From contig CAJQPL010000064.1 of NCBI GenBank assembly GCA_905480215.1, positions 1-46,963 on the forward strand: a DNA stretch of 46,963 bases, written 5' to 3'. The notes beneath the pieces are model-generated. The model did no database searches and was not told the DNA's origin. It saw only the letters and a program-made list of their open reading frames with translations. Below are positions 1 to 46,963 of the stretch, piece after piece. A program made the translations under genes and the position numbers. This stretch comes from an uncultured Woeseiaceae bacterium. Lineage in GTDB: Bacteria > Pseudomonadota > Gammaproteobacteria > Steroidobacterales > Woeseiaceae. The number at the start of each line of letters is the position of its first letter. The stretch's first letter is position 1.

Positions 1-348
1 ATCGGCGTTTCGCATTTCATTCAGACGCTTGAGCGGCCCGAATCCCAGGACTTCGTTGCCAGGCAAAAGGCACGCCACGGCGACAATGTGGTGGTCAGTG
101 ATGCTGTTGTTGCGCATTACGGCATCGCTAAATTTTTCCTCGAGGCAATGCAACGGGCAGATTCAGACGAGACTGACAAGATCATGGCGGCTCTTTCCGG
201 CAGCATAACCGTGGCCAATGGCGAGGTGACGATGCGTGCCGATGACAAGCATGTGGACCTCAACATGTTGTTGTTCGAAGTCCGTGACCAACAATTGAAG
301 ATGCAAAAATACATCGGCAAAATTATCGCTCCCAGTCAGTGTGCCTGA
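1..348 (+). CDS. ABC transporter substrate-binding protein, C-terminal part (urea/amide type)
   Basis: The frame is open from the first base, so this is the last 115 codons of a gene that begins outside the window. The tail resembles the end of periplasmic binding proteins of the UrtA/FmdD/AmiC group, which bind urea, short amides or branched-chain amino acids: a helical stretch (YGIAKFFLEAMQRA), a segment about building and testing the ligand lobe (GSITVANGEVTMRADDKHVD) and a short closing strand (KYIGKI). It sits 14 bases before the first ATPase gene and is clearly the first visible gene of the transporter operon. The ligand cannot be deduced from this fragment. Confidence 0.7.
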   Translation: MGVSHFIQTLERPESQDFVARQKARHGDNVVVSDAVVAHYGIAKFFLEAMQRADSDETDKIMAALSGSITVANGEVTMRADDKHVDLNMLLFEVRDQQLKMQKYIGKIIAPSQCA

Positions 349-362
349 AACTGAGTGACTAA

Positions 363-1121
363 ATGAACATGGATGCCGCCCCTTTCCTGACGGTACGCGA
401 AATCGTCATGGATTTTGGCGGCATCCGCGCGCTTGACAAGATGAGCCTTGATCTGTCCCGGGGTGATGTGAAGTGCATCATCGGGCCTAACGGCTGTGGC
501 AAAAGCACACTTTTTAATGTGATTTCCGGTGATCTGGACCCCACGTCAGGTCAGGTCTTCTTTATGGGTGAAGCCACTACCGGCCTTTCGCCGCAAAAAA
601 TCTGCCGCAAGGGCATCGCGCGCAAGTTTCAGATTCCGTCCGTTTTTGATGACCTGACCGTTGCCGAAAATATTGAAATCGCTATCACCGCGGCCACGAA
701 ACACTATACGCCATTCAGCCTGTTGCGCGGCGGACCAGACCGGTCAAACTATGAGTTGGTTCTGGCCGAAACCAGGCTGTTGGAATATCGGGGTAAACTT
801 GCCTCTGAATTGCCGCACGGAATCCGCCAGCAACTGGAAATCGCCCTGCTGGTGGTGACGGATGCCCAGCTTTTGCTGCTGGACGAGCCGACGGCAGGGA
901 TGACCGAGGAAGAAACCGATGCCATCGTGCACATGATCCAGGATGTGCGCGACCGACTAGGCGTGGCAGTTCTGGTGATCGAGCATGACATGAGCTTTGT
1001 GCGCAAGCTGAGCAGCCCTATTATCGTAATGATGAAAGGAGCAGTGCTGCGCGAAGGGGAATACGCCGACATTAGTAACGATGCGGAAATCCGCCAAGCA
1101 TACCTGGGGGATAGCGAATAA
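363..1121 (+). CDS. urtD: Urea/amide-type ABC transporter ATP-binding protein (UrtD-like)
   Basis: This cytoplasmic ATPase powers uptake through the adjacent permeases. Walker A is GPNGCGKST (residues 41-49), the signature region is ELPHGIRQQLE (149-159) and Walker B with the catalytic glutamate is LLLLDEP (170-176), followed by TAGMTEEET, a UrtD-like continuation. The conserved RKFQIPSVFDDLTVAENIE stretch (88-106) also fits UrtD/LivG rather than generic importers. At 252 aa it has normal length. Its stop overlaps the next start by one base (TAATG), which indicates translational coupling with the UrtE-like gene. The signature LPHG instead of LSGG is normal for UrtD. The substrate (urea, formamide or another amide, or an amino acid) is not settled. 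Confidence 0.8.
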   Translation: MNMDAAPFLTVREIVMDFGGIRALDKMSLDLSRGDVKCIIGPNGCGKSTLFNVISGDLDPTSGQVFFMGEATTGLSPQKICRKGIARKFQIPSVFDDLTVAENIEIAITAATKHYTPFSLLRGGPDRSNYELVLAETRLLEYRGKLASELPHGIRQQLEIALLVVTDAQLLLLDEPTAGMTEEETDAIVHMIQDVRDRLGVAVLVIEHDMSFVRKLSSPIIVMMKGAVLREGEYADISNDAEIRQAYLGDSE

Positions 1122-1825
1122 TGCTGAACGTGCGCGACCTGAAGGCTGGATATATCCGTGGCGCCCCCGTCCTGAAGGGGTTGGATCTGGATCTGGAACG
1201 CGGTGACTGCATCGCGCTGATGGGGCGCAATGGTATGGGCAAGACAACCTTCGTCAAGGCGCTGATGGGGGTGTTGCCGCAGATTTCAGGCTCTATCAGG
1301 TTTCTGGACCAGGAATTAGTAGACTTGGCACCTTATAAGATCAGTAATGCCGGCATTGCATACGTTCCGCAGGGACGTGAGATTTTCCCCGATTTCACCG
1401 TCGAGCAGAACCTTGAAATGGGCCGGATTGGTAAGCCCAAACAGCGAAATGAGTCATTCGATTTTATCTATGAATATTTTCCTATTCTTGCAGAACGGCA
1501 AAAACAACTGGGCGGAACCATGTCTGGCGGGCAGCAACAGCAACTGGCCATCGCGCGGGCCTTGGTCGGTCGACCCGACCTACTATTACTGGATGAGCCG
1601 TCCGAAGGCATCCAGCCTTCGATTGTGCAAGAATTAGCCGCCATTCTGCGCCGCATCGTAGAGCAAGAAAAAATGACCGTGATCGTTGTGGAACAAAATC
1701 TCAATTTGGTGCGGCGGTTAGCCCATCATGTTCGCTTTATCGAAAATGGGATTATCAAATCGGGAGTCGCGGTCGATGAAGTAAACAAAAATCCGGCCAT
1801 AATCAGCCGCTATTTGTCGGTGTAA
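1121..1825 (+). CDS. urtE: Urea/amide-type ABC transporter ATP-binding protein (UrtE-like)
   Basis: This is the second ATPase of the transporter, 234 aa, typical of UrtE/LivF. Walker A is GRNGMGKTT (35-43), the Q-loop region contains YVPQGREIFPDFTVEQNLEM (81-100), the ABC signature is MSGGQQQQLAIARAL (134-148) and Walker B is LLLLDEP (154-160) followed by SEGIQPSIVQE. The QQQQ run in the signature and EGIQPSI are characteristic of the urea-type branch. The gene starts on the last base of the upstream stop and ends four bases before the permease gene, so all five genes form one transcript. The pairing of UrtD-like and UrtE-like ATPases suggests a heterodimer. Confidence 0.8.
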   Translation: MLNVRDLKAGYIRGAPVLKGLDLDLERGDCIALMGRNGMGKTTFVKALMGVLPQISGSIRFLDQELVDLAPYKISNAGIAYVPQGREIFPDFTVEQNLEMGRIGKPKQRNESFDFIYEYFPILAERQKQLGGTMSGGQQQQLAIARALVGRPDLLLLDEPSEGIQPSIVQELAAILRRIVEQEKMTVIVVEQNLNLVRRLAHHVRFIENGIIKSGVAVDEVNKNPAIISRYLSV

Positions 1826-1829
1826 TAAA

Positions 1830-2687
1830 ATGGAAATGACGCTACTTATTGGCCTTGACGCGGCCAGCTACATCCTGACCCTGCTCTTGGTCTGTATTGG
1901 GCTGGTAATTATTTTTGGGATGATGAATGTCATCAACCTCGCGCATGGCGAATTCTTTCTGCTGGGGGCTTATACCGTGGTGCTGTTACAACAGTATGCG
2001 CTGCCGTTCGCTGTGATTCTGCTTGCCGCTTTCGCCTTTGTGGCATTGATCGGGCTGATCATTGAAGAGATCGTCATCCGACGCATTTACCACCGTTTTC
2101 TTGACACAATCCTCGCTACATGGGGCATATCTCTGGCCCTCAAGCAGCTGGTAATCGTATTGTTTGGCCCCGGTTCACAGCAAGCCGTCGCACCCTTTGC
2201 TGAACCCCTAGAGATGTTCGGTATCACCTATTCCTCTTACCGTCTGTTCGTAATGGGCATGGCAATTATGATTACCGCGGCAACGTTTCTCATCTTGTTT
2301 CGAACCCGGTGGGGCCTGACCGCGCGCGGAGTGATTGCTAATCGCCAGATGGCTTCTTGCCTGGGGGTAAACACGCGCCGCGTAGACCGGGTGACGTTCG
2401 CCTTTGGCTCTGGTCTTGCAGGACTTGCCGGCGCGATTATGGCGCCGCTGATGAGCGTTGATCCGCAGATGGGCGTCGGCTTTCTTGTTCCGGCCTTTCT
2501 GTCGGTCCTTGTCGGCGGCACTGCCAGTCCGCTTGGCGCGCTTTGGGGGGCAGGCATTATAGGCGGATCAAACAGTGTGGTGGCAGCCATATGGACGCCG
2601 GTGATTGCCCAGATTGCCGTATTCAGCCTTGCCATCGTTGTTATCAGGCTTATGCCCAACGGGGTTACCGGACGAAGGAGGCGATGA
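1830..2687 (+). CDS. ABC transporter permease (UrtB/LivH-like)
   Basis: This is an integral inner-membrane permease of the branched-chain amino acid/urea type, 285 aa and strongly hydrophobic throughout. The family hallmark GMMNVINLAHGEFFLLGAY lies near residues 30-48, and a central GSGLAGLAGAIMAP segment and a late LVGGTASPLGALWGA segment match LivH-type permeases. It lacks the long N-terminal extension of some UrtB proteins, so the LivH-like form is the safer description. Its stop overlaps the start of the second permease in an ATGA arrangement, and a strong ribosome binding site (GAAGGAG) lies inside its last codons and serves the next gene. Confidence 0.8.
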   Translation: MEMTLLIGLDAASYILTLLLVCIGLVIIFGMMNVINLAHGEFFLLGAYTVVLLQQYALPFAVILLAAFAFVALIGLIIEEIVIRRIYHRFLDTILATWGISLALKQLVIVLFGPGSQQAVAPFAEPLEMFGITYSSYRLFVMGMAIMITAATFLILFRTRWGLTARGVIANRQMASCLGVNTRRVDRVTFAFGSGLAGLAGAIMAPLMSVDPQMGVGFLVPAFLSVLVGGTASPLGALWGAGIIGGSNSVVAAIWTPVIAQIAVFSLAIVVIRLMPNGVTGRRRR

Positions 2688-3711
2688 GGTCAAGATATTC
2701 ACGTCCGCTCACGGTTCTATTCTGGGCCGCACTGGCTGCGGCTCCACTGTTTCTTGAAGGTTGGAATCTCGGCCTGTTGTCGCAGTTGATGATCTACGGC
2801 ATTTTCGCCATGAGCCTAGCTTTCATTTGGGGACAAGGCGGGCTTCTGTGCTTTGGCCAGTCGCTTTTTTTCGGGATTGGGGCCTATGCGATGGCGCTGA
2901 CCACTAAGGGTATGATTCCCGGCATACCTGCGATGACGCTGGTCGGTTTGCTGCTGGCGGTGATTCTGCCCGCTTTGGCGGCGGGACTGCTGGGATTGGC
3001 CCTGTTTAAGGGGCGTGGCCTCTACGGCGCCTATTTCGGCATTGTTACTCTGTCTGCCGCCGTGATCGCCGAACGGCTGGCAATCAACTGGTCCTATATC
3101 GGCGGATTTAATGGGATACTCGATGTACCACCGTTACGATTCGGATGGGGCAGCTGGCAGATCGAATTTTACGATCCATTATTGTTTTTTTTAGTGGTAC
3201 TTGCGGCGGCTTTAGCAGCTTTCCTTGTGTTACTCAGGCTGGAGCGCTCGGCCTTTGGCACGGTGTTGCGTGGCATCCGCGACAACGAGACACGCGCGGC
3301 TTTCCAGGCTTTGAGACGGCCGAGTATAAGGCTGCGGCATTTGCTATTTCCGGTGCCGTTGCGGGATTGGCAGGAGCGCTTTTTGCAGTACAGTTTGCCT
3401 TCGTCTCACCTGCAATTTTAGGCTTCGCGCTAGCGACAGAGGTTCTAATCTGGGTCGCGATTGGCGGCAAAACAGTCCTGCTTGCAGCCTTTATCGGCGC
3501 ATTGGCGGTGAAATCGGTAGAAAACGTATTATCAGACACATTGGGCCAATACTGGTTACTTGTGCTGGGCTTGTTGTTTGTCGCGGCAGTGGTGCTGCTG
3601 CCGCGCGGATTGCTAGCTCCGTTTTTGCACATTCCGCTGCCGCGCGCCCTGCGTCGGTCTGAATCGCTGAAAAAATCGACTGCCGCTCGACAGTGGGGAA
3701 ACATGAAATAG
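2684..3711 (+). pseudogene. ABC transporter permease (UrtC/LivM-like), frameshifted
   Basis: The ATG overlaps the previous stop (ATGA) and follows GAAGGAG by three bases, which fixes the start. The first about 207 codons give a typical LivM/UrtC protein (LLCFGQSLFFGIGAYAM, GLYGAYFGIVTLSAAVIAERL, FGTVLRGIRDNETRAAF). Family similarity then continues in another frame with GFETAEYKAAAFAISGAVAG and ends at 3711. The switch lies at about 3302-3307 and corresponds to a net loss of one base. Left in the first frame the protein ends at 3421, without its last membrane helices. Both halves are otherwise well conserved, so the break is either very recent or a sequencing/assembly error. If real, the transporter should be inactive. 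Confidence 0.8.
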
Positions 3712-3848
3712 CGCATCTAACTATTCATCCCAGTATTATCGATCAGCGGAAGTGAATTTGTCAGTACGCTTTACAGTTAGAATTCGACGTTATCTAATCA
3801 AATTATAAATAAAGGTCCAACTCCCGAAAACGTATAAAGGTCATCTTT

Positions 3849-5195
3849 ATGGGTGTGATGAAACTTAGTATTAGAGAAAAAATAGGGTTTGGTGCAGGTG
3901 ATATGGCAGTCAATATTGTCATGATCACAATGCAACTGATTATTGCCTATTTCTATACCGATATTTATGGATTAGATCCTGTAGATATGGGTATTTTGTT
4001 TATGGTAGTGCGTTTGATCGATGCGTTTTCAGACCCGGTAATGGGAATGATCACAGACAAGTGTCATAGCAAGCATGGTCACTACAGACCGTTTATGTTG
4101 TGGTTTGCCATACCTTTTGGTGTGGCTGTCTATCTTGCGTTTATCACTCCAGATCTCGCTTATTCGTACAAATTAGCTTGGGCTTACTTTAGTTATATTC
4201 TACTTACCCTAATCTTCACTATCGTAACAATTCCATACATTTCATTGATTGGCGTTATTACAGATGACCCGGCAGAACGATTAAGTGCTAATGGTTACCG
4301 TTTTGTTCTTGTAAAAGTAGCCGCATTCCTTGTGACCATCGTTGTTCCCGCTTTAGCTCTATATTTAGGCGATGGAAATATGCAAGATGGTTATCAACCT
4401 GCTATGGGCCTGATGGGAATTCTCGGGTCAGTGTTATTTCTGGTTTGCTTTTTCACTACAAAGGAACGAATAAAACCTGTAATTGAAAAAACCAAATTGA
4501 AAGAGCAGGCCAAATTGCTATTGAGGAATGATCAGTGGCTTTTCTTGTGTGTTGTTTTGGTTTTGTTGATGTGTGGCATTGTAATAAGAGGCTCTGTGGG
4601 GGCTTACTACGCTAAGTACTATTTGAATGGCGGAGATGCACTAATCTCACCATTCCTGGCAACTGGTGTTACCGCCTCTATCTTGGCAATGATAGCAAGC
4701 ACTTGGATTACCAAGTTTTACTGCAAAATCAAACTGTTTAGATACAGCCAAATATTAACCTTCGTACTTTGTATTGCAATGTACCTCACCGTTGGTCAAG
4801 ACGATATCGTTCTAGCCTTTGTGTTTACATTCCTGATTTGGTTATTTGCAGATATGTATATGCCAATTTTCTGGTCATCAATTGCAGAAGCCGTTGATTA
4901 CGGGCATAGAAAAACCGGTATTCGAGTTTCCGGGTTGGCATTTGGGGGCATTTCATTTTGTCAAAAATTAGGTATGGGTATTGCGGGTGGCTTATTAGGA
5001 TATTTATTGAGTTACTTTAATTATCAAGCTGACGTAGAACAAAGCGAATTTACGCTAAATGGAATTGCGTTATTGGTCACAGTTATTCCTGCAATCTTTC
5101 ACCTGGCAATCGGATTAATCATGCGTAAGTATTTCATTAGTAATGAGTACTACGATGAGATCGCATCCGACCTTAGATTGGCGGAAAGTCAATAG
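3849..5195 (+). CDS. GPH-family sugar/nucleoside:cation symporter (MelB-like MFS)
   Basis: This 448-aa protein looks like a twelve-helix inner-membrane carrier of the glycoside-pentoside-hexuronide family. The N-terminal segment LSIREKIGFGAGDMAVNIV and the loop LIDAFSDPVMGMITDKCHSK followed by HGHYRPFMLW match the MelB-type cation site and first cytoplasmic loop. It is the first gene of a tightly spaced module with a PfkB kinase (8 bases downstream) and an ADP-ribosylglycohydrolase-family gene, so it probably imports the glycoside those enzymes process. AAAGG lies eight bases before the chosen ATG; a second in-frame ATG at 3858 is possible. The module is visibly more AT-rich than the operon before it, which suggests separate ancestry. 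The exact substrate is unknown. Confidence 0.82.
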   Translation: MGVMKLSIREKIGFGAGDMAVNIVMITMQLIIAYFYTDIYGLDPVDMGILFMVVRLIDAFSDPVMGMITDKCHSKHGHYRPFMLWFAIPFGVAVYLAFITPDLAYSYKLAWAYFSYILLTLIFTIVTIPYISLIGVITDDPAERLSANGYRFVLVKVAAFLVTIVVPALALYLGDGNMQDGYQPAMGLMGILGSVLFLVCFFTTKERIKPVIEKTKLKEQAKLLLRNDQWLFLCVVLVLLMCGIVIRGSVGAYYAKYYLNGGDALISPFLATGVTASILAMIASTWITKFYCKIKLFRYSQILTFVLCIAMYLTVGQDDIVLAFVFTFLIWLFADMYMPIFWSSIAEAVDYGHRKTGIRVSGLAFGGISFCQKLGMGIAGGLLGYLLSYFNYQADVEQSEFTLNGIALLVTVIPAIFHLAIGLIMRKYFISNEYYDEIASDLRLAESQ

Positions 5196-5203
5196 GACGC
5201 GAT

Positions 5204-6145
5204 ATGTCACAATGCTGGGTGATAGGTGATGCTGCAGTTGACTTGATACCGGAAGGAAACAAGTACTTAAAACTTCCTGGAGGTACAGGGGCTAACGTTG
5301 CAGTGGCATTGTCAAGATTGGGCGTTAAAAGTGCCTTAGTTACTAAGCTTGGCAATGATCCTCTTGCTGCATTTTTAACGGATATACTTGAACGTGAAAA
5401 AGTAAATACGCAGCATGTGTATTTTAGTGATCGTCATAAGACAGGGTAAATCATAGTCTCAGTCAATAGTAGCGGCGAAAGACATTTTACCCATATGGTG
5501 AAACCAAGCGCTGATTCGCAGATGAAAAATTCAGATATGCCTGCGTTTGAACGGGATGATTGGCTTTGCGTTAGCGCTTTCATTTTCGCTCAGCGTCCAT
5601 CGAGAGAAGCCAGTTTTTTCGCGATAAAGCAGGCGAAAATGGCAGGTTCTCTCGTTTGTGTTGATGCGAATATCCGTGTTGATATGTGGGACGATGAGTT
5701 GTTGTTAGTTCCAACAACTCTAGAAGCCTTACAGACCGCTGACATAGCTAAGATGTCTGAAGATGAGTTATTAATTCTGACCAATACAGACTCTATTGGA
5801 GAAGGGATAAAGATAGTTAAGCAGTGGCCTGCAAAGATTAAGATTATTACGCTGGCAGAAAAAGGCGCAATCTTATTAACCGAACAATCTGAGTTTCATA
5901 TTGAAGGGTATAACGTTCCTGTTGTTGATATGACGGGGGCTGGGGATGCATTTATTGCTGCTTTGATTAGCAAACTTATGCCACTGGAAAGTTGGACTGA
6001 TGATCAATTGATTGAAGCTGTCCAGTTTTCAAATGCATGTGGTGCATTGGTTGTAGAAAAAAGGGGGGCGATGTCTGCATTGCCTGATTTAAGTACAGTA
6101 AATAGGTTTATGGTGGGAAAAAGTCAAAATGTCGACATTGAATAG
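5204..6145 (+). pseudogene. PfkB-family carbohydrate kinase (fructokinase-like) with in-frame stop
   Basis: Both sides of a single TAA codon at 5447-5449 lie in the same frame and align continuously with fructokinase/ribokinase-family enzymes. Before it are VIGDAAVDLIPEG and the sugar-binding GGTGANVAVALSRLG; after it are GERHFTHMVKPSAD, VDANIRVDMWDDE, and the catalytic/anion-hole motif DMTGAGDAFIAAL. Compared with E. coli-type fructokinases no residues are missing, so this is a point nonsense change at about residue 82 and not a frameshift. The kinase would phosphorylate a sugar released inside the cell. It overlaps the following glycohydrolase gene by 17 bases. Without readthrough only an 81-residue fragment is made; re-initiation at 5495 would lack the sugar-binding motif. 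Confidence 0.82.
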
Positions 6146-7229
6146 TAAGGTTTTAGGTAGTCTGGTTGGAGCTGCTGCTGGCGATGCAATAGGTGCGGCA
6201 ACGGAATTAAGAACAATTGGGCAGATAAAAGCGGATTTTAATGGGTGGGTTACTACATTCATTGCACCGCCACAGGACACCTTTGGACGCTGCAATGAAG
6301 CGGGCATGGTTACAGACGACTTTACTCAGGGACGGTATATATTAGAAGCCGCTTTAGACCAAGATGGTGAAGTTAATGATGAAGGTTTGAGCAAAGCCTT
6401 CAAACGCTGGATGGACTACCCTTTCTATCCAAATTTTACAGGTCCAACGACCCGTGCGGCAATGCAACGAATCTTTAGTGATACACGTCCATCTTTGCAG
6501 GGCGACGCAGAAGCAGGCGAGCCAACGCAGGATGTCGTTCTGGTAAACAATGGCAATGCATCGGCGACTAATGGCGCAGCAATGAAAGCCTGGGCAGCTT
6601 CAATGCTTTCATTAGGAACACCAGAAAAATTAATAGCGACGACGTATGAAATTGCGCATTTTACTCATAACAATGTGATTTCGGTATCGGGGGCATGTGC
6701 CATTTCAACGGCAGTAAATGCTGCACTCTCAGATGGAATTACACTAAACGATGTAATGGAGGCTGCAATTAAAGGTGCAGATCAAGGTTATTCCTATGCA
6801 GAGCAACATGGTGCAATGATGATGGCCGGTCCAAGTGTTGCCAGAAGGATTGAATTAGCGATACAAATCGGACAAAAGCACGCTTCCTGGGAAACAGCAG
6901 TGTCAGAACTTGCGGATATCATAGGTTCTGGTCTTCATGCTAGTGAGGCCGTGCCTGCTGTGTTTGGAGTACTATCGTGCTGCGGAAACGACCCTGAAGC
7001 GGCAATTTTAGCAGCGGTCAATATTGGTAATGATACTGATACGGTTGCAACTATGGTTGGCTCTATCGTCGGTGCCCTACATGGCATCGAAGCATTACCC
7101 AGTAATTATCTACCCGTATTAAATGAAGCCAATAAATTTGAACTGGAAGATTTGGCGACTCGTATATTGCGACTACATAATTTGGACAATTCAAGAAACA
7201 ACTTTATTCCAAAAACGATACTGCAATAG
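6129..7229 (+). CDS. ADP-ribosylglycohydrolase-family enzyme (DraG/ARH fold)
   Basis: This 366-aa cytoplasmic enzyme has the di-metal site motifs of the ARH fold: GSLVGAAAGDAIGAATE at residues 10-26, VTDDF at 61-65 and NIGNDTDTVATMVGSIVGAL near 298-317. Family members hydrolyse N- or O-glycosidic bonds to ribose. Its place after a GPH symporter and a PfkB kinase repeats the gene content of E. coli yegTUV (transporter, glycohydrolase, kinase), so a role in cleaving an imported nucleoside-like or ribosylated compound is more likely than reversal of protein ADP-ribosylation. No nitrogenase or ADP-ribosyltransferase gene is nearby. The start at 6129 overlaps the kinase end and follows a purine-rich GGTGGGAAAAAG. 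Confidence 0.8.
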   Translation: MSTLNSKVLGSLVGAAAGDAIGAATELRTIGQIKADFNGWVTTFIAPPQDTFGRCNEAGMVTDDFTQGRYILEAALDQDGEVNDEGLSKAFKRWMDYPFYPNFTGPTTRAAMQRIFSDTRPSLQGDAEAGEPTQDVVLVNNGNASATNGAAMKAWAASMLSLGTPEKLIATTYEIAHFTHNNVISVSGACAISTAVNAALSDGITLNDVMEAAIKGADQGYSYAEQHGAMMMAGPSVARRIELAIQIGQKHASWETAVSELADIIGSGLHASEAVPAVFGVLSCCGNDPEAAILAAVNIGNDTDTVATMVGSIVGALHGIEALPSNYLPVLNEANKFELEDLATRILRLHNLDNSRNNFIPKTILQ

Positions 7230-7587
7230 CAGACTTTTAGTTACTAAGCAGGTGGTTAACGCCCGGAAGGATGGGCCTTCGGCCTGTCCTCGCTTCGCTC
7301 GTCGGTGCGAACCTCCGACCGTCCCGATAGAACTCGCCTGCCAGTCGGTTAGCACGTCGCTTCGAGCGTATGGTTCGAAGTTAGGTCAACGAGTCGTAAG
7401 CAATTGTAATAATTGAAGAACCGCAGGGACGTTCGTTGCATGAAATGCCCTACTCTGCACAACAGAGAAGGACCGAATCACGCAAAACTCTCGCAAACGC
7501 ACCGGCGACTGTCTCTTTCACTGGCTACGACAAACGAAGACGAAAAATTATTTATAGTTGCTGTTAAACGATACGTTTTATATTTGT
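7230..7587. other. Gene-free spacer with hairpin and tRNA-like sequence
   Basis: No convincing gene lies in these 358 bases between two converging transcription units. At 7261-7310 the plus strand carries GCCCGGAAGGAT and, 38 bases later, GAACCTCCGACC. The same two blocks occur almost adjacent at about 21456-21480 in a truncated tRNA-Arg-like gene. Between the blocks here is a GC-rich stem-loop (GGATGGGCC, loop TTC, GGCCTGTCC). A second weak hairpin (CTTCGA / TTCGAAG) lies at about 7360-7380. This may be a scar of an inserted element or an old attachment site, but it is not a functional tRNA. Confidence 0.4.
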
Positions 7588-9462
7588 CTATTCTGGCCAA
7601 AGACTTTTTCTTCTTTCAAGCTCAGCTAATACCGGCACCAGCCGCTGCTTCACTTTGGGACGAAAATGCGTATCATCGGCCCCCAGTCCTCCCCTGCCGT
7701 GGATGCATTCACCTACCGGGCCAGATGGGGGTGTAAGACCTGCGCCAAGTTCCAATAATGTTTCTGCAGTTGCAGGTCTGGGTAAGGTGCGATCCAGTAA
7801 ACCAGTGCTGTCATTAGCCAGTGCCAGTCCCATGGGAGTCTGACCACAACCATTCATAACGTTGACCTCGGCCCCTTGTTCCACCAGGAAGCGGATTAGT
7901 TTGTTGGAACCCACAAATGCCGCAGCATGCAGTGCGGTCCAGCCGCTAACAGTTACCGCATTCACATCCGCACCCGTCGATACCAGACGCGTGGCTATCT
8001 GCAGAGCATTTTCTTCTTCGTCAAACGTCATATCACTTCGACGTCCAATGCCCATAGCTGCCATTAACGTTGTGGCATTTCCGACCACCATGTTATCTCC
8101 TGCAGGAAGACCGACCTGCTTTTCAAATAACTGCTTATTGATATCTGTTGTAATTAAAGCATCGGCATCATGTTCAAGTAGCATAGCCACTGCTACTTCA
8201 TCCTGGGCAGCAGCGGCAAGAAAGAATGGTGTTGCATTTTGTAACGCAAACCAGGTATTCACATCGAGTCTCAAGGCATCTGGTGGGTGTTTCATACGCG
8301 CGTTGGGATCAGCACCTCTTGCCAGAAGTTCACCAACCAGGCGGTGCATATTATGGCCCGGCATCAGCTTATCGCCCATGTAGCCATATTTAAATTCTGA
8401 ATTTACCTCAACGGTGTCGACATCCGACTCAGGACCCTTGATGTATTCCCGTTGCTCTTCATTGAGTATTTCATAAGGCTTGCACAGGAAACTTTCATCG
8501 GCAAAATTACACACCATGGTTTTATCGGTAATGATCCTGCCGTGCAATATCTTGATGCCATCCCTGAGGGCATAATGTAAAGCAGACATACCGTTTCTAT
8601 CGGTCACATTGGGATCGGCACCCTGTTCAAGAAAATATATAGCCAGGTCCTCATAACCCTGTGAGGCTGCCATGATCAACGGATCGCCGTCTGAGTTGGA
8701 ATTGGCATTGACGTCCGCACCGTGTTCAATTAATAAGCTTGCACTCTCCAGGTCACCCACACGTGCGGCAAAAAGCAAGGGAGTATATCCTCCCATAGGA
8801 ACAGCATGTATCGTGGAGCCTTCGTATCCCTCTATCTCCAGTGGCGTAAATTCCTCATTCAGGCGGATCGTTGAGGCATTCACGTCAGCACCATGGTCTA
8901 TTAGTATCCGCATCGCTTCCGGGTGACCAAACGATATGGCCCACATCAACGCGCTCTGGTTACGCCGCGGGTCCTGATAGTTGATATCGGCACCATGGTC
9001 AATCAACAGTTCCATCGCCTCGATCAACCCGGCCCAGGACGACGTCATTAGTACCGACTCACCACTCCAGTTGGTTGCATTAGGATCCGCATCACCGTCC
9101 AACAATAAATCGACCATACCAACGCTGCGATTTTCCATGGCCAGGCTCAGTGGACTTACCCCATAGTCATTGGCGATATTGGGATCGGCGCCAGCTTTCA
9201 GTAACGCCTTAACAGACTCCACATGGTCCCGGTATACAGCATGGGCCAGGGCAGTGACCCCATCTGCCTCAGTGGCATTGACGTCAATGCCGCCATCGTT
9301 TAGCAGGTTTTGCATCAATGTCCAATCCTGATCGCGGGCTGCATCAATCAGCTCTAGTCCAGATTTGGCAATGGTTGACGTACTGGCACCCGAGAGCAAT
9401 AAAGTGATTAGTAATGTCACCTGTTTGATTGATATTGCAGGAAATGTGAAGCCCGTTCTCAT
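7588..9462 (-). CDS. Exported ankyrin-repeat protein
   Basis: This 624-aa protein has an N-terminal hydrophobic signal segment (about residues 12-33, ending near STIAKSG) followed by about ten ankyrin repeats with the usual TPLxxAxxxGHxExxxxLLxxGADxN pattern, for example near residues 60-95, 130-190, 225-290 and 500-545. A longer non-repeat insert lies in the middle. Ankyrin stacks bind other proteins; no catalytic domain is visible. It is the last gene of a three-gene operon with DUF1592 and DUF1552 proteins, a grouping known from marine gammaproteobacteria and planctomycetes, and probably works with them outside the cytoplasm. The intergenic gap to the DUF1552 gene is 38 bases. Confidence 0.8.
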   Translation of the reverse strand: MRTGFTFPAISIKQVTLLITLLLSGASTSTIAKSGLELIDAARDQDWTLMQNLLNDGGIDVNATEADGVTALAHAVYRDHVESVKALLKAGADPNIANDYGVSPLSLAMENRSVGMVDLLLDGDADPNATNWSGESVLMTSSWAGLIEAMELLIDHGADINYQDPRRNQSALMWAISFGHPEAMRILIDHGADVNASTIRLNEEFTPLEIEGYEGSTIHAVPMGGYTPLLFAARVGDLESASLLIEHGADVNANSNSDGDPLIMAASQGYEDLAIYFLEQGADPNVTDRNGMSALHYALRDGIKILHGRIITDKTMVCNFADESFLCKPYEILNEEQREYIKGPESDVDTVEVNSEFKYGYMGDKLMPGHNMHRLVGELLARGADPNARMKHPPDALRLDVNTWFALQNATPFFLAAAAQDEVAVAMLLEHDADALITTDINKQLFEKQVGLPAGDNMVVGNATTLMAAMGIGRRSDMTFDEEENALQIATRLVSTGADVNAVTVSGWTALHAAAFVGSNKLIRFLVEQGAEVNVMNGCGQTPMGLALANDSTGLLDRTLPRPATAETLLELGAGLTPPSGPVGECIHGRGGLGADDTHFRPKVKQRLVPVLAELERRKSLWPE

Positions 9463-9500
9463 AGCGTTAATCTTTCCTACTAACTAATAGTTACTGATAA

Positions 9501-10844
9501 TTATGCTGATCTATCGAGGTCCAGTTCACCATTCGAGATCCCCAACTCTCCGCCAAAGCTCTCTGTTTCAATGCTCATCTTATTAAGCATCGCCACATGG
9601 AGATTGGAGAATGGAGTACCTTCCTCATAAAGGATATGACGGCCACTGTTCAACGTACCGCGTCCGCCACCAATTAAGGCGACAGGAATATTCCATTGGC
9701 TATGGATATCCCCATTCCCCATACCAGCACCATATACCAGCATGGCATTATCCAGGATAGATGTACCATCAAGATCCTTGGTTGCTTCAAGTTTGGCAAG
9801 GAACTCACCAAATAACCTAGCGTGGAAAGTATTAATTTCACTTGCCATTCGGATCTTGGTTGGATTGCCCCGATGATGAGTTATGGGATGATATGGATCA
9901 GTATGGCCCAGATTGGTAAAGACCAACTCACTGTATTCACGGGCAACCATAAAGGTAAATACCCGGGTCATGTCAGTCTGAAAGGCCATGTGTAACAGGT
10001 CATACATCAGACGGGAATGTTCCTCATATTCTGGAATTCCTACCGGTCTTTGCATGTCCGGCAGTTCCATGTCTATCGTCTTCTCGGCCTTTTGGATCCT
10101 AACTTCCACATCTCGTAATACAGTGGTGAATTCATCCAGTTTTGCCTGGTCCCTTGCACCCAGTTTCTTCTTGGTCCGGCTGAAATCTTCCATCACAAAA
10201 TCCAGGATGCTCTTCTGTTCTTTCAGACGTACCTTTCTGGCCTCTGGGTTTGTCCCAGCATCACCGAATAGCCGCTCGAAGACATCGCGAGGACGGTGAA
10301 TCATGGGCATGGGTGAGGTCGGGCTGCTCCAGGAAATAGTATTGGTATAGGCCGAGCTGTAACCACCCGCTGACTGTCCAGCCAGTTCTGCGGCATTTTC
10401 AATACAGAGCTGTAAGGATTCCAGCGGGGTCTCCTTGCCAAATTGCTTGGCAATCACCTGGTCAACTGAAATACCAGCATAGATCTCACTCAGTGACTTA
10501 CTGGGCTTGGAGCCGGTCAGGAACATAGAGCTACCACCGATGTGCCCACTGACACTCTCCGAGTCACCGTTGTTCAAATTACTGAGCACCAGGACCTTAT
10601 CGCGGACATGTGCCCATTGTTTAACAACGTGTGACATCTCGTAATTTGCACCCGCGCCGGTTGGGCGGAATGCCTCCTCAATTATTCCATTAGGGCTATA
10701 GGTATACCCAACTCTAAGCGGCATTTTGACTGCGTTAGTATTCGCCAGCGCTGGTATCATCGCATCCAGCATTGGGAGAGCAACTGACGCCCCGAGACCG
10801 CGAAGAAATGTACGACGCGGAATCGCTTTCTTAAATATCATCAT
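9501..10844 (-). CDS. DUF1552 exported protein with Tat-type signal
   Basis: The 447-aa product begins with a twin-arginine signal (RRTFLRGLGASVALPMLDA, from residue 10), so it should be exported folded, probably with a cofactor or metal. The rest matches the DUF1552 family, including a PLRVGYTYSPNGIIEEAFRP stretch after the signal, TGSKPSKS, and a late DNAMLVYGAGMGNGDIHSQWN segment that resembles the sulfatase/phosphatase-like fold of related families. Its biochemical function is not established. It overlaps the DUF1592 gene by one base and the two families are almost always paired, so they probably act as one periplasmic unit. No regulatory element specific to it is visible. Confidence 0.85.
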   Translation of the reverse strand: MMIFKKAIPRRTFLRGLGASVALPMLDAMIPALANTNAVKMPLRVGYTYSPNGIIEEAFRPTGAGANYEMSHVVKQWAHVRDKVLVLSNLNNGDSESVSGHIGGSSMFLTGSKPSKSLSEIYAGISVDQVIAKQFGKETPLESLQLCIENAAELAGQSAGGYSSAYTNTISWSSPTSPMPMIHRPRDVFERLFGDAGTNPEARKVRLKEQKSILDFVMEDFSRTKKKLGARDQAKLDEFTTVLRDVEVRIQKAEKTIDMELPDMQRPVGIPEYEEHSRLMYDLLHMAFQTDMTRVFTFMVAREYSELVFTNLGHTDPYHPITHHRGNPTKIRMASEINTFHARLFGEFLAKLEATKDLDGTSILDNAMLVYGAGMGNGDIHSQWNIPVALIGGGRGTLNSGRHILYEEGTPFSNLHVAMLNKMSIETESFGGELGISNGELDLDRSA

Positions 10845-13273
10845 TATCCTGCCGTCCTGTTTTGAAATGGTAAGCTATTAATAATTCCTAAGACGATGGT
10901 TGAAAATCTGTAGTTATTCTGTTCTGCCTGATTCAGAATTTTTCTTACAGCCGGCATGTCGTAATGCTCCAGAGGTCTGCCCAATGCATAAGTCATCAGC
11001 TTCTGTGTAAACGCCCCGGCAATGACTTCAGGTGTATTTAGTAATGCCTGCTGTAATTCCGCCGGACCTTCAAACTCCACACCACTGGGCAGCCTGCCTT
11101 TGGCATTAATGGGTTTACCCTCATCCAGGTCACGCCATTGACCTATGGCATTATAGTTTTCCAAGCCAAAACCAATGGGGTCCATCTGGTTGTGGCAGAC
11201 CGCACACGCAGGATTGGCCGGATGGATTTCCATACGCTCACGCAAGGTGAGGACTTCACCTTCTGCGCCCTTGGCATCTTCCAGGGGTGGAATATCCGCG
11301 GGCGGTGGTGGAGGTGGCGCGGCAAGGATATTTTCCAGTACCCATTTACCCCTCAACACCGTTGAATTACGGTTAGGATAGGAAGTGATGGAAAGGATTC
11401 CGGCCCTTGCCAGGAGTCCACGCTGGTCTTCTCCCACTTTCACTTTGCGGAAGCGGTTGCCATAGACACCCTTGATGCCATAGTGCTTGGCCAGGCGTTC
11501 GTTAAGATAAGTATAGTCGGCCTTAAAGAGATCCATGATGGAACGGTCTTCATTGAAGATGCTGCCTACAAACAGCTTCACCTCTTCATGAAAGGCGTAA
11601 CGCAGTTCCTCGTCGAAGCTGCGAAACACATCACTGTTCTTGTGTGCCGATGGTAAGTTTCTGATCAGCAGCCATTGTTCGGCAAAGTTGTTTACCAGGG
11701 ATGTGGAACGGTCGTCTTCCAACATCCTTTTCACCTGGTCCTCCATGACCTTCGGGTTTCTCAACTTGCCCTGCTCGGCTAGGGTCAATAGCTCATCATC
11801 AGGAATACTGCTCCATAACATAAACGACAGCCTGGATGCCAAGGCGATATCGCTCAATTCGTAATTGTCACCCGGTTGAACCCCGGCAGGGTCCGGCTCG
11901 ATGCGGAACAGATACTCTGAACTCATCAACAGGCCTTGCAGCGCCATACGCACGCCTGCTTCAAACGTCTCGTTGTTCTTCCTGCCTTCCCGGTAAAGTC
12001 CCATTAACGGCGCCACATCATCATCATTGACCGGCCGGCGATAGGCCAGCCGTGTCTGATTTTCCAGGATCTGTCGGGCACAGGGCTCCTCATCTCGCCT
12101 ATTTTTCGGCATACAGACAAAGATCTTTTCGCGGCTGGCGGTATCACCCACACCATGGACCTCGAAGGGCCCGTCAATGGTCACGTTGGCAACAGCGGGC
12201 TCATGCCAGACACGTTCATAGGGGACCTCGATCCTCGCGGTATTATAATTCTCATAATTTGGCGGCGGCACCACTACACCTTCCCAGGCATATCTCTCAC
12301 GGAGAAAAGCGACCTGCACCTTATGTGATCCCGCGGTCATAGGAAAACGGACTTTCAATGCCTCATCAGCAGTCCTTTCATATATGGATTGTGCAGGGTC
12401 TGGAGGAAGAGTATCGGACCCTTCACGCCCAAGGCCGATGCCAATATTGTCACCACCGATAGTTAGTAACTCTACGCGCTCTCCATCTACTCTGAAATCC
12501 AACCGGTTGGGTTTGGCCAGACCTGCAATCATGCCACTACCAACCCCCAGTTTTTGCAGACCGACCTGGAGTTCATATATGCCATCCACCGGGAACCGGT
12601 GATCCACCGCCAGTCCGCCACGGGAACCAAATGGCAGGTCTTCACTCATACGCTCATCCTGCAGTAATTTGGGGTTAACGGTGTACTGATGACTATCCAC
12701 TTCAGTATTGGGGTCACCAATGGCCAGCCGGGTCACCATCCGAGCGGCGGCCATGTATTTTTCTAACAAAACCTGAGAAACGGTTAGCAGGTCTCCCAGA
12801 TTATCAAAACCACCCGAGTTATCCGGAGGTAACATGGTGGCACCATCAAACTCCACACCCAACAGGTCACGTATTGCATTGGTGTATTCGGTCCGATTCA
12901 GCCGGTGTGTGGCGATTTCCCTTCCCGAGTTGGGGTTCTCATCGGAAATCCTGTTGAGTTCAGTTTTCAGGTGCGACAGAAATGAGACATAAAAGTCTTC
13001 ATCCGGACGTGGCAGCCCCACCGGGGGCATCGCACGGAGAGATAATTTTCTAATTATTTTTTCCCAGACTTCAGCATCCTCACCCAAATCATTAAGATTT
13101 ACTTTATCCAATAACAAGTTGGCTGTTTTTAATGCTTCATTGTGGCATGTCACACAATACCGGCTTAATGAATCCTCAAACGCATTGAGGTCCTGTGCTA
13201 ACAGGTTTTGACCGGTAGTTATGAGAAACAAACCAGCAATTACTATTATGATTCGTGTCTTGAAATGGTGCAT
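10844..13273 (-). CDS. Exported DUF1592-type protein with c-type heme motifs (DUF1587/1592/1588/1585)
   Basis: This 809-aa protein has a signal peptide (residues 1-26) and then a heme-binding CVTCH (40-44) as in Planctomycete-type cytochrome domains. It continues with the DUF1587/DUF1595/DUF1592/DUF1588/DUF1585 order: TEYTNAIRDLLGVEF, a beta-rich middle portion, LASRLSFMLWSSIPDDELL and LLARAGILSITSYPNRNSTVLRG, and ends with a second CAVCH inside PACAVCHNQMDPIGFGLENY. Two heme sites suggest an exported redox protein; the substrate is unknown. It leads the operon. A strong ribosome binding site (AAGGAGGGG) directly precedes the ATG. Length and domain order are normal for the family. Confidence 0.87.
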   Translation of the reverse strand: MHHFKTRIIIVIAGLFLITTGQNLLAQDLNAFEDSLSRYCVTCHNEALKTANLLLDKVNLNDLGEDAEVWEKIIRKLSLRAMPPVGLPRPDEDFYVSFLSHLKTELNRISDENPNSGREIATHRLNRTEYTNAIRDLLGVEFDGATMLPPDNSGGFDNLGDLLTVSQVLLEKYMAAARMVTRLAIGDPNTEVDSHQYTVNPKLLQDERMSEDLPFGSRGGLAVDHRFPVDGIYELQVGLQKLGVGSGMIAGLAKPNRLDFRVDGERVELLTIGGDNIGIGLGREGSDTLPPDPAQSIYERTADEALKVRFPMTAGSHKVQVAFLRERYAWEGVVVPPPNYENYNTARIEVPYERVWHEPAVANVTIDGPFEVHGVGDTASREKIFVCMPKNRRDEEPCARQILENQTRLAYRRPVNDDDVAPLMGLYREGRKNNETFEAGVRMALQGLLMSSEYLFRIEPDPAGVQPGDNYELSDIALASRLSFMLWSSIPDDELLTLAEQGKLRNPKVMEDQVKRMLEDDRSTSLVNNFAEQWLLIRNLPSAHKNSDVFRSFDEELRYAFHEEVKLFVGSIFNEDRSIMDLFKADYTYLNERLAKHYGIKGVYGNRFRKVKVGEDQRGLLARAGILSITSYPNRNSTVLRGKWVLENILAAPPPPPPADIPPLEDAKGAEGEVLTLRERMEIHPANPACAVCHNQMDPIGFGLENYNAIGQWRDLDEGKPINAKGRLPSGVEFEGPAELQQALLNTPEVIAGAFTQKLMTYALGRPLEHYDMPAVRKILNQAEQNNYRFSTIVLGIINSLPFQNRTAG

Positions 13274-13422
13274 GACCCCTCCTTATTCGACGCCAGTTAA
13301 ACGCAGTGTTTACGTCGTCAGGGTAAGTCCAGACTTCATTCGTCCTGATTTAAGAGAGACTTGCGACTTATCAGATTTGTTGTCAGGCTGCTTTGTATCC
13401 GTAGTATAACCGATCCTGCTCA

Positions 13423-13764
13423 TTGATCGTATTCGTGGATGCGGACGGCTTGCAACATCTGAAGATCCAACGACAAAGCCGGGCTCAGTTTTATTTGCTT
13501 GATGACGGACAGTCCGATACACGACGCGGTATTGAAGAAGGGCGATTCAAGGTTGAGAACCTGACGGCCACATTGTGCTTCATCGCCTCCGGTCTCTTGG
13601 GAGTCATGGATTACCTTGCCCGCGGCAAACTAACGTGGAAACAGGCCGAGCAGACAACGGTCGCTCATCTTCGCTTACACGGCATAAGCGAGGAGGAAGC
13701 CAAAACCCTGCTCGCAAAACGGATGCCCAAACTCAAGCGCCGAGGAAGCGTAAGTGCCTCCTGA
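13423..13764 (+). CDS. Hypothetical protein (weak)
   Basis: An open frame of 113 codons with a plausible charged C-terminal helix region (TWKQAEQTTVAHLRLHGISEEEAKTLLAKRMPK) lies between the divergent DUF1592 operon and the dehalogenase gene. I do not recognise a family, and no good ribosome binding site precedes the ATG. It could be a small orphan gene or the remains of a longer one. The rest of 13274-13811 holds the promoter region of the DUF1592 operon, with nothing else that can be recognised. Confidence 0.3.
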   Translation: MIVFVDADGLQHLKIQRQSRAQFYLLDDGQSDTRRGIEEGRFKVENLTATLCFIASGLLGVMDYLARGKLTWKQAEQTTVAHLRLHGISEEEAKTLLAKRMPKLKRRGSVSAS

Positions 13765-13811
13765 TGAAATTATCCGGTGGTGAAATCTCAAGACCTCCCT
13801 AAGGATAAACG

Positions 13812-14687
13812 ATGGACAAAAGTACCAAACCATTAACCAAGGTATTTAAGACCGTGAAGGGCAAGCAAATCGCTTACCACGAGTCAGGTGAGGGACGCTC
13901 GATTGTGTTTTTGCACGGCAACCCGACGTCTTCGTATTTGTGGCGCAATGTGATTCCACACGTTTCTGACCTTGGTCGTTGCATTGCTCCCGATCTGATT
14001 GGCTGTGGCGATTCCGACAAACTGGATAACACCGGACCCGGCGCCTACCGCATCGTTGAACATCGTGAATACCTCGACGGCCTGATCGAGCAACTCGATC
14101 TGGGTGACAACATCGTGCTCGTCATTCACGACTGGGGGTCGGCGCTCGGCTTCGATTTCGCCAATCGCCACCGCGATCGAATCGCGGGCATCGCGTATAT
14201 GGAGGCAATCGTCCAACCACTCTCTTTCGATGCGTGGCCGGAGTCTTCACGTTCATTCTTTCAAGGGCTACGCTCTCCTGCCGGCGAACAGATGATTATT
14301 GAAAAGAATTTATTCATTGAGGCAGTCCTGCCCGGATCCATTTTGCGGAAACTTACAGCAGAGGAACACGAAGAGTATCGCCGCCCGTTTCGCGTACCTG
14401 AACATCGGCGTCCAACGCTTACCTGGCCGCGAGAAATACCATTTGACGGCGAGCCTGCCGACGTTGCTGAGATGGTGCAAGCCTATGCCGACTGGCTGTC
14501 AACGTCCGATGTGCTAAAACTTTTTGTAAATGCCGAACCGGGAAGCATTCTAGTCGGCGCTCAGCGAGATTATTGTCGCTCCTGGCCAAATCAAACTGAA
14601 GTAAGCGTGGCCGGTTCACATTTTATTCAGGAAGACAGCCCGCATGAAATCGGTCAGGCGATTCGCGACTGGCTCTTGACGTTGTAG
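13812..14687 (+). CDS. Haloalkane dehalogenase, HLD-II subfamily (LinB-like)
   Basis: This 291-aa alpha/beta-hydrolase is closely similar to LinB of sphingomonads. It hydrolyses a carbon-halogen bond to an alcohol and halide in the cytoplasm. The LinB catalytic set is complete and in register: nucleophile D107 and halide-binding W108 in HDWGSALGFD, second halide ligand N37 in HGNPTSSYLWRN, acid E131 in IAYMEAI, and base H270 in AGSHFIQEDSP. The N37/W108 pair with E131 assigns it to subfamily II. No signal peptide is visible. It stands alone between the DUF1592 operon and a toxin-antitoxin pair, so its physiological halogenated substrate is unknown. Many marine bacteria carry such enzymes. Confidence 0.88.
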   Translation: MDKSTKPLTKVFKTVKGKQIAYHESGEGRSIVFLHGNPTSSYLWRNVIPHVSDLGRCIAPDLIGCGDSDKLDNTGPGAYRIVEHREYLDGLIEQLDLGDNIVLVIHDWGSALGFDFANRHRDRIAGIAYMEAIVQPLSFDAWPESSRSFFQGLRSPAGEQMIIEKNLFIEAVLPGSILRKLTAEEHEEYRRPFRVPEHRRPTLTWPREIPFDGEPADVAEMVQAYADWLSTSDVLKLFVNAEPGSILVGAQRDYCRSWPNQTEVSVAGSHFIQEDSPHEIGQAIRDWLLTL

Positions 14688-14771
14688 AGAAATGGATGTT
14701 GCGTTGCGGGAACCCCGAATACGGATTCCAGTATTAACTGCGGCTATACGTTGTCCGGTGAATACGAGTAT

Positions 14772-15122
14772 TTAATGAATCAGGCACTCGTAGGGAATCT
14801 TCAGGCCTTTATGCAATCTCCTGATCATTGGCAACGTTAAGTTTCGCTTTCCACCCAACACCTCAGACACCCGCCCGCTCCTGCCAATATAGGGTTCCAG
14901 GTCTTTGCGAGACAGGTTGTTTTGCTCCATCAAAAACTTAATCGCCTCGATAGGGTCTGATGCGGGAATCGCAAAACGTTCATCTTCATACTTCTCAACG
15001 AGCAGCATCAGAATATCCAGCTCATCGCCTTTCGGTGTGCCCCGTTTTGTACCCCATAATTCGTCGATACGCTTTAACACACGGTTCAGCGCACGGTCGT
15101 TCTGGATTGGTTTCAGTTTCAT
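14772..15122 (-). CDS. higA: HigA-type antitoxin (HTH)
   Basis: This 116-aa protein has an N-terminal neutralising domain (MKLKPIQNDRALNRVLKRID, GTPKGDELDILMLLVEKYED) and a C-terminal XRE-type HTH (about residues 75-112, SRKDLEPYIGRSGRVSEVLG and KRNLTLPMIRRLHKGL). It should bind and block the HigB toxin encoded just upstream and repress their promoter. The start was set at the ATG at 15122, eight bases after the toxin stop; the frame could also begin at an upstream TTG. The toxin-before-antitoxin order is typical of hig loci. Two palindromes before higB are the likely operators. Confidence 0.85.
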   Translation of the reverse strand: MKLKPIQNDRALNRVLKRIDELWGTKRGTPKGDELDILMLLVEKYEDERFAIPASDPIEAIKFLMEQNNLSRKDLEPYIGRSGRVSEVLGGKRNLTLPMIRRLHKGLKIPYECLIH

Positions 15123-15130
15123 AGTAAATC

Positions 15131-15427
15131 TCAAATATGTTCAATATCGTCGTATTCCTCATGTGTTCCTACGAATCGAATGAGCATCCCTTTTCGGTTG
15201 TAATCCATCAACACTACGATTCTGTACTTATTACCGCAGATGTTAAAAACAACCCGGTTGTTCTTCAAGACACTTGCATTACGCAAGTCGGCCTTTAACT
15301 CATGGGGCGTATTCCGTTTCGCTGATGCACAAAAGTTGTACCACTCAATCATTTGTTTCTTTGCGCCCCTGTGCTTCGGGCTACATTCCCAAAACCTCCG
15401 TAACTTGGACTTGGCGATAACCCTCAT
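15131..15427 (-). CDS. higB: HigB-type mRNA interferase toxin
   Basis: This 98-aa RelE-fold toxin would cleave mRNA on the ribosome. Family features are MRVIAKSKLRRFWE at the N terminus, an AKRNTPHELKADLRNASVLKNNRVVFN core and the C-terminal NKYRIVVLMDYNRKGMLIRFVGTHEEYDDI, with the conserved HEEYD ending found in HigB proteins. I chose the ATG at 15427 and not the earlier in-frame start at 15451, because MRVIAKS matches known HigB starts and because a palindromic operator covers the upstream alternative. higA follows after eight bases on the same strand. Confidence 0.87.
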   Translation of the reverse strand: MRVIAKSKLRRFWECSPKHRGAKKQMIEWYNFCASAKRNTPHELKADLRNASVLKNNRVVFNICGNKYRIVVLMDYNRKGMLIRFVGTHEEYDDIEHI

Positions 15428-15444
15428 CGGCAAACGGTCACATA

Positions 15445-15485
15445 CTCCCAATGCGGGAGCAAAACTAATTCACCCATAATGGGAG
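15445..15485. promoter_or_regulatory. Paired operator-like palindromes upstream of higBA
   Basis: Two 15-bp sites of the same pattern lie 26 bp apart just before higB: CTCCCAATGCGGGAG (15445-15459) and CACCCATAATGGGAG (15471-15485). Both have the form CxCCCA-N5-GGGAG with dyad symmetry. Their position fits autoregulation by HigA. Confidence 0.6.
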
Positions 15486-15523
15486 ATAAACTCTTAACGC
15501 GTGTGCGGCGAATGGCGAGAAAA

Positions 15524-15569
15524 GGGGTCGAACCGAATAAATTACGGTCGGCTAATTCGGTTCGACCCC
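15524..15569. repeat. 15-bp perfect inverted repeat with 16-base loop
   Basis: GGGGTCGAACCGAAT (15524-15538) is followed after 16 bases by its exact reverse complement ATTCGGTTCGACCCC (15555-15569). The element resembles REP/RAYT-type hairpins in form. It lies in a 470-base stretch (15486-15953) where I see no convincing gene: the only sizeable open frame runs through the hairpin itself. Confidence 0.6.
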
Positions 15570-15953
15570 ATTATTCTGCAAAACTGACGAGAAATATCTT
15601 CGTTCCGGCGGGCTGCACAAACGAGCCGCAGCGATTGATCCGATTGCTAGATGACTGGTTCTGGCCGTTAGCGGACCCTCAGATCATCGAACTTCGCGTA
15701 TTTCGAATGACCGCTTCCGAGAAAAGCGGACGTTTTGCGAGTCGCAATTCATTGGAAAAAGAATTCAATATTTTCGGAGTTGAACGTCTGCTTTCACCGA
15801 TAGCGGTCGCTCAAATTGCTCCAATCGGCGGAATTTGAAGGTCGGCTTTCGGCCAAAAGCAGCTGCTCGGCCGTGAATTTCGAACCGCTAATATGCTTGT
15901 AGCCCTCGATTTTGTGTCATCATTGTCTCGCCAAATTAAAGAAAGGCGGCAAC

Positions 15954-17730
15954 ATGAGTTTCTACAGTGAACTACGACGTAGGAATGTATTCAAGGTAGG
16001 CATTGTCTACGTTGTCGTTGCCTGGCTGCTATTGCAGGTTTCCGACACCCTTGGGCCAGCGTTGCACTTACCGGAATGGTTCGTTTCTGCTGTGGCTTTC
16101 CTGCTGATTCTTGGTTTCCCCGTTGCAATCATTTTTGCTTGGGCTTTTGACTTGACGCCCGAAGGCTTGAAGAGTGAAACGCAAGCCGACCCTGTGGCCC
16201 CCGAGGCCGGACAAATCGGTAGAAAGTTGAATTACATAGTCGTTGCAGCATTGGTGTTGGCGCTGAGCTATTTCGTCATCGACAAGGTCGTATTCAATTC
16301 AGGTCGGGATACCCCCAGCACTTCAACTACTGATCAGGTTGCCCAGCAACAGTCTGCTGAAATCGAATCAGCCAATGCTGATAACTCAATTGCTGTTCTG
16401 CCATTTGTAAATATGAGTTCTGATGAAGAGCAGGAGTACTTCTCAGACGGATTGTCCGAAGAGCTGTTGAATCTGCTTGCAAAAATTCCTGAATTGAATG
16501 TGGCGGCACGCACTTCTTCTTTCTCTTTCAAGGACAAAGACCTCGAAATACCAGAAATAGCCCCGACTGAAGGTAGCCCATATACTCGAAGGCAGTGTAC
16601 GTAAACATGGCAAACAGCTACGCATCACCGCACAGCTGATCCAGGCAGATAATGGCTATCATTTATGGTCAGAAACGTATGACAGACAACTCGATAATGT
16701 TTTCCAGGTACAGGAAGACATAGCGTCCGCGGTTGTCGATGCTCTAAGAATCACTTTGTTAGGCGAACTACCTAAAACACGAAGAACGGACTCTGCGGCC
16801 TATCAGTTGTTTCTCGAAGGACAGTACCTGAAGCGACAGATTTCAGCGGACTCACTAAATCGAGCAGTTGAGGCCTTCAAACAAGCAGTTGAGATTGATC
16901 CTGCTTATGTTCCGGCATGGGCCGAGTTGGCCGATACTTACTTATGGGGCGGGGGGTTGGACGAGTTGTCGCATGAGCAGACAAGTGCCCTCGCCGATCA
17001 GGCCATTCAAACAGCTATTAGCACCGACCCAGACTACGCGTTTGCCTATTATGTTCGTGGTGTATCGTGGATTTTTGGCAAAAACAGATTCGATAAGGGA
17101 ATTGAAGATTTTGAACTGGCGCTAAAGCTAGACCCTGACGACGCTTTTATAGTAGCTGCCATCGGTAAAGGTGCGTTTTTGACCGGGAAATTTAACCTCG
17201 CAATCTCCCAATATCAGGCGGCGTTGGCTATGGAGCCGGTAGTTCCTGAATTTTATTATTATCTTGGAAGGGCCTATCTGAGTTCCGGTCACCTTGACGA
17301 TGCAGAAGCTTCATTTAGAAAGTTGTCTAATCTGAGTGCGTCATATCGCGGGGACTTCCACCTCTGGGAGACGCTGTTTATGAAGGGCGAGTTAGAGGCT
17401 GCCCTGGCAGAGTCAGACATTAGCTTCACACGCGCCATAACTCATCATGCGTTAGGTAATGCAGCAAAGGCAGATGAAGCTCTTGCCGATTTAATTGAGA
17501 ACGCTTATCCCTATTCGATAGCCATGGTGTATGGATACCGTGGCGAGGCGGACAAGACTTTTGAATGGCTCAATAACGTGCTGGAAAACAGAGAATATTA
17601 TTATCCAACCTTTATACTGACCGAAACAGCGTTCCACAGCGTCCATTCAGACCCGCGCTGGGAGCTTTTCCTCGAGAAGCTGGGTCTCTTGGAATACTGG
17701 CTAGAAATGACGCCGGATTGGGAGCAATAA
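15954..17730 (+). pseudogene. Membrane-anchored TPR protein (CadC/TolB-N-like), frameshifted
   Basis: The gene starts at 15954 behind GAAAGGCGG. It encodes MSFYSELRRRNVFKVGIVYV with two N-terminal membrane helices, a further helix at about residues 90-110, and then the conserved module IAVLPFVNMSSDEEQEYFSD and GLSEELLNLLAKIPELNVAARTS common in gammaproteobacterial signalling TPR proteins. The first frame ends at 16604, but family similarity moves to another frame at about 16572 (VAHILEGSVRKHGKQLRITA, DNGYHLWSETYDRQLDNVF) and runs through several TPRs to 17730. The shift equals a net loss of two bases or gain of one. No cyclase domain is visible, so its output is unknown. The disruption may be real or a sequence error. 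Confidence 0.8.
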
Positions 17731-17751
17731 AGCTATAGTGGGAAGAATGAC

Positions 17752-17788
17752 GGACTGCCATCGTGATGGTCCTTAAGCGTATTTTTTC
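17752..17788 (+). terminator. Possible Rho-independent terminator
   Basis: An imperfect hairpin (GGACTGCCATC paired with GATGGTCC, with a two-base bulge) is followed after a few bases by a run of six T. It lies 22 bases after the TPR gene stop on the same strand. The stem is weak, so confidence is low. Confidence 0.3.
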
Positions 17789-17864
17789 TCTGGACGATGT
17801 ATCTCATCGCACGAAAGCGAACAGCCAAGGGTAGGGATTCGAACGTCCGCTTTGGTTTGCGATC

Positions 17865-18056
17865 TCAACCAGTCGATGCAACACATTCAGCAAAACGTTC
17901 TGCTGGTGTTCTAAATTGTAACGTTTCTCTGGGTCGTCCGTTCAGTCTTCTTGCGACTGCATTCAGTCTATTTTGATGAACGTTCGACAGGTCCATGCCT
18001 TTCGGAAAGTACTGTCATAACAGTCCGTTAGTATTCTCGTTCGATCCACGTTGCCA
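17865..18056 (-). mobile_element. IS30-family transposase remnant (C-terminal end)
   Basis: Read on the minus strand, the sequence encodes WQRGSNENTNGLL, a TGA stop, [40 protein letters not shown] and FAECVAST, followed by a stop at 17865-17867. This is the end of the DDE domain and the C terminus of IS30-type transposases, including the catalytic glutamate context SNENTNGL. The rest of the gene is absent, and the internal TGA (likely a former CGA) makes it a dead fragment. Confidence 0.82.
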
Positions 18057-18063
18057 TATATAA

Positions 18064-18189
18064 ATGCTGGCGATGGGGTTCACAACAGTCAGGGACATGT
18101 GTGGTTCCCACAATGGCCTGAAAAATGTTATCGATGCCGGTCTGATTGAAGGCCCCCGTGTGTATCTGGCTGGTGCTCGCCTGGGGCAG
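18064..18189 (+). pseudogene. Amidohydrolase fragment (imidazolonepropionase-like)
   Basis: Forty-two codons (LAMGFTTVRDMCGSHNGLKN and VIDAGLIEGPRVYLAGARLG) match the part of metal-dependent amidohydrolases just after the first metal site, which normally continues with a GHGD motif. Similarity begins next to the IS30 remnant and stops about 17 bases before the antitoxin gene. Both ends of the gene are missing, so this is a leftover of a larger gene cut by rearrangement. Confidence 0.7.
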
Positions 18190-18205
18190 GTTATTTTTAT
18201 ACCGC

Positions 18206-18487
18206 CTAGCGTTTCACAAATGAGATTCGCGGGCTTTTCCCAGCCTTAGTAGCCATCTTTACCAAATATTCTATAGAGAAACCGCTCACCTTCCCGCCGA
18301 CGATTTTGCTAATTTTCGGTTGTGGAACGTCGAAGTACTCCGCCGCTTTCATTTGTGTAAGCTTCTTCCGCTTAATGAACTTTTCAATCTCAACTGCAAG
18401 ATCTACCCTCATCGCCAATGCAACGGATTCTTCATCGGTAAATCCGAGATCTTTGAAAACGTTACCCTTAGTAACCGTTGTTTTCAT
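18206..18487 (-). CDS. XRE-family antitoxin (HigA-2-like), intact
   Basis: This 93-aa protein starts with MKTTVTKGNVFKDLGFTDEE, a typical opening for antitoxins paired with Gp49/RelE-like toxins, and contains an HTH at about residues 38-72 (LTQMKAAEYFDVPQPKISKI). The ATG at 18487 was chosen because an upstream in-frame start would add 15 residues foreign to the family. Its toxin partner lies 31 bases upstream on the same strand and carries a premature stop, so this antitoxin is probably an orphan now. Expression would be driven from the promoter/operator at about 18863. Confidence 0.8.
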   Translation of the reverse strand: MKTTVTKGNVFKDLGFTDEESVALAMRVDLAVEIEKFIKRKKLTQMKAAEYFDVPQPKISKIVGGKVSGFSIEYLVKMATKAGKSPRISFVKR

Positions 18488-18518
18488 AACTGATACTCCA
18501 TTTCTGTACCTAACTTTC

Positions 18519-18851
18519 TCACTTTCTATCAAAAGCCCTTAGCCGCTCCTTCGCTACATCGATGTCGGCTTTTGGCGTCGTTCTGCTCTTCTTAATGAAA
18601 CTGTGCAGCACCACTATCTTCGTACCCAATCTGATAACGTACATCGTTCGATATTGATTATTGCGATCGCGTGCACGCAACTCACGGACACCCTAGCCAA
18701 CAGTCTTCATCGGTTTGAAATCCTTTGGCATTTCGCCGATTTGAAGACGGCGCAGATCGCTGCCAAGGTCAATGCGAACGGATTTCGGGAACTCCTGTAA
18801 GACCGATAGAGCATCGCCCAGCCAGACAATGTCCTTTTCGTCCTTACTCAT
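18519..18851 (-). pseudogene. Gp49/RelE-like toxin with premature TAG
   Basis: On the minus strand ATG at 18849-18851 opens a frame MSKDEKDIVWLGDALSVLQE, with FPKSVRIDLGSDLRRLQIGE and MPKDFKPMKTVG, then TAG at 18693-18695, then GVRELRARDRNNQYRTMYVI and HSFIKKSRTTPKADIDVAKE to a TGA at 18519-18521. Both parts match the phage-derived Gp49-like toxin family (MKTVGxGVRELRxRD), so exactly one codon is mutated; CAG to TAG is the simplest change. The active half lies after the stop, so the toxin should be inactive. The length without the stop (110 aa) is normal. Confidence 0.8.
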
Positions 18852-18862
18852 AATTACATTAT

Positions 18863-18874
18863 ACCTAATTAGGT
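18863..18874. promoter_or_regulatory. Palindromic operator ACCTAATTAGGT
   Basis: This perfect 12-bp palindrome lies 11 bases upstream of the dead toxin's ATG, where the antitoxin of this pair would be expected to bind. Its half-sites ACCTA/TAGGT are the same as those of the three sites at 21072-21128 but with a two-base centre. Confidence 0.55.
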
Positions 18875-18935
18875 CTATTTATCAACGCAAGAGTAGACTC
18901 TCTTAGAAATATCGTGCAGGTGTGGTCGGCCAGAA

Positions 18936-18987
18936 GTGTTAACCATGTGTCCGGAACAAGGTGTAAATCATGTGACCGGTTAACGCC
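18936..18987. repeat. Near-palindromic repeat family, copy A (left part)
   Basis: The copy begins with GTGTTAACCATGTGTCCGG and continues with AACAAGGTGTAAATCATGTG and ACCGGTTAACGCC. It matches the first 52 bases of copy C at 21165 with only a few differences. It lies upstream of the 19.2-kb toxin-antitoxin pair, whose other side carries copy B. The sequence looks like transposon or MITE ends, but no matching transposase is present. Confidence 0.6.
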
Positions 18988-19190
18988 TTCGGTAGCACTG
19001 CCGTGCTAGTCGGCTAGATAGTCTCTGCGAGTACACGGTTCGTAGCCAATCACCCATTTCTCGATAAACTCCTCAAGAACAAACCCTTACGCTAGCCTCC
19101 TGTCTCATAGAATCTGGCTTGCCGCTGCTTAAGCGCCTGACTCTATGGGATCGCATGACTTTCAATGGGACAAGACTGAAGTTGCAGTAT
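18988..19190. other. Gene-free spacer before toxin-antitoxin pair
   Basis: I see no gene, tRNA or strong hairpin here apart from a short stem near 18990-19010 (GGTAGCACTGCCGTGCTA). An open frame reaching back to 19145 is an unlikely upstream extension of the toxin gene. Confidence 0.4.
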
Positions 19191-19207
19191 ATACCCCATT
19201 GGGGTAT
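19191..19207. promoter_or_regulatory. Operator palindrome ATACCCCATTGGGGTAT
   Basis: Two perfect 8-bp arms surround one central base, ten bases before the GTG start of the toxin gene. Its location and symmetry fit autorepression by the HTH antitoxin of this pair. It also argues that translation starts downstream at 19217 and not at 19145. Confidence 0.65.
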
Positions 19208-19216
19208 TCTTTTCTA

Positions 19217-19531
19217 GTGAAGTTCATCGAGACTTCAAGGTTTTCAAATGTCAGAGAAAACTACTTCGATGACTCACAGTTTCACATGCTGCAGCTCTAC
19301 CTAATGAATCAGCCCGATTCTGGAGACATCATTAAAGGATCCGGTGGAGTTAGAAAATTACGATGGGGACTGAAAGGATCAGGGAAGCGCGGAGGCGTCC
19401 GAGTCATCTATTACTGGATGACGAAGAGTCACCAGATTCTATTCCTGGCCGCGTACGCCAAGAACGAAGCGAGTGATCTATCTCGCGATGCAATCAAGGC
19501 GATACGCGAAATTGTGAAAGATCTTGAATAG
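19217..19531 (+). CDS. RelE/HigB-like toxin of a NadS-type pair
   Basis: This 104-aa RelE-fold toxin has the family core GSGGVRKLRWGLKGSGKRGG and VRVIYYWMTKSHQILFLAAY followed by AKNEASDLS, the hallmark of toxins paired with NadS-like antitoxins. I chose the GTG at 19217 (VKFIETSRF), which matches usual starts such as M-x-FIET and lies just after the operator palindrome; a longer frame from 19145 would cover the operator. It should act as a ribosome-dependent mRNA cleaving enzyme. The antitoxin follows after 16 bases. Confidence 0.85.
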   Translation: MKFIETSRFSNVRENYFDDSQFHMLQLYLMNQPDSGDIIKGSGGVRKLRWGLKGSGKRGGVRVIYYWMTKSHQILFLAAYAKNEASDLSRDAIKAIREIVKDLE

Positions 19532-19547
19532 AGAAGAGGGGACAAGC

Positions 19548-19829
19548 ATGGCCAAGCGAGATATCGGTGCTGAGATTGTCGCCGGTCTGAAAGAGTTTCG
19601 AGACAAACCTGAAAAGCTGAAGCGTTACGAGTTCGAACCGGCTGACGTAAAAGGTATTCGTCAGAAGTTCGGCATGACGCAGCAGCAGTTTGCCGACTTC
19701 CTGATGATCTCTATTCGCACCCTGCAGAAATGGGAGCAAGGAGAACGTGACCCAGATGGCGCGTCGCATACCCTGCTACGTGTGATGGAGAAAGAACCTG
19801 AGGCCGTGAAGCGAGCTCTGCATGGTTGA
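19548..19829 (+). CDS. NadS-like HTH antitoxin
   Basis: The 93-aa product begins with MAKRDIGAEIVAGLKEFRD behind a good ribosome binding site (GAAGAGGGG) and carries a C-terminal XRE HTH (KGIRQKFGMTQQQFADFLMI and SIRTLQKWEQGERDPDGAS, about residues 44-82). This layout is typical of the NadS/HigA-2 antitoxin group. It should neutralise the preceding toxin and repress the operon through the palindrome at 19191-19207. Repeat copy B begins four bases after its stop. Confidence 0.85.
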   Translation: MAKRDIGAEIVAGLKEFRDKPEKLKRYEFEPADVKGIRQKFGMTQQQFADFLMISIRTLQKWEQGERDPDGASHTLLRVMEKEPEAVKRALHG

Positions 19830-19832
19830 ACT

Positions 19833-19880
19833 TGTAAACCATGTGTCCGGTCAACACCTACAGATTGTTCCGGACACATG
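19833..19880. repeat. Near-palindromic repeat family, copy B (right part)
   Basis: This copy contains TGTAAACCATGTGTCCGG and the right-hand block CAGATTGTTCCGGACACATG. It matches the second half of copy C at 21165-21247, while copy A matches the first half. A and B therefore flank the toxin-antitoxin pair like the two ends of one unit. Confidence 0.6.
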
Positions 19881-20135
19881 TGAATATCAGATTGCACTAA
19901 AGAACTGGATTCAAGCCAATTTGCAAGCATCCTTGAAGGCTAATCTGGGAAGACGCTGCAAAAATTTGCCGGGATCACCATATCCTAGCGCACAAATAAA
20001 ATTACTCTTGATAGCTGTGTCAGCAAAAAACTCGGCATTGATTATTTCATTGTCAAAACCAACTAAGTGGTTTTAGCGTTTCGAATTATTGGGCAAGACA
20101 GGCTAGCGCCTTTTTCGACCCTGCGGGCTGTCCCC
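19881..20135. other. Spacer with a perfect hairpin
   Basis: No gene is recognised. At 20055-20074 AAAACCA, a six-base loop and TGGTTTT form a perfect 7-bp stem that could act as a weak terminator in either direction, between the plus-strand toxin-antitoxin pair and the converging nucleotidyltransferase gene. Confidence 0.4.
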
Positions 20136-20702
20136 CTAGATCGGGCACTTCCGTTCAACCTTCTCATAGTACTCGACGATTTCTTTGCTACTCTGAATTC
20201 CTTCGCTTACGACCCATTCGTCAAGAGCCTGCCAGTCAATCTTGCTATTGCTATGCTCTGTTACGAGCAATGCTTGCTCCAGCGACTGTGGCTCATTCCA
20301 CGCAACCGCAGCGATTAGCCTGTCCATTACCGAATGCGTCGGTGTAATTATGCGAAGAGATCCAAGCCCGGTATTGATCCGGGCACATTTCGATGGATCC
20401 ACATATGTTGCACCGAAACTCAATGGGGCCGGCGGAAACTCCAAATACCAGATCGTCTTTGGGTGGTCGAAGACGGACAGGCGCGGCTGGCCCGTGTGCA
20501 CGAAACCAAGTGGTTCTAATGCCGTTTTCAAGTCAACAACAAGTGCGGCTGTCACGAAGTCGAGGTCCTCCGACTGATATCTATTGTTTGAATAGATCGA
20601 CACTGCAGTTCCACCAGATAGCGTTGCGATTATGCCTGCCTTTTCCAGTGTCTCAGAAACGACTGCCGCTAATTCCTCCAATGACGTGTGTTCATTAATC
20701 AT
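20136..20702 (-). CDS. Nucleotidyltransferase, AbiEii/MNT-type toxin candidate
   Basis: This 188-aa protein has the minimal nucleotidyltransferase signature: GG at residues 30-31 (ATLSGGTAVSIYSNNRY) and the metal-binding DLD at 46-48 (SEDLDFV). Proteins of this group transfer nucleotides to RNA or protein targets and act as the toxic half of AbiE- or MNT-type systems, which defend against phage or stabilise DNA. It is preceded by a winged-helix gene nine bases upstream on the same strand, which would be the antitoxin and repressor. It is shorter than full AbiEii, so substrate choice is open. The family call is strong; the toxin role is inferred from context. Confidence 0.78.
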   Translation of the reverse strand: MINEHTSLEELAAVVSETLEKAGIIATLSGGTAVSIYSNNRYQSEDLDFVTAALVVDLKTALEPLGFVHTGQPRLSVFDHPKTIWYLEFPPAPLSFGATYVDPSKCARINTGLGSLRIITPTHSVMDRLIAAVAWNEPQSLEQALLVTEHSNSKIDWQALDEWVVSEGIQSSKEIVEYYEKVERKCPI

Positions 20703-20711
20703 GGCCCAAAT

Positions 20712-21062
20712 CTACTTCTTCCCGAAACGCCTCGGTCGTCTTCGTTCCCGGTAGTATTTCTCGAGTGTTGATTTGGGGAGTATTTTCAGCATGTCCTTTA
20801 AGAACTGCCGGAGCGAATCTGTGACGGGGCTTTGCCTGAAGTAAAATACCCTCGCATTTGCCTCTTTTCGACTGACCAAGATACCCAGCTCCTCAAACTT
20901 GTTCAGCTGATTCTGAATTTGATTTAGAGGAGTTTCATATGTTCGAGCAATTTCGGATGCGTAGCCCTTTTCGTAGTTTTGTAAGAACATTAGAACCTGG
21001 TATGCGGATTCACTTCCGAATAATCCCATCATCGGGCGCTCTGATATTGTAATCTTTGTCAT
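20712..21062 (-). CDS. Winged-helix regulator/antitoxin partner of the nucleotidyltransferase
   Basis: The 116-aa protein contains a winged-helix domain (FGSESAYQVLMFLQNYEKGY, ASEIARTYETPLNQIQNQLN, KFEELGILVSRKEANARVFYF) at about residues 15-76 and a basic tail (YYRERRRPRRFGKK). The ArsR/MarR-like fold suits DNA binding. It is transcribed directly ahead of the nucleotidyltransferase, as AbiEi-type antitoxins are. Three evenly spaced palindromes begin 10 bases upstream of its start, a strong sign that it controls its own operon. It is shorter than AbiEi proteins, so this may be a distinct subtype. Confidence 0.72.
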   Translation of the reverse strand: MTKITISERPMMGLFGSESAYQVLMFLQNYEKGYASEIARTYETPLNQIQNQLNKFEELGILVSRKEANARVFYFRQSPVTDSLRQFLKDMLKILPKSTLEKYYRERRRPRRFGKK

Positions 21063-21071
21063 TTAAAATCC

Positions 21072-21128
21072 ACCTAACTTTTAGGTCATTATACCTATTT
21101 ATTAGGTTGTTTCACCTATTTTTTAGGT
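21072..21128. promoter_or_regulatory. Three phased operators ACCTA-N5-TAGGT at 21-bp period
   Basis: Three 15-bp dyads lie at 21072-21086, 21093-21107 and 21114-21128. All have the exact half-sites ACCTA and TAGGT around five bases (ACTTT, TTTAT, TTTTT). The start-to-start spacing is exactly 21 bp, two turns of B-DNA, so bound dimers would lie on the same face of the helix. They precede the winged-helix gene and probably cover its promoter. Confidence 0.78.
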
Positions 21129-21164
21129 ATTAAGAACTATCCGGCCGAGCGAGGGAACTCCAAA

Positions 21165-21247
21165 GTGTTAACCATGTGTCCGGAACAAGGTGTAAACCAT
21201 GTGATCGGTTAACACCTGCAGATTGTTCCGGACACATGGTTTACACC
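21165..21247. repeat. Near-palindromic repeat family, copy C (complete, 83 bp)
   Basis: The unit opens with GTGTTAACCATGTGTCCGGA and closes with TCCGGACACATGGTTTACAC, which are near reverse complements, and has a further inverted pair inside. It joins the block found in copy A (18936) to the block found in copy B (19833) without the intervening toxin-antitoxin genes. Confidence 0.65.
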
Positions 21248-21415
21248 TTTCGGGGATTGAGCAATGCCGGAAGGATTGATTCAGATCGGCCAAGGCCGAT
21301 CTTCACCCCTTCGGGGCGCACCCCAAGGGCACTTGCTTCGGGGCGCCTGCGGCGTCTAAATTGCTGGCGCAATTTGTCGAACAGAGGTTCTCACCGGGTT
21401 CCTGACACATCAAAC
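21248..21415. other. Hairpin-rich gene-free spacer
   Basis: Several short GC-rich stem-loops (for example CCCCTTCGGGG near 21307) and no convincing gene. It is the downstream side of the tRNA-like fragment at 21450. Confidence 0.4.
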
Positions 21416-21441
21416 GAAAAAGGGCCCCCTTTGGGGACCCT
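21416..21441 (-). terminator. Rho-independent terminator of the tRNA-like gene
   Basis: On the minus strand AGGGTCCCC, loop AAA and GGGGGCCCT form a 9-bp stem with one G-U pair, followed by a run of five T. It lies eight bases downstream of the CCA end of the tRNA-Arg-like fragment on the same strand, as expected for a tRNA transcript terminator. Confidence 0.7.
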
Positions 21442-21449
21442 TTGTCGTT

Positions 21450-21505
21450 TGGCGCGCCCGGAAGGATTCGAACCTCCGACCACCTGGTTCGAAGACAGGC
21501 AGCTG
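21450..21505 (-). tRNA. tRNA-Arg-like gene, 3' part only
   Basis: Read on the minus strand this gives a degraded anticodon-arm region (CTGCCTGTCTTCGAACCAGG), the variable region GTGGTC, an intact T arm (GGAGGTTCGAATCCTTCC) and the acceptor strand GGGCGCGCCA with encoded CCA. The 3' half matches gammaproteobacterial tRNA-Arg genes. Where the D arm and 5' acceptor strand should be, the sequence becomes an unrelated AT-rich stretch, so the gene is truncated. tRNA-Arg 3' ends are common integration targets, and this may be an attachment-site remnant. Confidence 0.65.
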
Positions 21506-21643
21506 TTTACTAATCATCTATTTATAATCAACAAGATATAAGGCGACTGTGTCCCATAGATTTCGCGATCACCATTAACAATTGGCTGATTTACCTGGAA
21601 TTCACATAATCGAATGGGACAGCCCACAAGAAGGTCAGAACGA

Positions 21644-22582
21644 TCAGAACTGCAGTTCAACGTCGTGAAGTACACGGTAGCAATCCAGAACCTGTGCAAC
21701 TGAAGAGTTAGGCTCACGGCCCTCAGCAATCGCGGCGAAAAACTCCCGATCCTGCAGCTCAATGCCGTTCATCGACACGTCGACATTGGATACGTCAATG
21801 GCATTCTCGCTCCCATCTACGAGATCGTCATAGCGAGCAATGTACGTGCCGTTGTCGCAGATGTAACGGAAGAAAGTCCCCAATGGTCCATCGTTGTTAA
21901 ATGACAGCGACAACGTGCAAATCTTGCCACTCTCGGTCTTCATTTGAATAGACATATCCATCGCAATGCCAAGCTCTGGATGATGCGGACCTTCAATACC
22001 ATTGACCTGCACAATTTTCTCGCCAGCCTGGTAGGCGAAGAGGTCAATCGTGTGCGCTGCGTGGTGCCACAACAGATGATCCGTCCACGAACGCGCCTCG
22101 CCAGCCGCGTTGATGTTTTTGCGGCGGAAAAAGTAGGTTTGCACGTCCATCTGTTGGACATTCAACTCGCCGGCTTTGATTTTGTTGTGAACCCATTGGT
22201 GTGACGGGTTGAAACGACGCGTGTGACCACACATTGCGACAAGGCCCGTTTCCCTTTGCTTGGCGGCAACTGCTTCTGCGTCGGCAAGCGAGTCAGCTAG
22301 CGGAATCTCAACTTGTACGTGCTTACCCGCGTCCATGCACTGAATGGCCTGATCCGCATGCATCTGCGTCGGTGTACACAATATTGCAGCGTCAACGCCC
22401 GGCAATGCCAGTGCCTCAGCCAAATCGGTTGTGACATGGGCAATACGGTAGTCGTCGGCGATCGCCCTGGTAGCGTCGAGTCGCCTGCCAACCACAGAAA
22501 CACATTCAACACCGTCAATGTTCTTGATTCCGTCCAAATGTTTCTTGCCGAACGCGCCAGCACCTGCCAGTACAACTTTCAT
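21644..22582 (-). CDS. ligC: 4-carboxy-2-hydroxymuconate-6-semialdehyde dehydrogenase
   Basis: This 312-aa Gfo/Idh/MocA-fold enzyme oxidises the ring-cleavage product of protocatechuate to 2-pyrone-4,6-dicarboxylate with NAD(P)+. The N-terminal Rossmann motif is GAGAFGKKHLDGI (7-19), followed by VSVVGRR; the oxidoreductase EIPLADS loop and the MCGHTRRFNPSHQWVHNKIK segment follow LigC of sphingomonads almost residue for residue, as does SWTDHLLWHHAAHTIDLFAY. It is the last gene of the lig operon, 12 bases after ligB. All other enzymes needed for the pathway lie upstream in the same transcript, which supports the assignment. Confidence 0.92.
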   Translation of the reverse strand: MKVVLAGAGAFGKKHLDGIKNIDGVECVSVVGRRLDATRAIADDYRIAHVTTDLAEALALPGVDAAILCTPTQMHADQAIQCMDAGKHVQVEIPLADSLADAEAVAAKQRETGLVAMCGHTRRFNPSHQWVHNKIKAGELNVQQMDVQTYFFRRKNINAAGEARSWTDHLLWHHAAHTIDLFAYQAGEKIVQVNGIEGPHHPELGIAMDMSIQMKTESGKICTLSLSFNNDGPLGTFFRYICDNGTYIARYDDLVDGSENAIDVSNVDVSMNGIELQDREFFAAIAEGREPNSSVAQVLDCYRVLHDVELQF

Positions 22583-22594
22583 GACTACTCCGAA

Positions 22595-23825
<1,231 letters not shown>

Positions 23826-23826
<1 letters not shown>

Positions 23827-24731
23827 TAGTTTTTCTCCTCTGGCCAGTACAACCGCATTGGGTTTGTAACCAGCAGCTTTCGTTGCAGTTCTACTGTAGT
23901 AGCAATCTTAGGAACATAGTCGACGAGCTTACCGTCGTCAGCCATGTGGGATTTCATGTTTGGGTGTGGCCAGTCGGTTCCCCACAGCACACGTTCGGGG
24001 AACATCTCGACGACGCGTTTTGCAAACGGCACGACGTCGGAGTAGTCCGGTGGACCGTCGTTGCTCAATCGATCCGGGCAACTCACTTTCGCCCACATGT
24101 TATCGTTTTCCTCGAGCATGCGAATGAATAGATCGAATTCCTCGCCTTGCGGATCCTTGCTCACGTCAGGACGGCCCATATGATCGAACACGATGATACC
24201 GGGCAATGCGGAAAAGAAATCGTAAAGTTCGGGCAAGTCCGGCGCTTCGACGTAAATGACGAGGTGCATGCCGAAGGCCTGAATGCGCTCGCCAACTTCC
24301 TTCAGCGTGTCGTGCGGTAGCACGTCCACGAGTCGTTTTACAAAACTGAAGCGAATGCCGCGCACACCGGCGTCATACAGGGCCTGAAGTTCATCATCAG
24401 TAACGTCACGCTTGACCGACGCAACGCCGCGCGCTTTGCCACCCGAATGTTCGATCGCATCAACGAGTGCCCGGTTATCAGCACCGTGACAAGTCGCCTG
24501 CACGATGACATTACGTTCGAATCCTAAATGATCGCGCAGCGCCCATAGTTGATCCTTCGAAGCGTCGCAAGGTGTGTACTTACGTTCGGGTGCATAGGGG
24601 AACTGGTCTCCAGGCCCAAATACGTGACAATGCGCGTCGACGGCGCCCGCCGGAACCTTGAACTCCGGTATCGACGGATCCGGATGAAACTCCAGCCAGC
24701 CGTCATCCATTTTGAATTCGCTTTCGCTCAT
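23826..24731 (-). CDS. ligI: 2-pyrone-4,6-dicarboxylate hydrolase
   Basis: This amidohydrolase-superfamily enzyme (301 aa) hydrolyses 2-pyrone-4,6-dicarboxylate to 4-oxalomesaconate without a metal. Family motifs are VDAHCHVFGPGDQFPYAPER near residue 31, VQATCHGADNRALVDAI, GIRFSFVKRLVD, IIVFDHMGRPDVSKDPQG, KVSCPDRLSNDGPPDYSDV and WGTDWPHPNMKSHMADDG, each matching LigI. It overlaps ligJ by four bases. Its presence, with LigC and LigJ, makes the cluster a complete 4,5-cleavage pathway and not only a ring-opening enzyme. Confidence 0.93.
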
Positions 24732-25753
24732 CGTCCCTGCGCTTTCAATAGTGTATCCAGTCTCGGGTACACACGCCGCGCGTTCAGTTCAAATACTTTC
24801 GCCCGGTCTTCTCCATCAAAACCCAACGCGTCAACATATCGTTTGGTGTCATCAAAGTAGTGTCCCGTCTGCGGATCAATACCGCGCACCGCACCAACCA
24901 TTTCCGAGGCGAACAAGACGTTGTCTACGTCGATGACCTCGAACAACAGATTAATGCCCGGCTGGTGATACACACAGGTATCGAAGAACACGTTTTTCAT
25001 CAAGTGCTCGGACAAATCTGGCTGTTTCAACATGTCTGCGAGTCCGCGGTAACGCCCCCAATGATAAGGAACCGCACCGCCCCCGTGCGGAATAATCATC
25101 CGCAGGTCAGGGAAATCGGCAAACAGGTTGCCTTGCAATAACTGCATGAAGGCCGTTGTATCCGCATTCATGTAGTGGGCGCCGGTCGCATGAAAACAGG
25201 GATTGCAGCTCGCCGAAACATGAATCATTGCGGGCACGTCGAGTTCGACGAGCTTTTCGTAAATCGGGTACCAGTAGCGATCCGTCAGTGGCGGCGATGT
25301 CCAATGACCACCAGAGGGATCAGGACTCAGATTGCAGCCAACAAAACCCAGCTCGTTGACGGCGCGATCCAGCTCGGCGATCGGTCCGTCGAGCGACTCG
25401 CCTGCCACCTGCGGCAACTGCGCGCCACCGACAAAATTTTCGGGATAGAGATCAACAACGCGCTTTATCAGGTCGTTGTTCGCTCGCGCCCAGTCCATTG
25501 ACGTTTCCGGATCACCGATATGGTGTGCCATCGCGGACGCGCGCGGAGAGAAAACAGTCAGGTCCGCGCCCCGTTCACGCAGCAGCTTGAGCTGATTCTG
25601 CTCGATAGTCTCGCGAATCTGGTCGTCGCTGATGCTCGCAGGCTCAGGCGGCTCCAAAGACGGATTTTCAATACGATCAAGCTGTGCCTGGCGAAAATCC
25701 TGATGTGGACCGGGTGCCGTTGTGTAATGTCCATGACAATCGATGATGAGCAT
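24728..25753 (-). CDS. ligJ: 4-oxalomesaconate hydratase
   Basis: LigJ (341 aa) adds water to 4-oxalomesaconate and gives 4-carboxy-4-hydroxy-2-oxoadipate. It belongs to the amidohydrolase-2 group and carries the metal-binding start MLIIDCHGHYTTAP, the SPRASAMAHHIGD substrate loop, a GCNLSPDPSGGHWTSPPLTD segment, PAMIHVSASCNPCFHATGAH and MIIPHGGGAVPYHWGRYRGL. These blocks fit LigJ and not the related ACMSD decarboxylases. It overlaps ligI by four bases and lies six bases after ligU, in a single operon. Confidence 0.92.
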   Translation of the reverse strand: MLIIDCHGHYTTAPGPHQDFRQAQLDRIENPSLEPPEPASISDDQIRETIEQNQLKLLRERGADLTVFSPRASAMAHHIGDPETSMDWARANNDLIKRVVDLYPENFVGGAQLPQVAGESLDGPIAELDRAVNELGFVGCNLSPDPSGGHWTSPPLTDRYWYPIYEKLVELDVPAMIHVSASCNPCFHATGAHYMNADTTAFMQLLQGNLFADFPDLRMIIPHGGGAVPYHWGRYRGLADMLKQPDLSEHLMKNVFFDTCVYHQPGINLLFEVIDVDNVLFASEMVGAVRGIDPQTGHYFDDTKRYVDALGFDGEDRAKVFELNARRVYPRLDTLLKAQGR

Positions 25754-25759
25754 TTTGCC

Positions 25760-26827
25760 TTATCCTTCTTGCACGAAGACGTTGCCGTCCATGAGTTTTC
25801 TTGCTGTACGCAAGAGTGCGGAGCGCGTTACAGAATAATTGCCACTATCTTCGACAATATCGATGTCGACCGTAAAACGACCGCTGGGGTGTTCCACGTC
25901 GAGAACGCCGCCAGTAACGCGCGTCGAGATTCCGTCTGCAACACTCCCCGGGATGCAACACGCAGCTGCTACGCTTGCTGCACCGAGCACGCCGATCGAC
26001 TGATGCACTCGATGTGGAATGAAAGTACGAGTAGTCAGAGTGCCACGGTTTTGGGGTGCAGCAATCAAGCTCATCTTGGGTACCGTCTTATCCGTAACAT
26101 CGCCAAGATTCATCAACGATCCCGCCTGTAGACGGATCGACTCTATCTGTGCCTTCAGGCCTTTATCTGCCTCTAGCTCCTGCGGCGATTCGTAGCCGGT
26201 CAAACCGAAGTCGGTGGCACGCAGCATGACCACAGGCATCCCGTTATCAATACACGTCACGGCTTTGTCATCAATTTCGTCGATTACATTTCCCGTTGGC
26301 AACAAAGCGCCACAATTCGATCCTGCGACGTCTGCAAAATCAATCATGACAGGCGCGGCAGTGCCTGGAACTCCATCTATACTGGCATCGCCGCTGTAGC
26401 TAACCTGACCTGCCGGAGTTTGCACCTGCGCGATTGCGATACCACCGGAATTGAGCATTCGAATACGCACAACCGTTACGTCATCGGTTGCGTTTATCAA
26501 ACCTTGTTCAATTGCGAAAGCCCCGACACCGGCAAGAATGTTGCCGCAATTTTGTCCGTCGCTGACCAGCGCCTTATCAACAACGACCTGCAGGAACAGA
26601 TAATCGATATCGGCGTTCGGCCCAGCTGATTTTGAAACGATCGAGACCTTGCTGGTCAGTGGGTGTGCCCCGCCCATGCCGTCTATCTGACGTGTATCCG
26701 GTGAACCCATAATGCCAAGCAGCAGACGGTCTCGCGCCTCGGCGTCGCTGGGTAAATCATCTTTGAGAAAATACAGTCCCTTCGACGTTCCACCACGCAT
26801 CACCATTGTTGGTATGGATCGCAGCAT
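25760..26827 (-). CDS. ligU: 4-oxalomesaconate tautomerase (PrpF fold)
   Basis: This 355-aa enzyme isomerises the keto/enol or double-bond form of 4-oxalomesaconate so that LigJ can hydrate it. PrpF/diaminopimelate-epimerase fold motifs are PTMVMRGGTSKGLYFLKDDL at the N terminus, GMGGAHPLTSKVSIVSKS, DGQNCGNILAGVGAFAIEQG with the conserved cysteine, and VHQSIGVLGAASVAAACCIP. The ATG at 26827 was preferred to a preceding TTG; it follows the ligK stop by three bases. LigU and GalD proteins share this fold, and operon context selects LigU. Confidence 0.9.
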   Translation of the reverse strand: MLRSIPTMVMRGGTSKGLYFLKDDLPSDAEARDRLLLGIMGSPDTRQIDGMGGAHPLTSKVSIVSKSAGPNADIDYLFLQVVVDKALVSDGQNCGNILAGVGAFAIEQGLINATDDVTVVRIRMLNSGGIAIAQVQTPAGQVSYSGDASIDGVPGTAAPVMIDFADVAGSNCGALLPTGNVIDEIDDKAVTCIDNGMPVVMLRATDFGLTGYESPQELEADKGLKAQIESIRLQAGSLMNLGDVTDKTVPKMSLIAAPQNRGTLTTRTFIPHRVHQSIGVLGAASVAAACCIPGSVADGISTRVTGGVLDVEHPSGRFTVDIDIVEDSGNYSVTRSALLRTARKLMDGNVFVQEG

Positions 26828-26830
26828 CAA

Positions 26831-27514
26831 CTAGTCTTCTGACTCGACCCAACGCAAGCCTTTCTCTGCCAGTCGATCACGCATGTTGTAAATGTCGAGA
26901 CCCAATTCGCCCGCTTCGAATCGCTTACGTTTGTCTTCTTCATTGGCGACACGTTGTTGCGACTTCTCCAGAACATCGCTCGCTTCATCTTTGCGAACCA
27001 CAACAACACCATCATCATCCGCGACGACAATATCGCCCGGTTCAATTTTCTGACCAGCACAAACAATCGTCGTATTGACGTTCGCGATTGTTTCTTTAAC
27101 GGTTCCTTGTGAACAAACAGCTGCAGACCAGACCGGGAATTCCATTTCCGTGAGCGTCGCGATGTCTCGAACGCCTGCATTAATAATGAGCCCTTTCACG
27201 CCGCGCGCCTGCAAAGAGGTCGCAAGCAGGTCTCCAAAGTAGCCGTCGTGACACAGGCTCGTCGGCGTCACTACAAGCACGTCGCCTTCCTGGCACTGCT
27301 CGACAGCGACATGAATCATCCAGTTGTCACCGGGAGCAACTTCGCAAGTGACTGCCGTTCCGGCGATTGCCGCAGGCCGGTAAATCGGCCGAAGTCCGGC
27401 GTCCAGCAGACCCTTGCGCCCTTGCGCCTCATGTACGGTCGCAACACCGAGTTTTGCAAGGTCGGCAGCCACGGGCTGTGCAGATCGATCGACATTGGTT
27501 ACGCAGATAGGCAT
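26831..27514 (-). CDS. ligK: 4-carboxy-4-hydroxy-2-oxoadipate aldolase/oxaloacetate decarboxylase
   Basis: LigK (227 aa) splits 4-carboxy-4-hydroxy-2-oxoadipate into pyruvate and oxaloacetate and can decarboxylate oxaloacetate. It is a class II, metal-dependent RraA-fold aldolase: TVHEAQGRKGLLDAGLRPIY near residue 30, APGDNWMIHVAVEQCQEGDV, then GYFGDLLATSLQARGVKGL and the catalytic INAGVRDI. It is the first gene of the lig operon and starts about 110 bases from the divergent LysR gene. All later genes follow with overlaps or gaps below 15 bases. Confidence 0.92.
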   Translation of the reverse strand: MPICVTNVDRSAQPVAADLAKLGVATVHEAQGRKGLLDAGLRPIYRPAAIAGTAVTCEVAPGDNWMIHVAVEQCQEGDVLVVTPTSLCHDGYFGDLLATSLQARGVKGLIINAGVRDIATLTEMEFPVWSAAVCSQGTVKETIANVNTTIVCAGQKIEPGDIVVADDDGVVVVRKDEASDVLEKSQQRVANEEDKRKRFEAGELGLDIYNMRDRLAEKGLRWVESED

Positions 27515-27551
27515 GAGTATTTTCGCTATATATATATTTGATCCGAAGCAT

Positions 27552-27570
27552 CAATTTTGTCCGAAAATTG
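27552..27570. promoter_or_regulatory. LysR-type operator in the ligK/lysR divergent promoter
   Basis: CAATTTTGTCCGAAAATTG has perfect 7-bp arms around five bases and contains a T-N11-A pattern typical of LysR-family sites. It lies midway in the 110-base gap between ligK and the regulator gene. A direct repeat TTTTCGCTATA (27520-27530 and 27608-27618) frames it on both sides, near the two gene starts. Confidence 0.65.
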
Positions 27571-27624
27571 CTGCAAATATGGTCAGATTCGTTATTATTA
27601 GTATAAGTTTTCGCTATAGATAAT

Positions 27625-28827
27625 ATGAACGTAAATCTTCGACATTTCTTCGCTCTGGTCGACATCGCCGACGCCGGTCGCCTCAGCAGCGCTGCCGAAC
27701 GAGCCTCTGTATCGCAGTCCGCAATGACTCAGGCCTTGCGTAAGTTAGAAGAGTTGGCCGGTGAGCCGCTGTTCAATCGGGTTGGGTTCGGCGTCGCAGA
27801 GACGCCCGCAGGCGAGGCACTGATCTGGCGCGCACGACGAGCGATCGACTTACTGCGAAGTACTGAACGTGAGCTTCGCGGTGAGCGGCCTCGCGATGCC
27901 GGCAGCCTGCGCAGGCAAATTACAGCTAGTCAATTTCGCGCCGTGGTAGCGATTGTGGAAACCGGCGGCTACAGCACCGCCGCTCGCCGGCTCGGACTGG
28001 CACAGCCTACTATTCATCGAGCTGCGAAAGATCTGGAGGCGCTGGTTGGCGTTGATTTGTTTCCACGAACTCCCCGTGGCGTGGAACCCAGTGACGTCGC
28101 AAAGTCGTTGGCGCGGTGCGCAAACCTCGTGTTCGCCGAGGTTCGACAAGGATTCGAAGAGGTGTGGCAGTTGCAAGGTCGCTCCGACAGTCTGATCGCG
28201 ATCGGAAGCTTACCGTTGGTGCGTTCCGAATTCCTACCGACGGCCATAACCCGTTTGCTGTCTCTGTATCCGGACGCACGCGTCAGTATTCTGGACGGGC
28301 CCTATGTCGAACAGCTACATGCATTGCGCTTTGGCGAAATCGACTGGCTGATCGGTGCACTCCGCGAACCGTCCCCAGCATCGGACGTCGTCCAGGAACC
28401 GTTATTCGTTCAACCGCTTGCCGTCGTCGTCCGGCCTGGCCATCCGTTACTGAGCAAGCCCTCACCCAAAATCGACGATTTGGCCAAGCTCGAGTGGATC
28501 GCCCCACGTCCGCTGACGCCGGCGCGGCGTTTTTTTGATGAGTTTTTCGAAAACAACGGCGCGAAAACGCCAAACAGAATCATCGAATGCAGTTCACTGG
28601 TCACGACGCGTGGTCTCTTGCGTCAAAGTGATCGTGCTGCATTGCTATCACCGATGCAGGTACGTGAAGACGTTAGCGCGGGTGAACTGGTCGTACTGGT
28701 CGATGCGATTCCGCAATCGAGCAGAACAATCGGCATGACAACACGAGACAACTGGAAACCTACGATGGTTCAGTCTGCCTTTTCAAATATTGTCAGGGGG
28801 ATCGCTAGCGGTCTCGTTGCCAGGTAA
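27625..28827 (+). CDS. LysR-family regulator with two predicted HTH domains
   Basis: This protein is about 400 aa, a hundred longer than normal LysR regulators. A first LysR-type HTH covers about residues 1-62 (RHFFALVDIADAGRLSSAAE, RASVSQSAMTQALRKLEELA). After a short linker a second one follows at about 98-158 (FRAVVAIVETGGYSTAARRL, GLAQPTIHRAAKDLEALVGV). The usual effector domain then runs to the end, with LSLYPDARVSILDGPYVEQL near its start. It diverges from ligK across a palindromic site and probably activates the lig operon in response to protocatechuate or a pathway intermediate, as LigR does. Its last 23 bases overlap the convergent DUF2218 gene. Confidence 0.85.
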   Translation: MNVNLRHFFALVDIADAGRLSSAAERASVSQSAMTQALRKLEELAGEPLFNRVGFGVAETPAGEALIWRARRAIDLLRSTERELRGERPRDAGSLRRQITASQFRAVVAIVETGGYSTAARRLGLAQPTIHRAAKDLEALVGVDLFPRTPRGVEPSDVAKSLARCANLVFAEVRQGFEEVWQLQGRSDSLIAIGSLPLVRSEFLPTAITRLLSLYPDARVSILDGPYVEQLHALRFGEIDWLIGALREPSPASDVVQEPLFVQPLAVVVRPGHPLLSKPSPKIDDLAKLEWIAPRPLTPARRFFDEFFENNGAKTPNRIIECSSLVTTRGLLRQSDRAALLSPMQVREDVSAGELVVLVDAIPQSSRTIGMTTRDNWKPTMVQSAFSNIVRGIASGLVAR

Positions 28828-29089
28828 CGATTGGGTCGTCTTTGTTCGCCATTCGCACCAGGTGATCGCCGACGACGCGTTCTGCTCGATCGACCTCGCT
28901 GGCATCAGTCAATTCGACGCGGATATGCATAAATTCGTCGTCGCATTGAATTTCGCAGATTCCAAATGGAAACTCGATTTTTCCCTGGCTACCGTCAGCG
29001 ACCGTCGGAATTTTGTGTGCAAAATGCTTGCACAAGCGTTTTGTATAGGCGACCCCATGCGGCGTCGCCACTTTAGCTGTCGTGATCAT
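28805..29089 (-). CDS. DUF2218 family protein
   Basis: This small cytoplasmic protein (94 aa) matches DUF2218: ITTAKVATPHGVAYTKRLCK, HFAHKIPTVADGSQGKIEFP, FGICEIQCDDEFMHIRVELT and VVGDHLVRMANKDDPIVTWQ. Family members are often found beside siderophore or TonB-receptor genes, but no enzymatic role is proven. It begins directly after the stop of the alkylsulfatase-like gene and is the last gene of the long operon led by the first TonB-dependent receptor. It converges with, and slightly overlaps, the regulator gene. Confidence 0.78.
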   Translation of the reverse strand: MITTAKVATPHGVAYTKRLCKHFAHKIPTVADGSQGKIEFPFGICEIQCDDEFMHIRVELTDASEVDRAERVVGDHLVRMANKDDPIVTWQRDR

Positions 29090-30457
29090 TCAGAACCACA
29101 CCTCACTAAGTTGACCCGATTCAAGCTCGTTGGCATAGCTCAAGTAATAGTTGCGGTTCGGCGCATTGTACTCGCGCGCAGCCAAACCTCGTAGCGCCTT
29201 GATCTTAATCTCGCGCGCCAGCTGTCGATCACCATCGTCAAGCCATTTCAGGTGATCCGCCAATTCGAGGGCCCATTGGAAGTCGCCGTCCTTTAATGCC
29301 CGCCGCATCTTTTTCGATAGTCGTTTCGTTCCACCGGCAAGTCGCGCCATCTGTTGCGCTTCGGCTTTGGGATGCAGCGGATTCAAGGTGGCGGGATTAC
29401 CGTCGTACCAACCCAACAATCCTGCATAGATCGCCCGAACCGCATGAGGAACAGTGCCGTAGAATTCGATCAGGTATGGCTTGTCTTTTAGGTGGGCCGG
29501 CAGCTCCACTTCGTGCGAAATTAAATCCGGGCTCTTCCCAAGATTGATGCCGCTGACTGTTTGCTCATAAACGCTACGAATGGCTTCGCTGTAGTCACTC
29601 AGCGCACCGGTGGCCGCCACACTACCAATGATGGGCATTGTGTGACCGGGCACGACATGTTCCGGTTCCAGATCAGCCATCGCGGCAACACTATCGGACC
29701 AGTTCAGTACGTTTCGATATGGCGTTCCGCGAATCGCGTACAAATTTGGAAACGCCTGATAAAAATTGTCACCGGCAAACAAGACCTTTTCTTCAGGCAG
29801 CCAAACGAACAATGCGTCATCCGTCTCTCCAGGCCCCGCGTGCAATTCGATATGGACGCCAGCAATTGTAGCTATTAGACCGTCGCTGGTGACACCAACT
29901 GTCGGCGGTAAGTAACCGTTACCTCCATCGTGGTCGATTGTATTGGCCGGTGCCAAACCTCGATTTGTTACCTCGTGCGGCGGCAGCTTGCGTCCAAATT
30001 GGCGCACACCTCGCAGCGCCATGATAGGCGCTAGCGCTCTGCCTGCACCGGTCGCTGTGCCAAACTTTTTCATTGCGTAGATTGCTGGGTTGTCGCTGCC
30101 TGCGAATACACTCGCGCCACCAGTATGGTCACCGTGGCTATGTGTATAAATTATCGCCTTAACGGGCTTGTCACTGTACTGCCGCAATGCATTGAAGGCG
30201 TTACTAGCACTTGTCGGTCCTCTTAACGTATCGACAATGATCACGCCATCAGTGCCAACAATCATCGAAGTGTTCGCACCATGAAACCCGACAGCAGTAA
30301 ACACGTTTTCAGAAACCTGAACGACCTGTTGTTCGAATAGCTGGTTTTGATCGTTCAGCATTTGCAGCGCGAGTTTCGGATCTACTTGCGTGTCAGCGTT
30401 CGAATTGTTGGCGATCAACGCCAGCGCAATTAACAACCTGCTTGCACTTACATTCAC
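29090..30457 (-). CDS. Exported metallo-beta-lactamase-fold alkylsulfatase-like hydrolase
   Basis: The 455-aa product starts at GTG 30457, seven bases after AGGAG, and opens with a signal peptide (VNVSASRLLIALALIANNSN). The di-zinc motif THSHGDHTGGASVF is followed by the alkylsulfatase dimerisation region (YGTVPHAVRAIYAGLLGWYD, GNPATLNPLHPKAEAQQMAR). SdsA/BDS1-type enzymes hydrolyse primary alkyl sulfates. The usual SCP2-like C-terminal domain that helps bind hydrophobic substrate is missing, since the family is normally about 650 aa. The product may therefore cut a less greasy sulfate ester. It sits in the first receptor operon and would act in the periplasm. Confidence 0.78.
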   Translation of the reverse strand: MNVSASRLLIALALIANNSNADTQVDPKLALQMLNDQNQLFEQQVVQVSENVFTAVGFHGANTSMIVGTDGVIIVDTLRGPTSASNAFNALRQYSDKPVKAIIYTHSHGDHTGGASVFAGSDNPAIYAMKKFGTATGAGRALAPIMALRGVRQFGRKLPPHEVTNRGLAPANTIDHDGGNGYLPPTVGVTSDGLIATIAGVHIELHAGPGETDDALFVWLPEEKVLFAGDNFYQAFPNLYAIRGTPYRNVLNWSDSVAAMADLEPEHVVPGHTMPIIGSVAATGALSDYSEAIRSVYEQTVSGINLGKSPDLISHEVELPAHLKDKPYLIEFYGTVPHAVRAIYAGLLGWYDGNPATLNPLHPKAEAQQMARLAGGTKRLSKKMRRALKDGDFQWALELADHLKWLDDGDRQLAREIKIKALRGLAAREYNAPNRNYYLSYANELESGQLSEVWF

Positions 30458-30468
30458 AAACTCACTCC

Positions 30469-30714
30469 TCAATCCGTAGACGTTCCGCGAAGCAATGCGT
30501 CGACGGAAGCGTAGGTGGATACGGCATAGGGTACGCAGTAGGTCATCGGAATTTTCCAAAACAAGTCGCGGCCTGCTTCACCACTCAAGAGCAGATCACC
30601 CTGATTAATACTCACGAGGATCGTACCGACAATGAGCGACACTTTTAGACTGCGCTTGACGACCTCTTCGCTGCACGCCGTAGCTATCCAGCTACGATTC
30701 GAATCATTCGTCAC
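30469..30714 (-). CDS. NrtS-like small membrane protein
   Basis: This is an 81-aa protein with two hydrophobic segments: SEEVVKRSLKVSLIVGTILV followed by SINQGDLLLSG, and KIPMTYCVPYAVSTYASVDA. The pattern V-KRSLKV-L-VGT-L--INQGD and LTY-VPY-VSTY-S is that of NrtS proteins, described as nitrate/nitrite carriers in some bacteria. The start is uncertain; I use GTG at 30714, though a TTG at 30738 is in frame and would increase overlap with the MFS gene. Why a presumed nitrate/nitrite transporter sits in an aromatic-compound operon is unclear. Confidence 0.55.
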   Translation of the reverse strand: MTNDSNRSWIATACSEEVVKRSLKVSLIVGTILVSINQGDLLLSGEAGRDLFWKIPMTYCVPYAVSTYASVDALLRGTSTD

Positions 30715-31921
30715 TTGCAGGGTATTTCCCAAGAGCAAGAAATAGCAGGATCGAGATTATCAGTAGCGCCACCGAAATCGACAGCATGACGGTGTACCCC
30801 TGGTATGCCTGGGCCACCGCGCCGAATAGCGGCGGCGCGATGCCCGCACCGACCGTAAAGAACGCGATGATGGCGCCGAAGATAGCGGGATAATGCGCTG
30901 CGCCGAAATACTTGCTGGTTAAGAACGCCAGTAAATCCAGTTCAGCGCCTGCGGCAAGGCCGATCATGACGCCGACTATCAGGCCTGTCGCAAACGTCAA
31001 TTCGGCATTCACCAGCATTAGCAATGCGAGCGTCGGAAGGATAAAGAAACAGGCTGCAACACCTGGCGCCCAAAAGCGATCAACCAGGACGCCCACCAAC
31101 ACTCGACCGATTACAACGGTAAGTCCCATAACAGCCGCTATTTGTGCGATCGAGCTGCGCTCAAATCCCTGCTCGGTCATTATTCGTGGGAAATTGGATA
31201 ACAACCCGGCTACTACGACTACGGTTATGAACAGCACAGCACCAAGAATCCAAAAGCGACCGGTTCGCATAGCTTGGGCACGCGTCATGCCCCAGTTCGC
31301 GGCTTTGTTGGTCTTTTCCTGACCAGCATCCGATGGCGTCGCCTCCGCTTTTTCTTTGAACAGGGCGAGAACGATCGGCACCGAGATAATAAGCGCGCCA
31401 ATGCCGATGCCGCGATAGGCTGTTCGCCAACCGTGATTGGAAATCAGAAATTCGACAATAGGTGGCAATAAGAATGCGCCCAGGCCCGTTCCTGCCATCG
31501 TAATACCGATCGCCTTACCGCGGTGCTTTTGAAACCAGACATTGAGAACGCTCGTCCAGACAATCGGTAACGAGCCGGCCCCCATGATCGCCAGCAACGC
31601 CCAACTCAGGTACCAAAGCGTTAATGATCCAGTATTGAATGAAAGAAATACGTAGGCTAGCGAGTGGCCGACTAATCCGATAACACCAACTCGACGAAGC
31701 CCGACCTTTTCTGCGAAAGATCCAACCAGTGGCCCGGTCAGAAGTCCTAAACACATCAAGACGGTATAGCTTAAAAAGAATTGCGACGGGGCCCATCCAA
31801 ACTCACTGGTAACCGGTCCAACGAAAAAACCCTGCGAATAGTTCGTCAGAGTAAAGATTCCACACATTGTGCCGATAGTCGCGGCAAACAGCGGCTTCCA
31901 ACCGTTACTGAACTCATTCAT
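30704..31921 (-). CDS. MFS transporter of the OFA/monocarboxylate type
   Basis: This 405-aa carrier has about twelve hydrophobic helices and is MFS-like: GIFTLTNYSQGFFVGPVTSE in the first helix-loop, the loop motif GSFAEKVGLRRVGVIGLVG, and VWFQKHRGKAIGITMAGTGL. This arrangement fits organic-anion carriers of the oxalate/formate (OFA) type. It probably brings an aromatic acid or a breakdown product across the inner membrane after periplasmic processing by the adjacent sulfatase-like enzymes. The next gene, NrtS-like, overlaps its end, and an exported metallo-hydrolase gene lies 28 bases upstream. Confidence 0.8.
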   Translation of the reverse strand: MNEFSNGWKPLFAATIGTMCGIFTLTNYSQGFFVGPVTSEFGWAPSQFFLSYTVLMCLGLLTGPLVGSFAEKVGLRRVGVIGLVGHSLAYVFLSFNTGSLTLWYLSWALLAIMGAGSLPIVWTSVLNVWFQKHRGKAIGITMAGTGLGAFLLPPIVEFLISNHGWRTAYRGIGIGALIISVPIVLALFKEKAEATPSDAGQEKTNKAANWGMTRAQAMRTGRFWILGAVLFITVVVVAGLLSNFPRIMTEQGFERSSIAQIAAVMGLTVVIGRVLVGVLVDRFWAPGVAACFFILPTLALLMLVNAELTFATGLIVGVMIGLAAGAELDLLAFLTSKYFGAAHYPAIFGAIIAFFTVGAGIAPPLFGAVAQAYQGYTVMLSISVALLIISILLFLALGKYPASDE

Positions 31922-31949
31922 TTTTCTACCCCTTTGTTGTCGGGCTATT

Positions 31950-32924
31950 CTAGTCGGACGACGGTTTGATGACGCGAATTTCTTCGCCTATTTCGATGAC
32001 CATGAGGTCCTCACCCACCTCCAACGCGCCATCCCACGTCGTTCTAGTTTGCTCAATCAGCTCGGGAATCCCGGCGGGATCGTTATTCAGGTGTGTAAAG
32101 ACGCCTAAACGTGTTTGAGTCTCCGTAAAGACTCTTCCAACATCGGGCGGCAGTGTGTGCAATGAAACGATGTCGTCGGCAACGTTTTTTGGAAACATTT
32201 CGCGAACAATCCGCACAATTGCTGGCGAAAATACTTCGTGAATAATTACATCAGCGCCGATGCTGTGCCGCACCAGGTTTTCTGAGTAAGTAGTGTCGCC
32301 CGATATGACAACGCTGCGTTCCCCAACATCAATTCGATAGCCGAACGCGGGTTTAATGTCAGCGTGATCGACATCGAACGAAGTAACTGTAGCGTCTCCG
32401 ATCGTTACGCTCTTGCCGTTTTCCATCAGTACCCATTCGTAATCCAAAGCTTCTCGGGTCGCGATCTGGTGCTGCCTGTCGGCACGAAAAACGACATCTT
32501 GCTCGAAAGCCAGGCGAAGATGGTGCATGAACGTGTCGGCCGCTGCCGAGCCGTAGACATGCAAGTTTTCCGCACGGCCCTGAGTCCAGCCATTCATGTA
32601 AAGATCGGCGATCCCAACCGTGTGATCAGAATGCATATGCGTGAGAAACAGGTGACTTGCGCCGCGAAGGTAATTGGGCCCCAGGTTCCACAAGCGATGT
32701 GCGCAGCCTCTGCCACAATCAAATAGCAACTTTGTGTCGCCAGCTTCCACTAATACACTGGGACCTAATTGACGTGGATTTGGCGTCGGCAGACCGGTGC
32801 CAAGTAACGTCACGCGGATATCGTATTGCGCGACAGATTCCTCGTTCTTACTGGCGTCGGAACATCCGATCAGGCAGAAGTTGATTACGATTGCGGCAAT
32901 GACTGCTGTCAGTCGATCAATCAC
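31950..32924 (-). CDS. Metallo-beta-lactamase-fold lipoprotein hydrolase
   Basis: The 324-aa protein has a lipoprotein signal (AIVINFCLIGC, lipobox cysteine at residue 22) and so would be anchored to a membrane facing the periplasm. The di-metal motif HMHSDHTVGIADLYM and later DVDHADIKPAFGYRI and SGDTTY segments resemble RNase Z-like and AtsA-like arylsulfatases of the MBL fold. A role as a periplasmic ester or sulfate hydrolase is the best guess. It lies ten bases after the aldehyde dehydrogenase gene and is in the same operon as a second MBL-fold protein. Confidence 0.75.
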   Translation of the reverse strand: MIDRLTAVIAAIVINFCLIGCSDASKNEESVAQYDIRVTLLGTGLPTPNPRQLGPSVLVEAGDTKLLFDCGRGCAHRLWNLGPNYLRGASHLFLTHMHSDHTVGIADLYMNGWTQGRAENLHVYGSAAADTFMHHLRLAFEQDVVFRADRQHQIATREALDYEWVLMENGKSVTIGDATVTSFDVDHADIKPAFGYRIDVGERSVVISGDTTYSENLVRHSIGADVIIHEVFSPAIVRIVREMFPKNVADDIVSLHTLPPDVGRVFTETQTRLGVFTHLNNDPAGIPELIEQTRTTWDGALEVGEDLMVIEIGEEIRVIKPSSD

Positions 32925-32934
32925 GTCCGTACCA

Positions 32935-34362
32935 TTACATCTGAATTGTTACCCATTTCCACTCCGTCATCGCTTCGATATCTTCGTCGGTACCCTCGCG
33001 GCCAAAACCACTGTCTTTAACTCCGCCAAAAGGGACCGTTGGTTCATCGTGCAAGATTGCACCGTTTACATGAACCATTCCAGACTCAACCTCATGCACG
33101 TAGCGCATCGCGTCCTTAAGATTCTGTGTGTAGATGCCCGCACTCAAACCAAAGTCCGAGTCGTTTGAGTACGTCAATGCCTCGTCGAGTGTGTCAAAAG
33201 GGTAGATCGATGTGACAGGTCCGAAGGTCTCTTGGTAATAGACGTCCATTTCGGGCGTCACGCCGGTCAAGACTGTTGGTTGGCATCGATTGCCTTCCCA
33301 ATCCCCACCGGTAACGATTGTTGCACCCTTCTTTCTAGCGTCCTCAATGTGGCCCTTAACGCGCGCGCGCTGCCGCTCGCTTATTATCGGCCCGATGACG
33401 GTGCTCTCATCACGCAAATCGCCCATACCGAGGTTTCCGGCCACGGCAGCAAACTTTTTTACAAAGCCATCGAATATTTCGCGCTGTACGTAGATGCGAC
33501 TAGCACCCATACAGACCTGACCTTGGTACATAAATATACTTTGGATGGCGCCTGGCATCGCTGCTGAGAGGTCTGCGTCAGCCATGATGACGAGTGGACT
33601 CTTGCCACCGAGTTCCAGCGTAGCTGGCTTGCCGAGTTGGCCGCACAACTCCTGGATGTGTTTTCCAACACGACAGGAGCCTGTGAACGTGACCATTTTC
33701 ACCAGTGGGTGTGACGTCAACGCATCGCCAATCTCATAGCCGTCGCCTGACACGACATTGAATACGCCATCCGGAAGACCCGCTTCTTTGTAGAGTTCTG
33801 CGAGCCGGTACGCCAATACCGGAGCCTCTTCCGATGGCATCATGACGACGGTATTGCCAAGCGCGATCGGGTTACAACTCAGCCGCGATCCTTTAATGAG
33901 CGGAACATTGAATGGCGTGATCGCGGCAATCACGCCAATCGGCGAACGAATGCTCATGCTGAATTTGCCGGGTGCATCAGACGGAATCGTTTTGCCTGTC
34001 GCGCTTCGAGCCATCGATGCGGATGAGCGGAAAAACGTGATTGCCTTTTCGACTTCAAATCCGGCTTTCTTAATCGGTGAACCAATTTCGTCGACGAGGA
34101 TATTGATGAAATCCTGCCGATCTCGTTCGAGGATTTCGGCTGCCTTACACATGATACGCTCGCGCTCTTTCGGCAAAGTATGTCGAAAGCTCTGAAACGC
34201 CTGATGAGCAGTCTCTACCGCCCGATTGATGTCAGTTACTGATCCTGCTGCTGCTTCCGCGAGCTTGGTATCTTCCAATGGATTGCAAACTGCAAAATAG
34301 CTGCCCGTTTCCGGCGGAACAGACTGACCGCCAATCCAATGATCATATCTTTCCTGTTGCAT
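32935..34362 (-). CDS. Aldehyde dehydrogenase (aromatic-aldehyde type)
   Basis: This NAD(P)-dependent dehydrogenase (475 aa) has the standard active site: N152 in ITPFNVPL, E250 in LELGGKSP and C284 in GQVCMG. The cofactor-binding lysine usually found in VVLKPSE is replaced by methionine here (VVMMPSEEAP), which may shift cofactor preference. Sequence style resembles benzaldehyde/vanillin dehydrogenases. In this operon it would oxidise an aromatic or side-chain aldehyde to the acid that feeds into protocatechuate. The next gene upstream is a short-chain dehydrogenase, 49 bases away. Confidence 0.83.
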   Translation of the reverse strand: MQQERYDHWIGGQSVPPETGSYFAVCNPLEDTKLAEAAAGSVTDINRAVETAHQAFQSFRHTLPKERERIMCKAAEILERDRQDFINILVDEIGSPIKKAGFEVEKAITFFRSSASMARSATGKTIPSDAPGKFSMSIRSPIGVIAAITPFNVPLIKGSRLSCNPIALGNTVVMMPSEEAPVLAYRLAELYKEAGLPDGVFNVVSGDGYEIGDALTSHPLVKMVTFTGSCRVGKHIQELCGQLGKPATLELGGKSPLVIMADADLSAAMPGAIQSIFMYQGQVCMGASRIYVQREIFDGFVKKFAAVAGNLGMGDLRDESTVIGPIISERQRARVKGHIEDARKKGATIVTGGDWEGNRCQPTVLTGVTPEMDVYYQETFGPVTSIYPFDTLDEALTYSNDSDFGLSAGIYTQNLKDAMRYVHEVESGMVHVNGAILHDEPTVPFGGVKDSGFGREGTDEDIEAMTEWKWVTIQM

Positions 34363-34411
34363 CTTTTGCTCCGTGAATTCGTTATACCAGCGCGCCTATT
34401 GATTGACAGCG

Positions 34412-35167
34412 CTATTGATTTAGCGCACCGCCATCAACGTTAATACTCTGTCCGGTGATGAAGTCACTATCTTCAGTAGCCAGGAACAATACGGTACCGA
34501 TCAAGTCTTCCGGCAACATGCCGCGTTTTATGGCACGCATAGCAAGTGTTGGTGCTTTTATCGCGCTGAGCTGGTCGTGCTCGACGACGCCCTTGCTCTC
34601 AGTAAGCCCGACAATGATCGTATTCATATGAATATTGTCTTCAGCAAGCTCACGGCTAATCGCCCGAGTCTGCGCAATTATGGCGCCCTTGGATGACACG
34701 TAATGTGGAAACATCGGCGCCCCGCGAAGTGCTGTTCCAGACGAGATATTGATTATCTTACCACGCCCGTTCTTCTTCATACTGGGCAAGACGGCTTTCG
34801 TAGCCTGGAACGGCCCGCGTACATTCACGCGCATAACCGCATCCCATTCGTCGTTGGAAATTTTTGTGAATGGCTTAAGTGTCAGATCCGCAAATATTGA
34901 CGCGTTATTTATGAGCACTTCGATCGGACCAAAAGACGATTCAGCCGCATCGACCATCGACTGCAGAGACTCATCGGAAGTGACGTCCGTATTAAGCCCG
35001 ATCGCCTCACCTCCAGCAGTCTTTATCGCTTCGACAGCCTCGTCAGTATCTTGAATATCCGTAACGACAACTTTCGCCCCCTCCGCTGCCAAGGATTCCG
35101 CATAGGTGCGACCAAGGCCTTGGGCCGCCCCGGTTACTACCACTACTTTTCCGTTCATTCGTGCCAT
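34412..35167 (-). CDS. Short-chain dehydrogenase/reductase (possible C-alpha dehydrogenase)
   Basis: This SDR (251 aa) has the cofactor motif TGAAQGLGRTYAESLAAEGA, the NNAS motif (INNASIFADLTLK), the catalytic serine in NISSGTALRG and YVSSK with the Tyr-Lys pair. The ATG at 35167 (MARMNGKVVVVTG) was chosen; it is five bases after AGGA, while the in-frame TTG at 35179 overlaps the GST stop. In sphingomonad lignin pathways SDRs (LigD, LigL, LigN, LigO) oxidise the C-alpha alcohol of beta-aryl ethers before the GST-type etherases act. Location next to two GST genes makes that role plausible here, but the sequence alone does not prove it. Confidence 0.8.
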   Translation of the reverse strand: MARMNGKVVVVTGAAQGLGRTYAESLAAEGAKVVVTDIQDTDEAVEAIKTAGGEAIGLNTDVTSDESLQSMVDAAESSFGPIEVLINNASIFADLTLKPFTKISNDEWDAVMRVNVRGPFQATKAVLPSMKKNGRGKIINISSGTALRGAPMFPHYVSSKGAIIAQTRAISRELAEDNIHMNTIIVGLTESKGVVEHDQLSAIKAPTLAMRAIKRGMLPEDLIGTVLFLATEDSDFITGQSINVDGGALNQ

Positions 35168-35175
35168 TGGATTCC

Positions 35176-35985
35176 TCAATTAATGCCGATTATTCGTTTA
35201 ACATCCGGCCAACTTTTCGAGCCGAACGTCATAAGATCGTTGGTCAAACCCTCAGGACACCAATCCAGAATTGCGGACTGGAATGTCGGTACTTCCTGGA
35301 TTCGCGCCCACCATTCGGCTAAGTACGGTAGCCGGTCTTCCCACCAGCCACTCATTCCCATCATCGCAACGCGATTGACATAGGGAGTCAACGAGACATC
35401 AGCTAAACCGAACTCATCGCCAACAAGCCATTTGGATTTCTGCAACTCCTGATCCATTTGCTGCAAATACTTGTCGTACAGCTGAATTTTTTCCTCAACA
35501 CCTGGCGCTTCAAACCCATACTTGACTATTTGCTTCTTGAAGCCTGCCCAGTCCGTGGTCACTGAGTGACCCGGCGTACTCGCCAGAAAATCCTCAAGCT
35601 CTTGTTCGCTTAAGTTCTTCCGCACAATATGCCGATGAGCGCAAGCAAACGTTAAGGTGCCGCAAGCCGGATGCAGCAGCTCATCAAGCGCCTTTGTCCA
35701 GTATCGTGTTTTCACGTATTCGAGTGGATTTTTCGGAGTCAACTGAATCTCGGGAAAGGCGAGATCGAGATACTCCATGATGACCGTCGATTCGTTAACG
35801 ATATTGCCGTCATGTACCAAGCTCGGCACTACGGATTTTGGATTGATCTTTATATATTCAGGATCAAACTGATCGCCTTTAAGAATATCAATATAGTGCG
35901 TTTCAAAATCCAGATTCTTGATAATCATCGCCCATCTGACTTTGGCGGCGCATACGGAAGACCCGTGATGGTATAGCTCTAGCAT
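35176..35985 (-). CDS. Glutathione transferase, LigF/beta-etherase-like candidate
   Basis: This 269-aa protein has a thioredoxin-like N-terminal domain (ELYHHGSSVCAAKVRWAMII, then INPKSVVPSLVHDGNIVNES with the cis-proline and glutathione-binding ES) and a helical C-terminal domain (KTRYWTKALDELLHPACGTL, WLVGDEFGLADVSLTPYVNR). It resembles LigF-type beta-etherases in the ESTVIMEYLD segment and overall length, which is longer than a typical 210-aa GST. Such enzymes attack the beta-aryl ether bond of lignin-derived dimers with glutathione. It follows another GST with an 11-base gap. Etherase activity is an inference. Confidence 0.78.
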   Translation of the reverse strand: MLELYHHGSSVCAAKVRWAMIIKNLDFETHYIDILKGDQFDPEYIKINPKSVVPSLVHDGNIVNESTVIMEYLDLAFPEIQLTPKNPLEYVKTRYWTKALDELLHPACGTLTFACAHRHIVRKNLSEQELEDFLASTPGHSVTTDWAGFKKQIVKYGFEAPGVEEKIQLYDKYLQQMDQELQKSKWLVGDEFGLADVSLTPYVNRVAMMGMSGWWEDRLPYLAEWWARIQEVPTFQSAILDWCPEGLTNDLMTFGSKSWPDVKRIIGIN

Positions 35986-35996
35986 TTGAATTCTCG

Positions 35997-36785
35997 TTAA
36001 GTCGACTTGCTATTCAGTGGCCCCATCGCTTTGGGCCACCAGTCAAGCACAGCGGTCTTATAGCTCGGACGCACTTCGATTCGCTTCGCCCAGGCAGCAA
36101 CATTGTTCAGACCCTCAAAGGAATAGCCGGCAAGAACATCCATCGTAAAGTACAAGGGAACCCATGCGATGTCCGCCAACGAGATATGATCACCGATCAA
36201 CCAGTCGCGTTCTGCCAGAGCCTTGTCCAGGTCGGCGAAACTCTCGTCAAGCGTTGTTTTGGCTGCATCCAGTTCCTCTTGTGTAAAGCTGTCATTTCGG
36301 CTCTTACGGTGAAAATCAAGCAGTGATTCGTTTTTCTGTAAGTTCTCGTAACGTTCGTTTTCCTCATCTGAACGAACCATATGGCCGCGAATCCGCTTTT
36401 CATAGATATGCGTTTTAACTGCCTTCAGGTGAATGCCTGTCGCTCGTCGCATCCACTTATCCATCGCCTCACGTTCGGGTCCCTCTGGCGGTCGTAACGC
36501 TGGCTCGGGAAACGTTATGTCGAGGTATTCAATGATGTCATCGGACTCGATGATGACTTTTCCATCGTGCACCAGAGTCGGCACCAAACCGTTTGGGTTA
36601 ATGCCAAAATATTCCGGCGTAATGTTTTCTTTTTGCAGAATATTCACATGGTGGCTGGTCCAGGGAAGCCCCTTTTCCTCGAGCGCAATTCGAACTCGCT
36701 GGGAACAATTCGAGACGCCTGCGTGGTACAGGTGCAGGCCCTCGAATTCGAGTACGGATTCATTTGTCGGCGTTATTTCACCCAT
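35997..36785 (-). CDS. Glutathione transferase, second LigF-like paralogue
   Basis: The start at 36785 (MGEITPTNESVLEFEGLHLY) was chosen over an extended frame reaching into the receptor gene; it gives 262 aa and lies 26 bases after the receptor stop. The N-terminal domain has HAGVSNCSQRVRIALEEKGL and INPNGLVPTLVHDGKVIIES; a Ser/Asn/Cys-Ser-Gln-Arg stretch takes the place of the catalytic serine region. The helical domain contains WLIGDHISLADIAWVPLYFT. It could serve the opposite stereoisomer from its neighbour, as LigE and LigF do, since the two share only moderate similarity. A detoxifying role cannot be excluded. Confidence 0.77.
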   Translation of the reverse strand: MGEITPTNESVLEFEGLHLYHAGVSNCSQRVRIALEEKGLPWTSHHVNILQKENITPEYFGINPNGLVPTLVHDGKVIIESDDIIEYLDITFPEPALRPPEGPEREAMDKWMRRATGIHLKAVKTHIYEKRIRGHMVRSDEENERYENLQKNESLLDFHRKSRNDSFTQEELDAAKTTLDESFADLDKALAERDWLIGDHISLADIAWVPLYFTMDVLAGYSFEGLNNVAAWAKRIEVRPSYKTAVLDWWPKAMGPLNSKST

Positions 36786-36811
36786 CCCTGCTATCTCCCG
36801 GCATCCCTTGC

Positions 36812-39085
36812 CTAAAACCTCAACCCGAGCTTCAATGTAATTAGCCTCGGTGGCGACATTGCAGCAATCGTGTTGGGGCCAGACGGAGCCGTCCAAGCGT
36901 TGATTTTCTCGTTGGTCAGGTTCCTTGCGATCAAAGAAACCGTGACATTTTCGCTAGGTGAGACCACTTGGAAGGATGCTCCGTAAGTCTGGTGAGCTTC
37001 CGAAAGGGCAAAATCGAAAAGCCCTACGTCCGTGTACTGGTCATCGGTATGCATCAAATCGAAGCGAGCGCCAAAATCCCAACCGTTTATTGCGCCACTT
37101 GAGAAATAGTCTAAGTAAGCCGACGCCTTATTCTCGGGTGCGTACTGCAACGTCTGACCGCTAAGATCACAATCGCCATTGACGTTCACAAACTGCGCTC
37201 CGCAACTTCCCGCGCCGATGTATTCGTCGTAGGTCGCATCGGTGTAGGCGTAGTTAAGCCCGAACGTCCAGTTTTCACTCAGTGCCCAATCAGACTCCAG
37301 CTCCAGACCACTACTTGTGCTGTCCGCCGCATTACCCACCTTAAACTCAATCGTGCCTGGCACTTGCGTTGCCAACTGCAGCCCTTCAATGTCCATGTTG
37401 AACAAGACCACGCTCAGGTTCATAGCGCCATCAAGAAAGCTACCTTTCATCCCTAATTCAATGCCATCGATGATTTCTGCATCGTATGTTATGTCGCCAA
37501 ATTGCGAATCCACCCGATCACTAAAGCCACCGGTTTTATGTCCTCTGGAATAGCTTGCAAAAACGTTGACGTCGTCGTTTACATCAAACTGAAAAGTGAC
37601 TGATGGTGTGAACTCGTCCTCATCTCGACTTTCACTCCGAGGATTGATGGCGTAGTTCCTTGGATCGGCATCGGATCCATAGGCAGTACTATAGTCCTCA
37701 AACCTAAAGTCCTTGGTTTCAGTGGACCAACGCCCGCCGAATATTCCAGTAACTCGATCGCTGAGATGCCAACGCAACTGACCAAATACCGCGAAGGTTT
37801 CGGTTTTCTGACCCCAGGGATCATGGCCGCGGAAAAGTACTGGTGGTCCCAGACCTACAAGGTTGATGTCAGAGAACTGGTTTCGATCAATTTCGCTGTC
37901 TTCGTAGTACAGACCAACTATGTAGTCGAACGTATCACCTTCTTCAGAGGTAAAGCGCAGTTCGCTGCTAAATCCATCGTAGTCTTCGTTGCGGAAAGCC
38001 CTGAAAAGGTTCGCACCGCCGCCTTCGAAACCGTGAAATCTGTGTTGATATGAGTATTCCTGCATCGCAGCAATAAACTTAATGCTGCCGGCATCCATTT
38101 CATGATCCACGTCGAAGGTTACGTTGGTTGTGTCCATATCACGACCAGGACAGTACGAGCCAATATCAACACTACCCGCGCCTGGCGTTGAGACGACGTC
38201 GCTACAGGTGTAATGAACCACCCAGTCGAGCCCGGAAGTATATTGGTCCGGATTCGGCGCGCCTGAATTGGCTACGAAACTCTGCCAAACAAACAATGGC
38301 GGACCACCCAGACCATTCAATTCAGCTACATCAGAGCCATCTTCCGTATAGTCCATATACTGGACCTTCAAGCCGGCAGTCGTCGAATCACTGATATCAA
38401 AGCTGAGCTTTCCCTGAATGCCAATGTCTTCGCGATCGGCGCCATCAGGACCATCCCCCAGATTGTGATAAAAGCCTTCTTTGTCCTTGTACAAAAAGGC
38501 AACCCGAGCTGAAACGTTGTCAGACAAACCACCGTTTATGAAACCGTTGATCTCTGCAACACCGCCCGTCGTTTCATAAGTGCCGTACGAAACATTGACG
38601 CCTGCGTCAAAGTCCTGGGTCGCTTCATTGGTACGAATGATCAATGCCCCGGCAGCCGTGTTTTTACCAAACAGAGTGCCCTGAGGACCTCGAAGTACTT
38701 CAACTGATGCCACATCCATAAATGGATGCAAGTTAATCGCCGATCGACTAATGTAAACGTCATCGATAAAACGACCGACTGACTGCTCAATGGAGTGTGT
38801 TAGTCCGCCGCCGAGTCCGCGGATGTAAAGGTTTGGAATAACCGCAGAGCTGTTGATTTCGAAATTGGGTACGACAAGAGATAGATCTTCCATGTCGGTA
38901 ATACCAATTTTGTCCATCGTCAACGCATCAACGGCGGAAACAGATACAGGTACGTCCTGAATGCTCTCTGCGCGCTTGGTCGCGGTTACGATCACTTCGT
39001 CCAAAACAGCCTGAGCACTGGCTCCGCCGCTAAACAAGGCAATTGCACAGAACAGGATTCCGCGCCTAACGTCTTTAATTCTCAC
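36812..39085 (-). CDS. TonB-dependent outer-membrane receptor 1
   Basis: This 757-aa receptor has a signal peptide ending near GGASAQ, a TonB box (LDEVIVTATKRAES), a plug domain (VPVSVSAVDALTMDKIGITD, LRGPQGTLFGKNTAAGALII) and a C-terminal beta-barrel ending in ITLKLGLRF, with terminal phenylalanine as needed for assembly. It imports bulky substrates into the periplasm using TonB energy. No siderophore genes are nearby, and the downstream operon of GSTs, dehydrogenases and sulfatase-like enzymes suggests an aromatic oligomer or sulfated phenolic as its ligand. It heads a ten-gene transcript with gaps mostly below 50 bases. Its promoter region is shared with the second receptor. Confidence 0.88.
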   Translation of the reverse strand: MRIKDVRRGILFCAIALFSGGASAQAVLDEVIVTATKRAESIQDVPVSVSAVDALTMDKIGITDMEDLSLVVPNFEINSSAVIPNLYIRGLGGGLTHSIEQSVGRFIDDVYISRSAINLHPFMDVASVEVLRGPQGTLFGKNTAAGALIIRTNEATQDFDAGVNVSYGTYETTGGVAEINGFINGGLSDNVSARVAFLYKDKEGFYHNLGDGPDGADREDIGIQGKLSFDISDSTTAGLKVQYMDYTEDGSDVAELNGLGGPPLFVWQSFVANSGAPNPDQYTSGLDWVVHYTCSDVVSTPGAGSVDIGSYCPGRDMDTTNVTFDVDHEMDAGSIKFIAAMQEYSYQHRFHGFEGGGANLFRAFRNEDYDGFSSELRFTSEEGDTFDYIVGLYYEDSEIDRNQFSDINLVGLGPPVLFRGHDPWGQKTETFAVFGQLRWHLSDRVTGIFGGRWSTETKDFRFEDYSTAYGSDADPRNYAINPRSESRDEDEFTPSVTFQFDVNDDVNVFASYSRGHKTGGFSDRVDSQFGDITYDAEIIDGIELGMKGSFLDGAMNLSVVLFNMDIEGLQLATQVPGTIEFKVGNAADSTSSGLELESDWALSENWTFGLNYAYTDATYDEYIGAGSCGAQFVNVNGDCDLSGQTLQYAPENKASAYLDYFSSGAINGWDFGARFDLMHTDDQYTDVGLFDFALSEAHQTYGASFQVVSPSENVTVSLIARNLTNEKINAWTAPSGPNTIAAMSPPRLITLKLGLRF

Positions 39086-39183
39086 GATTTGACCCCCTGA
39101 TTGATCCCGCTTTTTGTGGCGGTAAATTGTTCAAAATACTCTCGCCCGATTCGCAATCGGGCGCAGCGTATTACTTTGGATCC

Positions 39184-39243
39184 ACTATAGTCGACAGCGA
39201 TCTGGTTGATAATCGCCAAAAAATGATTCTATTTGTTCGCGAA
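39184..39243 (-). promoter_or_regulatory. Conserved promoter/operator of receptor operon 1
   Basis: On the minus strand: palindrome TTCGCGAA (39236-39243), then -35 TTATCA (39207-39212), a 17-bp spacer and -10 TATAGT (39184-39189), 99 bases before the receptor ATG. The same elements with the same distances occur at 44657-44716. TATAGT is close to the sigma-70 consensus; the -35 is weak, which suits an activator binding at the palindrome. The other bases of 39086-39306 hold no gene. Confidence 0.72.
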
Positions 39244-39306
39244 ACGAGAACAATCGAGTGCTGAGCTGCAATTGACCGCTACTCCTGCCGAGTTGAATTG
39301 GTACGC

Positions 39307-40407
39307 TTACTGTTGGCTGGCTGCTTGTGAATGCAACTCGAGCAAGTGCGGAATTGATTCTGGATCCCGGCGCCCCAATCCGCATTCCGTCGCAACGCCA
39401 AAACCAGAGATCGACGCGGAGGCAGCTGCAGTTCGCTTCAAAGCCCCTTCAAGGCCATCGGTGTAGTGGAGCAAGCCAAGAAATAAACGGGTTTCGTCTT
39501 TTAGTTTTAGATCGCTCAGAGGTTGAAAATACTTTTTATCATCACGATCGCGCGGCACGGGCATATGAATCCATTGTATTGAACGAGTAACACCCTCTGA
39601 AATCCTGTTTGCGAGGTCCGTCATAAGTCTCGTATCAAGTGGCTCGAAAAAGTGTTTGTGCCCCATATCGCCGTAGCAGAGATGATATCCAACCTCGGCA
39701 GGCTCTGGCACCGCATCTGCCAACGAACACAGTTCTTCGGGGATCGCGGTATGCCACGACGCAACGTTTTCATCATCCTGCCGATTTTCCAGCATGATGA
39801 TTTCTATGCAAACGTCCCATTGAATCGCCAGCTCTTCGACAGGGATCTCTTGAGTGAGAATCTGTAGTTCATTAAGCATCGCTTTTTTGTATTGCTTGTA
39901 AAGAACAGCTGATTCGCTATGGCCCTTCGGTGAGAAAAAAGTATTAATGGGTGCTAAAGGCGTAGGCAGTGAGACCTGAAAACGGCAATTCGCATGAATC
40001 TCACCGCCCTCTTTTAGCGCCCTGAATTTCTTATAGGACTCAATTGCGGAGTCCGCGTATCCCAGGCGTGGAAATTTCAGACTACCAACATTGATATTTT
40101 CTTTAACCTGCAACTGCCGCTGGTGCATATCGAAGCCGCCCTCGGAATTTGCGATAAACGATTCAATTTCTTCGGTGAGTTTCTGACGCGTTACTTTTCC
40201 ACCGACAACCTCGAATTCCTGCATTTTCGACATCAAGATGTATTGGTACATGATCCATTCCAGTCGATTGCCGGTCTCACCATCAGGAATTCTTGGAATG
40301 CGATCGCCCAAAATTGAACTGGCTGTGCGAAATACGTCCTCGGCGTTTTCCAGCGGTACACTGCCCACCAGATGTACCTGGCGTGTGTTTTCGGTCGAGT
40401 TATTCAT
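39307..40407 (-). CDS. MetE-like zinc methyltransferase-fold protein
   Basis: This 366-aa cytoplasmic protein resembles the catalytic half of cobalamin-independent methionine synthase (MetE, UROD/MetE-like barrel). The start HLVGSVPLENAEDVFRTASS and IPDGETGNRLEWI fit the family. The zinc ligands are recognisable: H242 and C244 in YHLCYGD, corresponding to the H-x-C motif of MetE, and C342 in TECGLGRRDP. It lacks the long N-terminal half of MetE and is not beside methionine genes. It is the last gene of an operon with a TonB receptor and a sulfatase, so a methyl-transfer role on methoxylated aromatics is an attractive guess. The true substrate is unknown. Confidence 0.72.
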   Translation of the reverse strand: MNNSTENTRQVHLVGSVPLENAEDVFRTASSILGDRIPRIPDGETGNRLEWIMYQYILMSKMQEFEVVGGKVTRQKLTEEIESFIANSEGGFDMHQRQLQVKENINVGSLKFPRLGYADSAIESYKKFRALKEGGEIHANCRFQVSLPTPLAPINTFFSPKGHSESAVLYKQYKKAMLNELQILTQEIPVEELAIQWDVCIEIIMLENRQDDENVASWHTAIPEELCSLADAVPEPAEVGYHLCYGDMGHKHFFEPLDTRLMTDLANRISEGVTRSIQWIHMPVPRDRDDKKYFQPLSDLKLKDETRLFLGLLHYTDGLEGALKRTAAASASISGFGVATECGLGRRDPESIPHLLELHSQAASQQ

Positions 40408-40427
40408 GGTTTCCTATGTCCTTTTTC

Positions 40428-42137
40428 TTAAGGAAGTATCAACGGCCCATCACTGATGATGACGTTATTCTCCGCGGCATACGCGTTCCACGCTGCCAGC
40501 ATTTGCGCCAATTTCTCTGGCTCTTCAAGAGAGAGATCCCGTGTTTCTCCAGGGTCGACACTCAAGTCATAAAGCTGCCACCGATCTTCGCCGAATGGAG
40601 CTTCCGCGTAGAGGATCTTCCAGTCGCCCACACGCACACCTCGCCGCTTGAACAGCTCCCACCCGAACACTTCCGTCTCGCTATGAATTGCGGACTGCAG
40701 ACCAGCAAGCTGCGTCAGAAAGGACTTCCCGGTTTGCGGCAATATCTTGCGACCGTCGTAGCTTCCGTCGGGATAGTGGGTGCCCGCAATATCCAGAAGA
40801 GTGGGAGCGACGTCTCGTACCGTAAGCAGCTCATGACTGACCGATCCTCGATGTTCAACGCCAGGACCGCTGACGATAAAGGGCACACGAATACCGCCCT
40901 CTGCCATGTGGCGCTTGAAGAGATAAAACGGTGCACTACCCGCCGAAGCCCACCCTGGCCCGTAAAACATCATCGACCCATCGCGCCCGAGGTTGTCGAG
41001 GCTATTGTCGGCGGCGTTGAAGCGTTGCATCAACGGTTCGCTCTGCCAACCGTAAAAACCAGCCGCCCCATTGTCGGACATGAATATGATTAGTGTATTT
41101 TCAAATTGGCCTGAGTCTTGTAAATGGGCAAGCAACCGGCCGATATTGTCGTCCATGTTGTCGACGGCGCCCGCGTACACTTCCATGCGTCGCGCATGAG
41201 TGCGCTGCTCCTCATTAGTCAGTTGATCCCACGGCGTCACCGTCGGTGCACGGTGCGCGGGCGATACAGTTTCGCTGATGATGCCAAGGCGTTGCAGTTC
41301 GCGCAGACGGCGCTGGCGAATCACATCGTAACCTTCATCGTATCGTCCCTGGTACAAGTTTATGTGCGATTCGGGTGCCTGCACCGGGATGTGTGGAGCC
41401 GCGAACGCGAGGTACGCGAAGAAAGGTGCGTCGTTTTCTATTCCTGTTTCAAGATACTCAATGAGCTTGTCGGTATAGAAATTACTGGAAAAGAAATCAT
41501 CGGCAACCGGCATACCGGTGCGATCCACACCGTCCTCGAAATAGAAGCCTTTCGCGCCGGGACGCACGCCATCCAAATTGAAATGACCTCCCGGCGGCGA
41601 GCCCTTTGTTTGCACGAAATAACGATCGAAGCCTCGGGCCGCCGGCAGGGTCTTGGGTGTTTCGCCCAAGTGCCATTTGCCGGTCATGTACGTTTCGTAT
41701 CCTGAATCCTGCAATAACTTCGCGACCGATACGGTGCGATGATTGAGGTACCCCTCGTAACCCGGTTGGCCTTCCTGATTGGGTCCCAAGGCCAAAAGCA
41801 TTGCCCCCAGTCCCGCGAGGTGATTGTCGACTCCGGAAAACAGCATTGCGCGTGTCGGAGAACAGTTGGAATGCGCGTAGAAGCTGGTATAGCGAATCCC
41901 GGTCTCGGCGATGCTATCGATAGCCGGTGTGTCGATCTCGCTGCCATACGCACCCAACTCTGAGTAGCCGAGATCATCGGCAACGATCAGTAGAATATTG
42001 GGACGTGGCTGCGTTGCTGGTGGATCGCCATACCGATTCGACAGTGGCGTTTCCGAGGGCGAACAGGCAAAAAGACATAACGCCGTGAGTTGCAGGAAAA
42101 ACAATCTCACGGCGTACTTCAGAACGATAGCCACCAT
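40428..42137 (-). CDS. Formylglycine-dependent arylsulfatase, lipoprotein
   Basis: The 569-aa S1-type sulfatase starts at 42137 behind GGAAAAG, eight bases after the receptor stop, and has a lipobox (ALCLFAC, cysteine 25). Metal ligands D54 and D55 are in IVADDLGYSELGAYG, and C92 in the CSPTR motif is the residue converted to formylglycine. Further family blocks are YMTGKWHLGE, LIIFMSDNGAAGFYGW and GVRVGDWKILY. It would release sulfate from aryl or carbohydrate sulfates at the cell envelope. The maturation enzyme that makes formylglycine is not in this window. The link with a TonB receptor indicates uptake of a sulfated substrate. Confidence 0.88.
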   Translation of the reverse strand: MVAIVLKYAVRLFFLQLTALCLFACSPSETPLSNRYGDPPATQPRPNILLIVADDLGYSELGAYGSEIDTPAIDSIAETGIRYTSFYAHSNCSPTRAMLFSGVDNHLAGLGAMLLALGPNQEGQPGYEGYLNHRTVSVAKLLQDSGYETYMTGKWHLGETPKTLPAARGFDRYFVQTKGSPPGGHFNLDGVRPGAKGFYFEDGVDRTGMPVADDFFSSNFYTDKLIEYLETGIENDAPFFAYLAFAAPHIPVQAPESHINLYQGRYDEGYDVIRQRRLRELQRLGIISETVSPAHRAPTVTPWDQLTNEEQRTHARRMEVYAGAVDNMDDNIGRLLAHLQDSGQFENTLIIFMSDNGAAGFYGWQSEPLMQRFNAADNSLDNLGRDGSMMFYGPGWASAGSAPFYLFKRHMAEGGIRVPFIVSGPGVEHRGSVSHELLTVRDVAPTLLDIAGTHYPDGSYDGRKILPQTGKSFLTQLAGLQSAIHSETEVFGWELFKRRGVRVGDWKILYAEAPFGEDRWQLYDLSVDPGETRDLSLEEPEKLAQMLAAWNAYAAENNVIISDGPLILP

Positions 42138-42144
42138 CTTTTCC

Positions 42145-44559
42145 TTAGAAGTTGTAGCGACCTTGTAGAGCGAACTGACGTCCAGGCGCGGTGAAGAAGA
42201 AGCTCGCTGCCGACGGTGTGCGGGTCGGATCGATAGTACGCGGCTCTCTCGTATCATTAGCGAAGTTACCGGTTATCTCATCGTTAAGATTGAGACCAAC
42301 CAATGCAATGCGCCATCGGCCGTCCTCTCCTTCAACAAACAAACTAGCATCAACTTTGCCGTATGCAGGTTGGACATCCGTTACCGGATGGTTTTTGGAT
42401 CCGATGAATTGGTCGTCCCGCCAGGAATAGGCCGCACGCCAGCCCCAGTTGAGACCACTCGACAACGGGTATTCGCCATCAACCGCCAGGTTGTATTGCG
42501 TCTCTGGCGAGTACTGCACGTCGGTGCCAGACAAATCCTGAACACCACCAACGCATCCCTCCCCAGCTGCTGCCTGGCCTGGATAACACGACGCACCTTC
42601 ATAATTGTCATAAGTTGCATCGAGGAGTGCCAGTGCCGCGGTGACCCGATGGTTCTCATTGAGCAGCCAGATAATATCGGCCTCCAGCCCCTTCGAAGTG
42701 ACGGCAGCTGCATTGACGATGTTTTGCGACGTAAGTTGAGGATCGAATGCGGAAACCTGCAGATCTTCTATCTCGGTTTGGAAGATTGCCCAGTTCAGTT
42801 GCAACCGGCGGTCGAGCAGCGTGTGCTTGCCGCCGATCTCGTAACTTGTAGCGCTTTCGGCATCGAACTCAACCTGATCCGCAGTCAATGCACCTCCGCC
42901 TACCGGCCACAGTTGATATCCGCCACCCTTGAAGCCTTCCGCATAGCTCAAATAATACATGTGCTCGTCAGCCGGCTTCCAGGTCAGTACGGCATTTGGC
43001 GAAAAGTCATCTTCGTTTCGTGAAAACGACCCGGAATTCGAACCTGCCAAAAGTGGTCCAAAGCAGACCACCGGTCGGCCATTAATTGAACCACCCAGAC
43101 TCGGGCAATTGCCTCCACCCATAAAGTCAGTTGTCGGAATAGGCGTACCAGATCCTTGCCTGATGCCGACAAGATCTGAGAGAAACTTCCGACCAACAGC
43201 GTCCTTGTCTTCCTCTGTATAACGACCGCCAACGCCGATAGTCCATTCCTCGTTGAGATGAAAATCAACCTGTGCGAACACCGAGATCGTGGAGGAATCC
43301 TGGACTGATTCGTAGTTTCGCTGTAATCCCGTGTAGGTAGGCAACGATGCATCGGCACAGCTGCTGCCCCGGCCACCACAGAATTGAATATTCTGATTAG
43401 ACGTCACTTCGTTTTCATTGAAATACACGCCACCAATGAAATCGACGTTGTCACTAAGTGACCCAAGGACACGAAGTTCCTGGGAAATCTGATTAAAATC
43501 ATCCTCAATGTTGACCAACTGTGCATCGGAATTGAGATTGAAATCGGCAGTGGAGAAGTCGTCACCTTCATACTCGGTAAAGTTGGTGAGAGACGTCAGA
43601 GTCCAGTTGTCATTTAGCTCCCAGTTGAGCGTCAAGCCCGCCAGAGAATAGGTCGTCGCTGTGAACTCATCAAATGGTCCACCGGCCCATGAACTATCCT
43701 GCCATTTGACGTTGTTGGTAACGCAATCATCGATGGGTGGCGCGTCGATACAGTTACCGTTTAGTTCCCGGGCGCGACCACCGCGATCAATGTCGCCGGC
43801 CTGCAGCAGCAAAGTGGCGTCCACGGTATCCGACATATCCCATTGAAAAACGCCGCGTACGGTCCAGCTATCCTTTGCACCACCGTCCTCGCTGCCAGTA
43901 ATACCATCAACCATATAGCCGTCTTTGTCCTCCACGCGCCCCGAAAATCTGGCGCGGAAATTGTCACTGAATGGCACGTCGACAGCACCCTCCACGGAAA
44001 AACCCTCCGCTGCCTCAAAGTCATAGGTGGTGGCAACATATCCGCCGACTTCATTTCCTGGCTTACGAGAGACGATGTTGATAGCGCCCGCCGTATTGTT
44101 TTTGCCGATCAGTGTGTTTTGCGGACCTTTAAGAATCTCAATGCGTTCCAGGTCCAGGAACATGGTTTGACCAAAACGACTACGGCCAAAATAGAAGCCA
44201 TCGACGTTAAAACCTACGGCCTGTTCGAAGCCGACGTTGGTGCCGTTGGTGCTGATACCGCGCACCGCGAAACGATCTGAAGACGTGAATGCTTCGCCGA
44301 AACTTAAGTTTGGCAACTGCTCTGCCAGTCCGCTGATGTCAGACAGGTTGCTCTCTTGAATCATGTCGCCTGTCATCGCTGTGATAGCTATTGGGACATC
44401 ATTCAGCCCCTCCTCACGTTTACGCGCTGTAACCGTCACCTCGTCGAGGACTGCCCGCGATCCGGCTTCTTCCTGCGAATTGGCGGACACAGGTATCACC
44501 AATAAAAGTGAAATGGCTATTGTGCAAATGACGAAGTCTGAAACTCTTTGATGGATCAC
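42145..44559 (-). CDS. TonB-dependent outer-membrane receptor 2
   Basis: This 804-aa receptor has an N-terminal signal segment (ICTIAISLLLVIPVSANSQE), a TonB box (VLDEVTVTARKREEG), a plug with LRGISTNGTN-like and ILKGPQNTLIGKNNTAGAIN blocks and a barrel that ends in FALQGRYNF. It leads the operon with the arylsulfatase and MetE-like gene. It belongs to the same broad group as receptor 1 but the sequences differ clearly, so the ligands may differ. Control is shared: promoter elements at 44657-44716 match those of receptor 1. The LysR gene just upstream on the same strand is another possible regulator. Confidence 0.88.
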   Translation of the reverse strand: MIHQRVSDFVICTIAISLLLVIPVSANSQEEAGSRAVLDEVTVTARKREEGLNDVPIAITAMTGDMIQESNLSDISGLAEQLPNLSFGEAFTSSDRFAVRGISTNGTNVGFEQAVGFNVDGFYFGRSRFGQTMFLDLERIEILKGPQNTLIGKNNTAGAINIVSRKPGNEVGGYVATTYDFEAAEGFSVEGAVDVPFSDNFRARFSGRVEDKDGYMVDGITGSEDGGAKDSWTVRGVFQWDMSDTVDATLLLQAGDIDRGGRARELNGNCIDAPPIDDCVTNNVKWQDSSWAGGPFDEFTATTYSLAGLTLNWELNDNWTLTSLTNFTEYEGDDFSTADFNLNSDAQLVNIEDDFNQISQELRVLGSLSDNVDFIGGVYFNENEVTSNQNIQFCGGRGSSCADASLPTYTGLQRNYESVQDSSTISVFAQVDFHLNEEWTIGVGGRYTEEDKDAVGRKFLSDLVGIRQGSGTPIPTTDFMGGGNCPSLGGSINGRPVVCFGPLLAGSNSGSFSRNEDDFSPNAVLTWKPADEHMYYLSYAEGFKGGGYQLWPVGGGALTADQVEFDAESATSYEIGGKHTLLDRRLQLNWAIFQTEIEDLQVSAFDPQLTSQNIVNAAAVTSKGLEADIIWLLNENHRVTAALALLDATYDNYEGASCYPGQAAAGEGCVGGVQDLSGTDVQYSPETQYNLAVDGEYPLSSGLNWGWRAAYSWRDDQFIGSKNHPVTDVQPAYGKVDASLFVEGEDGRWRIALVGLNLNDEITGNFANDTREPRTIDPTRTPSAASFFFTAPGRQFALQGRYNF

Positions 44560-44656
44560 AAGCTGGTCCCCCCAGTCGAGACCGCCAGGCGGCGGTTAGT
44601 AGTTCAAGGCGTCTTCTCTCGATAACAGGACGAGCGACACCTCGCTATTGCGGGGC

Positions 44657-44716
44657 ACTATAGTCGACTGCGATTCGGCTGATAATCGCCAAAAAAGGAT
44701 TCTATTGGTTCGCGAA
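44657..44716 (-). promoter_or_regulatory. Conserved promoter/operator of receptor operon 2
   Basis: On the minus strand: TTCGCGAA (44709-44716), 23 bases, -35 TTATCA (44680-44685), 17-bp spacer, -10 TATAGT (44657-44662), 98 bases before the receptor ATG. It is nearly identical to the region at 39184-39243 in elements and spacing, over roughly 70-80 bases, while the flanks differ. Sequence 44560-44656 holds only the leader. Confidence 0.72.
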
Positions 44717-44748
44717 ACACGAACGATTAGGCACCGAGCCTCTAATTT

Positions 44749-45714
44749 CTAGCTGCCAGGCTTGCCGGATCGGCCCAATAAGCTCGCGTATTCCGGGTGT
44801 TTCACAAGCAAGCGCTGCTCCCACGGCGGGAAGTTCCCGTACTTGTTGCGTAAGAAATTCATGAAAATACGAACCTTCATTGGCACGAAGGATGATTTTC
44901 GATAGTAGGCACATATCGCCGCACTGCTAACTGCATAGTTAGTCAGAACGGGAACCAACTGCCCGGAAATCAGCTCATTCTCAATGAAAAAGACCGGCAT
45001 CATTGCCATACTTTTGTGCTGCATGATTTCTGCGTGCAGCATATAGATTGTATTCGTTCTCACAACAGGCTTGATGATTACTGTTTCAGGCTTTCCTTCG
45101 CGTTCAAAACGGAGCGTGCAATCAGGTTCAACATGATCATTGTGTGCCAAACAATGATTTTTCAAATCTTCGAGTTGCTCAGGGCGTCCATAATGCTCAA
45201 GGTATTCAGGTGTTGCTACGATCACGCGACGCGCCGGAAAAAGCTCGGTTTTTTGCAGCGTACCCGGAGGAATTGAGGTCGGTTGCACACTGACATCGTA
45301 ACCTTCCTGAACCGGGTCGCAGAATCGATCGTGTTGTCGTAGCTCGATCTGCAATTCCGGATGTTGCGTACGAAACTCACACAGGTCCTTTGCAAGGAAA
45401 GCCGCAATAACGGACGAATTGCAACTAACACGGAACGTGCCGCTTAATGCCCACTCAGTCGAATGGACAGCTGCCTTTGCTTGTTCAATCTCTGCGAGCA
45501 CATGAACGCATCGCTCGTAATATTCCGTTCCGGCGTCAGTGACCGTCAGGCGTCGCGTCGAGCGTTGCAATAGCTGTAATTCGAGGTGCTCCTCAAGCTG
45601 ATTGACGCGTTTGGCGATCACAGATTTGACCGTGTCCGTTTGCCGGGCCGCCTCAGCGAAACTTCCCGCTTCGACGACTTTGACAAAGGTCCTCATGCAT
45701 TCCAGTTCATTCAT
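44749..45714 (-). CDS. LysR-family transcriptional regulator
   Basis: This 321-aa regulator has a normal layout: an N-terminal winged HTH (MRTFVKVVEAGSFAEAARQT, VKSVIAKRVNQLEEHLELQL) and a two-lobed effector domain (GTFRVSCNSSVIAAF onward). It resembles the CrgA/AaeR-like branch. It lies directly upstream of the second receptor operon, separated by the conserved promoter, so it may sense a related aromatic or regulate both receptor operons. It has only one HTH, unlike the regulator beside ligK. Confidence 0.83.
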   Translation of the reverse strand: MNELECMRTFVKVVEAGSFAEAARQTDTVKSVIAKRVNQLEEHLELQLLQRSTRRLTVTDAGTEYYERCVHVLAEIEQAKAAVHSTEWALSGTFRVSCNSSVIAAFLAKDLCEFRTQHPELQIELRQHDRFCDPVQEGYDVSVQPTSIPPGTLQKTELFPARRVIVATPEYLEHYGRPEQLEDLKNHCLAHNDHVEPDCTLRFEREGKPETVIIKPVVRTNTIYMLHAEIMQHKSMAMMPVFFIENELISGQLVPVLTNYAVSSAAICAYYRKSSFVPMKVRIFMNFLRNKYGNFPPWEQRLLVKHPEYASLLGRSGKPGS

Positions 45715-45852
45715 TGATCGTATTTTTCGAACTATTAAGGTCAGATTTTCAATATTAACACCAAATCTTAGAACAATGAAAGCATCTGATTGCAGCTAGA
45801 GGTTGTCGAAACTATGCTCACATGAAGCCGTCGTCACCTGGGATAGGCGAAG

Positions 45853-46539
45853 TTAGTCGAATTCCGTCCTCCAGGTCATCGCTTCCGGAAATTCAAGGCC
45901 CGCTTTTTCCTTAGCCGCCATTTGCCGCTTGAGCGCTGCTTGAAAACTGGGTCGCTCCCGCACCCTGCGGATATGTGATCGAATAGCCGGATAGTCGTTC
46001 ATAGGCAGCAAGTCCGTACTGGCCGCGGTCGTAATACACCAGTTGATATACACATCCACAATCGACCAGGTATCTCCGTACCACCAACGATCGCCGGCGA
46101 CTCGCTCCTCAACAATATTCAGCATGTGAGTTGTCTCTTCGATCCCCTTTTCCTGCACCCCCGACACATCCCCACCGGTATAACGCATGGGCATACGAAC
46201 TTGGCGAATTGCCGTGTGCATTGTGGCCGTGCACCAGACCAGATCTGAATGAATGGTCGCCCGCTCCAGCGGCGTTTTCGCTTCCGGGAATAGAATGTTT
46301 GGTCTGACCGAATCGATGTAGAGAAGAATTGAAACGTTCTCTATGATTACTTCCCCATCGACGACTAGCGCCGGCACCTTTCCAAAGGGGTGAACCTTTC
46401 GATACGCCGGTTCATTTTGCTCACCGGTCATAATGTTGACTACTCGATCTTCGAATTCAAGACCAACTTCGATCATCGCATTTACAGCCACCGACGAGCA
46501 TGCACGCAACGGAAATTGATACAGGGTGTAGTTTGGCAT
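45853..46539 (-). CDS. Glutathione transferase 3 (LigG-like or detoxifying)
   Basis: This 228-aa GST has the N-terminal fold YTLYQFPLRACSSVAVNAMI and FGKVPALVVDGEVIIENVSI with the cis-proline and the glutathione-binding EN (usually ES), and a helical domain containing WWYGDTWSIVDVYINWCITT. Length is near the general GST norm, in contrast to the LigF-like pair. In beta-etherase pathways a third GST (LigG) removes glutathione from the etherase product; this gene could fill that role, but it could also be an ordinary detoxifying enzyme. AGGG precedes its ATG, and it follows an EamA-type transporter gene remnant by 15 bases. Confidence 0.75.
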   Translation of the reverse strand: MPNYTLYQFPLRACSSVAVNAMIEVGLEFEDRVVNIMTGEQNEPAYRKVHPFGKVPALVVDGEVIIENVSILLYIDSVRPNILFPEAKTPLERATIHSDLVWCTATMHTAIRQVRMPMRYTGGDVSGVQEKGIEETTHMLNIVEERVAGDRWWYGDTWSIVDVYINWCITTAASTDLLPMNDYPAIRSHIRRVRERPSFQAALKRQMAAKEKAGLEFPEAMTWRTEFD

Positions 46540-46554
46540 TGTGTATCCCTTTTG

Positions 46555-46677
46555 TTAGTTCTGAACTTTCGACTCTCGCCAGACAACAAAAACGCTGGAC
46601 AAGATCACTACGGCCGCGCCGAGAAAAACCGCGTCGACCGGCCAGTCATTGAACACCAACCAGCCAAATATTTTGGT
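46555..46677 (-). pseudogene. EamA/DMT transporter, C-terminal fragment
   Basis: The last 36 codons of a drug/metabolite-transporter gene are present: GWLVFNDWPVDAVFLGAAVV, ILSSVFVVWRESKVQN, stop at 46555-46557. The GWLVFNDWP and final helix ending in WRE match the tenth-helix end of EamA proteins. Upstream of about 46670 the similarity stops and an in-frame stop follows, so the gene is truncated, probably by the neighbouring insertion sequence. Confidence 0.7.
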
Positions 46678-46798
46678 CTCTGCTCGATCGATGTTGACGA
46701 CACCTCAATGCACATTCATATCGAGGTCTGTCCGTCGTCAAACAAATGGAACAGACGTAGCGATTAGCTAATGGAGAGTTTTGTTCCTTGTTGTCATG

Positions 46799-46963
46799 TT
46801 ACGCGGCGTACCGTTGGTAGTGCAAACGACGTTTCGCGATGGTCCTTTCTTTGATCCTTTCTCGTTTCGCCAGTATTGATTGTCCGCGACCGAAGTAGAC
46901 ATCAGCTGGCGTCAGGTTGTTCAGGCTTTCGTGGTATCGGTGGTGATTGTAATGTTCGACGAA
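46799..46963 (-). mobile_element. IS3-family transposase (integrase), C-terminal end, partial
   Basis: On the minus strand the sequence reads [54 protein letters not shown] and stop. This is the end of the DDE integrase core (with the [12 protein letters not shown] block) and the basic tail of IS3-family OrfB. The gene continues beyond the window edge. Bases 46678-46798 carry no gene; a possible element end begins near 46729 (TGTCCGTCGTCAAACAAATG). Confidence 0.85.

Follow-up and report, generated by a model that had tools for sequence, protein, structure and literature searches.

A candidate catabolic island for sulfated phenolics beside a protocatechuate 4,5-cleavage operon in an uncultured Woeseiaceae bacterium

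Protocatechuate 4,5-cleavage, familiar from the lig/pmd genes of Sphingobium SYK-6, has pyruvate and oxaloacetate as its end products. Among GSTs, the PcpC-type thiolytic dehalogenases carry a Ser-x-Cys active-site motif, and LigG-type lyases use Cys. In the available part of PMC8460812, BbdI is the thiolytic dehalogenase of plasmid pBAM2 of Aminobacter MSH1, and in that of PMC10463259, the BhbA cluster also feeds a 4,5-cleavage route. A literature search by title or the start of the abstract, with most subscription journals outside its coverage, found no description of the gene combination reported here.

The stretch analyzed (the window) is the 46,963-nucleotide contig CAJQPL010000064.1. On its minus strand, positions 29090-46539 hold the order receptor-sulfatase-366-aa protein, receptor-GST-GST-SDR-ALDH-metallohydrolase-MFS and SdsA1-like metallohydrolase. 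This island adjoins a protocatechuate 4,5-cleavage operon (21644-27514). With the start sites chosen here, intergenic gaps within both receptor-led runs are 7 to 49 bases. All genes are intact frames, in the order that an earlier note on this DNA had given (counts are occurrences in the 16 loci described below):

45853..46539, minus: GSTc, third GST, lying upstream of the LysR gene; distantly related to GSTa and GSTb
44749..45714, minus: LysR2 regulator, YafC/AaeR-like; retained alongside the island in 14/16
42145..44559, minus: TonB-dependent receptor 1; by profile or best solved relative
40428..42137, minus: lipoprotein-type formylglycine arylsulfatase, PAS-like, CSPTR; 10/16
39307..40407, minus: 366-aa protein from a widespread family that lacks annotation; 1/16
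36812..39085, minus: TonB-dependent receptor 2; 12/16
35997..36782, minus: GSTa, Ser-Asn-Cys motif; 11/16
35176..35985, minus: GSTb, Ser-Val-Cys motif; best PDB match LigF
34412..35179, minus: SDR oxidoreductase; 13/16
32935..34362, minus: aldehyde dehydrogenase (ALDH); 14/16
31950..32924, minus: putatively exported MBL hydrolase, PNGM-1/GntH-like, lipobox LIGC by eye; 7/16
30704..31921, minus: MFS carrier; 14/16, one (G396) 36 kb away
29090..30559, minus: putatively exported SdsA1-like MBL hydrolase, containing an alkylsulfatase dimerisation domain; 13/16
27625..28827, plus: LysR1, PcaQ-like (below model cut-off), two HTH matches; oriented divergently to the lig operon
26831..27514, minus: ligK, 4-carboxy-4-hydroxy-2-oxoadipate aldolase; above curated cut-off
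25760..26830, minus: ligU, 4-oxalomesaconate tautomerase; above curated cut-off
24728..25753, minus: ligJ-type amidohydrolase, 4-oxalomesaconate hydratase; assigned from family and position, NCBIfam gave no match
23826..24731, minus: ligI-type amidohydrolase, 2-pyrone-4,6-dicarboxylate hydrolase; assigned from family and position
23437..23826, minus: ligA, protocatechuate 4,5-dioxygenase alpha; above curated cut-off
22595..23440, minus: ligB, protocatechuate 4,5-dioxygenase beta; above cut-offs, class III extradiol dioxygenase subfamily models
21644..22582, minus: ligC-type oxidoreductase, 4-carboxy-2-hydroxymuconate-6-semialdehyde dehydrogenase; assigned from family (PF01408 and PF19858) and position

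The adjacent operon is complete, as had been claimed, with ligA, B, C, I, J, K and U all present. The ligC-type gene has no NCBIfam match at E 1e-30, and the ligI-type protein does not reach the cut-off set for the 4-sulfomuconolactone hydrolase model. Profiles or best solved relatives confirmed the families of both TonB receptors, the three GSTs, SDR, ALDH, MFS and the LysR regulators; SDR and ALDH are generic.

The one formylglycine-type sulfatase of the earlier note is PAS-type S1 by full-length homology to the P. aeruginosa arylsulfatase (1hdh, E 1.8e-146) and by its CxPxR site, CSPTR. Its open frame begins at 42257, and the start at 42137 was picked for its signal sequence. The SAR92- and Pseudomaricurvus-type sulfatases, six of the ten aligned, have CSV[TS]R instead of CxPxR. 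PF03781, the formylglycine-generating-enzyme family, to which other proteins also belong, matches in 14/14 genomes. The two MBL hydrolases are of the MBL type proposed for them, one SdsA1-like (best solved relative 2cfu, E 6.4e-50) and the other PNGM-1/GntH-like; their export, like that of the sulfatase, is predicted from signal sequences and lipoboxes judged by eye. The SdsA1-like enzyme has an MBL core with HxHxDH and a dimerisation domain, and a C-terminal SCP-like domain is not among its profile matches. Its coordinates are those of the whole open frame, the true start being probably internal. In one locus (G400), the two MBLs are fused in a single 773-aa frame.

The label "MetE-like" given to the 366-aa protein was not confirmed: Pfam, NCBIfam and PDB searches returned no match, and hhalign gave a probability of 1.4% against one Meth_synt_2-type protein. 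The gene, present in 1 of 16 loci, lies outside the conserved set. Unless this protein is an O-demethylase, the 21 window genes of 21644-46539 include none, as a profile search found no known family of that kind among them.

To assess conservation, we compared 16 loci including the window, found through GSTb (G742 through GSTa), with nine control loci carrying GST relatives at 38-54% identity, at the same thresholds (35% identity for the sulfatase; GSTc was left out of the count). Near the GST lay ligB in 10/16, the PAS-like sulfatase in 10/16, the SdsA1-like MBL and SDR in 13 each, and ALDH, LysR2 and MFS in 14 each, compared to 0/9 controls for each of these seven genes. Fisher's test gives p 0.003 for 10/16 against the controls, with kinship among loci ignored; of the ten loci linked to lig, five are closely related to one another. 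The survey had been preset as the test on which the earlier association of receptor/GST modules with lig genes could fail, and it did not fail, because receptor, sulfatase, GST/SDR/ALDH and lig genes are kept together across several lineages with rearranged gene order. A single run receptor-MBL-sulfatase-MFS-ligA-ligB is present in five genomes that belong to one family (titled SAR92/Porticoccaceae/Cellvibrionales). In G742, one strand reads MBL-sulfatase-haloalkane dehalogenase-GST3-receptor-GSTa-GSTb-SDR-ALDH-MFS-SIP-ligC-U-I-K-J-A-B. Each island has two or three GST genes. The receptor 1 subfamily occurs in 2/16 loci (the window and G403, at 76%) and another receptor, TBDR1s, in 9/16.

By record title, the carriers are SAR92, Porticoccaceae, Cellvibrionales, Arenicella and Pseudomaricurvus, mostly marine groups, and one MAG titled Bacteroidia, which may be a binning error. 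The island is patchily distributed and probably mobile. One of two loci in G210 (C51) retains only another sulfatase (~25%), another receptor, GSTb and LysR2. In one control locus, G233, a distantly related sulfatase (27%, below the 35% threshold) lies 6 kb from the GST. Two further loci, G078 and G065, were kept out of the count: each combines a GSTa relative (51 and 50%) with another GST and a 34% receptor, and neither shows a sulfatase or lig operon match, just a 23-24% ligC-like one.

Judged from gene content, gene order, conservation and the GST motif, the locus is probably one catabolic island leading from a sulfated phenolic to protocatechuate. In the route that we infer, from substrate and export to the order of steps and each reaction, the TonB receptors would import the sulfated phenolic to the periplasm. 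There, sulfate esters would be cleaved by the PAS-type arylsulfatase together with one or both of the metallo-hydrolases, all of them exported, and the MFS carrier would move the freed phenol inwards. SDR and ALDH would oxidise an alcohol or aldehyde side group to the carboxylate, and the two Cys-type GSTs would attack ring substituents with glutathione, thiolytic halogen removal being favoured over ether cleavage. The resulting catechol acid would enter LigAB cleavage, giving pyruvate and oxaloacetate. PobA is above cut-off in only 3/14 genomes; the remaining genomes should thus arrive at a catechol acid without a PobA step. Weighing against the single-island reading are the generic SDR and ALDH, the CSV[TS]R sulfatases, the wider occurrence of Ser-x-Cys and the loci that lack sulfatase or lig genes.

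Both GSTs keep a Ser-x-Cys motif, conserved in 14/14 GSTb, 10/10 GSTa and 5/5 GST3 rows and in both pBAM2 GSTs; the motif also occurs in zeta-class GSTs and is thus not specific to thiolytic dehalogenases. Among the homologues listed, Cys12 is present in 117/120, the other three being gapped. The top-ranked plasmid relative of GSTb is the pBAM2 GST (34.9% over 99%, 154 bits), which lies in four tandem copies with gorA; judging from this arrangement and the available part of PMC8460812, the matched gene would be bbdI. Against GSTb, a higher score (166 bits over 90%) goes to a GST that neighbours gorA on a Cupriavidus plasmid, and the top-ranked plasmid relative of GSTa is a Novosphingobium US6-1 GST. 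The reductive dehalogenase of SAR92 clade bacterium H231 matches 4ras (E 2e-164; BhbA/NpRdhA type), and this RdhA and a 74% homologue are found near GSTb, at a distance of 10 kb in G399 and 14 kb in G396. RdhA was found in 4/13 genomes searched and near GSTb in 2/16 loci, but neither in the 65%-complete assembly of the window nor in 8/12 other genomes searched. A haloalkane dehalogenase sits inside the G742 island.

A halogenated substrate specifically is put forward only tentatively. Its narrower form, a pathway for sulfated bromophenols of marine algae to protocatechuate, is doubtful. Lanosol-4,7-disulfate, an example, is sulfated at an aryl and at a benzylic position. Of these two groups, the arylsulfatase might remove one and the SdsA1-like enzyme the other, SDR and ALDH might convert the benzyl alcohol to 2,3-dibromo-4,5-dihydroxybenzoate, and the GST pair might remove both bromines with glutathione, yielding protocatechuate for LigAB. 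Two findings weaken this reading: a plasmid GST other than that of pBAM2 scores best against GSTb, and LigF is a little closer to GSTa than the pBAM2 GST is.

The earlier note read the island as a sulfated aryl-ether pathway. One envelope-to-core unit for sulfated phenolics is supported, while the ether half is weakly supported by these comparisons. If the GSTs were LigF/LigG-like etherases, the substrates would be lignin-like or seagrass/algal dimers. LigF is indeed the best PDB match of both (GSTa E 2.1e-19, GSTb E 1.4e-23), with identities (32 and 31%) about equal to those with the pBAM2 GST (29 and 35%), and SDR plus two GSTs beside lig ring-cleavage genes resemble LigD-LigF-LigG. However, LigF (100/98, 3 rows), GSTa (100/99, 11 rows) and GSTb (99/100, 24 rows, distant relatives included) form three separate supported clades, between deep branches that are long and unsupported, on which the pBAM2 GSTs also sit. 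LigF has Gly-Ala-Asn in place of Ser-x-Cys, and GSTa and GSTb score 23.8 and 24.4 bits against a cut-off of 440 on the beta-etherase model NF042997, which may represent another etherase type. In this tree, GSTa and GSTb fall outside the LigF clade, and "LigF-like" survives loosely, as nearest solved relative. Given the Cys of LigG-type lyases, a LigG-like role may apply. No known O-demethylase family occurs among the annotated window genes of 21644-46539. We consider an etherase island improbable.

Little credence likewise goes to zeta/maleylpyruvate-isomerase-type isomerases, or repair enzymes acting on ring-cleavage products or quinones, with plain sulfated catechols free of halogen or ether as substrate. 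Both GSTs match the maleylacetoacetate isomerase model below its cut-off (GSTb 84.7, GSTa 81.5 bits; cut-off 171), a zeta GST shares the motif, and DLH is linked in 5/16 loci and peroxiredoxin in 7/16; yet to our knowledge LigAB pathways normally require no such isomerase, and two or three GST genes exceed the need of one isomerisation.

Separate modules for sulfate scavenging, detoxification and protocatechuate use, brought together accidentally or as parts of a general genomic island, are very improbable given the single sulfatase-ligAB run in five genomes, the one-strand G742 array and the empty controls, even though in G110 the GST module and the lig genes occur without a sulfatase at threshold within 40 kb, G210 C42 has neither sulfatase nor lig up to the contig end, Pseudomaricurvus has a further RdhA-PobA-ligB-ligC set without the island ~300 kb away on the same contig, and the window GSTb (84% to Pseudomaricurvus, 59% to G106, against 79/90/76% to G106 for GSTa/SDR/ALDH) looks like a swapped-in allele.

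As a single catabolic island, the locus would couple uptake and desulfation to glutathione chemistry and ring cleavage, giving sulfated algal phenolics, perhaps brominated ones, a degradation route that can be put to the test. If true, the bromophenol reading would be, within the literature searched, the first genetic route returning a major algal organobromine to the carbon, sulfur and bromine cycles. Two carriers, H231 and Pseudomaricurvus alkylphenolicus KCTC 32386, are not titled MAG, so growth tests look possible.

Compared to known systems, GSTb shares Ser-x-Cys with the putative BbdI of pBAM2, its top-ranked plasmid relative, but the two have ~35% identity and are not grouped by the tree, and the window island lacks a glutathione reductase gene. 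The relatives G399 and G396 have an RdhA of the BhbA/NpRdhA type near GSTb, and the BhbA cluster likewise leads to 4,5-cleavage; the window assembly, 65% complete, has yielded no RdhA. The sulfatase matches PAS in full length and active site; unlike PAS, it has a lipoprotein-type signal (by eye) and sits in a catabolic operon, and its SAR92-type relatives diverge at the active site. The SdsA1-like enzyme shares core, metal motif and dimerisation domain with SdsA1 but not a matched SCP-like domain. LigDEFG likewise combines SDR, GSTs and lig genes; the window GSTs belong to other clades with another motif. Finally, LigA, B, K and U correspond to SYK-6 lig/pmd above curated cut-offs, and LigC, I and J by family and position. 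In contrast to SYK-6, the lig genes here are linked with genes for TonB receptors, sulfatases and GSTs, and five relatives carry them within the sulfatase run itself.

The island occupies the minus strand of the window at 29090-46539, where thirteen genes adjoin the protocatechuate 4,5-cleavage (lig) operon. The source assembly spans 2.17 Mb and is 65% complete. The elements referred to by name are as follows.

13812-14687, haloalkane dehalogenase
21644-27514, lig operon
27625-28827, LysR1, LysR gene beside the island
29090-30559, minus strand, SdsA1-like MBL
31950-32924, minus strand, second MBL
35176-35985, minus strand, GSTb
35997-36782, minus strand, GSTa
39307-40407, minus strand, 366-aa protein
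44749-45714, minus strand, LysR2

With the chosen starts, the genes for receptor 1, the sulfatase and the 366-aa protein are spaced by 7 and 20 bases, those for receptor 2, GSTa, GSTb, SDR, ALDH, MBL and MFS by 10-49 bases, and 221 bases lie between the two runs. At least 144 bases separate the MFS gene from the open frame of the SdsA1-like MBL, which ends at 30559. LysR1 adjoins the island and diverges from ligK-U-J-I-A-B-C; its 400 aa contain two HTH_1 profile matches before one substrate domain, and its relatives at lig-linked loci are of similar length (403-431 aa). Elsewhere in the window, a Planctomycete-type PSD/DUF1592 protein, a DUF1552 protein and an ankyrin-like protein are encoded consecutively (7588-13273); in locus L100, a DUF1552 relative (37%) next to a 642-aa protein is likewise found near a GST relative. 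A GPH-type sugar symporter, a PfkB kinase and an ADP-ribosylglycohydrolase, also consecutive (3849-7229), perhaps form a nucleoside or ribosyl salvage set.

Related loci were gathered by GST search alone, so that neither the sulfatase nor the lig genes could influence their own selection. Searching genome contigs with GSTb yielded 10 loci, with more among 107 family and 396 order genomes. GSTa was found at E 1e-60 in two of 369 class genomes, the window's own and G742. In the family of SAR92 strain H231, 5 of 112 genomes have a GSTb match of E 1e-100 or better, and all five carry the island. Using self-chosen identity and length thresholds and including matches up to 40 kb away, the 16 loci (window included) contain GSTa in 11, SDR in 13, ALDH in 14, LysR2 in 14, receptor 2 in 12, the sulfatase in 10, the SdsA1-like MBL in 13, the second MBL in 7, the MFS gene in 14 (in Pseudomaricurvus 36 kb away), and ligA and ligB in 10 each. 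Distant GST relatives (38-54%) were rejected as island members, as their neighbors differ from the reference proteins, and nine such loci served as controls. None of these has any counted island gene at the same thresholds; one control carries a 27% sulfatase, below threshold, 6 kb from its GST. ORFs in the relatives' loci were called with a simple script that performs poorly on GC-rich loci, and 34 of the relatives' proteins were scanned by profile. The association put forward in the earlier note is real and conserved. None of the papers listed by the literature searches describes this gene combination in its title or the start of its abstract.

One family accounts for five of the ten lig-linked loci; the remaining five are the window itself, G106 from the window's own family, G110, G742 and Pseudomaricurvus. 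Gene order varies: H231 and four kin run receptor-MBL-sulfatase-MFS-ligA-ligB together, and in G742 an array on a single strand extends from the SdsA1-like MBL through ligB. Some loci speak against a unit. No sulfatase reaches the threshold across 40 kb in G110. In G210, contig C42 shows neither sulfatase nor lig genes up to its end, and all that contig C51 retains is GSTb, LysR2, a different receptor and a different sulfatase. Some of the lig absences can be explained by short loci, namely, G195 (4.7 kb, too short to judge) and G397, G400 and G403 (under 15 kb). Outside the count stand weaker GST matches without flanks, as well as G078 and G065 (L104 and L105), which likewise speak against a unit, having GSTa relatives (51 and 50%) and a receptor, no sulfatase, and no lig match beyond a 23-24% ligC-like one. 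An island copy on a 12.4-kb contig (L035) of a metagenome-assembled genome titled Bacteroidia, in which no ligB was found, is probably a binning error.

Window GSTb is 84% identical to its Pseudomaricurvus counterpart and 59% to that of G106. For GSTa, SDR and ALDH, by contrast, identity to the G106 counterparts is 79, 90 and 76%. On these identities, GSTb looks like an exchanged allele. The patchy distribution and mosaic make-up suggest that the island has spread by transfer.

The gene families named in the earlier note are borne out by profiles, except for its MetE-like protein. This 366-aa protein has no match in Pfam or PDB and, present in 1 of 16 loci, was rejected as part of the island core. 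Its family is large and unannotated, with many invariant residues: of 7999 proteins scored, 7375 match at E 1e-10 or better. A plasmid search returned five records from unrelated hosts. By sequence, the sulfatase is the best-supported enzyme of the island. It matches Pseudomonas aeruginosa arylsulfatase over its full length (E 1.8e-146) and has CSPTR and further conserved blocks. The SAR92- and Pseudomaricurvus-type sulfatases differ at the formylglycine site:

L064:12733-14415, L068:18151-19788, L070, L076, L077 and L079, CSV[TS]R instead of CxPxR

The SdsA1-like MBL matches the catalytic and dimerization parts of SdsA1 (E 6.4e-50); HxHxDH is retained in all ten aligned proteins, and the profile scan found no SCP-like C terminus in the window protein. 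For the second MBL, the nearest match is PNGM-1 (E 6.5e-20), and a weaker one is the MBL arylsulfatase 8gyg (E 2.8e-6). In G400, both MBL genes read as a single 773-aa open frame (L038:7213-9534), suggesting a fusion.

The best reading is that the island is a candidate route from sulfated phenolics to protocatechuate, which we consider likely. For the bolder bromophenol reading, treated below, a candidate substrate is lanosol-4,7-disulfate: its one aryl and one benzylic sulfate would fit one arylsulfatase and one alkylsulfatase-like enzyme, while the SDR and ALDH could act on its benzyl alcohol. An older paper, cited in a reference list, names a 4,5-disulfate, and a literature search on lanosol, sulfatase and bacteria returned nothing besides a review on acne care. 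Because PobA exceeds the cut-off in just 3 of the 14 carriers, the remaining ones should form a product that is already a catechol acid, as lanosol would give. With these PobA counts and no side-chain genes recognized in the window island, zosteric-acid-type substrates are unlikely for most carriers.

The boldest reading the evidence allows, that the substrates are bromophenols, is a tentative candidate. Near the island, H231 encodes a 1075-aa protein matching the reductive dehalogenase NpRdhA (4ras; E 2e-164), and Pseudomaricurvus a 74% homologue. The family occurs in 4 of 13 genomes searched and is not in the window's 65%-complete assembly. This RdhA route is perhaps unconnected with the island, because PobA (over the cut-off) adjoins the RdhA protein in H231 and a further RdhA-PobA-ligB-ligC set lies elsewhere on the same Pseudomaricurvus contig. 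The window's haloalkane dehalogenase (436 bits; curated cut-off, 241), 21 kb from GSTb, has a 47% homologue, also over the cut-off, inside the G742 array; it is weak evidence of halogenated substrates. Haloalkane dehalogenases act on alkyl halides.

Breakdown of aryl ethers by LigF-like GSTs, the other proposal of the earlier note, is weaker than the sulfated-phenolic reading and improbable: LigF is the best solved relative of both GSTs (32% for GSTa, 31% for GSTb), but Ser-x-Cys, found in 10/10 GSTa, 14/14 GSTb and 5/5 GST3 (a further GST type in relatives) rows, is absent from aligned LigF. Of the 120 GSTb homologues listed, 117 have its cysteine (Cys12) and three are gapped there. A zeta GST has the same motif, so Ser-x-Cys is better evidence against a plain LigF mechanism than proof of a different one. 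The tree, which included three LigF proteins, places GSTa, GSTb and LigF in separate, strongly supported groups, with open, long deep branches and long-branch flags.

Among known systems, the top-ranked plasmid relative of GSTb is a pBAM2 GST (34.9% over 99%, 154 bits); the identities to the pBAM2 GST, 29% for GSTa and 35% for GSTb, are similar to those with LigF. Both pBAM2 GSTs carry Ser-x-Cys. A GST from a Cupriavidus plasmid, with an FAD monooxygenase and gorA nearby, reaches 166 bits over 90%. For GSTa, the plasmid relative ranked first comes from Novosphingobium, and a search with LigF itself also yields a pBAM2 GST (32%). An analogy of the GST3-DLH pair to DesC/DesD was rejected, since PMC12314914 describes these as methylesterases, DesC being an alpha/beta-fold hydrolase. 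On pBAM2, the GST and glutathione reductase genes stand in four tandem copies (L090:12004-22131), an arrangement that fits bbdI, which according to PMC8460812 is the glutathione-dependent thiolytic dehalogenase and is repeated with bbdJ on this plasmid; the matched gene would thus be bbdI. According to PMC10463259, the cluster of BhbA proceeds to 4-carboxy-2-hydroxymuconate-6-semialdehyde, and it shares the ring-cleavage route of the lig operon.
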